A DNA stretch of 64,000 bases from Calothrix sp. C42_A2020_038 (lineage in GTDB: Bacteria > Cyanobacteriota > Cyanobacteriia > Cyanobacteriales > Nostocaceae), in the NCBI GenBank assembly GCA_015272395.1, contig JACYLQ010000019.1, positions 1 through 64,000 of the forward strand, in the 5' to 3' direction. This document shows positions 1-64,000 of this stretch, in pieces (positions within the stretch are counted from its first letter, which is position 1; each line of letters begins with the position of its first letter). Made by a program: the position numbers and the translations under genes. A model generated the notes under the pieces. The model was not told the origin of the DNA and did not search any database. It saw only the letters and a program-made list of their open reading frames with translations.

Positions 1-1
1 A

Positions 2-29
2 CCCTACCTAAACTTCGTTATAGGTAGGG
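2..29. terminator. Inverted repeat, terminator-like
   Basis: CCCTACCTA at the left edge pairs with TAGGTAGGG across a ten-base AT-rich loop. It lies just before the first glycosyltransferase gene, so it may end a transcript from outside the window. There is no strong T-tract, so it could equally be one of the dispersed hairpins of this genome. Confidence 0.4.
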
Positions 30-101
30 ACTGCGCTCAACATTTTTGTTCAAAACGAGAATTGGGCATACTAGAATTAGCAGAACTGATGCCTTGATTT
101 T

Positions 102-1079
102 ATGAGTGTTGACTTTACTGTTGCTATCCCTACTTATAATGGTGCCTGTCGTTTACCGAAGGTGCTAGAAAAGTTACAGATGCAAGTTGGTATTGAGCAT
201 CTGTCATGGGAAATAATCGTTGTTGACAACAACAGTACTGATGAGACCGCGAAGTTAGTTGAGGAATGTCAGGCTAATTGGCGCCACCCAGCAAAGTTGC
301 GTTATTGTGTGGAATTTGAACAGGGCGCCGCTTTTGCACGTCAGCGTGCGATTATGGAGGCGGAAGGTGAAATCGTTGGGTTTTTGGATGATGATAATTT
401 GCCTTATCCAACTTGGATTTTAGAGGCGTATAAATTTATTCAAGAGTATCCGCAGGTTGGGGCAATTGCTAGTCAAATTCACGGAGATTTTGAAGTTAAA
501 CCACCAGAGAATTTAAAACCATTGCTTTTCTACTTAGCTATTACGGAACGTGGTAGTGAACCTCACATGTTTGAACCACGCTACAATGGTTTTCCCCCAT
601 CTGCGGGTTTGGTTGTTCGTCGGAATGCATGGAAGGATAATGTACCTGCGAAGTTGTTTTTGGTTGGTCGAGTTGGTAATTCGATGATAGGTAGTGAAGA
701 TGCGGAGGCTTTATTTTATGTTCACAAAGCTGGTTGGGAAATTTGGTATAATCCAGCTATGGAAGTTGACCATGTTATCCCTGCTTGGCGCCTGGAGAGA
801 GATTACTTGGTTAGTTTGATGCGTGGAGTTGGGTTAGCGCGCTTTAGATTGCGAATGCTGCGACTCAAAGCTTGGCAAAGACCTTTTGCTTTTTTTGTGT
901 ACGTACTGAATGATTTTCGCAAATTGTTGGTGTATTTCATCCGTAATTATCAGGTGATAGAAAGTGATGTTTTAGTCGCTTGCGAGGTGGAAAGGTTAGT
1001 AGGAGCTTTGATTAGTCCATTTTATTTGATTAGGCTGAAATTTAATAAAAATGAACTTTTGTGCTTACATCACAGTTAA
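102..1079 (+). CDS. hpsE: HpsE-type family 2 glycosyltransferase (paralog 1)
   Basis: A 325-residue GT-A fold glycosyltransferase. The N-terminus carries the GT2 signature TVAIPTYNG (residues 6-14), then VVDNNSTDET (about 40-49) and the metal/nucleotide-sugar binding FLDDDN (DDD at 96-98). The C-terminal third holds basic and hydrophobic stretches that could contact the membrane. The same layout recurs in the genes at 10796 and 12826, so these are paralogs. The family is known from the hormogonium polysaccharide (hps) locus of Nostoc punctiforme, where such enzymes are thought to assemble the secreted glycan. Sugar donor and acceptor cannot be read from the sequence. The ATG start fits the family N-terminus. 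It lies about 2.3 kb upstream of hpsA, separated by a GT4 gene. Confidence 0.8.
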   Translation: MSVDFTVAIPTYNGACRLPKVLEKLQMQVGIEHLSWEIIVVDNNSTDETAKLVEECQANWRHPAKLRYCVEFEQGAAFARQRAIMEAEGEIVGFLDDDNLPYPTWILEAYKFIQEYPQVGAIASQIHGDFEVKPPENLKPLLFYLAITERGSEPHMFEPRYNGFPPSAGLVVRRNAWKDNVPAKLFLVGRVGNSMIGSEDAEALFYVHKAGWEIWYNPAMEVDHVIPAWRLERDYLVSLMRGVGLARFRLRMLRLKAWQRPFAFFVYVLNDFRKLLVYFIRNYQVIESDVLVACEVERLVGALISPFYLIRLKFNKNELLCLHHS

Positions 1080-1480
1080 TTTACCTAATATACTGATGAT
1101 TATAGTACATATAACCACTTTATAGAAATGGACAGCCTAATGTTTCTAACTATACTTGGTCAAAGATATGACTTTTCATCTCATGTGGAAAACGTTACGT
1201 AAAACCTAGCTCCCCAATAGAGTTTCCCATGAAATATAGTACAAATGCACCCATCTCCTTGTAGGAGCGCAAAGTGGGTGGTGTCGGTTTCCGTCCCGCC
1301 CAACTTTGTAAGAGAGAGGGGTTGGAGGAGAGGTTTTTAGGATACCGTGAAAAGTCAGGATCATTAAGATGGCGCCATAAAAGACAAGATAGTGATTTAA
1401 GCACAGTAACAGGGAACTATAGAAATATAGCCTATAGCTTAATAGCTGTAAGCGAATTAACTATTACCCTGAACAGTATT
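1080..1480. other. Intergenic region upstream of the GT4 gene
   Basis: About 400 bases. An open frame runs through the second half in phase with the GT4 gene, but its translation is low-complexity and basic and does not resemble a GT4 N-terminus, so it is treated as non-coding. A GC-rich imperfect inverted segment (GTGGGTGG to CCCGCCC) lies around 1275-1305, and one GGCGCC site at 1371. No confident promoter was identified. Confidence 0.4.
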
Positions 1481-2857
1481 ATGAGAGTAATTCAAGCCCT
1501 GGCTCGTTATTTCCCAGATAAATGTGGAGGTATTCAAGTAAATTTAAGCGAGTTGATACCGCAGTTACAATATCAGAATGTTGAAATTAAAATAGCAGCA
1601 GCAAAGGTAGAAGTAGATAAGGAAAATACTTATCAGTTAAACGATGTTGAAGTATATCGATATCCTATATCTTCTAAACCAAAACCACAACCGAATCATG
1701 GACAGTTTGCTCATCAAGGCTTTAAATGTTTCGCAAAATGGCTATCTAGTCAGAAAGCTAACATATATCATCAGCACCACTGGGAAGTTACTTGTGGTTT
1801 ACCTCATTTACGGCTTGCCAAGCAATTAGGTATGAATACGATAGTGACAGTACACTATCCTATACCTATTTGCCAGCGAACTACTTTAATGTTTAACGGA
1901 CAAGAAGCTTGTGATGGCAAAATAGATATTATTCGTTGTTCACGCTGTACCGATGGTTTGAGCAAAAAGCTACCCAATCAAATACTTAAAAATTTAAGTA
2001 GGCTTCCTATCTCTGCTATAAGCCGGATTCCTCTACCTGTTAGTGCCTATCTTCCTACTTCAGTGAATGAGGCTAAAGGTCGATTTATTCGTCCTTTTGT
2101 TATACCCGCCTATGTTGCAGCACGCCAATATAGTCTACACGAAATGGTAAAATATGCTGACCGGATTATAGTTGTATGTGATTGGCTTTATAAATCTCTT
2201 TTAGTAAATGGAGTACCTGAAGAAAAACTTATTCTTTGTAGGTATGGTATTTCCTATGCGACTTCCAATCAATTCACCAATAATCAAAGCATACGTACTT
2301 CAAACAATAGTAAAGAACATGTTTTAAAAGTTGCTTATTTGGGACGATGGGACGTATCTAAAGGTATAGATATTTTAGTTCAAGCAGTTAAAAACTTACC
2401 CCCTGATATTAATATAAATTTAGTAATTCATGCCATTAATCAAGACGAACGGTATCGCAAAAATGTAATAGAAATAATTAATGATGACACTCGAATTCGC
2501 ATCTCAAAACAGTTGACGAGAGAAGAACTTCCATCAGTATTGGCAAGCTACGATTTACTTGCTGTGCCTTCTCAGTGGCTGGAAACAGGACCGCTAGTAG
2601 TTTTGGAAAGCCATAGCGTTGGTGTGCCTGTAATCGGTTCCAATTTAGGTGGTATATCTGAACTTGTTAGACATGGCGTTGATGGTTGGCTAGTGAGTGC
2701 CAATGACCCAAAAGCTTGGAGTCAGGCGTTAATGAAACTGGCTTGTGATACAGAACTATTGAAAAAATTACGCCAAGGAATTAAACCTGTTCGCACAATA
2801 ACTGAACAAGCAACAGAGTTAAAACAAATTTATCAAAATATTTATCAGCAGAGGTAA
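1481..2857 (+). CDS. Family 4 glycosyltransferase
   Basis: A GT-B fold glycosyltransferase of about 458 residues, counted from the ATG at 1481. The open frame extends upstream to 1274, but the true N-terminus is most likely MRVIQALARYFPDKCGG, which looks like the GT4 opening with its glycine-rich donor loop. The C-terminal domain shows VAYLGRWDVSKG, then VPSQWLETGPLVVLES and VPVIGSNLGGISELV, the usual GT4 nucleotide-sugar pocket with its two glutamates. It lies between an HpsE paralog and hpsA on the same strand, so a role in the same exopolysaccharide pathway is inferred from context. It could be the hpsF or hpsG counterpart, but I cannot tell which. No membrane segment is obvious. Confidence 0.75.
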   Translation: MRVIQALARYFPDKCGGIQVNLSELIPQLQYQNVEIKIAAAKVEVDKENTYQLNDVEVYRYPISSKPKPQPNHGQFAHQGFKCFAKWLSSQKANIYHQHHWEVTCGLPHLRLAKQLGMNTIVTVHYPIPICQRTTLMFNGQEACDGKIDIIRCSRCTDGLSKKLPNQILKNLSRLPISAISRIPLPVSAYLPTSVNEAKGRFIRPFVIPAYVAARQYSLHEMVKYADRIIVVCDWLYKSLLVNGVPEEKLILCRYGISYATSNQFTNNQSIRTSNNSKEHVLKVAYLGRWDVSKGIDILVQAVKNLPPDININLVIHAINQDERYRKNVIEIINDDTRIRISKQLTREELPSVLASYDLLAVPSQWLETGPLVVLESHSVGVPVIGSNLGGISELVRHGVDGWLVSANDPKAWSQALMKLACDTELLKKLRQGIKPVRTITEQATELKQIYQNIYQQR

Positions 2858-3366
2858 GAACTATTCTCTACAATACAGCTTTAGGCAGGCGCCATAATTA
2901 GTTTTCAGATCTTTCTAAGCATTACAGGTGCCCTACCTTGTCTACAATAACTGCCGTAGCGAGAATAATCATAATTATAGCATCTTCTCTATCTAGAATG
3001 ATTTTTCTTGCCAAATGATGTGTTTTTACTTTCCGGTGGGTAATATAAGTTTACTTTGACAGCTAATTATTTATAGAGGAGCCTTGCAAAATATTTATTT
3101 TTTACAAAGTTAATATAAAGTTATGGCGTTATTATTCTCTCTCGGCTATAAAATTATTAATACCGAACAAAATTTTCACTAACCGGAAGGTTGTTCATAA
3201 AATAAAAATTTTTAATTCTGTTTTCTATTGTTTTCAAAAAAAACACAAGCAGTGTTAAGAGTCTTGTTTGAATCAGCAAGTCTTGATTAGTCTGTTTGAT
3301 TGTTTAGCAGACATTACTGCATACTCAAAAAAAATCTGCATTTATCTACTGAACAGGAAAGGGGCT
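2858..3366. other. Long leader region upstream of hpsA
   Basis: About 500 AT-rich bases between the GT4 gene and hpsA. It contains one GGCGCC at 2889 and several A and T tracts. An open frame in phase with hpsA begins at a TTG at 3268, but the strong AGGAAAGGGG before 3367 argues for the later start. In Nostoc punctiforme hps genes are induced in hormogonia, so a regulated promoter is expected here. No defined site could be assigned. Confidence 0.4.
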
Positions 3367-6300
3367 ATGTCTCGAAATCGCAAGTCAGTCAGAACTATCC
3401 GGAAATATTATAAAATCTTTTATTCATCTATTGCAAAACTGAAAAAACTGCTATTGCTACTGTTGCAAAGCCTTTTTATCACGAGGAAAAAATCGAAGTC
3501 GGCAAATGCGGGTTTCGTTTTGCCTACGGTCGCAATGGTATCTATAGTAGTTATACTACTAACTGTAGCTATTGTATTTCGATCATTCGAGCGTTCTAAA
3601 ACTGCCAGTAATGTGAGGGTAAATCAAGCAGTTCTTCAAGCAGCAACTCCTGCAATCGATCGAGCTAGAGCAAAAATAAACAAGTTATTTCAAGATTCTG
3701 AATTACCACGAGCAACACCAACAGATGCAGCTTTAGAGGGCGCTTTAACAAATAGCACAAAGATAGATCAATATACATTCGGTGACGAAACTCAATTGAC
3801 AGTATCTTACAATGGCGATCAAATTAAGTCAGCATGGAGGTATCCTGTTGACACTGATAACAATGGTACATTTGATAGCTATACTTTGTATGGAATCTAT
3901 TTTAAAAATCCTCCTGTTCAAAATGGTCAATATACTCGTGGTCGAAGTCCTTTAGAAGCGCGAACACCACCGATGATTGGTGGTAATGTTAGTAAAAGTT
4001 GTGAAGATATAGTTGGCACAAGTGCTAGCTTAGTAGGCAGTACTGGTTGGTTCAATATTGGTGGCAAGTTGAAAAAAAGCTTTTATGTGTATACTGCTAC
4101 CGTTCCCATTACTAATCGCGAGGGATTAGGGACTAATTACGAAATTTATAAGGGTAATAAAGGGTTTTCTGCAATTGAGTACCAACAAGATCGTGTACAA
4201 CTTCCTCTAGTTAATAATGCTGTAGTTTATGAAGATGATATTGCATTAGCTCCTGGTACTAACATTAATTTGAATGGACGAATTATTACAAATAGTAATT
4301 TCATCACTGGTGGAGTAGGTAGTGCAACTGTAAAGCTATATCAGGTGAGCAGTAAAGATTCCTGTTTTTATGAAGATGATAACGCCAAAATAATAGTAGG
4401 TGGTAATTTAGGAGGTGGTGGTTTTACAGACGCTAGTGATTTAGGTGCTACTCAAGTGCATCTGTTCAGAGGTAAAGGAGTTGATCCAGATGAAAATGGT
4501 GTAAATAATATTAAGGATAATAAATCAGTTAACGCTGCACCAAGGGATATTGCATACAATAGTCTTGCTTATGTACAGCGCATCACTCGCTTAGTTAATG
4601 CCCAAATGGTCAACGCTGCTACTACTGACCCACAAGAAGTAAAAGATGGTATTACTAGAGAAAAAAATAAGCTTTCAGGTGTCACTCTAACAACAGAAGA
4701 TGAAGAGCGGATTCGCCAGCAGCAACTAGAGCGTTATTTTAGAAGGCGTACTCGTCGTGTACCTTATGCAGAAGTCCCCTTTAATGGTAACGCTTTAACA
4801 CCATATGAAACGACTAGTCCATTAGAAGGAAGCGGCGATTCGCTCCGACCAAAAGATCCTTGGGTCTTTCCCACCAACCCTGCTGATGGAAAAACAGTTG
4901 GGACTGCTTACACAAGACTGAATTTAAGGCTGGATGGCACAGATAAGCTTTTTCCGGGTGCAACTGAGCCAACAAAGCTGCAAAGAGAGTTAGAAGGTAA
5001 AGAGCAGTATGTAGGTGATAGAGCTTTAGTTGGTAATAATTTGCCTGAAGTTTGGTGGGATAGCAACAAGAGTAGGTTTGTAAGTACTGCTCCACAAGAT
5101 ACCCAAAACATAAACAATATTAAATGGAATGATGGTAACGGAACTCGCACACGTCGCACAAGAATAGAGCAATTAGCTGATTTAGGAGCTATCGAACGCG
5201 ATGGAAACTGGGAACTAGATGCAGCTAAAGTACCAGCAAACCCTCAAGACCCTGTAGGTGGTTTACGAGTAGTTACTGGCGCCGGAATTTATTTGCCAAG
5301 TTCATTGACATTAAGTAGCACTGCGGCAGAGTTTACGGCAGCACGAGCAGTTACAAACCGAATCTGGTCTGACATGATGCCTGTTCCGTCAGCGACAGCA
5401 GCAGTAAATGCTACTACTGTAGATACCAAGTATGGATATGTTGAATTTGCTCCTGCAACAGAAACAGATGCAACAAGAAGAGCAGAAATAGAAGGTAATA
5501 CGCCCTACCTGCGGATGCGAGCAACGGCTGTTTATCACTATAAAAACCCTAATGGTTACGTCGCAACAAATCCTACACCGATTGCGTGTGTAAGTAGCTA
5601 CTATGACCCAACAAACAGCACTTCAGCTAGAAATAGAACAGGTTTGCCAGATGTTAGTCTAAGGGATACTAACTTAGGAGCTAGTGCAAATCGAAATCTT
5701 ACAGGATTAGCTAACGTTAGTGCGAACCCAGGCAATTCTAACAATGGTGTTGTTTATGGACCACCGACAAGAAGTATCAGCGATTATCAAGCAGTTCTAA
5801 ATTATCAAGCTGAACTGAGATATCCGAATGGCCGCTGGGTAAATGAGCCACTCAGAAATGCACTTAACACAGCGGTTGCAAGTCGAACTCTTGCAGATAG
5901 GTCTGCTATTGACGCAGCTATTTGCTCTTTACAAATTCTAGACGGTAGTATAAGCCGCACCGATGCTGTGATTCCTCATGGTGCGATTATGGAAAAGTCT
6001 TTTCTCGATGCCAGACAGATTAAGGCAGTCCATAATGATGTAGGTTCATCAGCACCTGGCGTAGAAACATTTACGAATAGGGACGGTATCAATGGGGATG
6101 GAAGCGGGACAGTCGCAAATGTCCCAGATGCAGCAAACTACGATTTACCCATAGAGCAACGGCAACCACTTGAAATTCGTGCAACAGTTTTAGATATAGA
6201 CTTGCTGCGTCGTAAAACAATAGGCAACGCAACAAATGGACAAGAGTATTTAGTACCCAATAGCGGTATTATCTATGCAACTCGTGATGATGCGCTTCTA

Positions 6301-8028
6301 GATTTGAGTGCAGCTAAACCAACCACAGGTACAGATATCCAGAAAAGTGAAGCACAGAAGCGAGAAAGTCCTGTGGACTTCAAACTTGATCCAACTCGTC
6401 GTCCAAACGCCATCATGCTCATCAATGGTAGTAAAGTCTGGCGTGAGTTAAACTACAGAGACATTGAAAAAGGATTTATTCTAGCTTCAAACTTACCAGT
6501 TTACATCAAAGGAAATTTTAATCTTCATACTCAACAAGAGTTTACAACACCACTTGAAGATAATTGGAGTAACTTCTATAGTCGTGCAGCAAACAATCTT
6601 AATCCTCAATTCGCATGTCGTCCAAGTGATCCTAGATTACCTAAGTGTACAACTGGTGATGAATGGCGCCCTGCGAGTGTACTGTCAGATGCAATAACCT
6701 TACTTTCAAGTAATTTTAGAGAAGGATTTCGTAACGAAGGAGATTATGACCTAAATAATAATTTAGGAGATGGGCCATCAATTAATATGTTTAGGCAAAA
6801 TGGCTTTTTTAATAATGCTTACGTTACTAATTCTGCTTGGTACAAGCCAGACGGCTATCCTAGAGACTTGGATGGCGGTCTTGCAGGTGAGCAAGGTAGC
6901 TCTTACTTAAATAACTTTGTGACACCAGTTCAACGTCGGGCTGGTGATAGTGGGACTAATCGTTTTAATGAGTATTTAATGGAAGTTTGCCCTAAATTAC
7001 CCGTATCTTCGTGTACCACTGATGATTGGAAAGTTGACCCAAGTCAAGCAGCAACTGGAAATTCATGGAAAATTACTGGTGGTATTGTAGGTAAATCATT
7101 AAGTGACATTAAATCAGGTACTACAGCTAGTCCACCTGATGCTGCGTATCAAGGTTTTCCTCGTCGAGTAGCCTTTAAACGTGATAGTAATGGTACATTA
7201 GTTTTAAATGGTGGTTATCCGATTCCTCTGGGAATTGATAATGACGGTACTATACGAGAGTATCCTTACAACACTACCAGCTTTCCTAGATTAGTTAATA
7301 ATGCCTTATGGTTCAGAACAACCAGAGACCCTAATCCAACAATTGACAGCACACCTTCCGATGATCCCGCTTTTACTGGTACAGGTACTGATGCTAATCG
7401 TTTATTACTTGCTTCTTTGCCAGCAAACCCGACGGATAATCCAAGATTATTACCTGTTTTACAAATTAATAGACCTTTCGGTACTCCCGGCACTACAGAT
7501 AACAATTTTATGGGTCCTCCAAATAGTTCGACAGCTAATTGGTTGCAACCAGCTGTCGAGACTACATTTAATTTAGCTGCTGCTGCTGGAGATACCCCAG
7601 CTCGTCCCACAGAAGATAACGGTGGTTTGCATAACTTTGTACGCTTTTTAGAAAACTGGAACCCGACTGGTAATGTAAGTAACGCTATCAAGGCAAGAAT
7701 TAGTGGATCTTTGATTCAAATTAAGCGAAGTGCTTACGCAAGTGGACCATTTCGAGCGTTATTGGCAAATCGATATCAAATAGTAGGTAACGAAGGTAGA
7801 GCTCCTTTCTACATAGCTCCCGGAAGACAGTGGGGTTATGATGTAGGACTACTTTCTCAGGCGCCAGATTTATTTGCTCAAAAATTAGTCAAAATACCTG
7901 ATGATTTACCAGACGAGTTTTTCCGTGAAGTTGGTAGAGATGATCTCTGGGTAAAGACACTGCTGTGTGCAGAGTCCGGTGTACCCAACGCTGACTCAAA
8001 CCATCGTCCACAAAATTGTACACCCTAG
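3367..8028 (+). CDS. hpsA: Hormogonium polysaccharide biosynthesis protein HpsA
   Basis: A very large exported protein of about 1553 residues. The preferred start is the ATG at 3367, preceded by a strong purine-rich ribosome site; an upstream TTG at 3268 would add 33 residues. A basic N-terminus leads into a pilin-like hydrophobic helix (about 50-71, GFVLPTVAMVSIVV), then an amphipathic helix, then an extracellular region rich in Asn, Thr, Ser, Gly and Asp with scattered cysteines. This is the HpsA architecture: a type IV pilin-like anchor on a huge cyanobacteria-specific body. hpsA is required for hormogonium polysaccharide secretion and gliding in Nostoc punctiforme; its molecular role is unsettled. 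It heads a tight gene group: hpsB follows after about 40 bases. Confidence 0.88.
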   Translation: MSRNRKSVRTIRKYYKIFYSSIAKLKKLLLLLLQSLFITRKKSKSANAGFVLPTVAMVSIVVILLTVAIVFRSFERSKTASNVRVNQAVLQAATPAIDRARAKINKLFQDSELPRATPTDAALEGALTNSTKIDQYTFGDETQLTVSYNGDQIKSAWRYPVDTDNNGTFDSYTLYGIYFKNPPVQNGQYTRGRSPLEARTPPMIGGNVSKSCEDIVGTSASLVGSTGWFNIGGKLKKSFYVYTATVPITNREGLGTNYEIYKGNKGFSAIEYQQDRVQLPLVNNAVVYEDDIALAPGTNINLNGRIITNSNFITGGVGSATVKLYQVSSKDSCFYEDDNAKIIVGGNLGGGGFTDASDLGATQVHLFRGKGVDPDENGVNNIKDNKSVNAAPRDIAYNSLAYVQRITRLVNAQMVNAATTDPQEVKDGITREKNKLSGVTLTTEDEERIRQQQLERYFRRRTRRVPYAEVPFNGNALTPYETTSPLEGSGDSLRPKDPWVFPTNPADGKTVGTAYTRLNLRLDGTDKLFPGATEPTKLQRELEGKEQYVGDRALVGNNLPEVWWDSNKSRFVSTAPQDTQNINNIKWNDGNGTRTRRTRIEQLADLGAIERDGNWELDAAKVPANPQDPVGGLRVVTGAGIYLPSSLTLSSTAAEFTAARAVTNRIWSDMMPVPSATAAVNATTVDTKYGYVEFAPATETDATRRAEIEGNTPYLRMRATAVYHYKNPNGYVATNPTPIACVSSYYDPTNSTSARNRTGLPDVSLRDTNLGASANRNLTGLANVSANPGNSNNGVVYGPPTRSISDYQAVLNYQAELRYPNGRWVNEPLRNALNTAVASRTLADRSAIDAAICSLQILDGSISRTDAVIPHGAIMEKSFLDARQIKAVHNDVGSSAPGVETFTNRDGINGDGSGTVANVPDAANYDLPIEQRQPLEIRATVLDIDLLRRKTIGNATNGQEYLVPNSGIIYATRDDALLDLSAAKPTTGTDIQKSEAQKRESPVDFKLDPTRRPNAIMLINGSKVWRELNYRDIEKGFILASNLPVYIKGNFNLHTQQEFTTPLEDNWSNFYSRAANNLNPQFACRPSDPRLPKCTTGDEWRPASVLSDAITLLSSNFREGFRNEGDYDLNNNLGDGPSINMFRQNGFFNNAYVTNSAWYKPDGYPRDLDGGLAGEQGSSYLNNFVTPVQRRAGDSGTNRFNEYLMEVCPKLPVSSCTTDDWKVDPSQAATGNSWKITGGIVGKSLSDIKSGTTASPPDAAYQGFPRRVAFKRDSNGTLVLNGGYPIPLGIDNDGTIREYPYNTTSFPRLVNNALWFRTTRDPNPTIDSTPSDDPAFTGTGTDANRLLLASLPANPTDNPRLLPVLQINRPFGTPGTTDNNFMGPPNSSTANWLQPAVETTFNLAAAAGDTPARPTEDNGGLHNFVRFLENWNPTGNVSNAIKARISGSLIQIKRSAYASGPFRALLANRYQIVGNEGRAPFYIAPGRQWGYDVGLLSQAPDLFAQKLVKIPDDLPDEFFREVGRDDLWVKTLLCAESGVPNADSNHRPQNCTP

Positions 8029-8068
8029 TTAAATCTTAAAAAAGCAGGTTAATAATAGGTCAATAAAA

Positions 8069-8776
8069 ATGGTAAAACGCCAATACTTACAAAAAACCTT
8101 ATCTTCTAATGAGTCTGGTTTCACTATCATTGAGTCTTTAATAGCAATTATTATTGCTGCGATTTTGCTAGCTGCTACCGCACCTGTAATTGTTTTATCA
8201 ACAGCGACTCGAGTTCAAGCAAGACGAGTTGAACTAGCAACTCAAGCAGCTAAAACATTTGTTGACGCTGTTCAATCTCAAACAATATCCCTTAGTGGTA
8301 TTACAGCAATTAATTTGCCAGCGGCAACTAAAACTCAACCTAGGAACCTTTCAAACGTAACAAAACAAGCTGATTATTTGGTGAATACCACGAACATGCC
8401 TGTTCCATCTAATAAGAACAGTTTATATTGTTACCATAATGATGGAAAGCTCAAAACTCCTACAGATAGTGATTGTGATGCAGCTAATAATCAATTCTTT
8501 ATTCAAGCTGCAAAAATAAAAGTCCAAGATAGTAACCCAAATGAAGGTTACCGCTTGGCAATTAGAGTCTATCGCAAAGATGCTTTTGAAGGTTCTGAAC
8601 CATTACTTGCTAGTACCAGAACTCAAAATACAAAGCAGCGAACCTTTACTGGTGGATTAGGTCAAAAAAAGGCACCACTAGTAGAAACCACTATTGATAT
8701 ATCGACTAAAAACACTACATTTGAATCCTTATGTAGGCGCCTTGGAAGAAAAGAAGATAAGGATTGTAGTAGTTAA
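8069..8776 (+). CDS. hpsB: Hormogonium polysaccharide secretion pseudopilin HpsB
   Basis: A 235-residue type IV pilin-like protein. A short basic leader ends in the prepilin peptidase site G17/F18, followed by FTIIESLIAIII with the conserved glutamate at mature position 5 (E22). The globular part has a cysteine pair near residues 119 and 133 and two more near the C-terminus, likely disulfides outside the membrane. It lies 40 bases after hpsA and about 35 before hpsC, consistent with one operon. In the hps model the pseudopilins form, with type IV pilus or secretion parts, a piston for polysaccharide export. That role is from the literature on Nostoc punctiforme, not from this sequence. Confidence 0.85.
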   Translation: MVKRQYLQKTLSSNESGFTIIESLIAIIIAAILLAATAPVIVLSTATRVQARRVELATQAAKTFVDAVQSQTISLSGITAINLPAATKTQPRNLSNVTKQADYLVNTTNMPVPSNKNSLYCYHNDGKLKTPTDSDCDAANNQFFIQAAKIKVQDSNPNEGYRLAIRVYRKDAFEGSEPLLASTRTQNTKQRTFTGGLGQKKAPLVETTIDISTKNTTFESLCRRLGRKEDKDCSS

Positions 8777-8811
8777 AATTTTGTTTTTAGAACTAAATGG
8801 AAGAGCAAAGT

Positions 8812-9840
8812 ATGTTAAGTATACTCAAATATCTTCTCAGCAGCCAATTAATAAACTCTCAAAAAAATCAACGAGATAAGGGTTTTACTCTTATTGAACT
8901 ACAAGTAGCCGTGATTTTGGCTTTTCTTGTAATTACCCCGCTGCTGGGATTTATGATTAATATTTTGGATACTGATCGAAGAGAGCAAGCCAAGGCAACT
9001 TCTGAACAAGAAATTCAAACAGCAATAGATTACATATCTCGCGATTTGGAACAGGCAATATATGTTTATGATGCTGATGGATTAACTAGAAACTTTAATA
9101 GCAACCCTAGTCTTTCAGGAATTAAAGACCAAATACCACCAGCAAAGGAAGCTCCTGGCTGTAGGGATGCAAATGAATGCCAACCAATTCTTGTTTTCTG
9201 GAAGCGCAAGTTATTAGAAGATGCAATAACAGTTCCAAATAGTACTGCAACGGATAATTTAGACGATACTTTCGTTTATTCATTAGTTGCTTACTATTTG
9301 ATAAAAGATAGTAACACTACTTGGTCTAAAGCTGCTAGAATCGCTAGGTTTGAAATTAGTGATGGGGTACAAAGTCGTGATGGTATTAACTGCCCTGGTT
9401 ATCCTCTTGAAGAGAGATATATTAATGGTAGATGTCCTAACCCAGGATTTAAACGCTTTGACTTGACAAAAGTAGGCAACAATTTACGAGAAAAATTGAA
9501 TCAATGGGAAGCTGCGGGATCAAAGGAATCACCGTATACTCAAAGAGTTGATGTTTTAGTTGACTATATAGACCAAAGCATCACTAGTGTGCCTCCGGCG
9601 ACATGCCCAGCAAATACAAATGATACTACGTGGTCAATAGTTGCACCTACCAATATGACTGGTTTTTATGCCTGCGTTGAAACTCGGAAAACACTTAATT
9701 CTAGGGTACAAGTATTTTTAAGAGGTAATGCACTTGCTCGTGTACAAAGTAATAATCTTAATTACAGTGAAAATAATAAAACTTATTTTCCGAGCGCCAG
9801 TGTCCGGGTAGAAGGACGTAGTTATCTATTTACTCGGTGA
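8812..9840 (+). CDS. hpsC: Hormogonium polysaccharide secretion pseudopilin HpsC
   Basis: A pseudopilin of about 342 residues. The open frame begins at an ATG at 8797, but GGAAGAG at 8799-8805 is well placed as ribosome site for the in-frame ATG at 8812, which I prefer. The prepilin motif is DKG/FTLIELQVAVIL with cleavage after G24 and glutamate E29 at mature position 5. The mature protein is larger than normal minor pilins and resembles GspJ/PilW-type pseudopilins, with cysteine-containing loops in the second half. It follows hpsB by about 35 bases and precedes the third pseudopilin by about 38 bases. Confidence 0.83.
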   Translation: MLSILKYLLSSQLINSQKNQRDKGFTLIELQVAVILAFLVITPLLGFMINILDTDRREQAKATSEQEIQTAIDYISRDLEQAIYVYDADGLTRNFNSNPSLSGIKDQIPPAKEAPGCRDANECQPILVFWKRKLLEDAITVPNSTATDNLDDTFVYSLVAYYLIKDSNTTWSKAARIARFEISDGVQSRDGINCPGYPLEERYINGRCPNPGFKRFDLTKVGNNLREKLNQWEAAGSKESPYTQRVDVLVDYIDQSITSVPPATCPANTNDTTWSIVAPTNMTGFYACVETRKTLNSRVQVFLRGNALARVQSNNLNYSENNKTYFPSASVRVEGRSYLFTR

Positions 9841-9878
9841 ATACCAAAGAAATTAAGATTAATTAATAGTGAGGTATT

Positions 9879-10526
9879 ATGAGTAAATTGAGTGTTATCA
9901 TACAGCAATTTAGAAAGGGGTCTTTTGTTTCATATAAACAAAAGCAAGCGCATGAGGGTTTTACTCTTATAGAAATACTAGTTGTTGTAATTACTATTGG
10001 AATACTTGCTGCAATTGCTGGTCCTAGTTGGCTTGCCTTCACTAATAGACAGCGTGTAAATAAAGCTAATGATGCTGTTTTAGCAGCTATACAAGAAGCA
10101 CAAAGAGAAGCTAAAAAAACAAAGCTTAGTTACAGCGTTAGTTTTACAACTGATAATAATATTGCAAAAATAGCTGTTCACCCCAGTCGTTCTACTCCAG
10201 TATGGCGTAACCTTACTAGTGAAATAGGAGTCAAAGCTGAACAAGTAGTTCTTGGAACAAATATTTCTGCAAGGAATACAAAGCAAAGTTCAGTATCTTT
10301 TGGGACTCAAAGTAATGCAACAACACAGCAAGAAATTTCCTTTGATTATATGGGTGCTTTAGCCAAAAAAACTAATGGTAATAATGCTGATACACCCCTT
10401 ATTGTAACATTAGCTGTACCTCAAGCTAGTAATAATACACAAGCTAGCGAAGTAAAAAGGTGCGTGATTGTTGATACTTTACTTGGAGGTTTACGAACAG
10501 ATAAAGATGGAAAATGCCAAGAATAG
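9879..10526 (+). CDS. hpsD: Pseudopilin of the hps operon (HpsD, GspH/FimT type)
   Basis: A 215-residue minor pilin-like protein. A 27-residue leader ends in HEG/FTLIEILVVVITIGILAA with glutamate E32 at mature position 5. The mature domain begins with the GspH/FimT-type pattern APSWLAF-like (here AGPSWLAF) and an amphipathic helix rich in Ala, Asn and Gln. Two cysteines near the C-terminus may form a disulfide. It is the last gene before an inverted repeat at 10602, so it probably ends the hpsABCD transcript. A second, shorter copy of this family stands alone at 15686. The letter D rests on order in the operon as known from Nostoc punctiforme. Confidence 0.78.
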   Translation: MSKLSVIIQQFRKGSFVSYKQKQAHEGFTLIEILVVVITIGILAAIAGPSWLAFTNRQRVNKANDAVLAAIQEAQREAKKTKLSYSVSFTTDNNIAKIAVHPSRSTPVWRNLTSEIGVKAEQVVLGTNISARNTKQSSVSFGTQSNATTQQEISFDYMGALAKKTNGNNADTPLIVTLAVPQASNNTQASEVKRCVIVDTLLGGLRTDKDGKCQE

Positions 10527-10601
10527 ATAAATAGATACAAACTAAGAAAAATATAAGATTATATCTAAAATTTCCAACATTCAATAAAAATACTGAAGCG
10601 T

Positions 10602-10648
10602 AAACTGTACCAAGAGAGGAAACTTTAAGTATCGGGTACAGTTTTATT
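10602..10648 (+). terminator. Probable terminator of the hpsABCD operon
   Basis: AAACTGTACC at 10602-10611 pairs with GGTACAGTTT at 10635-10644 across a 23-base loop and is followed by a T-rich run (TTATTTTGG). It lies about 75 bases after the hpsD stop codon, well placed for ending the operon. Confidence 0.6.
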
Positions 10649-10795
10649 TTGGTGCAATCAAACTATAAACATTTATTGCTCGTACAGAATATTTATCTAA
10701 ACGTCACATATTTGTAGTATATCAATCTGTCAGTTGTACAAGTTCTATAATCAAACAATACTCATTTACATATTTAATTATTAATAAATTTTATT

Positions 10796-11773
10796 ATGTC
10801 TAAAGAACTTACTTTTTCGCTTGACATTACTGTCGCAATTCCTACTTATAATGGTGTAAGTCGTTTACCTAAGCTTATAGAAAGACTTTTAAATCAAACC
10901 GGAATTAAAAATATTAGTTGGGAAATAATTATTATTGATAACAATAGTAATGATAATACACATGAATTAATTAGTAAATATCAAGAGAAGTGGCATTACA
11001 ATTTTTCTTTAAGATACATTCTTGAACCAAAGCAGGGAGCTGCATTTGCAAGGTTGACTGCTGTTAATGAAGCAAAAGGACAGTTAGTTGCTTTCTTAGA
11101 CGATGATAACTTACCTGCACAAGATTGGCTCATACAAGCTTATAAATTTGCAGATTATTATCCACAAGCAGGTGCATGGAGTGGTCAAATTCATGGAGAT
11201 TACGAAGTTAAACCACCTGAACAATTTGAAAAAATTCAAGCTTTTCTTGCGATTAGAGAGCATGGAGATAAACCACTTTTGTTTGACGCTGATAATCTAA
11301 AATTACCTCCAGCCGCAGCACTTGTTGTCCGTAAACAAGTATGGTGCGATCATGTTCCATCCCAGCCGAAGCTAACCGGAAAATTGCCCGGATTACTTGT
11401 ACAGGGTGATGACTATGAACCATTGATTTACATTCACAATGCTGGTTGGCAAATTTGGTATAACCCTGACATGCATACATATCATCAAATACCAAAATGG
11501 CGATTTGAGTTAGATTATTTAAAATCTTTGGCTCGTGGTTGCGGTCTATGTATTTGTCAACTTCGTTTAATCCATGCTAATAAATTGCAACACCCATTTA
11601 TTATGATAAGAACATTTCTAGGTAATCTACGTAGATTAATACAACATTTGATTAAATACAGAAAACAACTTAAACACAACACTATTTTAATTTTTGAGAT
11701 GGAATTTTATTTGGGTAGTATGTTAAGCCCTATATATACACTGAAGCGTTATCATAAAAAAATGAATTTATAA
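10796..11773 (+). CDS. hpsE: HpsE-type family 2 glycosyltransferase (paralog 2)
   Basis: A 325-residue GT2 enzyme collinear with the proteins at 102 and 12826. It shows ITVAIPTYNG (11-20), IIIDNNSNDNT (about 45-55), QGAAFAR and FLDDDN (DDD at 102-104), then SGQIHGDYEVKPP and GWQIWYNPDM shared with the paralogs. Its DNA is more AT-rich and its sequence more diverged than the other two copies, which suggests an older duplication. It opens the unit downstream of the hpsABCD terminator, followed after about 50 bases by another GT2 gene. The expected role is sugar transfer at the cytoplasmic face during hormogonium polysaccharide assembly; donor and linkage are unknown. Confidence 0.82.
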   Translation: MSKELTFSLDITVAIPTYNGVSRLPKLIERLLNQTGIKNISWEIIIIDNNSNDNTHELISKYQEKWHYNFSLRYILEPKQGAAFARLTAVNEAKGQLVAFLDDDNLPAQDWLIQAYKFADYYPQAGAWSGQIHGDYEVKPPEQFEKIQAFLAIREHGDKPLLFDADNLKLPPAAALVVRKQVWCDHVPSQPKLTGKLPGLLVQGDDYEPLIYIHNAGWQIWYNPDMHTYHQIPKWRFELDYLKSLARGCGLCICQLRLIHANKLQHPFIMIRTFLGNLRRLIQHLIKYRKQLKHNTILIFEMEFYLGSMLSPIYTLKRYHKKMNL

Positions 11774-11822
11774 TTAAATAAAATTCAAGATTGAATTATT
11801 TTAATTTTTTGTACTTAAAATT

Positions 11823-12791
11823 ATGGATATACCGATTGTTTCTGTTATTATACCTACATATAACAGCGAAAAAACTATTAAAAAAACAATCCAATCAGTT
11901 TTAAATCAAACTTTTTGTAATTTTGAAATCATCATAATTAATGATGCTTCAACTGATTCAACTTTAGATATTATTTCTAAAATTAACGATTTCCGTATAA
12001 AACTATTTACATATTCAAAGGCTGGTGCAAATATTAGTCGTAATCGTGGACTATCTCATGCGATAGGAAAGTTTATTAGTTTTTTAGATGCGGATGATAT
12101 ATGGACTTGTCATAAGCTACAAAGCCAGGTAAAAGCTTTACAAGATAATCCGGAAGCGGCAGTTTGTTATAGTTGGACTGATTACATTGATGAGAATGAT
12201 AAATTTGTTGTTACAGGTACTCACATTACAGCTAATGGAAATGTTTATGATAAATTGTTACTAACAAATTTTTTGGAGAATGGCTCTAACCCATTAATTC
12301 GTAAAGAAGCTTTGATTGAATTAGGTGGGTTTGATGAATCTTTAAATGCGGGTCAGGATTGGGATATGTGGCTCAGATTAGCAGCTAAGTATAATTTTAT
12401 TGCTGTGCCAAAAGTACAGATATTATATCGAATCAGTTCTAATTCACTATCTTCTAATCTTGCAAGACAAGAAAAAGCTTGTTTGCAAGTACTTGAAAAA
12501 GCTTATCAGCTAAAATCCTCAGTAAACAAAAATAATTTCAGCATAAGTCTAGCAAATCTCTATAAATACTTAACTTGTAAAGCTTTACAAAAACCTTATA
12601 ATCGTCAAAAAGCTCTAGCAGCAGTGCGTTTCCTTTTCAATTATATTAGAAACGAACCTCAAAAAAGTCAGCGATTAAACTTTATTGTAAAACTTAGCTT
12701 AAAAATTGCAGTAATCCTACTTTTACCTATGTCTCTATCTACGCTTATGCTAGATAATGGGCAAGATAAAGATAAAATGCAAATATGCTAA
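11823..12791 (+). CDS. Family 2 glycosyltransferase
   Basis: A 322-residue GT-A enzyme of a different GT2 subgroup from its HpsE neighbours. It starts with VSVIIPTYNSEKTIK, has IIINDASTDST (about 37-47), the metal-binding LDADD (89-92) and GQDWDMWLRLA, the motif often following the acceptor-binding region in WcaA-type transferases. A hydrophobic segment near the C-terminus (about 295-317) may anchor it to the membrane. It lies between two hpsE-type genes with short gaps on the same strand, so it likely works in the same glycan pathway and may be the local HpsF or HpsG. Its substrate cannot be told. Confidence 0.75.
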   Translation: MDIPIVSVIIPTYNSEKTIKKTIQSVLNQTFCNFEIIIINDASTDSTLDIISKINDFRIKLFTYSKAGANISRNRGLSHAIGKFISFLDADDIWTCHKLQSQVKALQDNPEAAVCYSWTDYIDENDKFVVTGTHITANGNVYDKLLLTNFLENGSNPLIRKEALIELGGFDESLNAGQDWDMWLRLAAKYNFIAVPKVQILYRISSNSLSSNLARQEKACLQVLEKAYQLKSSVNKNNFSISLANLYKYLTCKALQKPYNRQKALAAVRFLFNYIRNEPQKSQRLNFIVKLSLKIAVILLLPMSLSTLMLDNGQDKDKMQIC

Positions 12792-12825
12792 ATATTTATA
12801 TTCATATTCTGAAATATTTAAAAAT

Positions 12826-13782
12826 ATGACCCAGTGTATAAGCTTCACCATCGCCATCCCCACTTATAACGGCGCCCCGAGGCTCCCCACTCTCCTTCAA
12901 CTCCTACAAAACCAAGTCAACACCGAAAATATTACCTGGGAAATTATAGTAGTTGATAACAACAGCACAGATGACACTGCTAAAATAGTACACGAATATC
13001 AAAACAACTGGCGCCACCCTTTCCCACTCAAATACTGTCTCGAAACCCAACAAGGTGCCGCATACGCCCGTAAGCGTGCAGTCAAAGAAGCGCAAGGTCA
13101 ACTGATCGGTTTCCTTGACGATGATAACTATCCAGAACCAAACTGGGTATATCAAGCCTATACATTTAGTATCCAGTATCCCAAATGTGGCGCCTATGCC
13201 AGTCAAATACATCCAGCTTGGGAAGTAGAACCACCACCAAACTTTAAACGCATCACACCATTTCTAGCCATCACCGAACGTGGTGATATACCCTTACTGT
13301 ACGAACCTAGTAAAAAAATGTTGCCTCCATCAGCAGGTTTAGTGGTGCGTAAACAAGCTTGGATAGATATACCAGAAAACCCAATCCTCACAGGTCGAGC
13401 TAACGGTAATATGCTCACAGGTGAAGATACAGAAATGCTCTCATATATCCAAAAAGCCGGATGGGAAATTTGGTACAACCCCGCAATGGAAATACATCAC
13501 CAAATTCCACACTGGCGCCTCCAAAAAGAATACTTAATTCCATTCTTTCGCGGTATTGGTTTAAGTCGATACGTCACAAGAATGGTTAATATCAAACCCC
13601 ATTTAAGACCAATTGCTTGTTTAGCTTACATGATAAATGACCTGCGTAAAATTATATCTCATCTGATTAAGTATAGGCGCCGAGTTAAAACTGAATTAGT
13701 CGCAGCTTGTGAGATGCAACTATTCGTGAGCAGTTTGGTAAGCCCTTTTTATTTGTGGAAGAATGGCTATTTAAATAGATAA
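12826..13782 (+). CDS. hpsE: HpsE-type family 2 glycosyltransferase (paralog 3)
   Basis: A 318-residue GT2 enzyme from the ATG at 12826. The open frame reaches back to 12757 and would overlap the previous gene, but those residues do not resemble the family, while MTQCISFTIAIPTYNG does. Motifs are TIAIPTYNG, VVDNNSTDDT and GFLDDDN (DDD at 98-100), with SQIHPAWEVEPP and GWEIWYNPAM. It is closer to paralog 1 than to paralog 2. A decayed 3' copy of the same gene type lies at about 14945-15170, after the toxin-antitoxin-like pair. This gene has clearly more GGCGCC sites (five) than its AT-rich neighbours. Confidence 0.85.
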   Translation: MTQCISFTIAIPTYNGAPRLPTLLQLLQNQVNTENITWEIIVVDNNSTDDTAKIVHEYQNNWRHPFPLKYCLETQQGAAYARKRAVKEAQGQLIGFLDDDNYPEPNWVYQAYTFSIQYPKCGAYASQIHPAWEVEPPPNFKRITPFLAITERGDIPLLYEPSKKMLPPSAGLVVRKQAWIDIPENPILTGRANGNMLTGEDTEMLSYIQKAGWEIWYNPAMEIHHQIPHWRLQKEYLIPFFRGIGLSRYVTRMVNIKPHLRPIACLAYMINDLRKIISHLIKYRRRVKTELVAACEMQLFVSSLVSPFYLWKNGYLNR

Positions 13783-13962
13783 ACCTTTAGGACTAATTCC
13801 CTAACCCCGCGCTTCTCTCCGTCCACCGGAGTGGTTCTCCAACCTAGATAGTCTTAATATTTACTTTATAAATCAACTCTAATGATTATAAGACAAACTT
13901 TATAGGATAGTTTATTGTGTTAAAATCTATAGTGATATTATAGATCAAAAGTAATTTTATAT

Positions 13963-14355
13963 ATGAACACAATAGCCAAATTACCTAGTGGCAAAATCAT
14001 AGATATTTCTCGTTTTGTAGCCCTAGTTCCGCTCACAAATATAAATAATGGTAGTTATGACCTTATTTTAGAGGGTTACTCCACACCTTTAAATATTGAA
14101 GCAAATGATGCTCAAGCTCTTGAGCAATTACTTGAGTCAAATCAAAATCAGCGCAAAAATCGTGATATATTCAAGTATGAGCAAGAGCAATTAAAGCGGA
14201 ATCAGCGTCCTTTAGAACTGCTTGCCAAGCGTATTGAGCTTCATCGAAATATGTCAGAAGAAGAATCGCTGCAAAGACAAGAATTATTTGAAGAATTCAA
14301 ACAGATAATTGATGCCGAAAGGCTGCCTGGACAAAAGCTATACTCAGAAAAATGA
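13963..14355 (+). CDS. Putative antitoxin partner of PIN-domain protein
   Basis: A 130-residue protein I do not recognise as a named family. The N-terminal half (1-55) looks like a small beta-rich domain (LPSGKIIDISRFVALVPL, then DLILEGYSTPLNIEANDA), and the second half (60-130) is strongly helical and charged, with many Gln, Glu, Arg and Lys. Its last bases overlap the start of a PIN-domain gene by four bases (ATGA), the coupling typical of type II toxin-antitoxin pairs. The helical tail could wrap the toxin while the N-terminal domain binds DNA or oligomerises; that is inference. It has no obvious ribbon-helix-helix or AbrB signature, so the family may be little described. Confidence 0.6.
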   Translation: MNTIAKLPSGKIIDISRFVALVPLTNINNGSYDLILEGYSTPLNIEANDAQALEQLLESNQNQRKNRDIFKYEQEQLKRNQRPLELLAKRIELHRNMSEEESLQRQELFEEFKQIIDAERLPGQKLYSEK

Positions 14356-14816
14356 TTGTGTTTATTGACTCCGGAGTACTAGGATTACTAGCTAACCCGA
14401 ATAATTTAGAAGAAGCCGTTGAGTGCGAGAATTGGCTCTACACTATGTTGTTACGTGGAATAAATGTATACTCATCTGATTTATGTGACTATGAAGTAAG
14501 AAGGAGTTTAGTCTTAGCATCTCAGAAAAAATCCAATATAAACGGAATTCCTAAGCTAGATGGACTTAGAGAAATCATTTCTTTCTTACCCATAACTTAT
14601 TCATTATTACTAAAAGCTTCTTGCCTTTGGGCACAAGCTCGTGGTCGAGGTATACCTACAGCAAACGATTCAAGCCTTGATGTAGACATTATAATTTGTT
14701 CTCACTGGCAAATGCTTCAAGAAGAATCTCCTGGTCGTTATGCTGTTATAGCTACTACTAATGTCAAACACTTAAGCCGTTTTGCAGAAGCTCAATTATG
14801 GAGAAATATTATATGA
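14352..14816 (+). CDS. PIN-domain protein, putative VapC-like toxin
   Basis: A 154-residue PIN-like nuclease. The first acidic residue is in IVFIDSGVLG (D6), the second in CDYEVRRSL (E48), and further acids lie in SSLDVDIIICSHWQ (D110, D112). The C-terminal strand IATTNVKHLSRF matches the TNxxHF-type end of PIN domains. This spacing of acids is that of a Mg-dependent RNase site. The start codon overlaps the stop of the upstream gene, so the two are translationally coupled. VapC-type toxins cut tRNA or rRNA until bound by the antitoxin; the target here is unknown. The pair sits between an intact and a decayed hpsE gene, which suggests the locus was rearranged when it arrived. Confidence 0.72.
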   Translation: MIVFIDSGVLGLLANPNNLEEAVECENWLYTMLLRGINVYSSDLCDYEVRRSLVLASQKKSNINGIPKLDGLREIISFLPITYSLLLKASCLWAQARGRGIPTANDSSLDVDIIICSHWQMLQEESPGRYAVIATTNVKHLSRFAEAQLWRNII

Positions 14817-14944
14817 CAGTCCTATATGATTTGTGAAAAAACGATTTGATAACTATATGTCTGTATTTGTATCAAGGTTTTTGCGAAAAGGTATAATAAG
14901 TCGGGAATCTGAACTTTGATTACGTTATAATACGGAGATAAATT

Positions 14945-15170
14945 CCTATCTACTATCAAATCCCTAGTCGGCGCCTGTACAACGCATACTTAATTTCCGT
15001 TATTTTGCGGTGTCGGTTAAAGTGAATGCATGAATAGAATAGTTAATGTCAAGCTATGAACCTGCTTGTTTGGTTGATAAGTCAAAAATGAGTTAATTGT
15101 AGCTGGTGAAATACAACTGGTGATTATTTAGTTTGATTAGCCCTTTTGCTTTGTTAAAAACTGCTAATAA
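14945..15170 (+). pseudogene. Decayed 3' remnant of an HpsE-type glycosyltransferase gene
   Basis: This non-coding stretch lines up base for base with the 3' third of the intact gene at 12826-13782. Around 14970 GGCGCC followed by CATACTTAATTTCCGTTATT matches GGCGCC and AATACTTAATTCCATTCTTT at 13514. AATAGTTAATGTCAAG matches AATGGTTAATATCAAA near 13585, and GAAATACAACTGGTG plus TTGATTAGCCCTTTT match the end of the gene near 13715-13750. Stops, frameshifts and a deletion of roughly 60 bases break the frame. No 5' part of the gene is visible, so the toxin-antitoxin-like pair now stands where it would be. Confidence 0.72.
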
Positions 15171-15685
15171 AACAAATCTTGATTGCAGAATCTCGATTAG
15201 TAAGTGAAAATAATCAAAGTGCTGAGGAAACAATAGAGTAGGTATTGCTAGCCCTACAGTTAATTCCTTACTACGAACTTTTATTTTGATTGTTTTACTT
15301 AATACTTGGAGTTTCAATAAAATAAGTAATCTTGAGACGCAACGTATTCCGTTTCTACATTATCTGTGCAATTACGTAAGTATTTCTCTACACAATTTAT
15401 CATCAAAGTAGATAAAACATTGTTTGGTAAGTAGTGACTAGTAAGATTCCTGATAACTAAAACCGCGCTAGGAATCTGAACTCAGAATATAGGGTGCATT
15501 TACCGTTGATTTAAATAATCCGCGCAAGTAATTAGGGCTTAATGTCGCGGATTTTACGCATCAAAAATGATTGCGGTAGGGTGCATTGTCTTGGGTAGCG
15601 CTACCCTTGTTGAAAAATCAACTTGTGAATAGTTATAGGGTGCATTTACCGCTTGTAAATACTTGAATGCATTTACCACCCTATA
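15171..15685. other. Repeat-bearing intergenic region upstream of the lone pseudopilin
   Basis: About 515 bases without a credible gene. AGGGTGCATT occurs at about 15492, 15579 and 15639, with an inverted partial copy near 15667 (AATGCATTTACCACCCTATA). A perfect 14-base palindrome GGGTAGCGCTACCC lies at 15593-15606. These may be a decayed mobile element or a dispersed intergenic repeat. Confidence 0.5.
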
Positions 15686-16216
15686 ATGCCGAACAAATAT
15701 AGCATCTCCACCAGTAGTGGTTTTACATTACTGGAAACTTTGGTTGTGGTTTTTATTATTGGTATATTAGCCGCAATTGCTGCTCCTAGTTGGCTTGGTT
15801 TTATCGAAGCTCGGCGCCTTGGTGCTGCTAACGATCAAGTATACCTGGCGTTGCGTAATGCTCAAAGTCTAGCCAAGAAGGACAAAATTAAATATCAAGC
15901 GAGTTTCAAGGTTGAAAATCAAATAGTCAAATGGGCTGTTCATCCTGCCAGTGTCAGTCCAGCGCAAGCAAAATGGCATGAACTCGACCCAAATATTATC
16001 TTAGACTCCGAAACTACAATGCAAGCCCGTGATGGAGTTCGTAGAACGGTATTTGATTTTCGAGGTACTGTCAACCCACCACTCGGTAGGGTAACCCTAT
16101 CTACCAAATATGGTGGCAAAATGAAGCGCTGTGTCTTTGTCTCAACCATCTTAGGCGCCATGCGTACTGGTAGCGAACATAATCAACCTGATAGTAATGG
16201 TCGGTACTGCTACTAA
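15686..16216 (+). CDS. Type IV pilin-like protein, GspH/FimT family
   Basis: A 176-residue pseudopilin with a short leader cut after G12 (SSG/FTLLETLVVVFIIGIL), glutamate E17 at mature position 5, and the same AAPSWLGF opening of the globular domain as the hpsD product. Its C-terminal RCVFVSTILGAMRTG also mirrors the RCVIVDTLLGGLRT end of that protein, so the two are paralogs. It stands alone, not in the hpsABCD operon. The ATG overlaps a good minus-10-like TATAAT (15682-15687), and no ribosome site precedes it. The leader length fits the prepilin rule, so the start is probably right. Likely a minor pilin of type IV pili or of the hps system. Confidence 0.78.
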   Translation: MPNKYSISTSSGFTLLETLVVVFIIGILAAIAAPSWLGFIEARRLGAANDQVYLALRNAQSLAKKDKIKYQASFKVENQIVKWAVHPASVSPAQAKWHELDPNIILDSETTMQARDGVRRTVFDFRGTVNPPLGRVTLSTKYGGKMKRCVFVSTILGAMRTGSEHNQPDSNGRYCY

Positions 16217-16277
16217 GGTGTAATATTTTGTGGGTTGGGTGTTGTGTTCAACCCAACCTACAAACTCATCACTTTTT

Positions 16278-16934
16278 ATGCATCATTTAATTCTATTTAC
16301 TCGATACCCAGAACCGAACCGGACGAAAACTAGATTAATTCCAGCACTCGGCGCCGAAGGTGCTGCAAATCTTCAGCGTGAAATGACTGAGCATACATTG
16401 TCTCAAGCTTTACCTTTGCAACCACTCGGTACAACTGTAGAAGTACGCTTTGCTGGTGGAACAAACGAATTAATCCAAGCTTGGCTAGGCTCTAACTTAA
16501 TATACCAACCACAAGGAGAAGGAGATTTGGGAGAGAAAATGGCGCGCGCTTTTCATGAATCTTTTCAAGCTGGCGCCAAAACTCAAACTCAAACTCAAAC
16601 TATTATTATCGGTACTGATTGTCCTGGCATTGATACACAACTTTTACAAACAGCGTTTGCACATCTTGACACAGTAGACTTAGTGCTTGGCCCAGCCCTT
16701 GATGGAGGCTACTATCTTATTGGGTTACGATGTTTCATTCCCGAATTATTCAAAAATATCGATTGGGGAACCTCGCAAGTATTACAGCAGACTATAGATA
16801 CTGCCCAAAGCTTAAGCTTATCTATTGCCTATTTGGCGCCGCTAGCAGATGTTGACCGTCCCGAAGACTTGGAGGTATGGAAGACCTCTCTCCTTGACCA
16901 GAGGAAGAAAAAAGAGGGATATAGTATATTCTGA
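16278..16934 (+). CDS. TIGR04282-family glycosyltransferase (DUF2064)
   Basis: About 218 residues from the ATG at 16278; the open frame runs back to 16230, but HHLILFTRYPEPNRTKTRL is the family N-terminus. It has the nucleotidyl/glycosyl transferase-like fold of DUF2064 proteins: KTRL early, GTDCPG in the middle and LGPALDGGYYLIGL afterwards, where acids bind metal and nucleotide. Family members are annotated as arsenosugar biosynthesis glycosyltransferases, but in cyanobacteria most occur away from arsenic genes. Here the neighbours are a pseudopilin, an HpsJ-like protein and a GT2, so a role in surface polysaccharide is as likely. A CAAACT repeat encodes the short TQTQTQ stretch. Confidence 0.75.
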   Translation: MHHLILFTRYPEPNRTKTRLIPALGAEGAANLQREMTEHTLSQALPLQPLGTTVEVRFAGGTNELIQAWLGSNLIYQPQGEGDLGEKMARAFHESFQAGAKTQTQTQTIIIGTDCPGIDTQLLQTAFAHLDTVDLVLGPALDGGYYLIGLRCFIPELFKNIDWGTSQVLQQTIDTAQSLSLSIAYLAPLADVDRPEDLEVWKTSLLDQRKKKEGYSIF

Positions 16935-17122
16935 GACTCGGTTTTTTCTGAGGACACTCTAAAAAGCAGATGTTACTGTAGTGTAATTCTCAAATGAAGA
17001 GTAAAAAATTATTACTATCTATAAATTTGTTACCGTGATTGCAAAGAACAGATAAGTTTAGGGGAACAATATTCCAGTAACTTTGAAGTATAGCAATCAC
17101 TTGTATTACCCAACGAGAACTT

Positions 17123-17962
17123 ATGATCAACAGTTTTGCAGCCACTACGGCTTCCCGTACCCTCAAGGTTGGCGGAATTATCTTAATTTTGTCCTTCTTA
17201 ATAGACTTTGTAATTTTGCTTTTCCCTTTCCAGCCAACTGATAGAGGTTGGCAAATTGGTTTGGCTACTGCCTTGGTTGACCGAGGTATTGTACCAATGG
17301 TTGGTTTAGGATTATTGATTGCTGGGTATTGGGCAGATAGCTTTGATAGTGATGAGAGACTGGGTGGGTTTGACTTGAGATTTCCCGCGTTTGTCTTATC
17401 AAGCATTTTGGGATTGATGTTTTTACTGATTTTCCCCTTGCACTTGAACAACGTTCGCCAAGCAAGTGAGCAAACTGTTGAGCAAATTGGTAGACAAGCA
17501 GAACAACAGGAAACAAGACTCCAAAATCAGTTGTCCCAGGTTCAAGCTCAGTTAGGTAACGACCAGGTAAAAGCTGAACTTGAAAAACAAAAAACTCAAG
17601 CCAAAGCTCAGTTTAATGAAATTCTCAAAGACGAGCAAAAACTTAAGCAAACGCTTGACAACCCAAATATACCTGCTCCTGTCAAAGAAGTACTTAAAAA
17701 AGCTAAAACCAACCCCCAAGCGCTCGATGATTTTATTGCTCAACAAAGCGACCCCCAAAAGCTAGCCGACCAGCAGAAACGTCAAATCCGTGAGCAAAAA
17801 GAAAATGCTGAAAAACAAGCCAAAGACCAGGCTTGGAAATCTGGATTACGAATTGGTATGAGCAGTTTATTGCTTTCTATCGGTTACATTATCATCGGTT
17901 GGACTGGTTTAAGAGGTATGGGTGTTACTCAAAGCAGCGCTCTTAAAACGACAGCACGGTAA
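17123..17962 (+). CDS. hpsJ: HpsJ-like membrane protein with coiled coil
   Basis: A 279-residue membrane protein. Three hydrophobic helices occupy about 16-36, 52-70 and 90-110, followed by a long charged coiled-coil region (about 115-240, very rich in Gln, Lys and Glu) and a last helix (about 243-266). The N-terminal pattern SFLIDFVILLFPFQPTD and LVDRGIVPMVGLGLL fits the HpsJ family linked to hormogonium polysaccharide synthesis and cyanoexosortase systems. The coil probably lies on one side of the membrane and could bridge a secretion complex. It lies between two glycosyltransferase genes on the same strand, which supports the assignment. I recognise the family by pattern only. Confidence 0.65.
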   Translation: MINSFAATTASRTLKVGGIILILSFLIDFVILLFPFQPTDRGWQIGLATALVDRGIVPMVGLGLLIAGYWADSFDSDERLGGFDLRFPAFVLSSILGLMFLLIFPLHLNNVRQASEQTVEQIGRQAEQQETRLQNQLSQVQAQLGNDQVKAELEKQKTQAKAQFNEILKDEQKLKQTLDNPNIPAPVKEVLKKAKTNPQALDDFIAQQSDPQKLADQQKRQIREQKENAEKQAKDQAWKSGLRIGMSSLLLSIGYIIIGWTGLRGMGVTQSSALKTTAR

Positions 17963-17978
17963 GATACCTAACCCCCAA

Positions 17979-18003
17979 CCCCCTTCCCTACCAGGGAAGG
18001 GGG
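17979..18003. repeat. C-rich/G-rich dispersed hairpin
   Basis: CCCCCTTCCCT and AGGGAAGGGGG form a perfect 11-base stem with a 3-base loop. Close relatives lie at 32802-32820 and 60681-60707, all just after genes, so it may act as a terminator, but the shared sequence marks it as a dispersed repeat common in heterocystous cyanobacteria. Confidence 0.7.
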
Positions 18004-18094
18004 AGTACACAGTCTCTCACAAGGGGGAATTGTCAAGAATTTCAAAAACAAGTAATATTTGATACAATAAACTAAATATTCCTCGCATTCAATA

Positions 18095-18976
18095 ATGATA
18101 TCTATTTACATATTGACCTATAACGAAGAGTTGGATATTGCTGCTTGTATTGAGTCGGCAATGCTTTCGGATGACATTATTGTTGTGGACTCTTGTAGTA
18201 GTGACGGTACTGTTGAAATTGCCAGTCGCTATCCTGTGCGCGTTGTTGAACATGCTTTTGAAAGCCACGGGCGCCAGCGAACTTGGATGCTAGAAAATAT
18301 ACAGCCGAAGTACGAGTGGGTGTATATTCTTGAAGCTGATGAGCGCATGACTCCACAGTTATTTGCCGAATGTGTAGCAGCGAGTAAATCAAATTCAGGA
18401 TATATAGGTTACTATGTAGCGGAACGAGTCATGTTTATGAATGCCTGGATTCGCCATAGTACACAGTATCCACGCTACCAAATGCGTTTATTCCGTCATG
18501 GTAAAGTTTGGTTCACTGATTACGGACATACCGAACGTGAAGTATGCGATGGCGCTACAAGCTTTTTGAAAGAAACTTATCCACATTATACTTCGGGCAA
18601 AGGTTTAAGTCGTTGGATTGAAAAGCACAACCGTTACTCGACTGACGAAGCCAAGGAAACAGTATATCAACTCGAACACGGTAGTATTAAATGGCGAGAT
18701 TTATTTCTTGGCGCCTCCGAAGTTGAACGTAGACGCGCACTCAAAGATTTATCATTACGCTTACCTGGACGCCCTATTATTCGCTTCATCTATATGTATT
18801 TTTTCTTAGGTGGTTTTTTAGACGGACGCGCGGGTTTCGCTTGGTGTACATTACAAGCTTTTTACGAATATTTGATTTTACTCAAGGTCTGGGAAATTAA
18901 AAACATGTCCCAAGTTGCTACAGATAATAAAGTAATTGAAGTCGCTTCAGTAGAAACAGGCGCCGTTACCCAATAG
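18095..18976 (+). CDS. Family 2 glycosyltransferase (WaaE/KdtX-like)
   Basis: A 293-residue GT2. It opens with ISIYILTYNEELDIAACI and IIVVDSCSSDGT (about 28-39), has the acidic YILEADERM where the metal sits (near 88-96), and HGRQRTWMLEN as in WaaE/KdtX-type enzymes that add a sugar to lipopolysaccharide core. The middle IRHSTQYPRYQMRLFRHG is typical of this subgroup. A hydrophobic stretch (about 228-265) may associate with the membrane. It follows the HpsJ-like gene with a hairpin repeat between, so co-transcription is uncertain. It probably acts in envelope or exopolysaccharide synthesis; the sugar is not known. Confidence 0.78.
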   Translation: MISIYILTYNEELDIAACIESAMLSDDIIVVDSCSSDGTVEIASRYPVRVVEHAFESHGRQRTWMLENIQPKYEWVYILEADERMTPQLFAECVAASKSNSGYIGYYVAERVMFMNAWIRHSTQYPRYQMRLFRHGKVWFTDYGHTEREVCDGATSFLKETYPHYTSGKGLSRWIEKHNRYSTDEAKETVYQLEHGSIKWRDLFLGASEVERRRALKDLSLRLPGRPIIRFIYMYFFLGGFLDGRAGFAWCTLQAFYEYLILLKVWEIKNMSQVATDNKVIEVASVETGAVTQ

Positions 18977-19499
18977 TGATCTGCTGACAAGATTTCCCAC
19001 GCGCGGTCTGAGTTGTCGGGAATCTAATTTTAATTACGGTTATGTTACCGGACAGGATATGAGGAGTCACATTATCACTTAAGCAAATTTAATACAAATT
19101 ATTCTTTATATAATAAAATTTTATTATATTTTGAGGTAAGGTTAGTGTCTTATGGAACACGTGTAAGGTCTCTACGAGATTTTGGGTATTAGACTGTACC
19201 TCATTAACCCAAAATATGGCGTATGCTAATCGCCCCAACAAAATTAGATTTTGCACGATAATATTAGAATAAATATTAAAACTTGCAACATTCAGTTACA
19301 AGCGATCAAGATACGAATGTACAAGGCTAGCCGCTGTTATATCGAGCAGTTGGTTTGTTGTATGGCTTCAGGGCATCTCCAAAAACATTCTAATTGTGAG
19401 TAAATCCCAAATATACTACACTCGTCTAACTTGGTTCCTATCTCGGCACCCGAAAAGGTGTCTATATTTATATAAGCTTAATTAAGCTCAATTGGTCTT
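18977..19499. other. Intergenic region with dispersed repeat
   Basis: About 520 bases without a gene. TTACGGTTATGTTACCGGACA at about 19033-19053 belongs to a repeat seen also near 25093 and 27537. An AT palindrome AATAAAATTTTATT lies near 19114. No tRNA-like or long open frame was seen. Confidence 0.5.
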
Positions 19500-20264
19500 A
19501 TGAGTACCAATAAGAAGAATTCTATTAGCCTACAGGAGAATCGGGGATTGCTAATCGAACGCATAAAGCAGGATTTGAAAAACGACCTGATTGCTGGATT
19601 GTTAGTAGTTATACCGCTGGCAACAACCATTTGGTTAACGATTACTATTGCAAATTGGGTAATTGACTTTTTGACACAAGTACCAAAACAGCTTAACCCC
19701 TTTGATGGGTTACATCCAATCTTAGTCAATTTACTTAATATTTTGGTCGGTCTAGCAGTACCTTTATTTAGTATCCTTGTAATAGGATTAATGGCTCGTA
19801 ATATTGCAGGGCGTTGGCTGTTAGATGTTGGAGAGCGAATTGTACAAGCGATTCCCCTTGCTGGACAGGTTTATAAAACCTTGAAGCAACTTCTCGAAAC
19901 ATTGCTTAAAGACTCAAACGGTAAATTTAGACGAGTGGTTTTGCTTGAGTATCCAAGACATGGGGTATGGTCAGTTGGATTTGTGACTGGCGCCATTAGC
20001 AGCGAAATCCAAGCCAAAATGTCGCGTCCAATGCTCAGTGTTTTTGTTCCCACTACTCCCAACCCTACCACTGGGTGGTATGTTGTAGTGCCTGAAGATG
20101 AAACTGTTAACTTATCAATATCAATCGAAGATGCTTTTAAAATAATAGTTTCTGGCGGTATAGTTGCCCCTACCCCCCTACCCTCCTTAGTAATACCAAC
20201 AAAAGAGCGTAAAGTCGAAATCAATAACGAGAAACGTCAAATCATCCCGCTCGAAGAAATTTAA
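19500..20264 (+). CDS. DUF502 family membrane protein
   Basis: A 254-residue protein of the DUF502 family found in cyanobacteria, other bacteria and plants. A basic N-terminus is followed by two hydrophobic helices (about 30-52 and 75-100). Then comes the family core [19 protein letters not shown] and the later [19 protein letters not shown], with a conserved Pro/Thr/Gly-rich loop. The biochemical role is unknown; plant relatives (LCV proteins) are involved in membrane trafficking. It is 26 bases upstream of nusB and probably co-transcribed with it. The start ATG matches the family beginning with a [22 protein letters not shown] segment about 20 residues later. Confidence 0.85.
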
Positions 20265-20290
20265 AGACATTTAAAGTAAATTTAAAATTT

Positions 20291-20935
20291 ATGCAAGAGC
20301 GTAAACCCCGCCAAATTGCCCGTGAACTAGCACTTCTAAGTTTGAGTCAGTTACCCGCAAACCCCAAGAAGCTGACTGAAGAACAGTTACCGAAGTTAGT
20401 TCTGGCGGCAGTTCGTACCCTTCGTTCAGAGGTGCAAGATACCCTTGATAATGCAGCTGGTGAATTGCAGCGTAGCAATGACCGTTTACTTTCAAGCCAA
20501 ACTCGTGCGAATGATTTGGAAACCGCGCGCACGATGCTCAAGGATGCTATATCCTATACCCAAACTGCCATTAACCAATTAGGCGCCGCGATTGAGTTTC
20601 CTGAATTAATCCAACTTGCTAACCAAGATAAAGATGTTGGACGCTACGCAGTCGAAATTGTCCGCACTGTCAATGAAAATCAAAATCTCATTGACGAAGA
20701 GATTTCCCAAGCATTGGTAGACTGGCAAGTAAATCGTCTGGCTCAAATTGACCGCGATATCTTGCGTATTGCAGTCGCAGAAATGCGATTTTTGGCCCTT
20801 GATAATCGTATGGCAATTAATGAAGCTGTGGAACTTGCAAAACGTTACAGCGAAGCTGATGGGCATCGATTTATCAATGGTGTTTTACGTCGAGTTACCG
20901 AGAGACAAGACTCTGGGTTAGGAACCAAGGGTTAA
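20291..20935 (+). CDS. nusB: Transcription antitermination factor NusB
   Basis: A 214-residue NusB. The N-terminus [18 protein letters not shown] is the NusB helix 1, and the C-terminal half carries [21 protein letters not shown] and [24 protein letters not shown], the diagnostic NusB motifs. It is longer than the Escherichia coli protein (139 residues) owing to an inserted charged helical region (about 25-100), usual in cyanobacteria. NusB with NusE binds boxA RNA to prevent early termination in rRNA operons. The start is the ATG at 20291, 26 bases after DUF502. FtsY follows after a repeat-bearing spacer of about 140 bases. Confidence 0.93.
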
Positions 20936-21076
20936 AGAATAGGGAATAGGGGCTAGAGGTTAGTTGTCTGATCAAAATCTTTGTTGAATTTAAATTTTTA
21001 TAATTATATTCTCTAAGCTGTATTTGTTAATCTAAATCCTAACCCCTAACCCCTGATCTTTAATCCCAAAATAACA
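20936..21076. repeat. Short heptamer-like tandem repeat spacer
   Basis: The spacer between nusB and ftsY carries degenerate GGGAATAGGGGCTAGAGG and, inverted, CCTAACCCCTAACCCCTG, which resemble the short tandemly repeated repetitive (STRR) sequences of heterocystous cyanobacteria. The two ends could pair in RNA. Confidence 0.5.
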
Positions 21077-22690
21077 ATGGCTTTTAACTGGTTCCGTCGT
21101 CAATATAACGAATCCCCTTCAGATTCTTCTCAAGAAGAAACACAAACGCAACAGACACCAGCGCAGTCTGAGGCAACTCCAACTGATGCGGCGTCTACAG
21201 TTGATTCTACGCCTGTTGCATCTGATATGCTGGCATTTGCAAAAGCTGCATACAAAAATATTCAGCAGAAGCAAGCAAGTGAACAATTATCAGAACAACC
21301 ACAAAATATACAACCCGAACAGGAAAAACAACAAACTGAGGCTGTATCAACACCCTCTGAAGAATTGCTGCACAAGGAGAGCATAACCGAAAATACTGTT
21401 GAGGAAACTGCTATTGAGGTGCCAGAAGTTATCGAAGCTGTTGCAGTCGAAAATATACCCAATGATGTTGATTCTACTGTCACGGTTAATACTGGCACAA
21501 ACGATAGCCCTGTATCGCAAACATCAACCGCAAATTTGTCTTTTTTAGAACGAGCAGCTGCCGAACGTCAAGCTAGACAAGAGCGTTTGATGCAAAATAT
21601 AACTGAACTTGATGCAAAAGAAGCAAATATCACTGTAGCAGATGATGCAATTACTCCGTCCGATACTGAAATATCAGATTTAGAATTTGATGAAGGGTTT
21701 GTATGGTCAGCTGAAGTTCTTGCTGCACAGGGCCGGCGCCCAGAAGATGTTTCCATAGAAGAAATCAACTGGCTCAAGAAGCTGCGTTTGGGTTTGAGTA
21801 AAACTCGTCGCAATATCGTTAACCAACTAAAGGCAATCGTTGGACAAGGACCGCTTAACTCCGCTGCTGTCACAGAAATCGAAGCATTGCTTTTGCAAGC
21901 TGATGTCGGAGTTGAAGCAACCGACTACATTATTGATGCCTTACAGACCAAATTGCGCTCTGAAGCATTACCAGCAGATGCTGCAATTGCATATCTCAAA
22001 ACAATCCTTAGAGACATGCTCGAAGCACCTGTTCAAAAATCACAAAAGGCTGTTTTTGCTCCAGAAAAAGATACTCTCAATATCTGGCTCATGACTGGTG
22101 TTAATGGCGCCGGTAAAACCACAACCATTGGTAAACTTGCCCACTTATCACAAAAATCTGGCTATCGTACTTTAATTGGCGCCGCAGATACTTTCCGTGC
22201 TGCTGCTGTTGAACAGGTAAAAGTTTGGGGCGCCCGTAGTAATGTTGAAGTCATATCGAATCCGGGTAAAAATACAGACCCAGCAGCAGTGGTATTTGAC
22301 GCAATTGCAGCTGCAAACGCCCGCAACACAGAGCTACTGTTAGTAGATACCGCAGGACGCTTGCAGAACAAGAAAAACTTGATGGAAGAACTCAGTAAAG
22401 TCCGTCGCATCATCGATAAAAAAGCCCCAACAGCAAAAGTAGAATCACTGTTGGTGCTTGATGCAACTCTAGGTCAAAATGGTTTGCGGCAAGCTGAAGT
22501 TTTTTCCCAAGCTGCTCAGTTAAGTGGTGTAGTCTTGACTAAACTCGATGGAACTGCTAAGGGTGGTGTCGCACTCGCTGTTGTAAAGCAGTTAGGTCTA
22601 CCAATTCGATTTATCGGCGCCGGAGAAGGAATAGAAGACCTTCGTCCCTTTTCTAGCTACGAATTTGTCGAAGCTTTACTTAGTAACTAA
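21077..22690 (+). CDS. ftsY: Signal recognition particle receptor FtsY
   Basis: A 537-residue FtsY. The first 215 or so residues form the acidic, low-complexity A domain rich in Glu, Gln, Thr and Ser. The N domain follows (KLRLGLSKTRRNIVNQL), then the GTPase domain: P-loop GVNGAGKTTTIGKLA near residue 341, DTFRAAAVEQV, DTAGR, and TKLDGTAKGGVAL, with the closing GEGIEDLRPF. It is the membrane-side GTPase that docks ribosomes carrying membrane proteins through Ffh, important for thylakoid protein insertion. The long A domain is usual for cyanobacteria. The gene carries five GGCGCC sites, one inside the P-loop codons and one beside it. Confidence 0.96.
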   Translation: MAFNWFRRQYNESPSDSSQEETQTQQTPAQSEATPTDAASTVDSTPVASDMLAFAKAAYKNIQQKQASEQLSEQPQNIQPEQEKQQTEAVSTPSEELLHKESITENTVEETAIEVPEVIEAVAVENIPNDVDSTVTVNTGTNDSPVSQTSTANLSFLERAAAERQARQERLMQNITELDAKEANITVADDAITPSDTEISDLEFDEGFVWSAEVLAAQGRRPEDVSIEEINWLKKLRLGLSKTRRNIVNQLKAIVGQGPLNSAAVTEIEALLLQADVGVEATDYIIDALQTKLRSEALPADAAIAYLKTILRDMLEAPVQKSQKAVFAPEKDTLNIWLMTGVNGAGKTTTIGKLAHLSQKSGYRTLIGAADTFRAAAVEQVKVWGARSNVEVISNPGKNTDPAAVVFDAIAAANARNTELLLVDTAGRLQNKKNLMEELSKVRRIIDKKAPTAKVESLLVLDATLGQNGLRQAEVFSQAAQLSGVVLTKLDGTAKGGVALAVVKQLGLPIRFIGAGEGIEDLRPFSSYEFVEALLSN

Positions 22691-23523
22691 GATATAACAA
22701 CGTATAAATCACCAATTAATTACTTTTCAGCAGAGGATATGATCAAAAAACTAAAAACCAATTAATTTAAATAAAAACCCACGCTTCTGGTATTATCAGT
22801 TGCATCTTGAATAATTCAGATGTCGGGAGGCTATGTATAGCATCTTGTACTACCTCACGTTTTCACTTCCTACTTCTTTTGGTGGGAAGTCGTAAATGTA
22901 TATATCAGAAAGGTAATTCGCTTGGCGACAATACTCTAAAAGTAAACCTAATTTCATCGACTAATATTCTTTGGACAAAAAATAGAGGTTGCACCTGATG
23001 ACCACATGACAAAAGTAGATTTGTTAGATAAATTAATAAGCATCTCTATACATTTTCTGTAACTCTTCTCGAATACCTGACTTTCGATGATGACAGTTTT
23101 TGTATACTGGTTGATTGAAGCAAAGCATTTAATTTGCCAGTCTGTGATAGCGTAGATAATGCCAAAATTTTTACTCTAAACCTCTTACCCCCTATACCTC
23201 TTACCCCCTTTGTCAAAATAGTTATCATGAAGAATAACTGTAGAAGTATTTATCTCTGTCTATCTTTGGATACATGATGTATATACGAAGTTGTGGGAAT
23301 ATAAATAACCTTCGGTAGTAGTAGAAAAAAACTTCCACTACACACAAGTTAATTAAGTAAAAATTACTAAAAAATTATATTTAAAGTATTAAGGAACAAA
23401 ATCTTTTAATGAAATACTTATAAAGTTTTTATCCTACGTCATAATACGCTTGCTAAAATTACAAGCCTTACCCCAATATGGTGTAGCAATACCAAGCTAA
23501 ATGTCTTAAGTTAAAAAACACCT
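22691..23523. other. Long intergenic region without recognisable gene
   Basis: About 830 bases. Short open frames (for example 22807-22998) have composition unlike genes. A short direct repeat (CTCTTACCCCCTATACCTCTTACCCCC) lies near 23181-23207. No hairpin with a T-tract or tRNA was found. The last 150 bases are AT-rich and probably hold the promoter of the phosphatase gene. Confidence 0.4.
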
Positions 23524-24966
23524 GTGCCTCAACCACCTTCTCAACCCACTAACAGTAATGCCAGCACTACAGCTGATGTCACTCCAGTTGTAGCGCTGAA
23601 AGAACTTGTGGCACGGCTACATCGCGAACAGAATAAAATTCAAGACTTGCTTAGTTCGTTAGGATTTGCCCTTAGAAGCTTTAATAATTTAAATCAGTTT
23701 TTAGAGTTAATTCCGCTGATGGCAACGCGAGTCACCGACGCTGATGGTAGTGCCCTATTTCTCTACAAACCAAATGGACAAGTGCGGTTAGAACAACTGC
23801 ACTGGCAAGATAGTCATCAGCGTAAAAATATCCGTAAAGCTCTTGAAAATGCCAGCAGCCAAATTACATTATTAGCAAATGCGGTGCCATTAACAACCGC
23901 TACTGGTATGTTAGACGACCAAATGCATCGCTACTTAGGCCCTGATGTTCAAATATTTGGTACTGCTATACTGGTGAAACATAATGAGCGAGGTTGGCTG
24001 TATGTTTTAAGTCGTGATCCTGATTATGCTTGGACTGAAACACGGCAAAAGCTGGTTCGTTTAGTCGCAGACCAAACCGCAGTTGCGATTGAAAACGATG
24101 AATTGGGCGTTGAATTGCGGAAAAAAGAACGTCTTGACCAAGAATTGGAAATCGGTGCCGAGATTCAAAGGCGCCTATTACCTCGTCAATGTCCGACAAT
24201 TCCAGGTCTAGCTTTAGCAGCACGCTGTAAACCAGCGAATCGCGTTGGTGGTGATTACTACGATTTTATTCCGACCAGTCACGATCAAATTCAACCCAGC
24301 AGCAACAACAACACTAATAGTAATGTTGCTATCAACAATAATCTTGCAGAAAATGGGCGTTGGGGTCTTGTAATTGGCGATGTTATGGGTAAAGGTGTCC
24401 CTGCTGGGTTAATCATGACAATGATGCGGGGAATGTTACGGGGTGAGGTGTTGCACGGTCATCCACCTAAACGAATTTTACAAAACTTAAATCGCGTCAT
24501 GTACGCTGATTTAGAAAATTCAAACCGCTTTGTCACACTTTTTTACTCGGAGTTTGACCCGAATACGCGAACTTTATACTATAGCAACGCAGCCCATAAC
24601 CCGCCCTTGTGGTGGCACGCTGCTACCAGAACTATCACACGCTTGGATACTCTGGGAATGTTAATTGGTTTGGATGCAAATAGCCAATATGAAGATGGTC
24701 AAGCCCAGTTAGAAACTGGAGATGTTGTAATTTATTATACGGATGGTTTAACTGATGCAGCTTCAGCAAGTGGTGATCGGTTTGATGAAGAAAACCTAAT
24801 CAAAACACTTAGTACTGCCTGCCGTATCTATACTGAACCCCAAGAAATACTTGATTATATGTTTGATAAAGTACACGATTTTATTGGCGCCGATAAACAA
24901 AACACTGACGATATGACGCTTGTTGTAATGCAAATTAGAGAAGATAAGGGACTTCCAAAAAATTAA
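23524..24966 (+). CDS. GAF-domain SpoIIE/PP2C-type serine phosphatase
   Basis: A 480-residue signalling phosphatase starting at a GTG. A Pro/Thr-rich N-terminus precedes a GAF-like sensor (about 45-195, ending LVRLVADQTAVAIENDEL), a linker helix KERLDQELEIGAEIQRRLLP, and a SpoIIE/RsbU-type PP2C domain (about 230-478) with RVGGDYYDF, IGDVMGKGVPA, YSNAAHNPPL and TDDMTLVV holding the metal-binding aspartates. RsbU-like enzymes dephosphorylate anti-sigma antagonists in partner-switching modules; in Nostoc punctiforme the related HmpU acts in hormogonium regulation. No STAS or anti-sigma kinase gene is next to it here, so that link is only a possibility. A Asn-rich insert (about 255-275) is of low complexity. 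Confidence 0.85.
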   Translation: MPQPPSQPTNSNASTTADVTPVVALKELVARLHREQNKIQDLLSSLGFALRSFNNLNQFLELIPLMATRVTDADGSALFLYKPNGQVRLEQLHWQDSHQRKNIRKALENASSQITLLANAVPLTTATGMLDDQMHRYLGPDVQIFGTAILVKHNERGWLYVLSRDPDYAWTETRQKLVRLVADQTAVAIENDELGVELRKKERLDQELEIGAEIQRRLLPRQCPTIPGLALAARCKPANRVGGDYYDFIPTSHDQIQPSSNNNTNSNVAINNNLAENGRWGLVIGDVMGKGVPAGLIMTMMRGMLRGEVLHGHPPKRILQNLNRVMYADLENSNRFVTLFYSEFDPNTRTLYYSNAAHNPPLWWHAATRTITRLDTLGMLIGLDANSQYEDGQAQLETGDVVIYYTDGLTDAASASGDRFDEENLIKTLSTACRIYTEPQEILDYMFDKVHDFIGADKQNTDDMTLVVMQIREDKGLPKN

Positions 24967-25442
24967 GTCTCCGTATCTGGGATAGGCTTTAATAATACCC
25001 ACAACGTAGAGACACGATTCAACCTTTCTGAACTTACCCCACGACTGAAGTCGGGGGGTTCCAACTTGCAAGTCTCTACAATAATTTTATTATGGTTATG
25101 CTACCGGACATAATATTATTGATTACAAACAAATTTTCGCTACGTCAAATTAACTATCCGTTACATCCTTTCATCATCCGTTGCCAATCTTTCTACCACT
25201 CAAAACTTTTGATACGAACCACTACCCTTTGGGGCGCCTGTAGCTGCTGAAATAACTGATAGGGAAGGGAGGTTAGCTCGAAATGTTGTATTTAATACCT
25301 CCACTATGGAATTTCATTTTCAAATCAACCACAAAAAATATTTAGTGATTATTCTTAATATATAGACATGAATTAAACAAAGCATAACCAAGCTTGCACG
25401 TTCGCATCGAGAAATTCACTCATCATCATAAAAGGGTAAATT
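24967..25442. other. Intergenic region with IS605-like hairpin and dispersed repeats
   Basis: About 475 bases between the phosphatase and the first RCK-channel gene. It holds the hairpin element at 25006-25079, a copy of the GGTTATGCTACCGGACAT repeat at about 25093, a CAAAACTTTTGATACGAACC repeat at 25201-25224 and one GGCGCC at about 25233. Nothing coding was seen. Confidence 0.55.
25006..25079. mobile_element. Miniature hairpin element resembling an IS200/IS605 end
   Basis: Outer arms GTAGAGAC and GTCTCTAC flank an inner hairpin CCCC-ACGACTGAAGTC-GGGG followed by GGTTCC. Such a GACTGAAGTC hairpin before GGTTCC resembles the subterminal hairpin of IS200/IS605 (tnpB-type) elements, but no tnpA or tnpB reading frame is present. 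It may be a MITE-like relic; the outer GTAGAGAC arms also occur in other repeats of this window. Confidence 0.5.
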
Positions 25443-27467
25443 ATGCAACACGATGAAACGACGAATGCAGGTTCTTTCTTAGTTTGCGGACTTGGTAACT
25501 TGGGACAATCTTGCATATCGCTACTTAAAGATTTTGGCGCCAAGGTAAATGCAATAGATATTCTCGAAAACCCGAATTGGCAATTTCCAAATTCACCAGA
25601 TTCGCTTGACAAAATCATCACAGGAGATTGTCGTCAGCCAGAAAAACTCGAAAAGGCTGGGGTTAATGATTGTCGGGCAATATTAATTGTTACAAGTGAT
25701 GATGGAGTCAATATCGCCACTGCATTTGCGGCCCGTTTACTCAATCCTGAGATACGTGTGGTTATTCGTTGCGCGCAAGAAAACTTGATAGAATTGCTAC
25801 GGGATTCTTTGGGTAATTTTGATGCATTTGAAGTTACTAAACTTCCTGCTAGAAGCTTGGCACTTGCAGCATTGGGAACTGAAACACAAGGACATTTCCG
25901 GTTAGAAAATAAGCTATTCACTGTTGTATTAGCAAATATTGATACCACACATTATTCGTGGATAAATCTTCAACTTCACGAACTTAATAATTCTAACCGA
26001 CGGGTTTTAATCCACGCGCGTAAAAATAAACCTTTTCCAAAAATATTTTACAAATGGGGATTAAATGATAGAGTTTGTATAGGAGATCAAGTTGCTTACA
26101 TTGAAGTCACTGATAATACTACAAATCACACGACACTGCAAAGTCAAAACCAGTTCAAACGGCGCCAGTTAGCAAATGGTATCAAGTGGCAAAATTTACC
26201 AGAAAATTTGCTTGACTGGTGGAAAAAGCGAAGCCAGAGTGTGCGCGTAGTATTGTTATACGCTCCTTTCATGGCTGTATTATTGGTATTGGGAACTGTT
26301 TTTTATTACCTTCAGTATTTTCCTAGCTTCCTTGATCAAAATGGAAAACTTCAAAAATTTACCTTGAAAGATGCAATCAATAACTCAGTTGTTCTGATTA
26401 TAGGTGGCTTTGACAACTTATTTGGGCATCTAAAGTTAGAATTTGATATACCTTGGTTGCTATATTTATTTAGCCTTTTTCTCACAATTTCAGGTACTAT
26501 ATTCAGTGGTATAGTTTATGCCATAATCACAGAAAAAATAATTGCTTCTCGGTTTCAATTTTCTATACCTCGTCCTTCCATACCCAAATCAAACCATGTG
26601 GTTGTAGTCGGATTAGGTCGCGTTGGTCAGTTGGTAGCAACACGCTTACAGGAATACGAACAGCTTGTTGTTGGTGTTAATACCACAGAAATTGAGCCTG
26701 ATGTATTACCGCAAATGTCGGTAGTTATTGGCAATATTAAACAAGCATTAAAAAGAGTTAATATTAATACAGCCAAAAGTGTTATAGCCGTAACAAACGA
26801 TGAAGTTCTGAATCTAGAAATTGCTCTGAGAGTCAAAGCTATCCATCCGCAAGCAAATTTAGCTATACGTACTTTTGACCCAACATTTAGTCAGAGTGTT
26901 GCTCCACTCTTACCTTATAGTCGAGTTCTGAATGTATATACGCTATCAGCAGAGGTGTTTGTTGCAGCAGCATTTGGAGAAAATATCGAGAGCTTGTTTA
27001 GGTTAAACAATCAAACTAATTTAATTGTAAAGTACAAGGTTAAAGAAAGTGACTCTTTAAACGGAAAGTTGCTTGCAGAAATAGCTTATGGTTACGGAGT
27101 TGCGCCAATTCTGTACCAAGATAACAAAGGAGGTTCAGCAGAATTTATGCCATCCGATGATATCAAACTGGCTGTTGGAGACAGATTGATTTTGATCGCA
27201 AATATCAAAGGATTGCAATTAATTGAACAAGGAATTCCTAATGATAAAAATTGCCAACTATATGTTGAGAAAATTTCTTCCCCAAAAATTATATCTAAAG
27301 CTGCTAAGATATTTAGCAATATTTCGGGTTGTGATATCACTTCGGTTAAAAAACTAATGAAGAAATTACCACAAACCTTACCAGTTGACCTTTATGAGCA
27401 TCAAGCTCAAAGATTAGTTAACGAACTCCACAAATTTGAAGTAATTGCACGCATAGAGAAGAAATAG
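25443..27467 (+). CDS. RCK/TrkA-N domain ion channel protein (paralog 1)
   Basis: A 674-residue membrane protein with the order RCK, TM, pore loop, TM, RCK. The first Rossmann motif is CGLGNLGQ (15-22), the second VVGLGRVGQ (about 393-401). Between them lie a helix (about 270-292), a re-entrant segment DAINNSVVLIIGGFDNLFG, and a second helix (about 345-372). The place of the potassium filter TVGYGD is taken by IIGGFDN, so selectivity for potassium is unsure. TrkA-C-like domains at about 225 and 540-600 bind ligand. It probably passes or senses monovalent cations under control of NAD or nucleotides. A close tandem paralog follows at 27920. Confidence 0.8.
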   Translation: MQHDETTNAGSFLVCGLGNLGQSCISLLKDFGAKVNAIDILENPNWQFPNSPDSLDKIITGDCRQPEKLEKAGVNDCRAILIVTSDDGVNIATAFAARLLNPEIRVVIRCAQENLIELLRDSLGNFDAFEVTKLPARSLALAALGTETQGHFRLENKLFTVVLANIDTTHYSWINLQLHELNNSNRRVLIHARKNKPFPKIFYKWGLNDRVCIGDQVAYIEVTDNTTNHTTLQSQNQFKRRQLANGIKWQNLPENLLDWWKKRSQSVRVVLLYAPFMAVLLVLGTVFYYLQYFPSFLDQNGKLQKFTLKDAINNSVVLIIGGFDNLFGHLKLEFDIPWLLYLFSLFLTISGTIFSGIVYAIITEKIIASRFQFSIPRPSIPKSNHVVVVGLGRVGQLVATRLQEYEQLVVGVNTTEIEPDVLPQMSVVIGNIKQALKRVNINTAKSVIAVTNDEVLNLEIALRVKAIHPQANLAIRTFDPTFSQSVAPLLPYSRVLNVYTLSAEVFVAAAFGENIESLFRLNNQTNLIVKYKVKESDSLNGKLLAEIAYGYGVAPILYQDNKGGSAEFMPSDDIKLAVGDRLILIANIKGLQLIEQGIPNDKNCQLYVEKISSPKIISKAAKIFSNISGCDITSVKKLMKKLPQTLPVDLYEHQAQRLVNELHKFEVIARIEKK

Positions 27468-27919
27468 GACATTACTGAACAGCGTATGAATTTGAATGTA
27501 AAGACGTAGCAGTGCTACGTCTCTACGATGATTTGATTACGGTTACGTAACCAGACATGGTATTACGCAAAGCCCCCCTTTTTAAGGCAGGGTAGAGGGA
27601 AACAAAAAGAAATATGCCATATCAAATCAGTAATGCTAAGAAATAAACCCACTATATTACTTCCATTTGATTAAAATTTTTATAAAATTGCGTAAAAGTT
27701 AGATATTGTTATGTATATATAATTAACTGTGTAGTTATTATTTACTACTCTAACTGATCCAACTTCTAACTCAATGAATATGTCCAAGTATACGAAAAAC
27801 CTAACCCCCTTTATTTCGGGAAGAGGAGTTGGGAAGGTTTTTAAACTTGTGGAAAGCCAAACCAAGCTCAGGCTTTCGCATCAACTAATTTTATCAATTT
27901 AGAGCAAAAAGTTTAAACT
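27468..27919. other. Repeat-rich spacer between the two RCK-channel genes
   Basis: About 450 bases. GACGTAGCAGTGCTACGTC at about 27503-27521 is a perfect hairpin, followed by TTACGGTTACGTAACCAGACA (palindrome GGTTACGTAACC), then a C-run/G-run repeat of the CCCCCCTTTTTAAGG kind near 27571, and AACCCCCTTTATTTCGGG near 27801. No gene was seen. Confidence 0.55.
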
Positions 27920-29920
27920 ATGCAGCGGGATGTACATCAAAGCGTCGATTATTTTTTGGTTTGCGGGCTTGGTAACTTGGGCCAATATTGCGTATCTGTA
28001 TTTAAGGAGTTTGGTGTTAAGGTAAATGGTATCGAGATTATCGAAAATATAAAGTGGCAAATTCCTGATTTACCTGATTTATTTGACACCCTAATTATTG
28101 GAGATTGTCGTCAACCGAAAGTACTGGAACAAGCTGATATTCGTAACTGCCGCGCGATCTTAATTGTTACTAGTGATGAGAGTGTGAATATCGCTGCTGC
28201 GTTCGCAGCTCGCACTTTAAATCCAAATATTCGTTTGGTAATTCGTTCGTCCCAAGAAAACCTTAATGATTTATTGCAGCAAAACTTAGGCAACTTTGTC
28301 GCGTTTGAAGCGACTCAACTTCCTGCTAAAAGTTTTGCAATTGCTGCTCTAGGTACTGAAACACGAGGATTTTTTACTATCGAAAACAGGTTACTAAGAG
28401 TTGTCAGAGCCAATATTAGTACTATTCATCCTTGGTTAGTAAATCGTCAAATTTGCGAACTCAATAATTCTCACCGAAGAGTTTTAACTCATATGCGTGC
28501 AGGATATCCTCAACCAAAAGCTTTTTACCAATGGGAGTTGGATGCTAAGGTTTTACATGCTGATACAGTCGCTTATATTGAAGTCACTGATAATCAAGTT
28601 GCACATTCTGCACAAGCAAATATTATAAGTCGGACAAAAATCTGGCGAAAATTAGCTGCTATGACTCAGTGGCGAAATTTGCTTGTTTCTTCAAGTCAAT
28701 GGTGGCAAGAAAGAAGCCAAACTCAGCGTGTAGCAGTATTTAGTGGTCTTTTTATTGCTAGCTTGCTTCTATGTGGAACAATACTTTATAAATTCCAATA
28801 TCCTCAAATTTCCTGGCATGATGCAATTAATGTCTCAATTGTTCTAAGTATTGGGGGTTATGATAATTTATTTGGACATTTGCAAATACCTTTTCCTGTA
28901 CCTTGGTGGTTGCATTTATTTAGTATAAGTTTGACGGTTGGTGGAACTGTGTTTGTTGGTATTCTTTATGCAATTCTGACTGAGCGTGTTCTAACTTCTA
29001 AGTTCCAATTTACTAAACGTCGTCCTGTAGTGCCGAAAGCTGACCATGTTGTATTGGTTGGAATTGGACGTGTTGGTCAACGTGTCGCGAAATTACTACA
29101 AGAACTCAAACAACCGCTTGTTGCTGTTAACGCTACACAGTTAGATTCTGAGATATTACCCGATATACCCTTGGTTATCGGTAACATTAAACAAGCACTT
29201 AATAAAGTCAATATTAATACAGCTAGAAGCATTGTTGCTGTCACGGATGATGAAGTTGCAAATTTAGAAGTTGCTTTACGAGTTTATTCTGAGAATCCGA
29301 GTGCTAATTTAGTTATCCGTACTTTTGACCCTCGGTTCAGTGAAAATATTGCACAATTATTACCTTTTGCAAGAGTTATGGGCGCCTATGCGTTATCAGC
29401 CGAAGCATTTGTAGCGGCAGCATTTGGAGAAAATATTTTGAGCTTATTTAGATTAAATGATCAAACAACATTGGTAGCAGAATATAAAATTAAAACTGAT
29501 GATACTTTAAATAACAAGTTACTTGCAGAGGTTGCTTATGGTTACGGTGTTGTGCCAATTATGTACCAAAAAGCGACAGGCGACCCCGTTAAATTTATGC
29601 CATCCGATGATATACGACTTGCTGTTGATGATAAGCTAGTAATCCTAGCGACTATCGAAGAACTGCAAAAAATTGAACATGGTATTATTGGACATAAAAA
29701 TTGGTTAGTACGAATTGAGAAAAGTGTTTCTAACGATGCCACATTTGACGGTGCGGCAATCATTAGCCGAATTTCTGGTTGTGATATGGTAACTGCAAGA
29801 ACCACTATGAGTCAATTACCACAAACTCTACAGTACCCACTTTACAAACACCAAGCACAAAGATTGGTAAACGAATTGAGTAAAGCTCAAGTTGTCGCAC
29901 GTGTTAATAAAATAAATTAG
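27920..29920 (+). CDS. RCK/TrkA-N domain ion channel protein (paralog 2)
   Basis: A 666-residue paralog of the previous gene with the same RCK-TM-pore-TM-RCK order and strong identity along its length. Rossmann motifs are CGLGNLGQ near residue 15 and VGIGRVGQ near 380. The pore segment reads DAINVSIVLSIGGYDNLFG, again lacking the classical TVGYGD but keeping a GY pair. Each copy ends with a helical segment of the type TLQYPLYKHQAQRLVNEL. The two could form heteromeric channels, or could have diverged in ligand. The gene is separated from its partner by about 450 bases of repeats, so it probably has its own promoter. Confidence 0.8.
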   Translation: MQRDVHQSVDYFLVCGLGNLGQYCVSVFKEFGVKVNGIEIIENIKWQIPDLPDLFDTLIIGDCRQPKVLEQADIRNCRAILIVTSDESVNIAAAFAARTLNPNIRLVIRSSQENLNDLLQQNLGNFVAFEATQLPAKSFAIAALGTETRGFFTIENRLLRVVRANISTIHPWLVNRQICELNNSHRRVLTHMRAGYPQPKAFYQWELDAKVLHADTVAYIEVTDNQVAHSAQANIISRTKIWRKLAAMTQWRNLLVSSSQWWQERSQTQRVAVFSGLFIASLLLCGTILYKFQYPQISWHDAINVSIVLSIGGYDNLFGHLQIPFPVPWWLHLFSISLTVGGTVFVGILYAILTERVLTSKFQFTKRRPVVPKADHVVLVGIGRVGQRVAKLLQELKQPLVAVNATQLDSEILPDIPLVIGNIKQALNKVNINTARSIVAVTDDEVANLEVALRVYSENPSANLVIRTFDPRFSENIAQLLPFARVMGAYALSAEAFVAAAFGENILSLFRLNDQTTLVAEYKIKTDDTLNNKLLAEVAYGYGVVPIMYQKATGDPVKFMPSDDIRLAVDDKLVILATIEELQKIEHGIIGHKNWLVRIEKSVSNDATFDGAAIISRISGCDMVTARTTMSQLPQTLQYPLYKHQAQRLVNELSKAQVVARVNKIN

Positions 29921-30099
29921 AGTTTGATAGGCAATTTTGCTTAAACCAGGTTTCAAAATCAGTTGAACAGGCGCCACTTATAAACCAACGCACTTCGTAT
30001 GTGTAAGATATGGTTTCTTATTGTCACGGTAGATGAGAAAATGTAAACGAAATATTACAAAGTATCTTGTTGCTACCAGCCTAAAGGAATTGAAAACAA

Positions 30100-30645
30100 A
30101 TGTGGAAAAAAATTGGATTAATTTTGCTGTTAGTTTTGAGCTTCAGCTTCAGCTCTTCGGGTGTTGCAGCTGCAGCTGGGCTGAAGAATTTTGTAGACAC
30201 GAATGACGGCTATGAGTTTTTATACCCTAACGGCTGGGTGCAAGTAAAGGTTGCTGACGGACCTGCTGTTGTATTCCATGATATTATTGAGCCTTCTGAA
30301 AATATATCAGTAGTAATTAGTCCAGTTCCAGGTGGTAAGACTTTAGCTGAACTTGGAACCCCAGGAGAAGTCGGATACAAACTCGGTAAAAACGCACTGG
30401 CACCAGAAGGTTCTGGTCGTGAAGCTGAATTAATTGATGCAGCCCAAAGAGAAATTGACGGCAAGCTTTATTATAAGTTGGAATATTTGATCAAGCTTCC
30501 CAATAATCAAAAACGCCATAACCTCGCTAATGTTGCTGTGAGTCGGGGCAAGTTATTTACCTTCAATGCTTCAGTAACAGAAAGACGTTGGTCAAGAGTC
30601 AAGCGGTTGATTGAAGATTCGATTAATTCGTTCAAAGTTTATTAG
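30100..30645 (+). CDS. CyanoP, PsbP-like photosystem II assembly protein
   Basis: A 181-residue PsbP-domain protein. A hydrophobic signal (about 5-26) ends in SSSGVAAAAG, then the mature part starts GLKNFVDTNDGYEFLYPNGW, the CyanoP hallmark. CyanoP acts on the lumenal side of thylakoids in early photosystem II assembly. In the well-studied Synechocystis protein the signal ends in a lipobox cysteine; none is visible here, so this copy is probably released by signal peptidase I as a soluble lumenal protein. The middle VVISPVPGGKTLAELGTP and the end FNASVTERRW fit the family. About 200 bases separate it from the downstream maf gene. Confidence 0.88.
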   Translation: MWKKIGLILLLVLSFSFSSSGVAAAAGLKNFVDTNDGYEFLYPNGWVQVKVADGPAVVFHDIIEPSENISVVISPVPGGKTLAELGTPGEVGYKLGKNALAPEGSGREAELIDAAQREIDGKLYYKLEYLIKLPNNQKRHNLANVAVSRGKLFTFNASVTERRWSRVKRLIEDSINSFKVY

Positions 30646-30846
30646 TTATGTAGTGGTTCGTGTCATTAATTCTGGTGGTATAAATAATGTCTTCTGGAGC
30701 AGGCATCGCAAGCCTTGCAAAATGCACTCAAAGGGGACGCCTGTTCCACAACACCCCAAAACTTATGACATGGACTACTAGTTGGGTCACGCACTTTAAG
30801 ATTTCGCTCTTAATTTTTAATTTTTAATTTTCAATCTTTAAACTTT

Positions 30847-31443
30847 ATGACTCCACAATTTGTACTTGCTTCTGCTTCCCCCGCGCGTCGGCGTTTGCTA
30901 CAGACTATTGGCATTGAACCAGTAGTCTCTGTCAGTCATTTTGATGAATCAAAAGTGCAATCGCACGACCCTGTATTATTAGTTCAAATACTCGCCCAGC
31001 GTAAAGCTGAAAGAGTGGCGCCAAAGTTTGAATCTGCTGTAGTTATGGGTTGTGATTCTGTTTTGGCTGTAAACGGTGAAATTCATGGTAAACCAGCAAC
31101 TCCAGAAGAAGCTATCTCACGTTGGCAAGAAATGCGTGGTCAAACTGGTGAACTGCTTACTGGTCATACCTTAATAGACACTTCACAAAATAAAATGATG
31201 GTCAAGTGCCAAATTACAAAAGTTTACTTTGCCAAAGCTAGTGATGATGAAATAAAAACTTACGTAGCAACAGGTGAACCATTAAACTGTGCAGGTGCCT
31301 TTGCCTTAGAAGGGAAAGGAAGCGTCTTTGTGGAAAAAATCGAAGGCTGTCACAGTAACGTTATTGGGTTAAGTTTACCTCTATTAAGGCATATGTTAGC
31401 TGATTTGGGGTATGCAGTCAGCGATTTTTGGAAAAATAACTAG
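30847..31443 (+). CDS. maf: Maf-like nucleoside triphosphate pyrophosphatase
   Basis: A 198-residue Maf protein. It begins with the diagnostic [12 protein letters not shown] (residues 7-18), has [13 protein letters not shown] and the KPATPEEA segment, and ends with the usual [14 protein letters not shown]. Maf enzymes hydrolyse non-canonical or modified nucleoside triphosphates (dTTP/UTP or m7GTP types) to monophosphates and pyrophosphate and are linked to division arrest. Which subfamily applies cannot be settled by eye. The gene stands between CyanoP on the same strand and a small protein gene on the opposite strand that converges on it with a gap of about 45 bases. Confidence 0.92.
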
Positions 31444-31486
31444 GGAGTAGGGACTATAAAAATCAACTCCTAACTCCGCTCCCCTT

Positions 31487-31792
31487 CTACTTGCCGCTGT
31501 AGTAAAATGCAATTTCTTTTTCTTTAAGCTGTGCAAAACCTGCATCTGCGAGCATTTGGTCAAGTTCAGCTTGGGGGATATGTTTGGCGCCAATTCGGAC
31601 TATGCGGGAACGCATCGTGTTAGATACCCCACTGCGTTGTCGGTTTGCTTCGAGTGCCATGACTTTGTTATACAAGTCCAATTTGGCTTCTGGAATAGGA
31701 GTTCCGTCAAAATCGATACCGCGCGCGATTGCTTCATCAATCGCATCAGCACCCTTAGTATCCTGGATTGCTTGGTTAGTTTCAGCAGACAT
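31487..31792 (-). CDS. Small conserved cyanobacterial protein (possibly DUF4090)
   Basis: A 101-residue soluble protein without membrane segment or signal. The central part GADAIDEAIARGIDFDGTPIP and LEANRQRSGVSNTMRSRIVR looks highly conserved and is, I believe, the cyanobacterial DUF4090 family, but the family number is from memory. Charged helices dominate, suggesting a partner-binding or RNA-binding adaptor. It converges with maf. No function is known to me. Confidence 0.7.
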   Translation of the reverse strand: MSAETNQAIQDTKGADAIDEAIARGIDFDGTPIPEAKLDLYNKVMALEANRQRSGVSNTMRSRIVRIGAKHIPQAELDQMLADAGFAQLKEKEIAFYYSGK

Positions 31793-32019
31793 AAGTTTTT
31801 TGTATCGTCGTTAGCTTTAAATATTATCATGTTCGGAGATACAATCTTCGCCGCTTGCCTTATATCTCACCACTCTCCCGGAGTCACGTTTCAGTGGAAG
31901 GCTTTTGGTTACTTGATCGCAGCCTAATCTTAACTCCTAAATTCTAATTTTGATCTACACACTTGCCACTAAGCTGTTTTATGGTTTAACCTCAAACCAA
32001 AGGTGTTGCGATAGGTGGT

Positions 32020-32418
32020 ATGGCTATGTCGGATCTAGATGCTCCAGATTTAGAAAATCGTTCGCTGGAGCAAGCTCTGACCAATAAAATTATTGATGGC
32101 TATTTCGATAGTTCGGAAAGTTGGTTACGCGCCATTTTACGGATGTGTTTTTTCTCGCTGACACATCTTGATGGTTTGCCTGTATTTGTTGTGGAATGTC
32201 CAAATCAAGCAGTTGCAAAACGGCTCAGTCGCAAAACTTTTCCGTTTCGCGGTATCTTATACTACTTAACTGATGACTTCAGCGCTGGTAGTCGTTCACT
32301 TTTTTGTTATCGCGGTGCAAAAGATGGTATTTGGTACTGTTTCGATACTAGAACAAGTCAATGGACAAGCTTGGCGAATTTACAGGCGCCAAGAATTCAC
32401 GGTGATTTTGGAGATTAA
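32020..32418 (+). CDS. Conserved cyanobacterial hypothetical protein
   Basis: A 132-residue protein I do not recognise. It has an N-terminal acidic helix, then a compact region with Cys, Trp and aromatic residues (MCFFSLTHLDGLPVFVVECP, then FRGILYYLTDDF and IWYCFDTRTSQW). No signal peptide is obvious. The composition and codon use are like the neighbours, so it is a real gene. An alternative start is the ATG at 32026. It is convergent with the small membrane protein gene that begins four bases beyond its stop. Confidence 0.6.
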   Translation: MAMSDLDAPDLENRSLEQALTNKIIDGYFDSSESWLRAILRMCFFSLTHLDGLPVFVVECPNQAVAKRLSRKTFPFRGILYYLTDDFSAGSRSLFCYRGAKDGIWYCFDTRTSQWTSLANLQAPRIHGDFGD

Positions 32419-32422
32419 GCAC

Positions 32423-32671
32423 TCATCTTTTTTTAGTCGCTAAACCACCAACAAAGGCACCTAAGATTGTGCCCGTCCATAAACCTGTGGTGCTGCCAGA
32501 CCATATGGCACCTGGGGTTACTGTTGCGCTGCACAATTCTCTGACACCCCAGACTTGATTTTGACATTTTTGACTGCGAAGATGCATGGAAATTTGCCAC
32601 CCTACAAAGCCAGCGAAAAAGCCTGATGTTAGAGCTAAGAAAGTGCAAATCAACACACGGTTTTTAGTCAT
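32423..32671 (-). CDS. Small two-helix membrane protein
   Basis: An 82-residue protein with two hydrophobic glycine-rich helices (about 5-27 and 55-77) and a loop with two cysteines between them. The ending GAFVGGLATKKR suggests a cytoplasmic basic tail. No family recognised. It lies tail to tail with the 32020 gene and upstream of PEP carboxylase on the reverse strand. Confidence 0.55.
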   Translation of the reverse strand: MTKNRVLICTFLALTSGFFAGFVGWQISMHLRSQKCQNQVWGVRELCSATVTPGAIWSGSTTGLWTGTILGAFVGGLATKKR

Positions 32672-32801
32672 GTTATTTGTTTCAATCTACAATCTTCTGT
32701 TAAAGGCGCCTCTGTGGTAATACATTTGTTTCGACGTCAATAAACCACATTGCGACCACCCCAAATCTCTCTTCTAGAAGCTCTTATACCTTGATATTTC
32801 T

Positions 32802-32820
32802 CCTTCCCTTTAGGGGAAGG
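32802..32820. repeat. Dispersed pyrimidine/purine hairpin
   Basis: CCTTCCC and GGGGAAGG pair across a TTTA-type loop, followed by GGGTTAGG. It is related to the elements at 17979 and 60681 and lies downstream of the PEP carboxylase gene, where it may help end transcription. Confidence 0.55.
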
Positions 32821-32921
32821 GGGTTAGGTTTAAAATTGTGGTATCAAATAATCATTTTGTACCACACAGGTGCAGAGGAGCTAGGTGCAGAGACTCCCTA
32901 CTGAACGTTATACGAGACAAT

Positions 32922-35900
32922 TTAACCTGTATTTCTCATGCCTGCCGCAATACCATTAATAGTAAGCAAGGCGCCGCGTAATAGTTCACCTTTGCTATAG
33001 CGAGAATGAATTACACCCGATGTTGCAATATTTTTAGTTTGGCGTAGACGCTTGAGCAAAGATACTTGAATAAAGCCCAATGGGACTATCGTACCATTAC
33101 GTAATTGGACAGAACGTTGGAGAACAGGGTCGTCATCAAGGAGATGTTTATGTCCTGTGATTTGCAGTACTAGGTTACGAGTCAAGTAATATTCCTTAGC
33201 TATTTGCTCGAATACTTTCTCAAATCTAGGGCGGTCATCGGGATGAGATAATTCTTGGACATAGTGATGAGCCATTAGCAGGTCTACTTTCGCCAATGTC
33301 ATTTCTGCTTTAGAAATTACCATTTTGAAGAACGGCCATTTCATATAGAAATATCGCAGCAACTTTAAGTGTTCTTCAGGTTCCTCATCCAAAAATTCTT
33401 GTAATGCAGTTCCGACTCCATACCATGAAGGTAGTAAAACCCTGGTTTGTGTCCAGCTAAATACCCAAGGAATTGCCCTTAAACTAGTTAAGTCTTTTTT
33501 ACCTGAAGGACGACGTGCGGGACGTGAACTGATTTGTAACTGGCTAATTTCTTCGATGGGGGTACATGAATGAAAAAAGTCGATAAAATCAGGTTGTTCG
33601 TAAATCAATTCGCGGTAATGTTTACGTGAACGAGTGGCTAATTCTTCCATTATCTCGTTCCAAGGTTGAATATCATCAAATCCAGTTCGTAATAAGCTAG
33701 CTTGGATAACAGCAGTTGTTATTGTTTCCAAATTATACAAAGCTAAATCGCGTAATGAGTATTTGGAGGCAAGTACCTCTCCTTGTTCTGTAATCTTAAT
33801 ACGCCCGTTTATACTGTGTCCTGGCTGTGCTAAAATAGCTTCATAAGCTGGTCCTCCTCCACGACCAACAGAACCTCCACGACCATGAAATATGCGTAAA
33901 TTTACACCATACTTCTCTGCGATTTCTTGGAGATTTTTTTGGGCTTTATGAATTTCCCAATTACTGCTCAAAAAACCTGAATCCTTGTTGCTATCTGAGT
34001 AGCCCAACATGACCTCTTGAAGGTTGGGAGTTAAAGGAGATGGAGTAGCAGGGGTTAGTCCTTCTTTGATTACCGAATATCCACCAGCCAGCAAGGCACG
34101 ATATAAGGGTAACTCAAATAACTGCTGCATGACAGCGCGCGAACGCAGCAAGTCTTCAACGGTTTCAAATAAAGGAACTACTTGGATGCTTCCAATTGCG
34201 GTTCCAGGGTCATATAGTCCTGCTTCTTTAGCGAATAGCAGTACTTCCAAAACGTCGCTAACTTCGCGACACATGCTGATGATGTAAGTTTGGCAAATAT
34301 CATAGCCAAACTCTTGTTGTAGTGAACGTACAACACGTAGGGTTTTGATGACATCGTTCGTTTTGTCAGAAAATGGTAACTCAGCAGGAATTAATGGGCG
34401 CCGAGTTTTTAATTCGCTAGTTAGCCACTCGACTCGTTCGGACTCTGATAATTCGTTATAAGGCTTTGAATGAATACCGACGTATTCGAGAATTTCGTTC
34501 AAAGCATCTGAGTGACGTGAAGATTCTTGGCGAATATCGATCTTAGTTAAGTTAAAGCCAAAAATTTCAACTTGACAAATCAGATTTTCGAGAAGTTGGG
34601 AAGTTAGACCAGTTTCGCTGAGGTTGCTTTGAATCAATCGCAGTTCAGCCAAGAAATCGTCTCCTGAGCGATATGCTGGTAACGAGTCGTCTTTAATCGT
34701 TTCGCCTGTTTGCAGTGCTAAGTTTCGTGAAAGCGTATTTTCAAGCCGCTTGAGGATGTACGATAACTTTAACCGATATGGTTCTTGGCGATACCTAAGT
34801 GCTAGTTCATCGTAAACTTCGCTCAACTGTGATTGTTCAAGCTCCAATGATTCGAGTAAATCCGGAAGAACGTCACTCCATTGCATCGAAACACTCAATA
34901 ATTCACGTAATTGCTTTACGGAGTCGATGTATTTTTTCAAAACGATATTGCGCTGGTAACAAGCTGTTTCCCATGTAATTGCGGGTGTTACTGATGGATT
35001 TCCATCCCTATCACCACCAACCCACGAGCCGAATTTACAAAAGTTTTTACTCGGTGGCTTTAACCAAGGATAGGTTATGTGTAGAGTTTGCCGAAAGCGG
35101 CGGTACAACTGGGGAATACCATCGAATAGAACTTCTTGGAAGTAATGTAGCGCATAATCCACTTCATCCAAAACCGATGGTTTAAATTGGTGTAACTCAT
35201 CGGTACGCCACCATAAACGTATCTCTTCTAGAAGTTGTGCCCGTAATTCCTCAGCTTCCCACACTTGACAATTCGCGGCGCCACCCAAACGCTTTTCGAG
35301 CGCGTCAACTTCTTGTAATAACTGTACAACTCGGCGCTGTTTACCACGAATTGTATGACGAACAATTTCTGTAGGGTGCGCTGTGAACACTAACTGCACA
35401 TCCAACTGTGCTATTAATCTTTGAATCTGCTGTGGCGGTACATTGAGCTTGAATAATTGAGGGAAAAGCGCGGCTAAAGTACCCTTCTGTCTTGATGCAG
35501 AAGAGTGGCGCCAGCTTTTTGTGAGTAAATCAGCACCGAGTCCACTATTAACAGGAAGTCCCTCTTTATCTTCATGATGGATGGTAGGTAGGGTTTCTTC
35601 AACTGTCGGTGCTGGTTCCACCTCATACCTCATCATCTGCTGCCTTTGCTCGTAGTCCTGCTCGATGATGTTAATTAGTTGAAAGTACAGCGCAAATGCC
35701 CGTGCTGCACGAATCGCTTCGTTAATGTTAAGTTGCTCAATCAACTTAAAAACAGAGGAAGCTTGGTCTTTAGTTGCTTGTCCTTCTGGAGAACACAAAT
35801 CGCGTAACTGTCGCAATAAATCCACCATATCCTGACCGCACTCTTGACGCAGCACGGTTTCCCATAACTCCTCCATAACTTGGAGACGATGGCGCAAAAA

Positions 35901-35960
35901 TAAATCGGATGCAGGGTAGTTATTCGCAGCCTGAGTGTAAGAGTATAAAAGGGAACTCAT
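32922..35960 (-). CDS. ppc: Phosphoenolpyruvate carboxylase
   Basis: About 1012 residues when started at the ATG at 35960, which has GAGGAT just before it; the open frame extends to 36038 but the extra residues do not look like PEPC. The family hallmarks are present: [13 protein letters not shown] with the catalytic histidine, [37 protein letters not shown] and the C-terminal [10 protein letters not shown]. The enzyme adds bicarbonate to phosphoenolpyruvate to give oxaloacetate, feeding the incomplete TCA cycle and nitrogen assimilation. The cyanobacterial insert between the first 130 and 180 residues is low complexity. A small membrane protein gene lies upstream on the same strand. Confidence 0.96.
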
Positions 35961-36079
35961 ATCCTCTGTTGTTGTAGAGCCGATGATTTTATTAATTATT
36001 AGATACTTACAAAAATATCGGTAGGGAAAGTACCGCAAACTTTTGGAAATAAATTGTATTGTTTTTAACTCAATTTTAG

Positions 36080-36313
36080 TTAATCTTGGTCTTGGTTATT
36101 TTGATCAGGAAAATCAAGAATGGGCAAGCGCTCACCTCGTAGCAACTCCTCACTAGCTTGTCCAATCGCACTCAAAGCTTCAGTCGTGGTTTTTTGTGCT
36201 AAAACCAGCATCAAGACAGAAACTGTGCCAACTTGGAGGAGGATAGATTGAGGAATGGTAAATAAACCGAGGTTTAACCCGTGGGTATAGGATTTTGAGT
36301 TAGTTGAGGACAT
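36080..36313 (-). CDS. Small single-helix membrane protein
   Basis: A 77-residue protein with one hydrophobic segment (about 18-40, [19 protein letters not shown]) and an acidic tail ending DQNNQDQD. I do not recognise it; similar short proteins are common upstream of unrelated genes in cyanobacteria. It lies 120 bases upstream of ppc on the same strand and its start is about 200 bases from the divergent DUF1574 gene. Confidence 0.5.
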
Positions 36314-36515
36314 TGTATTTTTTGAGTTGTTGTAGGATAAGTGGGAAAAAACGTAAAGTATTAGCTATTGGCGGTTTCAGGCTTTTGAAAAACCTTCCTT
36401 TACGAATTATGCAAGCTAACAGGGTGACAAAATGTAAAACAAAACTCCATGATGTAATAATTCTATCGTTCAAGGTTCCGCTCTTCCCATTTCCCATTCC
36501 CAATTTCGGATTTTC

Positions 36516-39419
36516 ATGAAAACAGTACTACCAGACCGCCAAAAAACAATAGTACAGTGGGTGAGTCAAGCAACTGGTATTAACACTTTAGGGGTGAAAA
36601 TCCGGTTGCAGGGAAATGACTTACATATCTTGTGTGAAGCTATTGAATGTCCACAGCGTTGGCAAACTTTATCAGATTTGCTCAAAGCTTTACAGCAAAC
36701 AGATTTAGAAGCATTAAAAAGCGGCGATAGCAACGAACAGCCGCCAATATACCAAGTATTTGTCTACGGTCGAAAAAAAGCCGCGAAACGACCCGAATGG
36801 TGTCATCGGGTGTTTCTCAATCAACTCGACCGTCATCTTGAACAGGTAAGCCAAGCTTTGATTCGAGATACCCAGCGTCAGCGAACTACTGGGGCAATAA
36901 TTCTATCGAATGAGAGTTTAGCTCAAAAAGGAGACCCTGGAGCAATTGCCCGGTATTTAAGTGAGACTCTTAGCTCTTTAGGTATTGGTGTCCGCGTCAA
37001 GGTTAAAAAACAATACCAAGAAAATGATATTGACAAAAACGATAGTCGTTTGTGGGTACTTTGCAAATCTAGCTATAGTCCTGATCCTTCGCTGATTGCT
37101 GAACCTGTTGCTCAAAAATTGCGTCATCTCAGACTTTCTGGCTATCAGGATGCCGTTATTGTTTCTCATGTCCAAGGCGAAGTCAAGCCCGACTGGATGT
37201 TGCGAATAGATTTGACTCCCATCGATGTGATGCTCAAAGATTGGGCACGTTGGGGAGATGTACAAGCGATTGCTCGTTATTTGAATGAGAAACTAGCTTC
37301 ACAGCTTAAAATTACCGTATCGCTAAAAGAGTCAACGCTTCATATTTTCTGTACTTCTCCTCAATCTGGAAAAGCTCCTCGACGTGGGCTATGCATGAAA
37401 GAAATAGGCGCCATCTTAGATGATGTTGCACCACAAGCTATTACTGCTGCCACTGTTTACGGTCAAGCTAGCACTGATGCCGAACCTGCTTGGATAGATT
37501 GGCTTTCGCTTCCTGCTGCCAACCACCCAAATTTGTCAATTCCTCCGATCGAACTTGCTGCTTCTTCTGATGAGCTTGCTACTGTTTTCCTACTCGAAAG
37601 GTTATTAAACCCTGACATCGATTGGCGCCTCAAAACAGGTGGTACTAGAGTATCACTTTTGCGAAAAAAAGACTTAATGCACGTGATGTGCGATGCTCCT
37701 GTTTGCCCACAGCGAAAAAAAGTAACAACCGAAGTAATTAAACTATTGCGTCAACTCAAAATTACTGGAATATCAGGAGTACGGATTTATGGGCGCCGTG
37801 CAGGCAACAAGGAACCATCTTGGCATTACGGTATTGACTTTGTTCCCAAGCAACGTCTGGTACCAGAACCACCACCCGAATTTGCTGCGACTTCTGCTTA
37901 CGTTCGTGAACTGCTACCACCAGCGAATGAACCAGTACAGCGTCCAGACCTAACACCTGAAGAAGTTCAAACTTTTGTAAAGCAAGTAACATACAATTGG
38001 GGAAAAGCAGCAAGGCAGTTTTTGCTGTCTACACAATTATTTACAGATAAAACTGACTCACAACAACAGGTTGGAGCGCAAGGACGTGTAGTCGCAATAG
38101 TTTGGGCAACAGTCGGCCTACTGCTGACGCTACAAACCGACTGGCTATTAAATCAATTTTCTCAACAGCCAACACCAATCGCAGCAAAAGTTATTCAAAC
38201 TCCCTCAAATGACGAAGCAGCTGATATATCTTTAACTGCTTCACAACTGTCAAAACGCAGTGATAGTTTTAATGCCTCGGCATTTACACAAGATACAGGT
38301 CGCAATAGAAAACGAGAACAGGCGACTGCTACAGCAATCTTATTAGCTGCACGTACACAGTTGCCTACTTTCAATGCTCGTCAACTTGATGAGCAATTAG
38401 CACTTTATAGACAACGGTTGCAGAAAAACAGCCGACCACCAGATATTTTAATCATTGGTTCTTCGCGTGCTTTACGTGGTATCGACCCGGTTGCCCTTTC
38501 TAAAGCTCTAACAACTCAAGGTTATCGTGACTTAGATGTATTTAACTTTGGTATCAACGGCGCCACGGCTCAAGTCGTTGACTTTATTTTGCGTAAAGTT
38601 CTTGAACCTAAAGAACTGCCTAAATTAATAATTTGGGCAGATGGTGCCCGTGCCTTCAACAGTGGGCGCGAGGATATCACTTTCCGTTCAATTGTTGCTT
38701 CACCTGGTTATAAGCAAGCTATTGAAAAATCGATTGCCCGTGGCGATGCGGATAGTAATCAAAAAGATACTAAATTGGATTCAAAAAATATTCAAGCAGA
38801 AAATGGCTATCAAGCTGTGAATGACTGGTTAAATCAAAGATTAGCAAGCTTATCAGGAGCGTATCAAAATCGTGAACGAGTTAAAACACTATTAATTGAG
38901 CAGTTAGATGCTTTAACAGGTCTAAATAAATCGAACCTCAATTCTAAATCAAACACTAACGACTCAGAAGAAACTGGAACTCAGTCTGTAGATTTTGATG
39001 GCTTTTTGTCATTGTCAATGCGTTTTGACCCAAATGTCTATTATCAAAAGCACCCAAAAGTCGGTGGTAGTTACGACAACGACTACAAATCATTTTTACT
39101 TGGAGGCGACCAAAACGCAGCACTTCAAGAAATATTAAGGTTTACTCAGTCGCAAAAGATATCTTTAATATTTGTAAATATGCCTTTAACTGCTGAATAT
39201 TTAGACCCAACTCGTACACAATTCGAGCAGTTGTTTCAGCAGTACATGGTGCAAACCGCTTCTGAACATTCTCATTTTGTCTTTCGTGATTTAGGTTTAC
39301 TTTTCCCCAAAAATAATAACTTCTTCTCTGACCCTAGTCACCTCAACCGCTACGGTGCCTATGAAGTTTCCAACAAGCTAGCTAAAGACCTGATGATTCC
39401 TTGGACAAATAAAAAATAA
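36516..39419 (+). CDS. DUF1574 protein with SGNH-like acyl-transfer domain
   Basis: A 967-residue protein in two parts. The N-terminal 480 residues contain four degenerate repeats of about 90-110 residues, each with a short beta segment (LHILCEA, LWVLCKS, LHIFCTS, MHVMCDA) and an ending like VYGRKKA...PEWCHRV. A membrane helix lies near 522-545. The C-terminal part is an SGNH/DltD-like domain: IIGSSRALRGID near 644-656, NFGINGATAQ, and DPSHLNRYGA near 938-947 supplying the catalytic Asp-His. The start of an MBOAT acyltransferase overlaps its stop by one base. With that partner it probably adds or transfers acyl groups on an exported polysaccharide, like AlgX or PatB. Confidence 0.85.
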   Translation: MKTVLPDRQKTIVQWVSQATGINTLGVKIRLQGNDLHILCEAIECPQRWQTLSDLLKALQQTDLEALKSGDSNEQPPIYQVFVYGRKKAAKRPEWCHRVFLNQLDRHLEQVSQALIRDTQRQRTTGAIILSNESLAQKGDPGAIARYLSETLSSLGIGVRVKVKKQYQENDIDKNDSRLWVLCKSSYSPDPSLIAEPVAQKLRHLRLSGYQDAVIVSHVQGEVKPDWMLRIDLTPIDVMLKDWARWGDVQAIARYLNEKLASQLKITVSLKESTLHIFCTSPQSGKAPRRGLCMKEIGAILDDVAPQAITAATVYGQASTDAEPAWIDWLSLPAANHPNLSIPPIELAASSDELATVFLLERLLNPDIDWRLKTGGTRVSLLRKKDLMHVMCDAPVCPQRKKVTTEVIKLLRQLKITGISGVRIYGRRAGNKEPSWHYGIDFVPKQRLVPEPPPEFAATSAYVRELLPPANEPVQRPDLTPEEVQTFVKQVTYNWGKAARQFLLSTQLFTDKTDSQQQVGAQGRVVAIVWATVGLLLTLQTDWLLNQFSQQPTPIAAKVIQTPSNDEAADISLTASQLSKRSDSFNASAFTQDTGRNRKREQATATAILLAARTQLPTFNARQLDEQLALYRQRLQKNSRPPDILIIGSSRALRGIDPVALSKALTTQGYRDLDVFNFGINGATAQVVDFILRKVLEPKELPKLIIWADGARAFNSGREDITFRSIVASPGYKQAIEKSIARGDADSNQKDTKLDSKNIQAENGYQAVNDWLNQRLASLSGAYQNRERVKTLLIEQLDALTGLNKSNLNSKSNTNDSEETGTQSVDFDGFLSLSMRFDPNVYYQKHPKVGGSYDNDYKSFLLGGDQNAALQEILRFTQSQKISLIFVNMPLTAEYLDPTRTQFEQLFQQYMVQTASEHSHFVFRDLGLLFPKNNNFFSDPSHLNRYGAYEVSNKLAKDLMIPWTNKK

Positions 39420-40924
39420 TGAACTTAATTTCAATTGTATACGGATTATTCTTACTCAGTGTTCTGGGTATTTATTGGTCGATTGGAGAACAAAAACTGC
39501 GTTTGTGGGTTCTTTTGATTGCTAGCGTAGTTTTTTATATTTCGTATCAACCTCAATATTTACCACTGCTACTAGCACTGGCTTTTATCAATTATCGTTT
39601 GGGTATTGAAATCGGTCAAAACACATCACCCGGAGAACATAGTCAGGATTGGCGTATATCTAACTTAGAGTGGCAGTATGCTCAAGCTGATTGGAATCGG
39701 CGCCGCTTGATTTTGGTATGTATAGGTGTGGTTTTGAATATTTTTTTATTATTCGGTTTTAAGTACCTAATCCCTTTTTTAAAATTTGCCTTGCCGGAAG
39801 CTACAATTACAAGCTTTGGTTTAGATACATTTAAACTACTGGCACCACTTGGTATTTCTTACTTTGTATTCGAGTGTATTGCTTACTTAGTAGATGTGTA
39901 TCGTGGCGCCCCTGCAACAGGAAATTTCGTTAAATTCGCGACTTACAAACTATTCTTCGCCAAAGTCACCTCCGGGCCAATCACTGGCTATCACCAATTT
40001 GCCAATCAGTTCAAAACTATAAGCTTTCCCACAGCAAATATTATTTCTGAAGCATTATGGTTAATCGCCCGTGGCGCCGTTAAAAAGGGATTACTCGCTG
40101 ATAATATCGGTATATTTGTAGATATTTGTTTCGGTAATCTGCAACGGGCTGGTAGTACTGATATATGGTTAGCAACATTCGCCTACGGTTTACAGTTGTA
40201 CCTAGACTTTAGCGGTTATGTTGATATTGCCCGTGGTAGTGCAATGTTATTTGGATTAGTATTGCCAGAAAACTTTGACTCTCCCTACTTCAGCACAAGT
40301 ATTGCTGATTTTTGGCGCCGTTGGCATATCACTTTAGGAGACTGGTTGCGAAATTATCTTTACTTTCCTCTAGGTGGTTCGCGGGCTGGGTTAGAACGTA
40401 CATGTGTAAATCTGATGGTTGTTATGGTTGTATGCGGTGTTTGGCACGGCGCCGCATTAGGATTTATCGCTTGGGGAATGATACATGGTACAGCATTAGT
40501 CGTTCATCGACTCGTTGATCGCATCAGCAATGGTATTGAATTTCTCGAACACTTCTGGCAAACGCCGATAGGTGTTATTTCTGCATGGCTCATAACTCAA
40601 TTAATGGTCTTTACTTCATGGATATGGTTTCGTTTACCTAGCCTGCGTGACTCAAATCTTGCGATTCAACGTCTCTGGGGACAACCTGCTGATGCTCAGT
40701 TCTCTCAGCTAGTGTACGTCGAAGCCCTAAAAATGACTCAGTTTCAACTCGCGTTTATACTCGCGACAACATTCGTCTGCATGACGATAGCTTACTTTTT
40801 CAAACGCCATCTCAAACTCGAATTCAATTGGCACCTAAAATTATTACTTGTTCCATTGTGCCTCTACATCGTTTGGCTATTGGCGCCGCAAGGTAGTTTG
40901 CCATTCATTTACTTCGATTACTAA
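39419..40924 (+). CDS. MBOAT family O-acyltransferase
   Basis: A 501-residue multi-pass membrane protein of the AlgI/DltB/PatA type. Many hydrophobic helices are seen. Diagnostic pieces are LAPLGISYFVFECIAYLVDVYRG, DFWRRWHITLGDWLRN (about 294-310), the YFPLGGSR loop and CGVWHGAALGFIAWG (about 337-352) with the invariant MBOAT histidine. It moves an acyl group, normally acetyl, across the membrane for transfer to a secreted glycan by a partner of the SGNH kind. That partner is the upstream gene, with which it overlaps (TAATG), so the two are translationally coupled. The glycan target may be the exopolysaccharide made by genes elsewhere; it is not known here. Confidence 0.92.
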   Translation: MNLISIVYGLFLLSVLGIYWSIGEQKLRLWVLLIASVVFYISYQPQYLPLLLALAFINYRLGIEIGQNTSPGEHSQDWRISNLEWQYAQADWNRRRLILVCIGVVLNIFLLFGFKYLIPFLKFALPEATITSFGLDTFKLLAPLGISYFVFECIAYLVDVYRGAPATGNFVKFATYKLFFAKVTSGPITGYHQFANQFKTISFPTANIISEALWLIARGAVKKGLLADNIGIFVDICFGNLQRAGSTDIWLATFAYGLQLYLDFSGYVDIARGSAMLFGLVLPENFDSPYFSTSIADFWRRWHITLGDWLRNYLYFPLGGSRAGLERTCVNLMVVMVVCGVWHGAALGFIAWGMIHGTALVVHRLVDRISNGIEFLEHFWQTPIGVISAWLITQLMVFTSWIWFRLPSLRDSNLAIQRLWGQPADAQFSQLVYVEALKMTQFQLAFILATTFVCMTIAYFFKRHLKLEFNWHLKLLLVPLCLYIVWLLAPQGSLPFIYFDY

Positions 40925-41333
40925 ATTACTACTTGCTTAGAAGCGAAACGAGCATCCTTGCCCGTTCCAGAATAATGCCCACACCACAGCTAATGAGATT
41001 GACAAAAATGAGATAAGTTATGTAAACTCATATTTAGTTATATTGAGTTCAAGCACAGACTACTTAACATAACTCAACATAATATCAATAGTGAAGTACA
41101 TATCAAATCTCAGAAACAAAGTCTAGACAAAAACTTCACTCATTACAGTCGTAAAAAATGTTTAAACCTAACAAGTGTTAGGTAGTTTTTGCTATAAGTA
41201 AAGCTGATAACAATTATTAGAAAAACAAATAATGAGTACATACTCCAATTAGGTAAATTCCTGTAAATTGGAGAATACAGGTAAATTAAATTTGCCTAAC
41301 GTAAATTCACAAAACTTTGCAATAAATAAGAAC
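40925..41333. other. Intergenic region upstream of psbA copy 1
   Basis: About 410 bases. It holds the hairpin at 41167-41182 and short direct repeats close to the start (AGGTAAATTCCTGTAAATTGG then ACAGGTAAATT, about 41250-41289). The psbA leader is AT-rich with no Shine-Dalgarno sequence just before the ATG at 41334. No promoter was fixed with confidence. Confidence 0.45.
41167..41190 (+). terminator. Short hairpin with T-tract
   Basis: CCTAAC and GTTAGG pair around AAGT, followed by TAGTTTTT. It is about 240 bases after the MBOAT stop and before psbA, so it could end the acyltransferase transcript or lie in the psbA promoter region. Confidence 0.45.
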
Positions 41334-42416
41334 ATGACTGCAACCTTACAGCGTCGCGAAAACGCAAGCGTATGGGAACGGTTCTGTAACTGGATTACCA
41401 GTACAGAAAATCGCCTTTATGTAGGCTGGTTTGGTGTATTGATGATTCCAACATTGTTGGCAGCAACCACCTGTTTCATCATTGCATTCATCGCAGCACC
41501 TCCTGTTGATATCGATGGTATTCGTGAGCCAGTAGCTGGTTCGTTGATTTATGGAAACAACATCATCTCTGGTGCAGTTGTTCCTTCTTCTAACGCGATC
41601 GGTTTGCACTTCTACCCAATCTGGGATGCAGCTTCTCTTGATGAGTGGTTGTACAATGGTGGTCCTTACCAGTTAGTTGTATTTCACTTCTTAATTGGTT
41701 GCTTCTGCTACATGGGGCGCCAGTGGGAATTGTCTTACCGCTTAGGAATGCGTCCTTGGATCTGCGTTGCTTACTCAGCTCCTTTGGCATCAGCAACAGC
41801 AGTATTCTTGATTTACCCAATTGGTCAAGGTTCATTCTCTGACGGTATGCCTTTGGGTATCTCTGGTACTTTCAACTTCATGTTGGTATTTCAGGCAGAA
41901 CACAATATTCTTATGCACCCCTTCCACCAATTAGGTGTAGCAGGTGTATTTGGTGGTAGCTTATTCTGTGCAATGCACGGTTCTTTGGTAACTTCTTCCT
42001 TGGTTCGTGAAACAACCGAAACTGAAAGCCAGAACTATGGTTACAAATTCGGTCAAGAAGAGGAGACCTACAACATTGTAGCAGCACACGGTTACTTCGG
42101 TCGCTTGATATTCCAATACGCTTCATTCAACAATAGCCGTTCGTTGCACTTTTTCTTAGGTGCTTGGCCCGTTGTATGTATCTGGTTTACTGCACTAGGT
42201 ATTTCGACAATGGCGTTCAACCTGAATGGTTTCAACTTCAACCAATCAGTACTTGATACAGAAGGTCATGTTATCAATACCTGGGCTGACGTACTCAACC
42301 GTGCGAACCTAGGTATGGAAGTAATGCACGAGCGTAATGCTCACAACTTCCCTCTTGACCTAGCTAGTGGTGAAGCTGCTCCTGTAGCGCTTGCTGCACC
42401 TGCTATCAACGGCTAG
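41334..42416 (+). CDS. psbA: Photosystem II D1 protein, copy 1
   Basis: A 360-residue D1. The open frame reaches to 41268, but MTATLQRRE at 41334 is the D1 start. All ligands for a working water-oxidising centre are present: Y161, D170, E189, H190, H332, E333, H337, D342 and A344, with H198, H215, H272, and S264 near QB. A C-terminal extension after A344 is there for CtpA processing. Q130 marks the form linked in other cyanobacteria to low-light D1. Unusual residues are C212 (normally Ser), C282 (normally Gly), Q199 (normally Met) and D98 (normally Glu). A second D1 gene follows after about 500 bases. A strong terminator lies downstream at 42473. Confidence 0.96.
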
Positions 42417-42438
42417 TTTGACGATTTCTCTAAAATTA

Positions 42439-42458
42439 GAGACGCTGTGAAGCGTCTC
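42439..42458. repeat. Perfect hairpin GAGACGCT/AGCGTCTC
   Basis: GAGACGCT and AGCGTCTC are separated by GTGA. The GAGACGC core recurs in repeats at 45515 and 56151, so this belongs to a dispersed family, though it may also help to stabilise the psbA mRNA end. Confidence 0.6.
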
Positions 42459-42472
42459 CACACCAGAAATAC

Positions 42473-42509
42473 AGCGTCTCTAGTGGTGCCATCACTAGGG
42501 GCGCTTTTT
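42473..42509 (+). terminator. Rho-independent terminator of psbA copy 1
   Basis: AGCGTCTCTAGTG pairs with CACTAGGGGCGCT (two G-U pairs) around a 7-base loop and is followed by TTTTTG. It lies about 60 bases after the D1 stop codon. Confidence 0.8.
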
Positions 42510-42925
42510 GATTAATTTGTGTCAACCAAATATTAAACCGAGAACAACTTTAAAATCAATATCTGATTTAGAGCAATCCCAAGTTCCCAGCTTAATATTT
42601 AGTAATATTTATCATTTATTTCAACAATTTATGAGAGTAAAACTTGCATATATATTAAAAAAATGAAACTAAACTGAATTGATAAATAGTAAAAACTAAT
42701 GTAAAAAAGAAAGTATGTGCGCTGGAAAACGTTTTGTTTTTATCATTTGACCTGTCTCCCTAAGCAAGAAGCTAGCCAGCGTGCGATGGTAAAAGTTGCT
42801 ATGGGTATGTTGCCTAAAGGCAACTTTGGGGGAGAGGGTTATCAGGAAATTTATTTAATACAGTAGATTACTCATTTCATTTGAATTGGGTTAATTTGTT
42901 GTCTGCAATTTATAACGATTAAGCC

Positions 42926-44008
42926 ATGACGACAACTATTAGAAGACGCGAAAGCGGTAGTCGATGGGATAATTTCTGCGACTGGGTAACAAGCACTGAG
43001 AACCGACTTTATGTAGGTTGGTTTGGGGTTTTGATGATTCCCACACTGCTGAGTGCGACGATATGTTTCATTATTGGATTCATTGCTGCACCACCTGTTG
43101 ACATAGATGGAATTCGCGAACCAGTTGCTGGGTCGTTAATCTACGGCAACAACATTATTTCTGGTGCAATTGTTCCTTCCTCAAATGCGATTGGCTTGCA
43201 CTTTTATCCTATTTGGGAAGCTGCATCGATGGATGAATGGCTTTACAACGGTGGACCATACCAGCTTATTGTTTGCCACTTCCTGATTGGTATTTTCTGT
43301 TGGATGGGGCGCCAATGGGAGTTAAGCTACCGTTTGGGAATGCGTCCTTGGATTTGTGTTGCATACTCGGCGCCAGTGGCAGCAGCAACTTCGGTATTCT
43401 TGATTTATCCAATTGGTCAAGGTAGTTTTTCTGACGGAATGCCACTTGGTATTTCTGGTACCTTCAACTTTATGTTTGTGTTCCAAGCAGAACACAATAT
43501 TCTCATGCATCCCTTCCATATGTTAGGTGTGGCAGGTGTATTCGGTGGTTCACTCTTTTGTGCGATGCACGGTTCTTTGGTGACATCATCGTTAGTTCGC
43601 GAAACTTCTGAAACCGAGAGTCAAAACTACGGTTACAAATTTGGTCAAGAACAAGAAACCTATAATATTGTTGCTGCACACGGTTACTTCGGGCGCCTAA
43701 TATTCCAATATGCTTCGTTCAATAACAGTCGTTCGCTGCACTTCTTCTTAGGTGCTTGGCCTGTTGTCTGTATCTGGTTCACTGCACTAGGTATCAGTAC
43801 AATGGCATTTAACCTCAACGGTTTCAACTTTAACCAATCAGTTCTCGACTCACAAGGTCGTGTTATTAATACCTGGGCAGATATACTTAACCGCGCGAAC
43901 CTAGGTATGGAAGTAATGCACGAACGCAACGCGCACAACTTCCCGCTTGATTTAGCTTCTGGTGCTGAAATACCTGTGGCATTACAGGCGCCAGTCATTA
44001 ACGGTTAG
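42926..44008 (+). CDS. psbA: Photosystem II D1 protein, copy 2
   Basis: A 360-residue D1 with the same full set of Mn-cluster ligands (D170, E189, H332, E333, H337, D342, A344) plus Y161, H190, H198, H215 and H272, so it should oxidise water. It shares Q130, C212 and C282 with copy 1, and has further oddities: C117 (normally Phe), W126 (normally Tyr) and F184. Residues 126 and 130 lie at the D1 pheophytin, so its redox tuning may differ from usual D1. It is more diverged than copy 1 from the usual consensus, especially at residues 1-60. A terminator follows at 44041. Confidence 0.95.
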
Positions 44009-44040
44009 TTAACTTATTTGGCTGTGAATGTTCATTAAAC

Positions 44041-44067
44041 GGTAGGCTTTTCGGCTTACCTTTTTTT
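44041..44067 (+). terminator. Rho-independent terminator of psbA copy 2
   Basis: GGTAGGC and GCTTACC (one G-U pair) form the stem, followed by TTTTTTT. It sits about 35 bases after the D1 stop codon. Confidence 0.8.
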
Positions 44068-44130
44068 GTGTTACCTATTTGTTGGGCTTTGGAGAATTTA
44101 CTGATTTACAAAATTTATGAGATAATAAAT

Positions 44131-44206
44131 ATTACAATACATACTTATTGATTAAACGCTATATTTGACGGGAGCAAAGCAAGATAAATATAGCGACGTA
44201 TTGTAA
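44131..44206. other. Nested stem-loop upstream of the replication protein gene
   Basis: Outer arms TTACAATAC (44132-44140) and GTATTGTAA (44198-44206), and inner arms CGCTATATTT (44157-44166) and AAATATAGCG (44186-44195), around a purine-rich 19-base loop. It lies 110 bases before the CyRepA1 start and could be a replication-control RNA, an operator or part of an origin. Confidence 0.5.
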
Positions 44207-44316
44207 ATAACATGATAATTTAGATTACCCTAGAGTGTTTACTTACTACCTATATCAAAAAAAGTGGATGCATGTTAAGTTAGGGAGCATCGTATGAAGC
44301 ATTGAGCTTAGACATC

Positions 44317-47300
44317 ATGTATCGCTACTATCTGCATCCACAGCATTTTGAAGAGTTAGTTGAAGGTAGTGGTATCGATTATGACATTGCCAGTTTGAAT
44401 TTCAGTTCACTTCAAGATAATGGCGCCTATGATTACTTGTTGATTTCGGAGCAAGTTCCGCGTACAAACACTGGGATGGTACGAAATAGCTGGTTACAAC
44501 GTTACGCGCATGTTAGTTCTGGGGGTTGGTGGTGTTCAGGACTAGACCCGTTGAATAACTGGGAAGCAATGGAGTGGGGATGTTTTAAGCCAAACCAACC
44601 CCGACTAAATCAAAAGGGTAAATGTATTAAGTATGAGCATCCACCGGGAACAGCAACGCGGATATTTTGTTTGCGGGTAACGTTACAGGTATGGCAGAAA
44701 GTTGGTGAACGTTACAATATAGATTTAGCTGAAAATATAAATATTCATCAAAGTGGTGAAAGTGAAGGATTTTGGCAGTGGGTAATTGAGCGAAATATAC
44801 CAGTAATTATTTGTGAGGGTGTTAAGAAAGCTGCTGCGTTATTATCACTAGGTTATGTCGCTATTGCGATACCTGGAATCACTAGTGGTTATCGTGTTAG
44901 TAAGAATGAATTTGGTAAAGTGATAAGTCGGCAACTTATTCCTGATTTAGCAGCTTTTACAATTACTCGGCGCCAATTTTATATTTGTTTTGATTTTGAG
45001 ACAGAACCGAAGAAAATAGCTGCGGTAGATAATGCGATATCTCAGCTTGGTTTGTTATTTCAGTCTAAAAATTGTTCCGTTCAAGTCATAAAACTACCGG
45101 GAACAGAAAAAGGTGTTGATGAATTTATAGTTAGTAAGGGCGCCAGTGCGATTGATACGGTTTATAGTCAAAGCTTAGATTTAGAAACATACTTAGCTCA
45201 AACAAAACCTCATGCTCAATTAACTATTCCTGCTGCAATTACAATTAACCATCGTTATTTAGGTGAAATAGCTTTTCCAAATTCCGGACTAGTTGGTATC
45301 AAATCCGCAAAGGGAACGGGGAAAACGACCTCACTGCAAAAAGTCATTGAGCGCGCGAAAACAGATAACCGACCAATCCTACTGATTACCCACCGGATCC
45401 AATTAGGAAAATTTCTATGTGACAAAATTGGTATTGAATGGGGAATGGTGAACCAGTTTGGGTCAGGTTCCGTCCTGCAAACCCAAAAGGAAAATGAGGA
45501 ATTACAAAATTCCCGTAGAGACGCGATGCCGAAGGCTATGTCCGCAGGGCTATTTAATCGCGTCCCTATGATTGGTTTATGCGTAGACTCAATTTGGAAA
45601 CTTAACCCACATGACTGGTCAGGGGGAATCATAATATTAGACGAAGTAGAACAATCCTTATCACATCTATTGCATAGCAGCACCTGTAAAGATAAGCGTG
45701 TCAAACTTCTTAAAACATTTCAGCAATTGATCAACACGGTATTAACAACAGGTGGTCTAGTGATTGCTCAAGATGCAGATTTATCCGATATTTCGCTTGA
45801 TTACCTCCAGCAGTTAGCAGGAATATCAGTATCTCCTTGGGTTGTAGAAAATCAATGGCAACCTGAGAAAGGATGGGATGTAACGTTTTACGATTCTCCC
45901 AACCCTACACCTTTGATTCAACAGCTTGAGCTTGATTTAATTGCCGGACGTAAATGTTATGTTACTACTGATAGTCGAGCCGGACGTTATAGTTGTGAAA
46001 CTATCGAACATTATCTCAAAGAACGTTTAGAACGTTTATATAAAATATCCCCCAAATCATTGGTGATTAGCAGTAGTACAACTAATACTCCTGGACATGC
46101 AGCTGCAGATTTTGTTGCTACCATCAATCAAAAGGTCACTGACTACGATTTGGTGCTTGTAACACCGAGTTTAGGAACAGGTGTTAGTATTGATGTCCAG
46201 CACTTCGACCGCGTTTATGGTATTTTCCAAGGTGTAATTCCTGACTCAGAAGCACGACAAGCATTAGCGCGAGTTCGAGACTCGATACCGCGAGTTGTTT
46301 GGTGTGCAAAACGAGGAATTGGTTTAATTGGTAGTGGTAGCACTAATTACCGATTACTATCGCAGTGGTATCAGGAAAATCAAAAAGAAAATTTAGCGTT
46401 GCTAAGTCCGTTACATAATATCGATATTGATTTACCTTTGGTATATGACCCAGTGCATCTGCGAACTTGGGCAAAATTATCTGCGCGTGTCAATGCTTCG
46501 ATTTGCATGTTCCGTCAGTCGATGAAAGAAGGTTTAATCGCAGACGGCCATCAAATTTGGTTACGAAGTAATGCAGTACATGAAAATATCATCCGCGATT
46601 TGCGCCATGCTTTTTTAGCCACAGACCCCAAAGACTTACCAACTCGTCGTAGGTTAATGCTAGAAATCGTCAAAGTTCAAAAAGATTGGCGTTCTTGTCG
46701 TCAAAAATCCAAGGAAATTAGTTATAGTATCAAGAAAATAAAACGCCAAAATCAAATCGCTGGCGCCAATGCTGTTGCAAATGCGAAAGATATAGACTAT
46801 CCAGAATACGAGAAAATCTTAGCTAAACATTCATATAGTGAGCAAGAGCGTCATCAAATTAATAAATACATGCTTAGACAAAGGTATGGTGTTCCTGTTA
46901 CCCCACAACTCAAGATGCGAGATGATCAGGGATATTATGCTCAGTTGTTAATCCACTATCACCTCACCCATGAAAGCGAATATTTTCATCTCAAAGACAA
47001 GCAAGAGTGGTATCAGCAGCTATTATCTGGTGATGGAAAGGTGTTCTTACCCGATTTAAAAACTTACACATTGAAAGTTGAAGCATTACGAGCATTAGGT
47101 ATGCAACAGTTTTTAGAACCAGGGCGCCGTTTTACTGAACATGATTCAGATTTATTAAGGCTAAAAAATACAGTTATTCAATGTAGTCAACATATCAAGC
47201 GAGTACTTGATATTAATTTGCTTCGTCACAAAGAGCAGATTTCGGAAATCAAGATTCTCAGTCGTATATTAAATCTACTAGGTTTAAAATTAAAGCGAAC

Positions 47301-47487
47301 GAGTCGAATTTATCAAATAGATTTGCAAACCCTCAATGATGGTAGAGAAGAAATATTCAATGTTTGGCGCCATCGCGACGAGTTAATGCTTGTTAGTATG
47401 AAGGTAATTAGTGATACAGAAAATCAAAATAATTCTAACTCACATCACACTCAGAGTCATTGTGTAATAGAAAAAGTGCCATTTTAA
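44317..47487 (+). CDS. CyRepA1 family replication protein (DUF3854, helicase-like)
   Basis: A protein of about 1056 residues from the ATG at 44317; a TTG five codons earlier is possible. The N-terminal part has a Toprim-like DUF3854 region (VPVIICEGVKKAAALLSLGY-type, then IAIPGITSGY). The centre has a helicase-type ATPase: SAKGTGKTT (near 330-338) and IIILDEVEQS (near 438). The C-terminal third is charged and helical. CyRepA1 proteins act as plasmid replication initiators in cyanobacteria and also occur on Nostocales chromosomes. Near residues 400-418 a repeat-derived insert RRDAMPKAMSAGLFNRVP interrupts the ATPase, but the frame stays open. It has no plasmid partition neighbours here. Confidence 0.82.
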   Translation: MYRYYLHPQHFEELVEGSGIDYDIASLNFSSLQDNGAYDYLLISEQVPRTNTGMVRNSWLQRYAHVSSGGWWCSGLDPLNNWEAMEWGCFKPNQPRLNQKGKCIKYEHPPGTATRIFCLRVTLQVWQKVGERYNIDLAENINIHQSGESEGFWQWVIERNIPVIICEGVKKAAALLSLGYVAIAIPGITSGYRVSKNEFGKVISRQLIPDLAAFTITRRQFYICFDFETEPKKIAAVDNAISQLGLLFQSKNCSVQVIKLPGTEKGVDEFIVSKGASAIDTVYSQSLDLETYLAQTKPHAQLTIPAAITINHRYLGEIAFPNSGLVGIKSAKGTGKTTSLQKVIERAKTDNRPILLITHRIQLGKFLCDKIGIEWGMVNQFGSGSVLQTQKENEELQNSRRDAMPKAMSAGLFNRVPMIGLCVDSIWKLNPHDWSGGIIILDEVEQSLSHLLHSSTCKDKRVKLLKTFQQLINTVLTTGGLVIAQDADLSDISLDYLQQLAGISVSPWVVENQWQPEKGWDVTFYDSPNPTPLIQQLELDLIAGRKCYVTTDSRAGRYSCETIEHYLKERLERLYKISPKSLVISSSTTNTPGHAAADFVATINQKVTDYDLVLVTPSLGTGVSIDVQHFDRVYGIFQGVIPDSEARQALARVRDSIPRVVWCAKRGIGLIGSGSTNYRLLSQWYQENQKENLALLSPLHNIDIDLPLVYDPVHLRTWAKLSARVNASICMFRQSMKEGLIADGHQIWLRSNAVHENIIRDLRHAFLATDPKDLPTRRRLMLEIVKVQKDWRSCRQKSKEISYSIKKIKRQNQIAGANAVANAKDIDYPEYEKILAKHSYSEQERHQINKYMLRQRYGVPVTPQLKMRDDQGYYAQLLIHYHLTHESEYFHLKDKQEWYQQLLSGDGKVFLPDLKTYTLKVEALRALGMQQFLEPGRRFTEHDSDLLRLKNTVIQCSQHIKRVLDINLLRHKEQISEIKILSRILNLLGLKLKRTSRIYQIDLQTLNDGREEIFNVWRHRDELMLVSMKVISDTENQNNSNSHHTQSHCVIEKVPF
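45515..45569 (+). repeat. Dispersed GTAGAGACGCGAT repeat inside the CyRepA1 gene
   Basis: GTAGAGACGCGAT at 45515-45527 is inverted as ATCGCGTCCCTAT near 45557-45569, with GCCGAAGGCTATGTCCGCAG between. The same ends occur in repeats elsewhere here (25006, 56151). The frame is kept, so it adds about 18 residues between Walker A and Walker B. Confidence 0.75.
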
Positions 47488-47576
47488 AATGTTATTAAAT
47501 GTGAGTTTTGATACAAGGAAAACTTAAGGAAAATTTACTGTATACTAGTACAAAGAGTTTGTAGCAAGTTAAGTGT

Positions 47577-47927
47577 ATGTCAGAAGAAGACTTGAGGCAG
47601 TTCATTTTTGCAAACGCAAGAGCAATTGATGAACTGAGAGCATCAACCAGCGAACTGAGAGCATCAACCAGCGAACTGAGAGCATCAACCAATGAACTGA
47701 GAGCATCAACCAATGAACTGAGAGCATCAACCAAAGAATTAACACAATCAGTTGGTGACTTGCGAGCATCTATTAGTGATTTACGAGATATCGTAGTTGG
47801 ACACGAAAGACGCATTATTCGCTTGGAAGGTAAAGAAGTCGATTGGTGGGGAGACCATCTAACATTGATAGATAGAGTGCAAAAGTTAGAAGAGTGGAAA
47901 CGAAAAATGGAAGGAGAAAATCAGTAG
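47577..47927 (+). CDS. Coiled-coil protein with tandem heptad repeats
   Basis: A 116-residue cytoplasmic protein. After about 18 residues it has five nearly identical heptads of the form ELRASTS/N/K, then weaker heptads [14 protein letters not shown], all predicted to form a parallel coiled coil. The last part [27 protein letters not shown] is basic and helical. The DNA repeat unit is 21 bases, repeated five times with little divergence. No family recognised; similar short proteins lie next to many genes in filamentous cyanobacteria. The function is unknown; it could be a cytoskeletal or scaffold peptide. The downstream dehydrogenase follows after about 50 bases. Confidence 0.65.
47631..47735 (+). 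repeat. Five 21-bp tandem repeats
   Basis: The unit GAACTGAGAGCATCAACCAGC occurs five times in a row, with changes only in the last few bases. The period is a multiple of three, so copy number can vary without breaking the reading frame. Confidence 0.9.
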
Positions 47928-47977
47928 TAGAAAGGTTACATGTAACGTCTGTACAAGGTTTTTATTACGGTTACGCT

Positions 47978-48976
47978 ATGAAAATCGCAGTATTTAGTAC
48001 TAAAACATTTGACCGTCAATTTCTTGAAGCTGCAAACTTAGACAATCAACACGACTTGGCATTTTTTGACCCTCATCTGAACAAAGATACTGCTATTCTC
48101 GCAGCAGGTTTTCCCGCAGTTTCTATTTTTGTCAATGACCAAGCTGACGCTACAACTCTTGAAGTTCTAGCTTCCCGTGGAACTAAACTACTTGCTTTAA
48201 GGTGTGCTGGTTTTAACAATGTAGATTTAAAAGCAGCCGAGTATTTTGATCTTTCTGTCGTGCGTGTTCCTGCATACTCCCCTAATGCTGTTGCAGAGTA
48301 TACAGTTGGGATGATGCTAGCTCTCAACCGCAAGCTTTACCGCGCGTATAACCGCGTTCGAGAAGGAAATTTTTCCTTAGATGGATTAATGGGATTTAAT
48401 TTGCATGGACGCACTGTCGGAATTATTGGTACAGGTAGGATAGGCGCCATTGTTGCGAAAATACTCCAAGGGTTTGGGTGTCATATCTTAGTTTATGATG
48501 TCTATCAAAATCCCGAAGTTAAAGCATTGGGAATAAAGTACGTTGAATTATCAGAAATTTTCACCTCATCAGATATTATCTCTCTACATTGTCCTCTTAC
48601 GCCAGAAACACATCACCTGATTAACACTGACGCAATAGAACAAATGAAGGATGGGGTGATGTTAATCAATACTAGCCGAGGCGCCTTAATCAACGCCAAA
48701 GCTGTAACCAAGGGATTAAAGTCGGGTAAAATCGGTTCACTGGGTTTAGATGTGTACGAAAAGGAATCCGATTTATTTTTCGAGGATTTATCAGACACTA
48801 TCATCCAAGACGATGTTTTTCTGCGTCTGACAACATTCCCAAATGTCCTAATTACTGGACATCAGGCATTTTTTACAGAAGAAGCGCTTCGTAATATAGC
48901 TGAGACAACACTCGGTAATATCAACGAGTTTGAGAAAACTGGAGATTGCAAAAATCTGATTAGGGTTGAGCGGTAA
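47978..48976 (+). CDS. D-lactate dehydrogenase-type 2-hydroxyacid dehydrogenase
   Basis: A 332-residue D-2-hydroxyacid dehydrogenase from the ATG at 47978; the open frame extends to 47894 but that part is not family-like and overlaps the coiled-coil gene. [20 protein letters not shown] is the D-LDH start. The NAD domain has [15 protein letters not shown], then [12 protein letters not shown] and [14 protein letters not shown] with catalytic Arg, and GLDVYEKES with the Glu and [10 protein letters not shown] with the His. It reduces pyruvate to D-lactate with NADH, a fermentation step useful in dark, anoxic mats. No linked pathway gene is adjacent. Confidence 0.92.
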
Positions 48977-50084
48977 AAAACCTATAGCAACAATTAATAC
49001 TTGGGTTTAACTTGATTTTCCGAAAAATCGAGTATGATTTGAAACACTACTTATCCATTAACCACTCAAAATTAATGACACAGATTACGCTTTGGTTCGT
49101 GACATAAAATCTTTAAATCTTTTTCTGGTCACATTTTAGTAACATTGGTTACTAAAATTTCCTAGTAAGTAATTACCGATACTTTTTAACTAAAGTTTAA
49201 GAAACGACCTGCCTAAATGGCAACATTCTCTACACTTGCTCAGTTATCTTCGTTTTTATTCGGTAGTGAAATCGTTGCTGGAGTTTATTTATAACAGTAC
49301 GTTTCAGAGTCGAATTCGTTCACAAACGTCTCAAGAGGTTTTGGGGTTTACTTTGGGATTGGGGATTTCGAGTTTTATAGAGGTAGTATCTATATAAATC
49401 TATGTAAATCCTCAAATACATTCGTAATTTTAGGGGTGTCTACTAAACTTAACACAAATCAGAAACTATATTGAAGAATAAGTGGTCTAACATAACTGCA
49501 TATATTTACTTATCTTTAGTTGTATTTATTTTGTTGGAAGTCAAACTTGACCAACTCTTAATCTTGCACAAATACAACAAGGATACGTTGAAGTAGGCGT
49601 ATCAATTTAGACACCTAATTTCCAAAATATTAAGTTTTTTTAACTGTACTTGTTAATAGATAAGGTTTAATTAACCTATCGATTGACGGACAATAAAAGC
49701 AAAATCCTAAATCAAATTGAGTAAAAGTAGCATATGTTACGGTAAATCGTCAATTTTTATGCTATTTGTAGCTTTTCCGTGTTTGACTTGTACTCAATCT
49801 GAGTTAGTGTTAAAGCGGATCCGCACTCTCTTGAACATCTACAAAGGAAACATTACATGAAGAGAAGGTTAAATCTAGCAATCCTGTCGGATATATCTAC
49901 TCTCAAAAGTGAATAGTTTGATACGGCAGCAAAAATTCCTATGCACTAATTTAAGCGGGAGGGAGCATTCCGGGACTTTGTAGATGCCTGGAAATTGTAA
50001 TGAATAGTTTACAATACCAGTTCATGAGAAAATCTAAAGAAAATGTAAAAGTACGTCCAACCACCGTGGTGTAAGGAGGAAAAA
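48977..50084. other. Long non-coding region upstream of DUF1815
   Basis: About 1.1 kb with no gene of usual size. It contains a perfect 26-base hairpin at 49133-49158 enclosing GTA-N8-TAC, copies of the dispersed AATGACAC/GGTTCGTGACAT repeat near 49067-49106, a palindrome GCGGATCCGC at 49815-49824, and ATTGTAA/TTACAAT at 49994-50015. Two tiny frames are possible: 25 codons at 49217-49294 (MATFSTLAQLSSFLFG...), and 19 codons at 49857-49916 with AAGGAA seven bases before its ATG. A regulatory RNA or small peptide gene is plausible here. Confidence 0.5.
49133..49158. promoter_or_regulatory. Perfect inverted repeat containing an NtcA-like site
   Basis: ATTTTAGTAAC and GTTACTAAAAT flank ATTG; the centre GTAACATTGGTTAC fits the NtcA consensus GTA-N8-TAC. 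It lies about 155 bases after the dehydrogenase stop. It could be a terminator, an operator or an NtcA-bound promoter; a TAN3T box is found 27 bases downstream (49180), slightly too far for a classical NtcA promoter. Confidence 0.4.
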
Positions 50085-50429
50085 GTGTTTCTAAGATTAG
50101 CACAACAACACAGGCAATTTGTCCAAGACTTGGTAATGAATTTACAAGCATTGGCGATAGTACTTGAGCGTCGTGGTTATCCGGCATCATGCTATACCTG
50201 TGGTGATCAAATGAACAGTGCTTCATTTATGGTTAGTTTAGGGGAAAATCACCTAATTCGGTTTTTGGTATCCGATTATGGTATTACCTGGACTGAAATG
50301 CGTGATGATCGTGAGTTGATGAAGTTAGAAGGAGCGGAAGCTGTTAACCAGTTACAAGAGTTGGCTAACATTGTCAAATATTCGATGCAAGCTGGCACCA
50401 CGAACAAAACCCTTGCCAAGCGACACTAA
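50085..50429 (+). CDS. DUF1815 family protein
   Basis: A 114-residue cyanobacterial protein of unknown function. It starts at GTG, preceded by a near-perfect ribosome site (TAAGGAGG five bases before), which settles the start. The core FLRLAQQHRQFVQDLVMNLQ and LERRGYPASCYTCGDQMNSA with three residues CYTC is the DUF1815 signature, followed by FLVSDYGITWTEMRDDRELM. It is soluble and looks like a compact alpha/beta domain. No operon partner is nearby; over a kilobase of non-coding DNA lies upstream, so the gene may carry long regulation. Confidence 0.85.
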   Translation: MFLRLAQQHRQFVQDLVMNLQALAIVLERRGYPASCYTCGDQMNSASFMVSLGENHLIRFLVSDYGITWTEMRDDRELMKLEGAEAVNQLQELANIVKYSMQAGTTNKTLAKRH

Positions 50430-50953
50430 GGATGTTTGTCTACGAAAGTCTATTTCAACAAGGTGATGAAAAGACGCTCCCACTTGGGAATTGCTAATTG
50501 CTAATCGCTAATTCAAGTCAGTAATAACTCAAAAAGTCAATTAGCTGTTAGCTTTAGCTATTGCCCTTGAAGTGATTTGAGGCAAAATAAAAACATTTGT
50601 ATTGTAAGGTTTGTGTGGTATTAAATCTACTCAACCAAGTATAAGTTCAAGGCAAAGCGTATATAGCACGCGAGTAGACTATGGTTAAACATGGGCTACT
50701 AGCTCATGAGCGGGGTGACATTGAGAGGAATTTGATTGATATGAAAGTACTCGCAGTGCTATAACTGCTTACAAGATTGATTTGAGTCAAAAATCTCCTT
50801 CAACTTTTAAACTCAAGCTTTAGACTTTTCGACTTTAAATTCACATCAACTTATATATTCACTACCCACTTGCTTTTTCTAGAAGTAAAATATCTATTTG
50901 TTATGCTATTCCAGGTGTGGACATAAGCAAGCATTAGACGGAAAGATTTAAGT
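50430..50953. other. Intergenic region upstream of the thioesterase
   Basis: About 520 bases. It has a heptamer-type STRR tract (GAATTGCTAATTGCTAATCG, near 50488-50510) and otherwise AT-rich DNA without a gene. No terminator was fixed after DUF1815. Confidence 0.4.
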
Positions 50954-51448
50954 ATGTCTGAAGAAAAAGCAAATCAATATTCTTTACCAACTAGCGCAAT
51001 TACCAATTCATCACCCAGTGCTTACGAGAATTGGTTTGAGTACCCTGTGCGTGTCTATCCACACCATACAGATTATGCTGGAGTTGTCTGGCATGGCACT
51101 TACATGACTTGGATGGAAGAAGCGCGCGTTGAGTATTTACGTACTTGTGGGATGAACTATGCTGACTTAGTTGCTTTAGGTTGCGATTTACTGGTTGTAG
51201 AGCTATCATTACGCTACCACAGGTCGTTGCGACTTGGAACAACGGCAATTCTTAAAACCCGCATGAGTGAATTGAATGGTGTCCGTATCAATTTTGATTA
51301 TGCTCTTGAATCTGAAGACGCAAAAGAGTTGTATGTAACTGCAACAGTAACGTTAGTTGCAGTAGACCGAGAACGTGGTAAAATAATGCGCCAACTTCCA
51401 ACAAGTGTAAAAGATGCGCTTCTCAAAATTTCTAACCCGATGAATTAA
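50954..51448 (+). CDS. Acyl-CoA thioesterase, hotdog fold (YbgC/4HBT-type)
   Basis: A 164-residue single-hotdog thioesterase. The catalytic segment is VYPHHTDYAGVVWHGTYMTWMEEARVEYL (in the 4HBT pattern the Asp of HTDYAG is the active residue, and WMEEAR opens the long helix). VVELSLRYHRSLRLGTTAIL and VTLVAVDRERGK complete the fold. It hydrolyses an acyl-CoA; YbgC-like enzymes prefer short-chain or hydroxyl acyl groups, and some relatives act on dihydroxynaphthoyl-CoA in phylloquinone synthesis. Which one cannot be told by eye. A first 20 residues rich in Ser, Asn and Pro are a low-complexity leader. Confidence 0.85.
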   Translation: MSEEKANQYSLPTSAITNSSPSAYENWFEYPVRVYPHHTDYAGVVWHGTYMTWMEEARVEYLRTCGMNYADLVALGCDLLVVELSLRYHRSLRLGTTAILKTRMSELNGVRINFDYALESEDAKELYVTATVTLVAVDRERGKIMRQLPTSVKDALLKISNPMN

Positions 51449-51496
51449 TTAATTGAACTCTCCTTGGCGCTTCAAAACGGGGGAAAGTTCAAATGT

Positions 51497-51550
51497 CAAA
51501 ATCTTGCTCAGGCACGATGTTTTACTCGTCTGAGCAAGATTTTGATTTTT
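51497..51550 (+). terminator. Strong terminator after the thioesterase gene
   Basis: CAAAATCTTGCTCAG pairs perfectly with CTGAGCAAGATTTTG across an 18-base loop, followed by ATTTTTAG. The stem lies 49 bases after the stop codon and may work in both directions, since DUF2839 converges from the other side. Confidence 0.8.
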
Positions 51551-51582
51551 AGGCAATATCCCAAAACTAATGATACAAACCA

Positions 51583-51798
51583 CTAATCTACAACTTGCCA
51601 CCAACCAAAAGCAGGACCGATGAAACGAACTGTTAGCCAGATAGCTACCATCGCACCAATGCCAATCCAGGCGCCGCGAGTAGTTATCTGGACAAATTGC
51701 TCGGCTTGGCTCTTAGTAATAGGCACCCACGGCAGAATTTGTTGTTCTTGACCGTATTTTTCTCCTAGCGTAGCTTTACGACGTTTAGCTTCACCCAT
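51583..51798 (-). CDS. DUF2839 family small membrane protein
   Basis: A 71-residue protein from the ATG at 51798; the frame runs to 51846 but MGEAKRRKATLGEKYGQ is the DUF2839 start. The first half is basic and soluble (LPWVPITKSQAEQF), then one membrane helix GAWIGIGAMVAIWLTVRFIG near 40-60. Its role is unknown. It lies between two genes in converging and reverse orientation, with its own short upstream gap. Confidence 0.8.
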   Translation of the reverse strand: MGEAKRRKATLGEKYGQEQQILPWVPITKSQAEQFVQITTRGAWIGIGAMVAIWLTVRFIGPAFGWWQVVD

Positions 51799-51911
51799 AA
51801 TCTTAAGTCTCAATTCAAAATTTTTTGATTTGAAATTGCCATTCACCTACACGCTGATAATAGCGGATAGCGGGCTGGGAAGAATGGGTTTACAGGAGTA
51901 AAGGAAAAAAA

Positions 51912-53444
51912 TTAATCATTGTTTTGGGGATTAAATAAATTGGGATCGAGGTAGTTAATGCGGGCAAGAGGGCTGAGAGAATTGAGTATTTGGGCGCCAT
52001 AGCTACGGTTAACCACACGACTATCGAGTAAAGCGACCAATCCCTGATTTTCGCGAACTGGTGCGATAGCACGCTGCAATTCGTTCAAAGCTGTAGGTAA
52101 AAGGTACAATCTAAACCAATCTTGGTGTAAACGTTTGTAATGTGCGACTCGAAGCGCTACCAAAGGATTTTCTAGGGATGGTAAAGGTAGTGTGGCAATA
52201 ATCATTAGCCTTGGTGAAGGAAAAACGCTTTGATGTGTACGCCAAAATTCCCAACCAGTCACTAAAATTCCATTTTCATCCAAACAAGTTTTTTCAACTT
52301 GTACCCTTGAACCAAATTCTGACGCCAGGATTGTGCCAACCTGCGCTTTCAGTGGCACATCCCCAACTAAAATAACCGTTAACCCTGGTGCCGTTGCACT
52401 TAAACATACTAATGTACGTACTTTGTGAATTAACGCAGCTTGGTATTCAGGTGTATTTGGTAAGGGTAAGTTGTAGGGTATATAAAGCTGTATCGCATCA
52501 GTTTGGCTGTCTGGGGCAAACTTTAGACAAGTAACTTCTTCCAATCCCATGCGTTCTCGGAATAACGGCGCCTCGGTTTCTGTTTCCAAAGCACTACCAA
52601 CGAGGACGACTGGTTGACGTTGCCAAATTGGCGCCAGTATGTCCGCCAACTCGCTTGGGCATACATGTAGCGAAAATGTCCCGTGTGTTCGATTAATAGT
52701 AGCCCAGAGAAGGGGAATTGATAATTGATAGATATTTTGGAATAAAGAATAAAACTTTTTCCATGCATCAGGAAGACTTTCTATATCTAAGACTGAATAC
52801 AAACGCTGTAAAATTTCAATTTCATGATCAAACATTACATAGCATTCGTAGGGATTCGCAGGATGCTTAAAAATATCGTGCGTTAATTCAACCTTTGCGG
52901 TACGAATTGCTGACTCGCACTTTGGGCAAGCGAGTATGAGTGAATCCCAGCTAGCTGACTCAAGCGTAACAGTAAGACTCGCCCGTACCCAATTTTCTAA
53001 ATCATCAACACCATCAATAATGGTAGGAATACCGCTTGGGAAGGCACCATTATCACTAATTTGGGCTTGAAGCCAAGCTTCAGGAGATGTTAAAAATAAA
53101 CCTTGAAATTCGCCACCAACCCAACTGTCACCTGTGCGAATCGATTTATCAACTTGCAACCACTGTTGTAAGCGAGGAATTTCAACCTTGAGCAAACGCT
53201 GGTGTACTGCTTCGGGGGCAACAATAACTACCCCCTGCTGCCACATTAGTGCTGATGCCACAAAACTAGTGCGATACCTTCCTTGGTAGCCACAAACGGC
53301 GCCAACTTGAATCAGAGCGCTTCTTCCCAAACGCAAGGCGCGTGCTACCAACCGCGCCATCGTCAGATGATGATGCCACGCTGGGAAACCCGCCTGCGAC
53401 CGCAGGAAGTTGTGCAATGACAAATGAACTTCTGCCTCAATCAC
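51912..53444 (-). CDS. DinG-like helicase-fold protein with degraded ATPase motifs
   Basis: About 510 residues. A TTG at 53522 would add 26 residues; the GTG at 53444 gives VIEAEVHLSLHNFLR, a DinG-like start, and is preferred. The order of DinG is kept: RLGRSALIQVGAVCGYQGRYRTS stands in the place of Walker A, and the C-terminal half has WEFWRTHQSVFPSPRLMIIA, LPLPSLENPLVALRV and QGLVALLDSRVVNRSYG. But Walker A lacks GKT, and motif VI (normally QGxGRxIR) reads LQRAIAPVREN, so ATP hydrolysis looks lost. It may be a regulatory or DNA-binding paralog. The gene is ordinary in composition and full in length. Confidence 0.78.
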   Translation of the reverse strand: MIEAEVHLSLHNFLRSQAGFPAWHHHLTMARLVARALRLGRSALIQVGAVCGYQGRYRTSFVASALMWQQGVVIVAPEAVHQRLLKVEIPRLQQWLQVDKSIRTGDSWVGGEFQGLFLTSPEAWLQAQISDNGAFPSGIPTIIDGVDDLENWVRASLTVTLESASWDSLILACPKCESAIRTAKVELTHDIFKHPANPYECYVMFDHEIEILQRLYSVLDIESLPDAWKKFYSLFQNIYQLSIPLLWATINRTHGTFSLHVCPSELADILAPIWQRQPVVLVGSALETETEAPLFRERMGLEEVTCLKFAPDSQTDAIQLYIPYNLPLPNTPEYQAALIHKVRTLVCLSATAPGLTVILVGDVPLKAQVGTILASEFGSRVQVEKTCLDENGILVTGWEFWRTHQSVFPSPRLMIIATLPLPSLENPLVALRVAHYKRLHQDWFRLYLLPTALNELQRAIAPVRENQGLVALLDSRVVNRSYGAQILNSLSPLARINYLDPNLFNPQNND

Positions 53445-53602
53445 AAACTTTAAGTTCCATACGAAAAGATTTTGACATGTAGTAGCACAGAGCGCAGGAG
53501 CGCCGGAAATCTTGGTGGGCAATTGTTATATTAACCACATAAGCCGGTTTTGGTTATAAACTAACCTTCGCTCCTTACCATTAACTATTTACAAATTGCA
53601 TT

Positions 53603-54568
53603 ATGGCAACTTACCCAGGAATTTCCAGCGAGGCATTCCGACATCCCCTAGATAGACAGGCTGAACAAACGCTCCGCAGCTTACCAGGGTTCGATTTTCT
53701 CGCACGTAAATTTGTAGAATTTTTTGCCGAACGCCCGCAGTTAGTTTATCTAATGGGCAACACCATCCAAGTTGGGCCTCGTCAATATTCCACTATTTAC
53801 CATATGTTTCGCGAATGCGTGCGGGATTTGGATATTTATCCAGAGCCGAAGCTTTTTGTCGAACAAAATCCAGTCGCCAATAGCTATTCTCTTGGGAAAG
53901 AACATCCTTATATCGTAATCAATACAGGAGTGTTAGACTTACTTAGTGAAGTCGAAATCAGGGCGGTGTTAGCCCATGAACTGGGGCATATTAAGTGTGG
54001 TCATACTATTTTAATTCAAATGGCGATATGGGCGAGTCAGGCTGCCTCTGCCATTAGTGAGGTAACATTTGGTATCGGTAATTTTGTCACTCAGGGTTTA
54101 CTGCTTGCATTTTACGAATGGCGCCGCAAAGCCGAATTATCTGCTGACCGCGCAGCTTTACTTGTCATCGAAGATTTAAACACGGTTATGAAGACAATGA
54201 TGAAAATCAGTGGTGGTAGTATAAAATATGCCCATGAGTGTCATTTGCAAGAATTTATCAAACAGTCAGAAGAATACCAAGCACTGGACGAAGACGGACT
54301 CAATCAAGTTTACAAATTATTAATGTATTCAGGTGTAATTGGCTCAATGCAAAGCCACCCTTTTGCAGTCGAGCGTTTGCACTATTTACGCGAGTGGGCA
54401 AGATCAGAAGAATATCAACAAATCCGTCAAGGTAATTACATGCGTTCTCCAGCCGAAGGAGCCGTTAACGTTGAGGTCAATACTGAAACTGAAGCAGACA
54501 AATTACGGCGCCAACTTGAGGAATTACAACGTGAAATAGATAAAATCCGCAGGAATAGTGCCCAGTAA
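53603..54568 (+). CDS. M48 family zinc metallopeptidase
   Basis: A 321-residue M48-type peptidase. The zinc motif HELGH lies at 125-129 and the third ligand is in RKAELSADRAAL near 178-187. The N-terminal SEAFRHPLDRQAEQTLRSL and VGPRQYSTIYHMF, and a hydrophobic piece near 140-165 (WASQAASAISEVTFGIGNF), are typical of cyanobacterial M48 proteins of the Oma1/HtpX side. No signal peptide is seen. The end (about 295-321) is a coiled coil rich in Glu and Arg. Such proteases remove damaged or misfolded membrane proteins; the substrate here is unknown. A strong terminator follows. Confidence 0.9.
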   Translation: MATYPGISSEAFRHPLDRQAEQTLRSLPGFDFLARKFVEFFAERPQLVYLMGNTIQVGPRQYSTIYHMFRECVRDLDIYPEPKLFVEQNPVANSYSLGKEHPYIVINTGVLDLLSEVEIRAVLAHELGHIKCGHTILIQMAIWASQAASAISEVTFGIGNFVTQGLLLAFYEWRRKAELSADRAALLVIEDLNTVMKTMMKISGGSIKYAHECHLQEFIKQSEEYQALDEDGLNQVYKLLMYSGVIGSMQSHPFAVERLHYLREWARSEEYQQIRQGNYMRSPAEGAVNVEVNTETEADKLRRQLEELQREIDKIRRNSAQ

Positions 54569-54675
54569 TCTGGTAACGAATACCTAGAAAATACTGAATA
54601 GTGTAAGTTTATACGATTTGATAATTGTATAGGCTATATACTATCTTTAAGGTTCTACCTGGGAATTACAAGCAT

Positions 54676-54699
54676 AAGTGGCTGCGCCACTTTTTTTTT
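54676..54699 (+). terminator. Rho-independent terminator after the M48 peptidase gene
   Basis: AAGTGGC, TGC loop, GCCACTT, then a run of nine T. It is a textbook terminator about 110 bases after the stop codon. Confidence 0.9.
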
Positions 54700-54731
54700 G
54701 TCAGTTATTTTTTGTAAACAACACTTGACAA

Positions 54732-55652
54732 TTAAACTTTGCAAGTATAATTAGCGCTAGAGAATGGTTGGAATACTCCACGTGCCTCCAGCATTTGGAC
54801 AATATTGCCTGAATTAGGGTTACGCATTAGAGAACGTAAAAATTTCAGACGAGTCGCACTTTGAGTTTCTGTATCTAGCTCCTCAAAAATACGTATTTTT
54901 TGGTGTGGTGATAAATCCCCTTTAATTTGCTCAATTGCCCAGACAATTGTATACTGTGGCTCAACTCGCATAATTTGCAAAAATTTTGACAGCGTTTCTA
55001 CAATTGCGCTTTGACTTTCCAAAGTTAGAGGTAAGTTGTGACACAACATGACTTCAGTAGCATGATGACGACTTTTATCAGGTAAGAAACTTTGTAGAAT
55101 AAAACTTAAATCTGGTTCGCGGCATTCTATCGCTAAACTGCGGTAATAACTCAAGCTCCAACCATCTAATAACAGGAGAATAAATAAAATAACAGCTTTG
55201 TTTTGGGTATCAATTAGACTATTTAAAAATCTTAGTAATCGATTTTCTTCTATTCTTTGGACTGTAGGCAAAAAGTTACGAATCTGGGCTATATGCTTAA
55301 CTTCATCCGCACTAAACAAGGCATAGAGCATTTGTTCCTCAGTAGTTTCATGCATCAATACCATTTTTGACATATAACTTACACATGCTTTTTCGATTGA
55401 ATACACATGTTCTATAACAGCAGAACAGCACAGTCTCAATATTTCATACTGTTGATTTTGATTACTTAATTGGAAAGTTTTAACTTTATCCAAGCCAAAA
55501 TAGCTGGCGCCCCAGTATATGGAGAGATTGGAAGTTATACAAGGTTTACGAGGTTGACCCAATCGAGTGCCTAATTCTGAAGATAGCCAGCATAAAAGCT
55601 TATCTTCTTTTTCAGGTAGATGTGACCCTGTTATAAATCGTTGTTTAATCAT
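54732..55652 (-). CDS. Ferritin-like fold protein of unknown function
   Basis: A 306-residue all-helical protein I cannot name. It shows the metal-binding pattern of ferritin-like diiron proteins: EEQMLYALFSADEVKHI in the middle with an ExxH (EVKH), and SRHHATEVMLCHNL later with His and Glu. A hydrophobic helix KAVILFILLLLDGWSLSYY lies between them and may be buried in the bundle rather than membrane-spanning. The metal set is incomplete by eye, so a diiron site is possible but unproven. It converges with the M48 gene. No neighbour gives a clue. Confidence 0.55.
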   Translation of the reverse strand: MIKQRFITGSHLPEKEDKLLCWLSSELGTRLGQPRKPCITSNLSIYWGASYFGLDKVKTFQLSNQNQQYEILRLCCSAVIEHVYSIEKACVSYMSKMVLMHETTEEQMLYALFSADEVKHIAQIRNFLPTVQRIEENRLLRFLNSLIDTQNKAVILFILLLLDGWSLSYYRSLAIECREPDLSFILQSFLPDKSRHHATEVMLCHNLPLTLESQSAIVETLSKFLQIMRVEPQYTIVWAIEQIKGDLSPHQKIRIFEELDTETQSATRLKFLRSLMRNPNSGNIVQMLEARGVFQPFSSANYTCKV

Positions 55653-56150
55653 TTATAAATACAATCAGACGACAACACTCTTCTTGCATCGAGCCGAAGT
55701 TGCTGTTTGGAGAGTAGGAAGATAGGGAACAAACAAGTACCTGATCAAAACTTTGAAGCCTGAACTTGCCTGCGAAAAACTGCTCCATATTTTAGACTGT
55801 CACAAATAGAGTAATTTAGTTATTTAGTTATGTGGCAGTAAATAATCTGTCCTATTTTTGACTCCATTCTCCGCAATTTGTGGAATACTAAAGAACATTA
55901 CTTGGCTAACTGTGAAGTGTAAAAGTATTCAAAATTACAAAGTTTTTAAAGCATAAAGCCTGGACATAAGGGCTTGCCGCTCACGCTAATAGTACGATAG
56001 TAAAGTCTTAGACATGTAACTACAAGAAGTATCTTGATTCCCTATCTCCACGGAAATACTAAGAGTCAAGATTTAATACTATAAAGACGCGGTTGTTGAA
56101 CCTAGCCTCAAATCCATTCATACAAGTCAATACCTTCGCAAATTTGCCTA

Positions 56151-56173
56151 GAGACGCGATTGAATCGCGTCTC
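56151..56173. repeat. Dispersed GAGACGCGAT hairpin
   Basis: Perfect 10-base arms around TGA. It shares its arms with the inserted element inside the CyRepA1 gene and with the psbA spacer hairpin, so it marks one repeat family of this genome. Confidence 0.75.
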
Positions 56174-56398
56174 TACAATGCCCAAAACAATGTGCAACCG
56201 TTAAGAAAATTTTTTGGCGAAGGTATTGAGAAATCGATTGGAGTTTTGAACAAAAACGTTGAGCGCAGACACCTATTACTTACACAGGTTTAACTTTGGA
56301 TGCAATACTATGACAGATTTTATCTAGACCATATTTTTACCGCTAAGTCAGCCAGATGATTCGCGCGTTTTTGAATTGCCTCATATTAAAAGTAACGC

Positions 56399-56436
56399 AA
56401 AAGTTCCTGTGAAGACCATTCCTCCCAGGAACTTTT
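56399..56436 (-). terminator. Terminator of glgP, possibly bidirectional
   Basis: AAAAGTTCCTG and CAGGAACTTTT pair perfectly around a 16-base loop, with A and T runs on both sides, so it would stop transcripts from either strand. It is about 100 bases beyond the glgP stop on the reverse strand. Confidence 0.75.
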
Positions 56437-56536
56437 GTATTGTATGTCTACATCTCAATAGCTTTGTACTAAAAATTAAATAAACCGTATTACTTTACAC
56501 CTGTAAAGCAAAGTATGGTTAAGAATATTGCTGGAG

Positions 56537-59023
56537 TTAAATTGGCTGAGGTTGAACTTTCCAGATATCCTGACAATATTCGCGAATCGCGCGATCAGAG
56601 GAGAATTTACCGGCGCGGGCGGTGTTGAGAATAGACATCCTTGTCCAGTTAGAAGTATCTAGATATGCCTGACTAACTTTGTCTTGACAATCGATGTAAG
56701 ATTGATAATCTGCCATTAGCATGTAGTGGTCACCGTATAATAATGACTCTATCAAAGGTCTGAATAATCCAACATCACCATTTGCGAAGTGTCCTGATGC
56801 GATCAAGTCAATTACTTTCCGCAAATTATGGTTTGTTTCGTAGTAAGAACCTGGGTAGTAACCTTGCCATCTAAGCGTTTGTATCTCATCATTCGTTAAA
56901 CCAAACAGGAAGAAGTTTTCTTCTCCGACTTGTTCTCTGATTTCGATATTGGCGCCATCGAGTGTACCAATTGTCAGCGCTCCATTGAGGGCAAATTTCA
57001 TATTCCCAGTTCCAGAAGCTTCTTTACCTGCAGTGGAAATTTGTTCGGATAAGTCGGCTGTTGGATAAACGAGTTGACTGTTGGTAACGTTGTAGTCTGG
57101 CAAGAAAACAACTTTGATTTGACCGCGTATATCTGGGTCATTGTTAACGACTTCAGCAACTGAGTTAATCAACTTGATAATCAACTTTGCTGCAAAGTAA
57201 CCAGGAGCGGCTTTTCCACCAAAGATAAATGTACGTGGTGTTATCTCCAATTCAGGGTTTTCTTTGAGGCGGTTATATAGCGTGACAATATGCAATACAT
57301 TCAAATGTTGGCGTTTATATTCATGAATACGCTTGACTTGCACATCAAACATACTATCAGGATTGACAACAACACCTGTACGTTGCAAAATTCGCTCTGC
57401 TAATTGAACCTTATTATTACGCTTAACATTAAACCATTGTTCACGAAAAGCTGAGTCGTCAACAAATGCTTCTAACTGTCGTAAATCTTCAAGATTTTTA
57501 ATCCAATCGGCGCCAATTTTACTGGTAATTAAATTAGATAGTCCTGGATTATTTAAAACCATAAAGCGGCGTGGTGTAACACCGTTTGTTTTGTTACTAA
57601 ACTTTTCAGGGAAAATCTCATAAAAATCACGCAGTACAGTCTCTTGGAGTAGGACTGTATGTAATTGTGCGACTCCATTAATTGCGTGAGAACCAACACA
57701 AGCAAGATTTGCCATCCGAATATATCGCTCACCTGATTCATCAATTATCGATAAGCGCGCGATTCGTTCATGGTCATCTGGATATAAAAACTCGATTTCT
57801 GTCAAAAAGCGATGATTAATTTCGTAGATAATTTCTAATAACCTTGGCAGTAGTGAACCAAACAAATCTAAAGACCACTTTTCTAATGCTTCAGGTAAGA
57901 GCGTGTGATTAGTATAAGCAAAGGTTTTTTGTGTAATTCCCCAAGCTGTATCCCAATCAAGTTGATGTTCATCTAGTAACAACCGCATTAACTCAGCAAC
58001 TGCAATCGCTGGGTGAGTATCATTCAACTGAACAGTAAATTCTTCGTGGAAGCTTTCAATTGGTAAATTTCGCTGCTTCAAAATTCGTATCATGTCTTGC
58101 AACGAACATGAAACAAAGAAGTACTGTTGTTCTAAACGCAGTTGCTTACCTGTTAAAGATTCGTCATTAGGGTAAAGAACCTTAGTGATATTTTCGCAAG
58201 ACACTTTTTGGTCAACCGCGCCATAATAATCACCACGATTAAATGCAGAAAAATCGAATGATTCTGGCGCCTCTGCTCTCCACAAACGTAGAGTATTTGC
58301 GGTATTTACCTTATAACCTAAGATTGGGGTATCGAATGGAACACCATTAACTACTTGGTAAGGAATCCAACGTACTTGGAAACGACCTTCTGAGTCTGTA
58401 AAGTGTTCTGTATAACCACCAAATTTGACATGAGCTTCCCACTCTGGGCGCCGAATTTCCCAAGGATTTCCGTAGCGCAACCACTTATCGGTTATTTCAA
58501 CCTGCCATCCATCGCGAATTTCTTGGTCAAAAATACCAAATTCGTATCGAATACCATAACCCAAGGCAGGAACTTCTAAAGTCGCTAAAGAGTCGAGATA
58601 GCAAGCTGCTAATCGTCCTAAACCACCATTACCTAAACCAGGTTCCTCTTCCAGTTCGAGTAATTCCTCAAATTTTAACCCTAATTCTTCGATAACTTGT
58701 TTTACCAGGTCATAAATTCCGAGATTGATCAAGTTATTCCCCAAGTGCGGTCCCATGAGAAACTCCGCAGACAGATAGCAAACAGTGCGAGTGCGCTCTT
58801 TATGAGCATTGGAACTAATCCAATGATTTAGTACTCGGTCGCGTATTGTATACGCTAACGCCATGTAGAAATCGTTTTTTGTAGCCAGCGATAAAGATTT
58901 TCCTTGGACATACAATAGCTTATCCAAAAAATCATGCTTGATTGCTTCTGTGCTTAAGCTTTTGCGGTTATTTTCAGCTTGAATCATGGTAGATTCCGAA
59001 ACCTGAATTTTCTGCTCTGTCAT
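56537..59023 (-). CDS. glgP: Glycogen phosphorylase
   Basis: An 828-residue phosphorylase starting at the ATG at 59023; the frame runs to 59083 but MTEQKIQVSES fits better. It has the family landmarks YLSAEFLMGPHLGNNL, EEEPGLGNGGLGRLAACYLD, VQLNDTHPAIAVAELMR, and near the end KEASGTGNMKFALNG, where the lysine holds pyridoxal phosphate. It splits terminal glucose of glycogen with phosphate to glucose 1-phosphate, feeding night-time catabolism. A histidine kinase gene lies upstream on the same strand, separated by about 200 bases. Full length, no defect seen. Confidence 0.96.
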   Translation of the reverse strand: MTEQKIQVSESTMIQAENNRKSLSTEAIKHDFLDKLLYVQGKSLSLATKNDFYMALAYTIRDRVLNHWISSNAHKERTRTVCYLSAEFLMGPHLGNNLINLGIYDLVKQVIEELGLKFEELLELEEEPGLGNGGLGRLAACYLDSLATLEVPALGYGIRYEFGIFDQEIRDGWQVEITDKWLRYGNPWEIRRPEWEAHVKFGGYTEHFTDSEGRFQVRWIPYQVVNGVPFDTPILGYKVNTANTLRLWRAEAPESFDFSAFNRGDYYGAVDQKVSCENITKVLYPNDESLTGKQLRLEQQYFFVSCSLQDMIRILKQRNLPIESFHEEFTVQLNDTHPAIAVAELMRLLLDEHQLDWDTAWGITQKTFAYTNHTLLPEALEKWSLDLFGSLLPRLLEIIYEINHRFLTEIEFLYPDDHERIARLSIIDESGERYIRMANLACVGSHAINGVAQLHTVLLQETVLRDFYEIFPEKFSNKTNGVTPRRFMVLNNPGLSNLITSKIGADWIKNLEDLRQLEAFVDDSAFREQWFNVKRNNKVQLAERILQRTGVVVNPDSMFDVQVKRIHEYKRQHLNVLHIVTLYNRLKENPELEITPRTFIFGGKAAPGYFAAKLIIKLINSVAEVVNNDPDIRGQIKVVFLPDYNVTNSQLVYPTADLSEQISTAGKEASGTGNMKFALNGALTIGTLDGANIEIREQVGEENFFLFGLTNDEIQTLRWQGYYPGSYYETNHNLRKVIDLIASGHFANGDVGLFRPLIESLLYGDHYMLMADYQSYIDCQDKVSQAYLDTSNWTRMSILNTARAGKFSSDRAIREYCQDIWKVQPQPI

Positions 59024-59229
59024 AGTTGCTAGTTGATGAAAATTGACGCTATTTCTCAAATATTTATATGTAATAAAGCGCACGAATCACTACCAGCAAG
59101 CAAGATTGCTACACTACAAAGTCAAGAATTAAATGCTTGACGTTATTGAAATTAGCAGAAAATCTAGACATCTGCAAAATCTATAACAGATTAAGGTTAA
59201 TAACTGTTATATACGACTTTATATAAATT

Positions 59230-60468
59230 TTAAGGTTCGTTAATGTTAAGTATAATGCTTAATTTAGTTCCTTGATTTTCAACTGAAGAACATTGAATCG
59301 AACCACCATGTTGTTCGACGATAATTTGATGGCTAATAGACAAACCTAAACCAGTTCCTTGACCTACAGGTTTTGTTGTAAAAAAAGGTTTAAAAATATT
59401 TTTACGAGTTTCTTCATTCATCCCACAACCATTATCAATTATTTGAATAATAATTTGATTTTCTTGAGAAAATACTGTACAAATATGAATAGTTGGTGTT
59501 TCGCTACTATTTAGATTAAAAGTTGCAGCTTTTTTATTCAGTGCATCAATTGAATTATTAATTATATGAAAAAAAGCTTGATTTAAAACACGAGGATTAC
59601 AATATATTTTAGGAATTTCGCCATACTCAGTGATTACTGTAATGCTTTTACCTTCGCACCCACAAGAGTTGAGCCGATGCTTTAAAATTGTTAAAGTACT
59701 GTTGATTCTTTCATGGATATCCGCCTTTTTAAAATCAGCTTCATTCAACCGTGAGAAACTTGAAAGTGATTTCACTATCTCACTAATACGATTGGCGCCG
59801 ACTTCCATCGATGTTATTATATTTGGTAAATCAATTTTAATAAACTCTAAGTCACTTAAAAGTATAGCATTGAGAACTTTCGCATCTGGATCAGGATATA
59901 CAGCAGCATAAGTAGCTAGAAGTTCTAATAAGTTTTGGGTGTACGAACGAACATACGCTAAGTTACCTTCTATAAAATTAACAGGATTATTAATTTCGTG
60001 TGCTACACCTGCAACCATCTGTCCTAAAGCCAGCATAGTCTCACGATGAATCGATTGTAATTGAGATTGCTGAACTTTTTGCAATTGAAACAAGATAGTC
60101 TCAGTATTTTCTTTTGCAGTGCGGTATTTATCCTGTACTTTCAGAAGTCTATGTAGCGTACTGTAATAAACGTTGACGCTAAACCAGACGAATAGCGCTC
60201 CAACAAAGATAAATAAGCCAGTCAGCAAAGGAATCATGTCAAAACTACTTGCGCTTACTAAATAAGCTAACAACGAGTAACCGCACAAAAAGAAAATCAT
60301 CAACCGATGCATTATTTGCCAACTAGAACGTTCAGATTCTAGTTCAAACAATTTCAGAATTTTCTGAGTCCTATAAATGCACAATCCCATAATTCCGGCA
60401 CCAAGGATAATCATGGTGACAATGAAAAACAAAACCACTGGAGAAGTCAGCATGAGTAAATAGCACAC
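59230..60468 (-). CDS. Membrane sensor histidine kinase
   Basis: A 412-residue kinase. The N-terminal part has about four hydrophobic helices (roughly 8-30, 52-72, 75-98), with a short linker coil RTAKENTETILFQLQKVQQ. The dimerisation/phosphoacceptor box is MVAGVAHEINNPVNF with His near 157, then the ATPase N-box IINNSIDAL, G1 IQIIDNGCGMNEE, F-box KPFFTTKPVGQGTGLGLS, and GGSIQC. All catalytic boxes are intact. No extracytoplasmic sensor domain is seen, so the membrane part itself may sense. No response regulator is adjacent; glgP lies downstream. A start five residues later (60453) is possible. Confidence 0.9.
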   Translation of the reverse strand: MCYLLMLTSPVVLFFIVTMIILGAGIMGLCIYRTQKILKLFELESERSSWQIMHRLMIFFLCGYSLLAYLVSASSFDMIPLLTGLFIFVGALFVWFSVNVYYSTLHRLLKVQDKYRTAKENTETILFQLQKVQQSQLQSIHRETMLALGQMVAGVAHEINNPVNFIEGNLAYVRSYTQNLLELLATYAAVYPDPDAKVLNAILLSDLEFIKIDLPNIITSMEVGANRISEIVKSLSSFSRLNEADFKKADIHERINSTLTILKHRLNSCGCEGKSITVITEYGEIPKIYCNPRVLNQAFFHIINNSIDALNKKAATFNLNSSETPTIHICTVFSQENQIIIQIIDNGCGMNEETRKNIFKPFFTTKPVGQGTGLGLSISHQIIVEQHGGSIQCSSVENQGTKLSIILNINEP

Positions 60469-60680
60469 TGTGATATGGTGCTTCTATTATGTGCTAGCTG
60501 TATAGAAAATGACAAAAGTAATATTTCGTATTACTATAGTTCAAAATCTTTATCAGTATATTTGTAGGCTAATTATTAGGTATTTACTATTATAGGTTGT
60601 CCCCAAGCGTGACAACCGGGAATTGCAGGTACGTAAGCAACAAGTGTATCATTGTTATCATTGTCATGACTAAATAAATT

Positions 60681-60707
60681 CCCCCCTTCCCTGCAAGGGA
60701 AGGGGGG
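60681..60707. repeat. Dispersed CCCCCCTTCCCT hairpin
   Basis: CCCCCCTTCCCT and AGGGAAGGGGGG around GCA make a perfect 12-base stem. It lies just beyond the acnB stop codon and is related to elements at 17979 and 32802; it may act as terminator for acnB. Confidence 0.75.
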
Positions 60708-60718
60708 TTAGGTCAAAA

Positions 60719-63382
60719 CTACTTCACGCTTAATTCCAAAATCTTCTTCTCCTCCTCCTTACTTATTACTCTTCCCTCATCTTCAAACCCACTAATTTGG
60801 TCAAAGTTCAAGTACCGATACAAATTATCTGCAAACGGTTGAATCTTAGTGCCTACAATATCTAAATACTCCTGCACAGTAGGTATCCTCCCCAATAAAG
60901 CGCATACAGCAGCTAACTCTGCAGAACCTAAATAAACCTGAGCGTCTTTACCCATACGGTTATTAAAGTTTCTCGTGGAAGTAGAAAACACCGTTGTACC
61001 ATCTTCAACGCGCGCTTGGTTTCCCATACACAAACTACAACCTGGCATTTCTGTCCGCGCGTTTGCCCCAACAAACACATCATAAACGCCTTCTTTCTTC
61101 AACTGGGTTTCGTCCATGCGAGTTGGAGGCGCCACCCACAACCGCGCGCTCACCTTTCCGGCGCCTTCTAACACCTTTGCTGTTGCTCGATAATGCCCAA
61201 TATTGGTCATACAAGAACCGACGAACACTTCTTGTACAGGGTCACCAGCAACTTCTGATAGTAATTTAACGTTATCTGGGTCATTTGGCGCCGCTACAAT
61301 TGGTTCTTTAATTTCGTTCAAGTCTATTTCGATAATTTCCGCATATTCCGCATCTGGATCTGCTTCCATTAATATCGGGTTTGCTAACCATTGTTCCATC
61401 TTGGCAACACGACGCATAATGGTTCTTGCATCACCATAACCGCGCGCTACCATGTTTTTGAGCAGTGCCACGTTCGAGCGGATATATTCGGAAACTGTTT
61501 CTACGCTGAGTTTGATTGTACAACCAGCACAAGAACGTTCGGCAGAGGCATCGGTAAGTTCAAACGCTTGCTCAACTTTTAAATCTGGCAAACCTTCGAT
61601 TTCTAATATCTTTCCAGCGTAAATGTTTTTCTTGTTCTTTTTCTCGACTGTTAGTAAACCTTTTTGAATCGCTACGTAGGGAATCGCATTTACAATATCA
61701 CGTAGTGTAACACCTGGTTGTAATTCTCCTTTGAAGCGTACCAATACAGACTCTGGCATGTCTAAAGGCATTACACCCAAAGCTGCTGCAAATGCAACTA
61801 ACCCAGAACCTGCGGGAAAAGAAATACCGAGAGGGAAACGTGTATGGGAGTCTCCACCTGTTCCTACAGTATCAGGTAGTAACATCCGGTTTAACCATGA
61901 GTGGATAATACCATCACCAGGACGTAATGCAATACCACCACGTTGAGCGAAAAAGTCGGGTAGTTCTTTATGGGTTTTGATATCTACTGGTTTCGGATAT
62001 GCAGCAGTGTGGCAAAAACTTTGCATTACTAAGTCTGCACTAAAACCTAAACATGCGAGTTCTTTAAGTTCATCGCGCGTCATTGGTCCTGTAGTATCTT
62101 GGGAACCAACGGTGGTCATGATCGGTTCACATGATGTACCTGGACGAACTCCAGGTAAACCACAAGCTTTACCTACCATTTTTTGCGCTAGTGTGTAACC
62201 TACCCCCCCTTTAGTCTTTGAAGGGGGGGAAACAGGGGGGGTCGGACGGGTGAATACTGTACTTGCTTCCAAACCTAAAGCTACGCGCGTTTTGTCTGTG
62301 AGGGTACGTCCAATAAGTAAGGGAATACGTCCACCCGCACGGACTTCATCTAAAATAGTGTCGGGTTTTAATTGGAATGTGGAAATAACTTCTCCATCTT
62401 CGTTGGTAATTTCTCCTTTATAAGGATATATAGTGATTACCATCCCCGTTTCCATCTTTGTGACATCACACTGAATAGGTAAGGCGCCTGCATCTTCGGC
62501 AGTATTAAAGAAAATAGGGGCAATAGTTCCACCAAGTATATACCCACCAGCCCGCTTGTTAGGAACAAAAGGAATATCTTGACCAATATGCCATAATACC
62601 GAGTTAATAGCTGACTTACGTGAAGAACCTGTACCGACTACATCTCCAACATAAGCAATAGGATGTCCCTTTTTCTTTAATTCGGCAATAGTTTCTAAAC
62701 TTTTTGGTTGCCGAGTTTCCAACATTGCAAGTGCATGTAAAGGAATATCAGGACGAGTTGTTGCGTGTTGTGCTGGTGATAAATCATCTGTATTGGTTTC
62801 ACCAGGTACTTTAAAGACAGTGACGTTAATAAATTCTGGTAACTGCGTGCGGGTCGTAAACCATTCTGCTTCTGCCCATGAGTCAACAACTCGCTTTGCA
62901 AAAGGGTTTGTCTTAGATAATTCTAAAACATCATGAAAAGCATCATATACGAGCAAGATTTTACTCAAAGCTGCTGCTGCACATGCAGCTATTGGTTCCT
63001 TACCTTGTCCCCCCATTACTAATGGAGTTTCCGAAGAGGTAGATACTGAAAGGGTAGGCAATTGTAATAAGTCTATGAGTGATTGGACATTATAACCGCC
63101 CATCATTGTACCCAATAACTCAACCGCTTCTATCGGAGAAACCAAAGGGCTAGTGATTTCTTCTTTTGCTATTCCTGTTAAGAAACCTGCTTTAACATAA
63201 GCAGCAGAGTCAACACCAGGTGGTACTCTGTCACGTAATAAATGCAGTAATGTCTGTCCCTCACCCGCTGGTGGATTTTTCAGTAGTTCGCACAGTTCAG
63301 ATGTTTGTTTTGCATCTAATGGCAGCGGTGGAATTCCTAGTGCTGCTCTTTCTTCAAGGTGTTTGCGGTATGATTCCAGCAT
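60719..63382 (-). CDS. acnB: Aconitate hydratase B
   Basis: An 887-residue aconitase of the AcnB type. The ATG at 63382 has AGGAGAG seven bases before it. HEAT-like N-terminal and the swivel domain come first, then the catalytic part with iron-sulfur cysteines: [21 protein letters not shown] and [10 protein letters not shown]. It isomerises citrate to isocitrate through cis-aconitate in the TCA path. Between the swivel and the catalytic part lies an odd insert [18 protein letters not shown], coded by a C/G-run repeat at 62201-62241; the flanking linker normally is shorter. The frame is intact, so the enzyme is probably active. Confidence 0.95.
62201..62241 (-). repeat. Dispersed C/G-run repeat inside acnB
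   Basis: On the plus strand TACCCCCCCTTTAGTC is followed by GAAGGGGGGGAAACAGG, the known intergenic cyanobacterial C-run/G-run element. Read on the minus strand it codes for a Pro/Ser/Gly-rich linker. Intergenic relatives occur at 17979, 27571, 32802 and 60681. Confidence 0.8.
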
Positions 63383-63632
63383 TCTGCTCTCCTAGTATCA
63401 ATCCAACTTCTTCGCACTTCGGTGCTACAATTACTCGCGCGTTTCACTCTTTTTAAGTGTTTCTAAGCTCATAGCTTATAATAATTACTGTATCGCCAAT
63501 AATTGCTAAGGATAAAGGTGATTTATCCAGATTCCTAAGTTAGTGTAAAATATAGCTACAAATTTGGTTTAAGATAATTTTTTCAGTTAAAATATTGATT
63601 TTGTCTGTTGCACCGCTATAATCAGTTTCAAT

Positions 63633-63950
63633 ATGACACAAATATATACCGTTGAACTCAACCATCAGGGTAAAACTCTCACGATTCAAGTTCCCGAAAA
63701 CGAAACAGTATTAGCAGTAGCAGAAAAAGCTGGTTTAGAACTGCCCGCATCATGTCACGCAGGTGTTTGCACTACATGTGCAGCAAAAATTACCAACGGT
63801 GGAACAGTAGACCAAAGCGAAGGTATGGGTATAAGTCCTGACTTACAAAAAGATGGTTATGCACTGCTTTGCGTTTCATATCCACGCTCTGATTTGAAAA
63901 TAATAACCGACCAGGAAGAAGTTGTGTATCAACAACAATTTGGAAAATAA
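63633..63950 (+). CDS. Plant-type [2Fe-2S] ferredoxin
   Basis: A 105-residue ferredoxin. The cluster is held by CHAGVCTTC (C x4 C x2 C at about 42-50) and the fourth cysteine in ALLCVSYPRSD near 80. The beta-grasp start YTVELNHQGKTLTIQV and the end ITDQEEVVYQQQFGK fit. It is not the standard photosynthetic PetF, whose loop reads CRAGACSTC, so it is one of the minor ferredoxins serving other electron-transfer steps. It diverges from acnB with about 250 bases between them, which should hold both promoters. Its specific partner cannot be read. Confidence 0.9.
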   Translation: MTQIYTVELNHQGKTLTIQVPENETVLAVAEKAGLELPASCHAGVCTTCAAKITNGGTVDQSEGMGISPDLQKDGYALLCVSYPRSDLKIITDQEEVVYQQQFGK

Positions 63951-64000
63951 CCTTGGCAACGGATGATAAATGGATATGAGGCAACAAATCTATTTGTCAA

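Follow-up and report, generated by a model that had tools for sequence, protein, structure and literature searches.

In the genus to which the DNA analysed here belongs, the palindrome GGCGCC stands where relatives have the highly iterated palindrome HIP1 (GCGATCGC), and it does so in all seven genomes. We give about even weight to the reading that GGCGCC is a genome-wide mark which took the place of HIP1 in the stem lineage of this Calothrix/Dulcicalothrix-type genus, is methylated by an orphan enzyme and is kept by selection.

GGCGCC in the window, the genome and the genus

The window, i.e. the whole stretch of 64,000 bases that was analysed (1–64000), contains exactly 85 copies of GGCGCC, all of which were located; this is about one per 750 bases at a GC content of 39.3%, whereas the number calculated from the base composition of the window is about 3.7. 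HIP1 was not found in the 64 kb. The first-pass annotation had arrived at the same picture by hand count (about 85 copies, near four expected and no HIP1), and the genes it had named as examples indeed carry the motif: ftsY (21077–22690, SRP54 GTPase domain) has five sites, starting at 21735, 22106, 22178, 22229 and 22616 (the last ending at 22621), the MBOAT gene (39419–40924, MBOAT domain) has six between 39699 and 40887, and two psbA-type genes with a Photo_RC domain have one (41268–42416, site at 41716–41721) and four (42926–44008, sites between 43308 and 43992), respectively. Four sites lie between 32970 and 35512 in the PEP carboxylase gene (32922–36038, minus strand, PEPcase domain), and six lie between 44422 and 47371 in the ORF at 44302–47487. 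The motif occurs in both genes and spacers, as had been claimed, but the ORFs are the denser of the two (1.54 per kb vs 0.47 per kb outside), and the added remark that it occurs on both strands is meaningless for a palindrome. The gaps between sites look random, with a coefficient of variation (CV) of about 1, on which ground regular spacing was rejected.

The whole genome contains 7475 copies of GGCGCC (1145 per Mb) and 147 of HIP1, which is rare rather than absent. Neither background-level GGCGCC nor abundant HIP1 outside the window was encountered, these being the two outcomes that the annotation had set against its own proposal. GGCGCC was also the top-enriched 6-mer in 400 kb from two other contigs (467 copies vs 22.6 expected), a sample that gives a base expectation of about 57 per Mb. 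The reversed control CCGCGG has 2 copies genome-wide vs 7475, a control that is itself biased because the same genome holds an ORF for an Eco29kI-type endonuclease, the site of which we take to be CCGCGG, adjoining a C5 methyltransferase. The maximal-order Markov expectation for the window (44.65) was not used, since GGCGCC itself fills its own sub-words.

The seven genomes of the genus, which include PCC 7103 (G115), Dulcicalothrix desertica PCC 7102, PCC 7716, NIES-4105 and HK-06, all have GGCGCC at 1145–1711 per Mb, or about one per 600–900 bases, and HIP1 is low in each of them (31–163 per genome). In the remaining 185 genomes of the family GGCGCC never exceeds 111 per Mb, and the swap was seen in none. 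For the PEP carboxylase gene, each of the other six genomes in the genus has DNA matches whose order is syntenic. For the sister comparison, which covers two stretches of 20 kb and 11 kb, we used G095, the nearest genome outside the genus as judged by PEP carboxylase (86%); its matching 20 kb contain 17 HIP1 and 0 GGCGCC. A conversion of HIP1 sites into GGCGCC was rejected, as 0 of 52 aligned GGCGCC overlap a HIP1 of G095, which is a weak test given only 10 HIP1 in the genes concerned.

At the level of the phylum, GGCGCC was compared with the reversed control in 386 genomes. Many genomes with high counts are also high in the control, such as G207 (12912 vs 9210), and G237 has 6677 vs 1346. Three outliers were sampled, G207-like genomes and G237 being left aside. 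G526 has 66% GC with GGCGCC at expectation (40 kb), and G395 has both HIP1 and GGCGCC at a modest level (139 kb). G259 (54% GC) has a repeat of the CGGCGCCG/CAGCGCCG type and a HindV-like methyltransferase the available flank of which lacks endonuclease-like sequence, and is possibly a parallel case with a different motif. In the low-HIP1 genome G022, no substitute palindrome stood out in 100 kb from five contigs, the top 8-mers being filled by a CRISPR-like repeat.

A candidate orphan methyltransferase

A HindV-like m5C methyltransferase (L003) is present in all seven genomes of the genus, in one of them as a split and a divergent copy. L003 has a C5 methyltransferase domain (PF00145, 225 bits) and shares about 56% identity with a plasmid-borne gene annotated as hindVM. 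The motifs PPCQ, ENV, QxRxR and GNAV are present in the alignment of the seven copies, of which that from G076 is altered beside PPCQ and in GNAV. HindV-type enzymes presumably recognise GRCGYC, and the homology suggests that the candidate likely acts on GGCGCC. The methyltransferase for GGCGCC that the annotation had envisaged thus has an orphan candidate, but its nearest named relative is of HindV type and not a strict GGCGCC enzyme. Further HindV-like copies in five of the seven genomes leave some doubt about which gene is responsible. The search was confined to C5 methyltransferases. Another methyltransferase found in all seven genomes, L006, was rejected as the GGCGCC enzyme: in G000 it adjoins an endonuclease of the Cfr10I/Bse634I type, the site of which we take to be RCCGGY, and RCCGGY is depleted there.

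The likeness to the HindV system (M.HindV / RE_HindVP) ends with the endonuclease, as no HindV-like endonuclease gene (PF09519) was found in any of the seven genomes, whereas other Nostocaceae have methyltransferase and endonuclease side by side. Fifty-two genomes of the family outside the genus also carry the methyltransferase, and 38 of these have an endonuclease-like sequence as well and avoid GGCGCC (median 0.7 per Mb). The remaining 14 have the methyltransferase, in some cases as broken copies, without endonuclease-like sequence, and reach at most 43 GGCGCC per Mb; possession of such an orphan is therefore not sufficient.

Conservation, site loss and competing explanations

Between close species, bases 1, 2, 5 and 6 of GGCGCC vary 3–4 times less than those of control hexamers. 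The outer bases had changed in 15 of 764 cases, compared to 865 of 12,024 in other G/C-rich hexamers (p = 3e-10), and the flanking bases are at background from distance 1. Where the amino acids were unchanged, 384 of 512 sites were kept in ordered-pair comparisons (four-fold identity 0.555), while other Gly-Ala hexamers were kept in only 74 of 196 cases. Similarly, the third base of the alanine codon GCC underwent synonymous change in 6 of 364 cases inside the motif vs 59 of 698 outside (p = 3e-6).

With regard to turnover, 50 recent losses stand against 12 gains, a surplus that may mean the sites are out of equilibrium. The majority of the losses (35 of 50) are C-to-T changes at the central CpG, with GGTGCC/GGCACC as the partner, and the same partner was the source of 4 of 8 resolved gains, four more being mixed. 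Central C>T/G>A changes were found in 40 of 382 cases in the motif vs 395 of 5772 in other xxCGxx hexamers (p = 0.01), whereas other central changes were scarce (2 of 382 vs 181 of 5772, p = 0.001). A bias of this kind is as expected if the inner cytosine is methylated. In absolute terms, however, GGC-to-GGT shows no rise inside the motif (21 of 340 vs 27 of 466 GGC codons outside), by which an absolute C-to-T rise over matched codons was rejected; methylation can be concluded only on condition that this base, too, is under the constraint. In a 26-kb codon set, C3-to-T was lower inside GGCGCC than in GGC codons with a following base other than G, and this held for each of the three distance classes. 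Taken together, losses and conservation are better accounted for by selection on a methylated mark than by a repair bias of a general kind.

Such a bias is the core of the ratchet that Elhai (2015, PMC4390886) proposed for GGCGCC in PCC 7103 itself, where mismatch repair directed by G-m5C keeps GGCGCC-creating mutations and the motif is a by-product without selected function. We consider it unlikely. In its favour, the density is close to the one per kb that it predicts, an orphan GRCGYC-type methyltransferase is present in the genus, other GRCGYC forms are depleted and the resident plasmids are likewise rich in GGCGCC. The depletion of GACGCC/GGCGTC is, however, also seen in four of four sampled genomes outside the genus, and GACGCC depletion was therefore rejected as proof. 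Repair that spans about 1 kb (Elhai 2015, PMC4390886) should not shield six bases while the next one is at background. Nor does the recent surplus of losses resemble a one-way gain.

A Vsr-like repair restoring GGCGCC from the T:G mismatch in GGTGCC, as very short patch repair does for Dcm sites in E. coli, would agree with the main partner in losses and resolved gains. We regard it as improbable, because it would not protect bases 1, 2, 5 and 6, and the canonical form was rejected, the Pfam Vsr domain (PF03852) being found in none of the seven genomes and in 1 of 192 of the family. We think equally little of preferential import, by uptake or recombination, of GGCGCC-bearing DNA that restores mutated sites. 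This would yield motif-limited conservation and a pool of one-off variants, but it explains neither the methyltransferase nor the C-to-T bias at the centre of the site; moreover, the uptake sequences known to us are longer, and we know of no uptake preference in these cyanobacteria. A passive relic, in which restriction avoidance was relaxed after loss of the endonuclease and the excess is drift, is consistent with the lack of this enzyme in the genus and with the avoidance of GGCGCC in the 38 genomes described above. It is nevertheless very improbable and was rejected as the sole explanation, as relaxation reaches at most the base expectation of about 57 per Mb and predicts no conservation. 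Finally, although Gly-Ala codon pairs (phase 0) make up about half or slightly more of the ORF sites in five stretches, neither the encoded proteins nor codon usage accounts for the excess, and ordinary composition has next to no probability: 20 synonymous-codon shuffles of the window ORFs gave 5.1 ± 2.3 copies (maximum 9) vs the actual 79, with a similar excess in four other stretches, the nearest genus has similar proteins with no GGCGCC in the aligned region, and non-coding density is also far above expectation.

A proposed exchange of HIP marks and its meaning

Under the favoured reading, selection on a methylated mark, a HindV-type restriction-modification system would have lost its endonuclease and its cytosine-5 methyltransferase persisted as an orphan; HIP1 would then have decayed as GGCGCC climbed to its present density, an order of events that we infer. 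The enzyme would now methylate the inner cytosine (GG-m5C-GCC), as the loss spectrum suggests, making C-to-T the main route of site loss, and selection on the exact six bases, to which the observed constraint points, would retain the sites. Our guess at the most likely role is chromosome organisation or strand recognition, as proposed for HIP1.

Like HIP1, GGCGCC is a GC-rich palindrome spread over the whole genome at about one per kb, present in genes and spacers and linked to orphan methyltransferases; its sequence differs, so that it is not HIP1 proper. Conservation of HIP1 has reportedly been ascribed to selection by Xu, Lawrence and Durand in 2018. As expected of an alternate HIP, GGCGCC is over-represented, lies within 1000–2000 per Mb and is accompanied by low HIP1 and, by homology only, a predicted site methyltransferase in all seven genomes. 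The annotation's interpretation as a whole is partly supported. The use of GGCGCC in place of HIP1 was already known, having been described for Calothrix PCC 7103 from one strain and 19 kb of Calothrix D253, with substitute HIPs considered sporadic and not persistent (Elhai 2015, PMC4390886). The hexamer, the low HIP1, the density and the GRCGYC-type methyltransferases agree with that case; unlike it, ours extends to all seven genomes of the genus, is conserved site by site and has a polarised spectrum of losses, and this genus-wide persistence is what is added. It removes a published argument for HIP1 as special, namely that alternate HIPs fail to last within clades.

HIP1 counts in cyanobacteria go back decades, yet to our knowledge its function has never been established. 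A swap that lasted while a whole genus diverged renders this question testable, since any process that depends on HIP1 in other lineages must in this genus either use GGCGCC or be dispensable. Somewhat more tentatively, we suggest that the whole genus has exchanged its HIP mark and now keeps GG-m5C-GCC by selection on the six bases, in which case HIP marks would be interchangeable functional landmarks that depend on the orphan methyltransferase a lineage happens to retain. If this is true, the exchange would amount to a natural experiment on the purpose of HIP1.

Abundance and distribution of GGCGCC

The first-pass annotation had put GGCGCC at about 85 copies in the 64 kb of the window and found no HIP1 there, and recounting gave exactly 85 and 0, at 39.3% GC. 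The same contrast holds for the genome as a whole (6.53 Mb, 50 contigs), which contains 7475 GGCGCC and 147 HIP1. GGCGCC headed the 6-mers by enrichment in a 400-kb sample of this genome taken from two further contigs (467 against 22.6 expected), and it occurs 79 times in the window's ORFs, against 5.1 ± 2.3 expected from 20 synonymous-codon shuffles. The gaps between sites looked random (CV 0.99–1.13 in five stretches). Plasmids of Calothrix NIES-4105 and PCC 7716 are also rich in the motif: three stretches of 50 kb gave counts of 71, 152 and 39 (2.0–2.7 expected in each).

We surveyed 192 genomes of the family, seven from the window's genus and 185 from 55 other genera. Besides the window's own genome (G000), the genus is represented by Calothrix PCC 7103 (G115), Dulcicalothrix desertica PCC 7102 (G127), Calothrix PCC 7716 (G138), Calothrix NIES-4105 (G101), Calothrix HK-06 (NIES-2101; G076) and Calothrix FI2-JRJ7 (G030, a MAG matched by position only). 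All seven hold 7475–20380 GGCGCC (1145–1711 per Mb), whereas the other 185 hold at most 1053 (at most 110.8 per Mb). HIP1 numbers 31–163 per genome in the genus; outside it, four of the 185 genomes have fewer than 1000 (G082 30, G022 535, G154 574 and G083 990) and the remainder 1117–8803.

Elhai (2015, PMC4390886) described GGCGCC as one of the alternate HIPs, present in Calothrix PCC 7103 as well as in 19 kb of sequence from Calothrix D253, and tied it to two GrCGyC-type methyltransferases, counted in PCC 7103. According to the same paper, exceptional HIPs 'occur sporadically, not in clades', a pattern that its author interprets as pointing to selection for HIP1. The presence of GGCGCC in all seven genomes contradicts that statement. 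Literature searches on HIP1, GGCGCC and Dulcicalothrix among open-licence papers turned up no other paper in which we recognised GGCGCC being described as a HIP. Selection for HIP1 has reportedly been put forward by Xu, Lawrence and Durand in 2018.

Conservation and loss of GGCGCC sites

To compare species, we aligned 23 ORFs of the window (26.5 kb) to the syntenic regions of the remaining six genus genomes and, where present, of G095 and G068 from another genus (g20), and scored sites only where the amino acids were unchanged. GGCGCC was kept more often than other Gly-Ala hexamers among the five close species (894/975 against 206/299; four-fold identity 0.889), against NIES-4105 (390/466 against 68/128; 0.676) and against G000 (384/512 against 74/196; 0.555), counts that are not independent because ordered pairs share sites. 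G095 keeps none of 169 GGCGCC sites but 23 of 64 control hexamers.

Losses were followed in the five close species, projected on D. desertica (134 kb to PCC 7103, 96 kb to PCC 7716, 31–39 kb to FI2-JRJ7 and HK-06), whose FastTree phylogeny is nearly star-like. Single-lineage events left 141 sites unchanged, with 50 losses and 12 gains; the set may thus be slowly shrinking, or some recent losses may not persist. GGTGCC or GGCACC, that is C3-to-T on either strand, accounted for 35 of the 50 losses. By position, the 191 sites showed 3, 3, 21, 21, 4 and 5 changes, or 1.6–2.6% outside the centre and 11% within it. The corresponding rates per position were 6.9–7.9% for 3006 G/C-rich hexamers conditioned in the same way, and 6% for hexamers of every kind. 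Outer-base changes numbered 15/764, against 865/12,024 in the G/C-rich controls, and codon-matched third-base changes in Ala GCC were 6/364 inside the motif and 59/698 outside.

G-m5C-directed mismatch repair has been proposed as the maker of GGCGCC (Elhai 2015, PMC4390886). If repair works over tracts of about 1 kb, however, neighbouring bases should be shielded too, and the flanks of GGCGCC are at the background level of change (8.9%) already at the adjacent base (13.5% at distance 1, 9.0% at distance 2). Selection acting on the sequence would be expected to protect these six bases alone, and the confined constraint fits selection better than such a tract.

The centre is the exception. Non-transition changes are as rare there as outer-base changes (2/382, against 181/5772 at other xxCGxx), whereas transitions are commoner than at other CpGs (40/382 against 395/5772). 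If the same constraint also covers the centre, its mutation rate would have to be raised several-fold, as m5C deamination would give, and the methyl group would then lie on the inner C. Elhai's model likewise requires inner-C methylation, and the paper remarks that no enzyme of that specificity was known to methylate there (PMC4390886). C-to-T change at GGC third positions was not higher in the motif (21/340) than in ordinary GGC codons (27/466), and was lower than at GGC codons not preceding G (0.073 against 0.199; close pairs, 26-kb set), so that methylation is something we infer rather than observe.

HindV-like methyltransferase and other restriction systems

For METHYLTRANSFERASE, nine PF00145 matches were obtained in G000, two being halves of one gene and one a fragment. 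The survey covered C5 enzymes (PF00145), of which two families, L006 and L003, were present in all seven genus genomes. L006 in G000 adjoins a Cfr10I/Bse634I-type endonuclease. The candidate L003 (G000:C32:50744-51724) encodes a protein of 327 aa. An E. coli plasmid carries a gene, annotated hindVM, to which L003 is about 56% identical; the site of HindV is GRCGYC. On our reading, the ORFs that flank L003 in G000 are a RuBisCO-like and a glycoside-hydrolase-like gene, one on each side. Genus copies share 82–90% protein identity with that of G000 and only 60–77% at four-fold sites, which points to a gene maintained as a protein. In HK-06, the copy most like those of the close relatives lies in two pieces, each at a contig end; another, which is more divergent (80%), is altered next to PPCQ and within GNAV. 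Extra L003-like copies at about 60% identity occur in five of the seven (G030, G076, G101, G115 and G138).

The HindV-like endonuclease (PF09519) was found in none of the seven, against 42 of the 192 family genomes overall, and L003 relatives in 52 of the 185 outside the genus. Median GGCGCC per Mb was 0.7 in 38 other genomes with methyltransferase and endonuclease-like sequence, 4.0 in 14 that have the methyltransferase (some copies broken) but lack endonuclease-like sequence, 1.2 in four with endonuclease-like sequence only, and 4.5 in 129 with neither. The pair is thus associated with GGCGCC avoidance, and an orphan methyltransferase is insufficient to make a HIP. Genus g22 (G021, G070, G096 and G112) agrees with the latter: it has the methyltransferase without endonuclease-like sequence, 20–43 GGCGCC/Mb and HIP1 in thousands.

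G000 also carries two complete-looking restriction systems, of Eco29kI type on contig C13 (L007) and of Cfr10I/Bse634I type on C43 (L006), whose sites are presumably CCGCGG and RCCGGY; in agreement with this, both CCGCGG (1 in 400 kb) and RCCGGY are strongly depleted. GATC (63) and GGCC (15) are well under expectation in the window, and in 400 kb of the genome they reach 0.28 and 0.21 times the expected counts, which suggests more restriction systems, present or past. A second palindrome, CGCGCG, is enriched in the genus, with 24 window sites (e.g. 31720, 43892 and 61009), 203 in 400 kb of G000 (nine times expected) and 41 in 60 kb of G101; it is also enriched in G127 and G115. Its turnover exceeds that of GGCGCC: 20 sites saw 9 losses, as opposed to 50 losses among 191 GGCGCC sites.

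A distant cyanobacterium, G259 (L277, L190-L193, L306-L312; 54% GC), has 2398 GGCGCC/Mb in 191 kb, 26 HIP1/Mb and a CGGCGCCG/CAGCGCCG-type repeat. Its HindV-like methyltransferase is 52.6% identical to L003, with no endonuclease-like sequence in the flank examined. Its congener G205 (L313-L316) showed no GGCGCC excess in 80 kb (12, 25.7 expected) and no HIP1 there; CCAGGGCC/AGGCCTGG-type 8-mers are enriched, possibly yet another alternate repeat.

Origin of the repeat

By PEP carboxylase the nearest genus is g20 (84–86%), with g49 also at 84%. All three g20 genomes have HIP1 in thousands and 4–5 GGCGCC each. The aligned sister sequence amounts to one 20-kb and one 11-kb stretch. G019 and G068 carry the HindV-like pair, the endonuclease of G019 appearing broken, and their methyltransferases are the closest to L003 outside the genus (73% identical), while neither gene was detected in G095 at the limits used. 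None of 52 GGCGCC sites overlapped a HIP1 site of G095, in genes that hold just 10 HIP1. The simplest order of events would begin with an ancestor having HIP1 together with the HindV pair; the endonuclease would then have been lost, and GGCGCC would finally have risen while HIP1 decayed.
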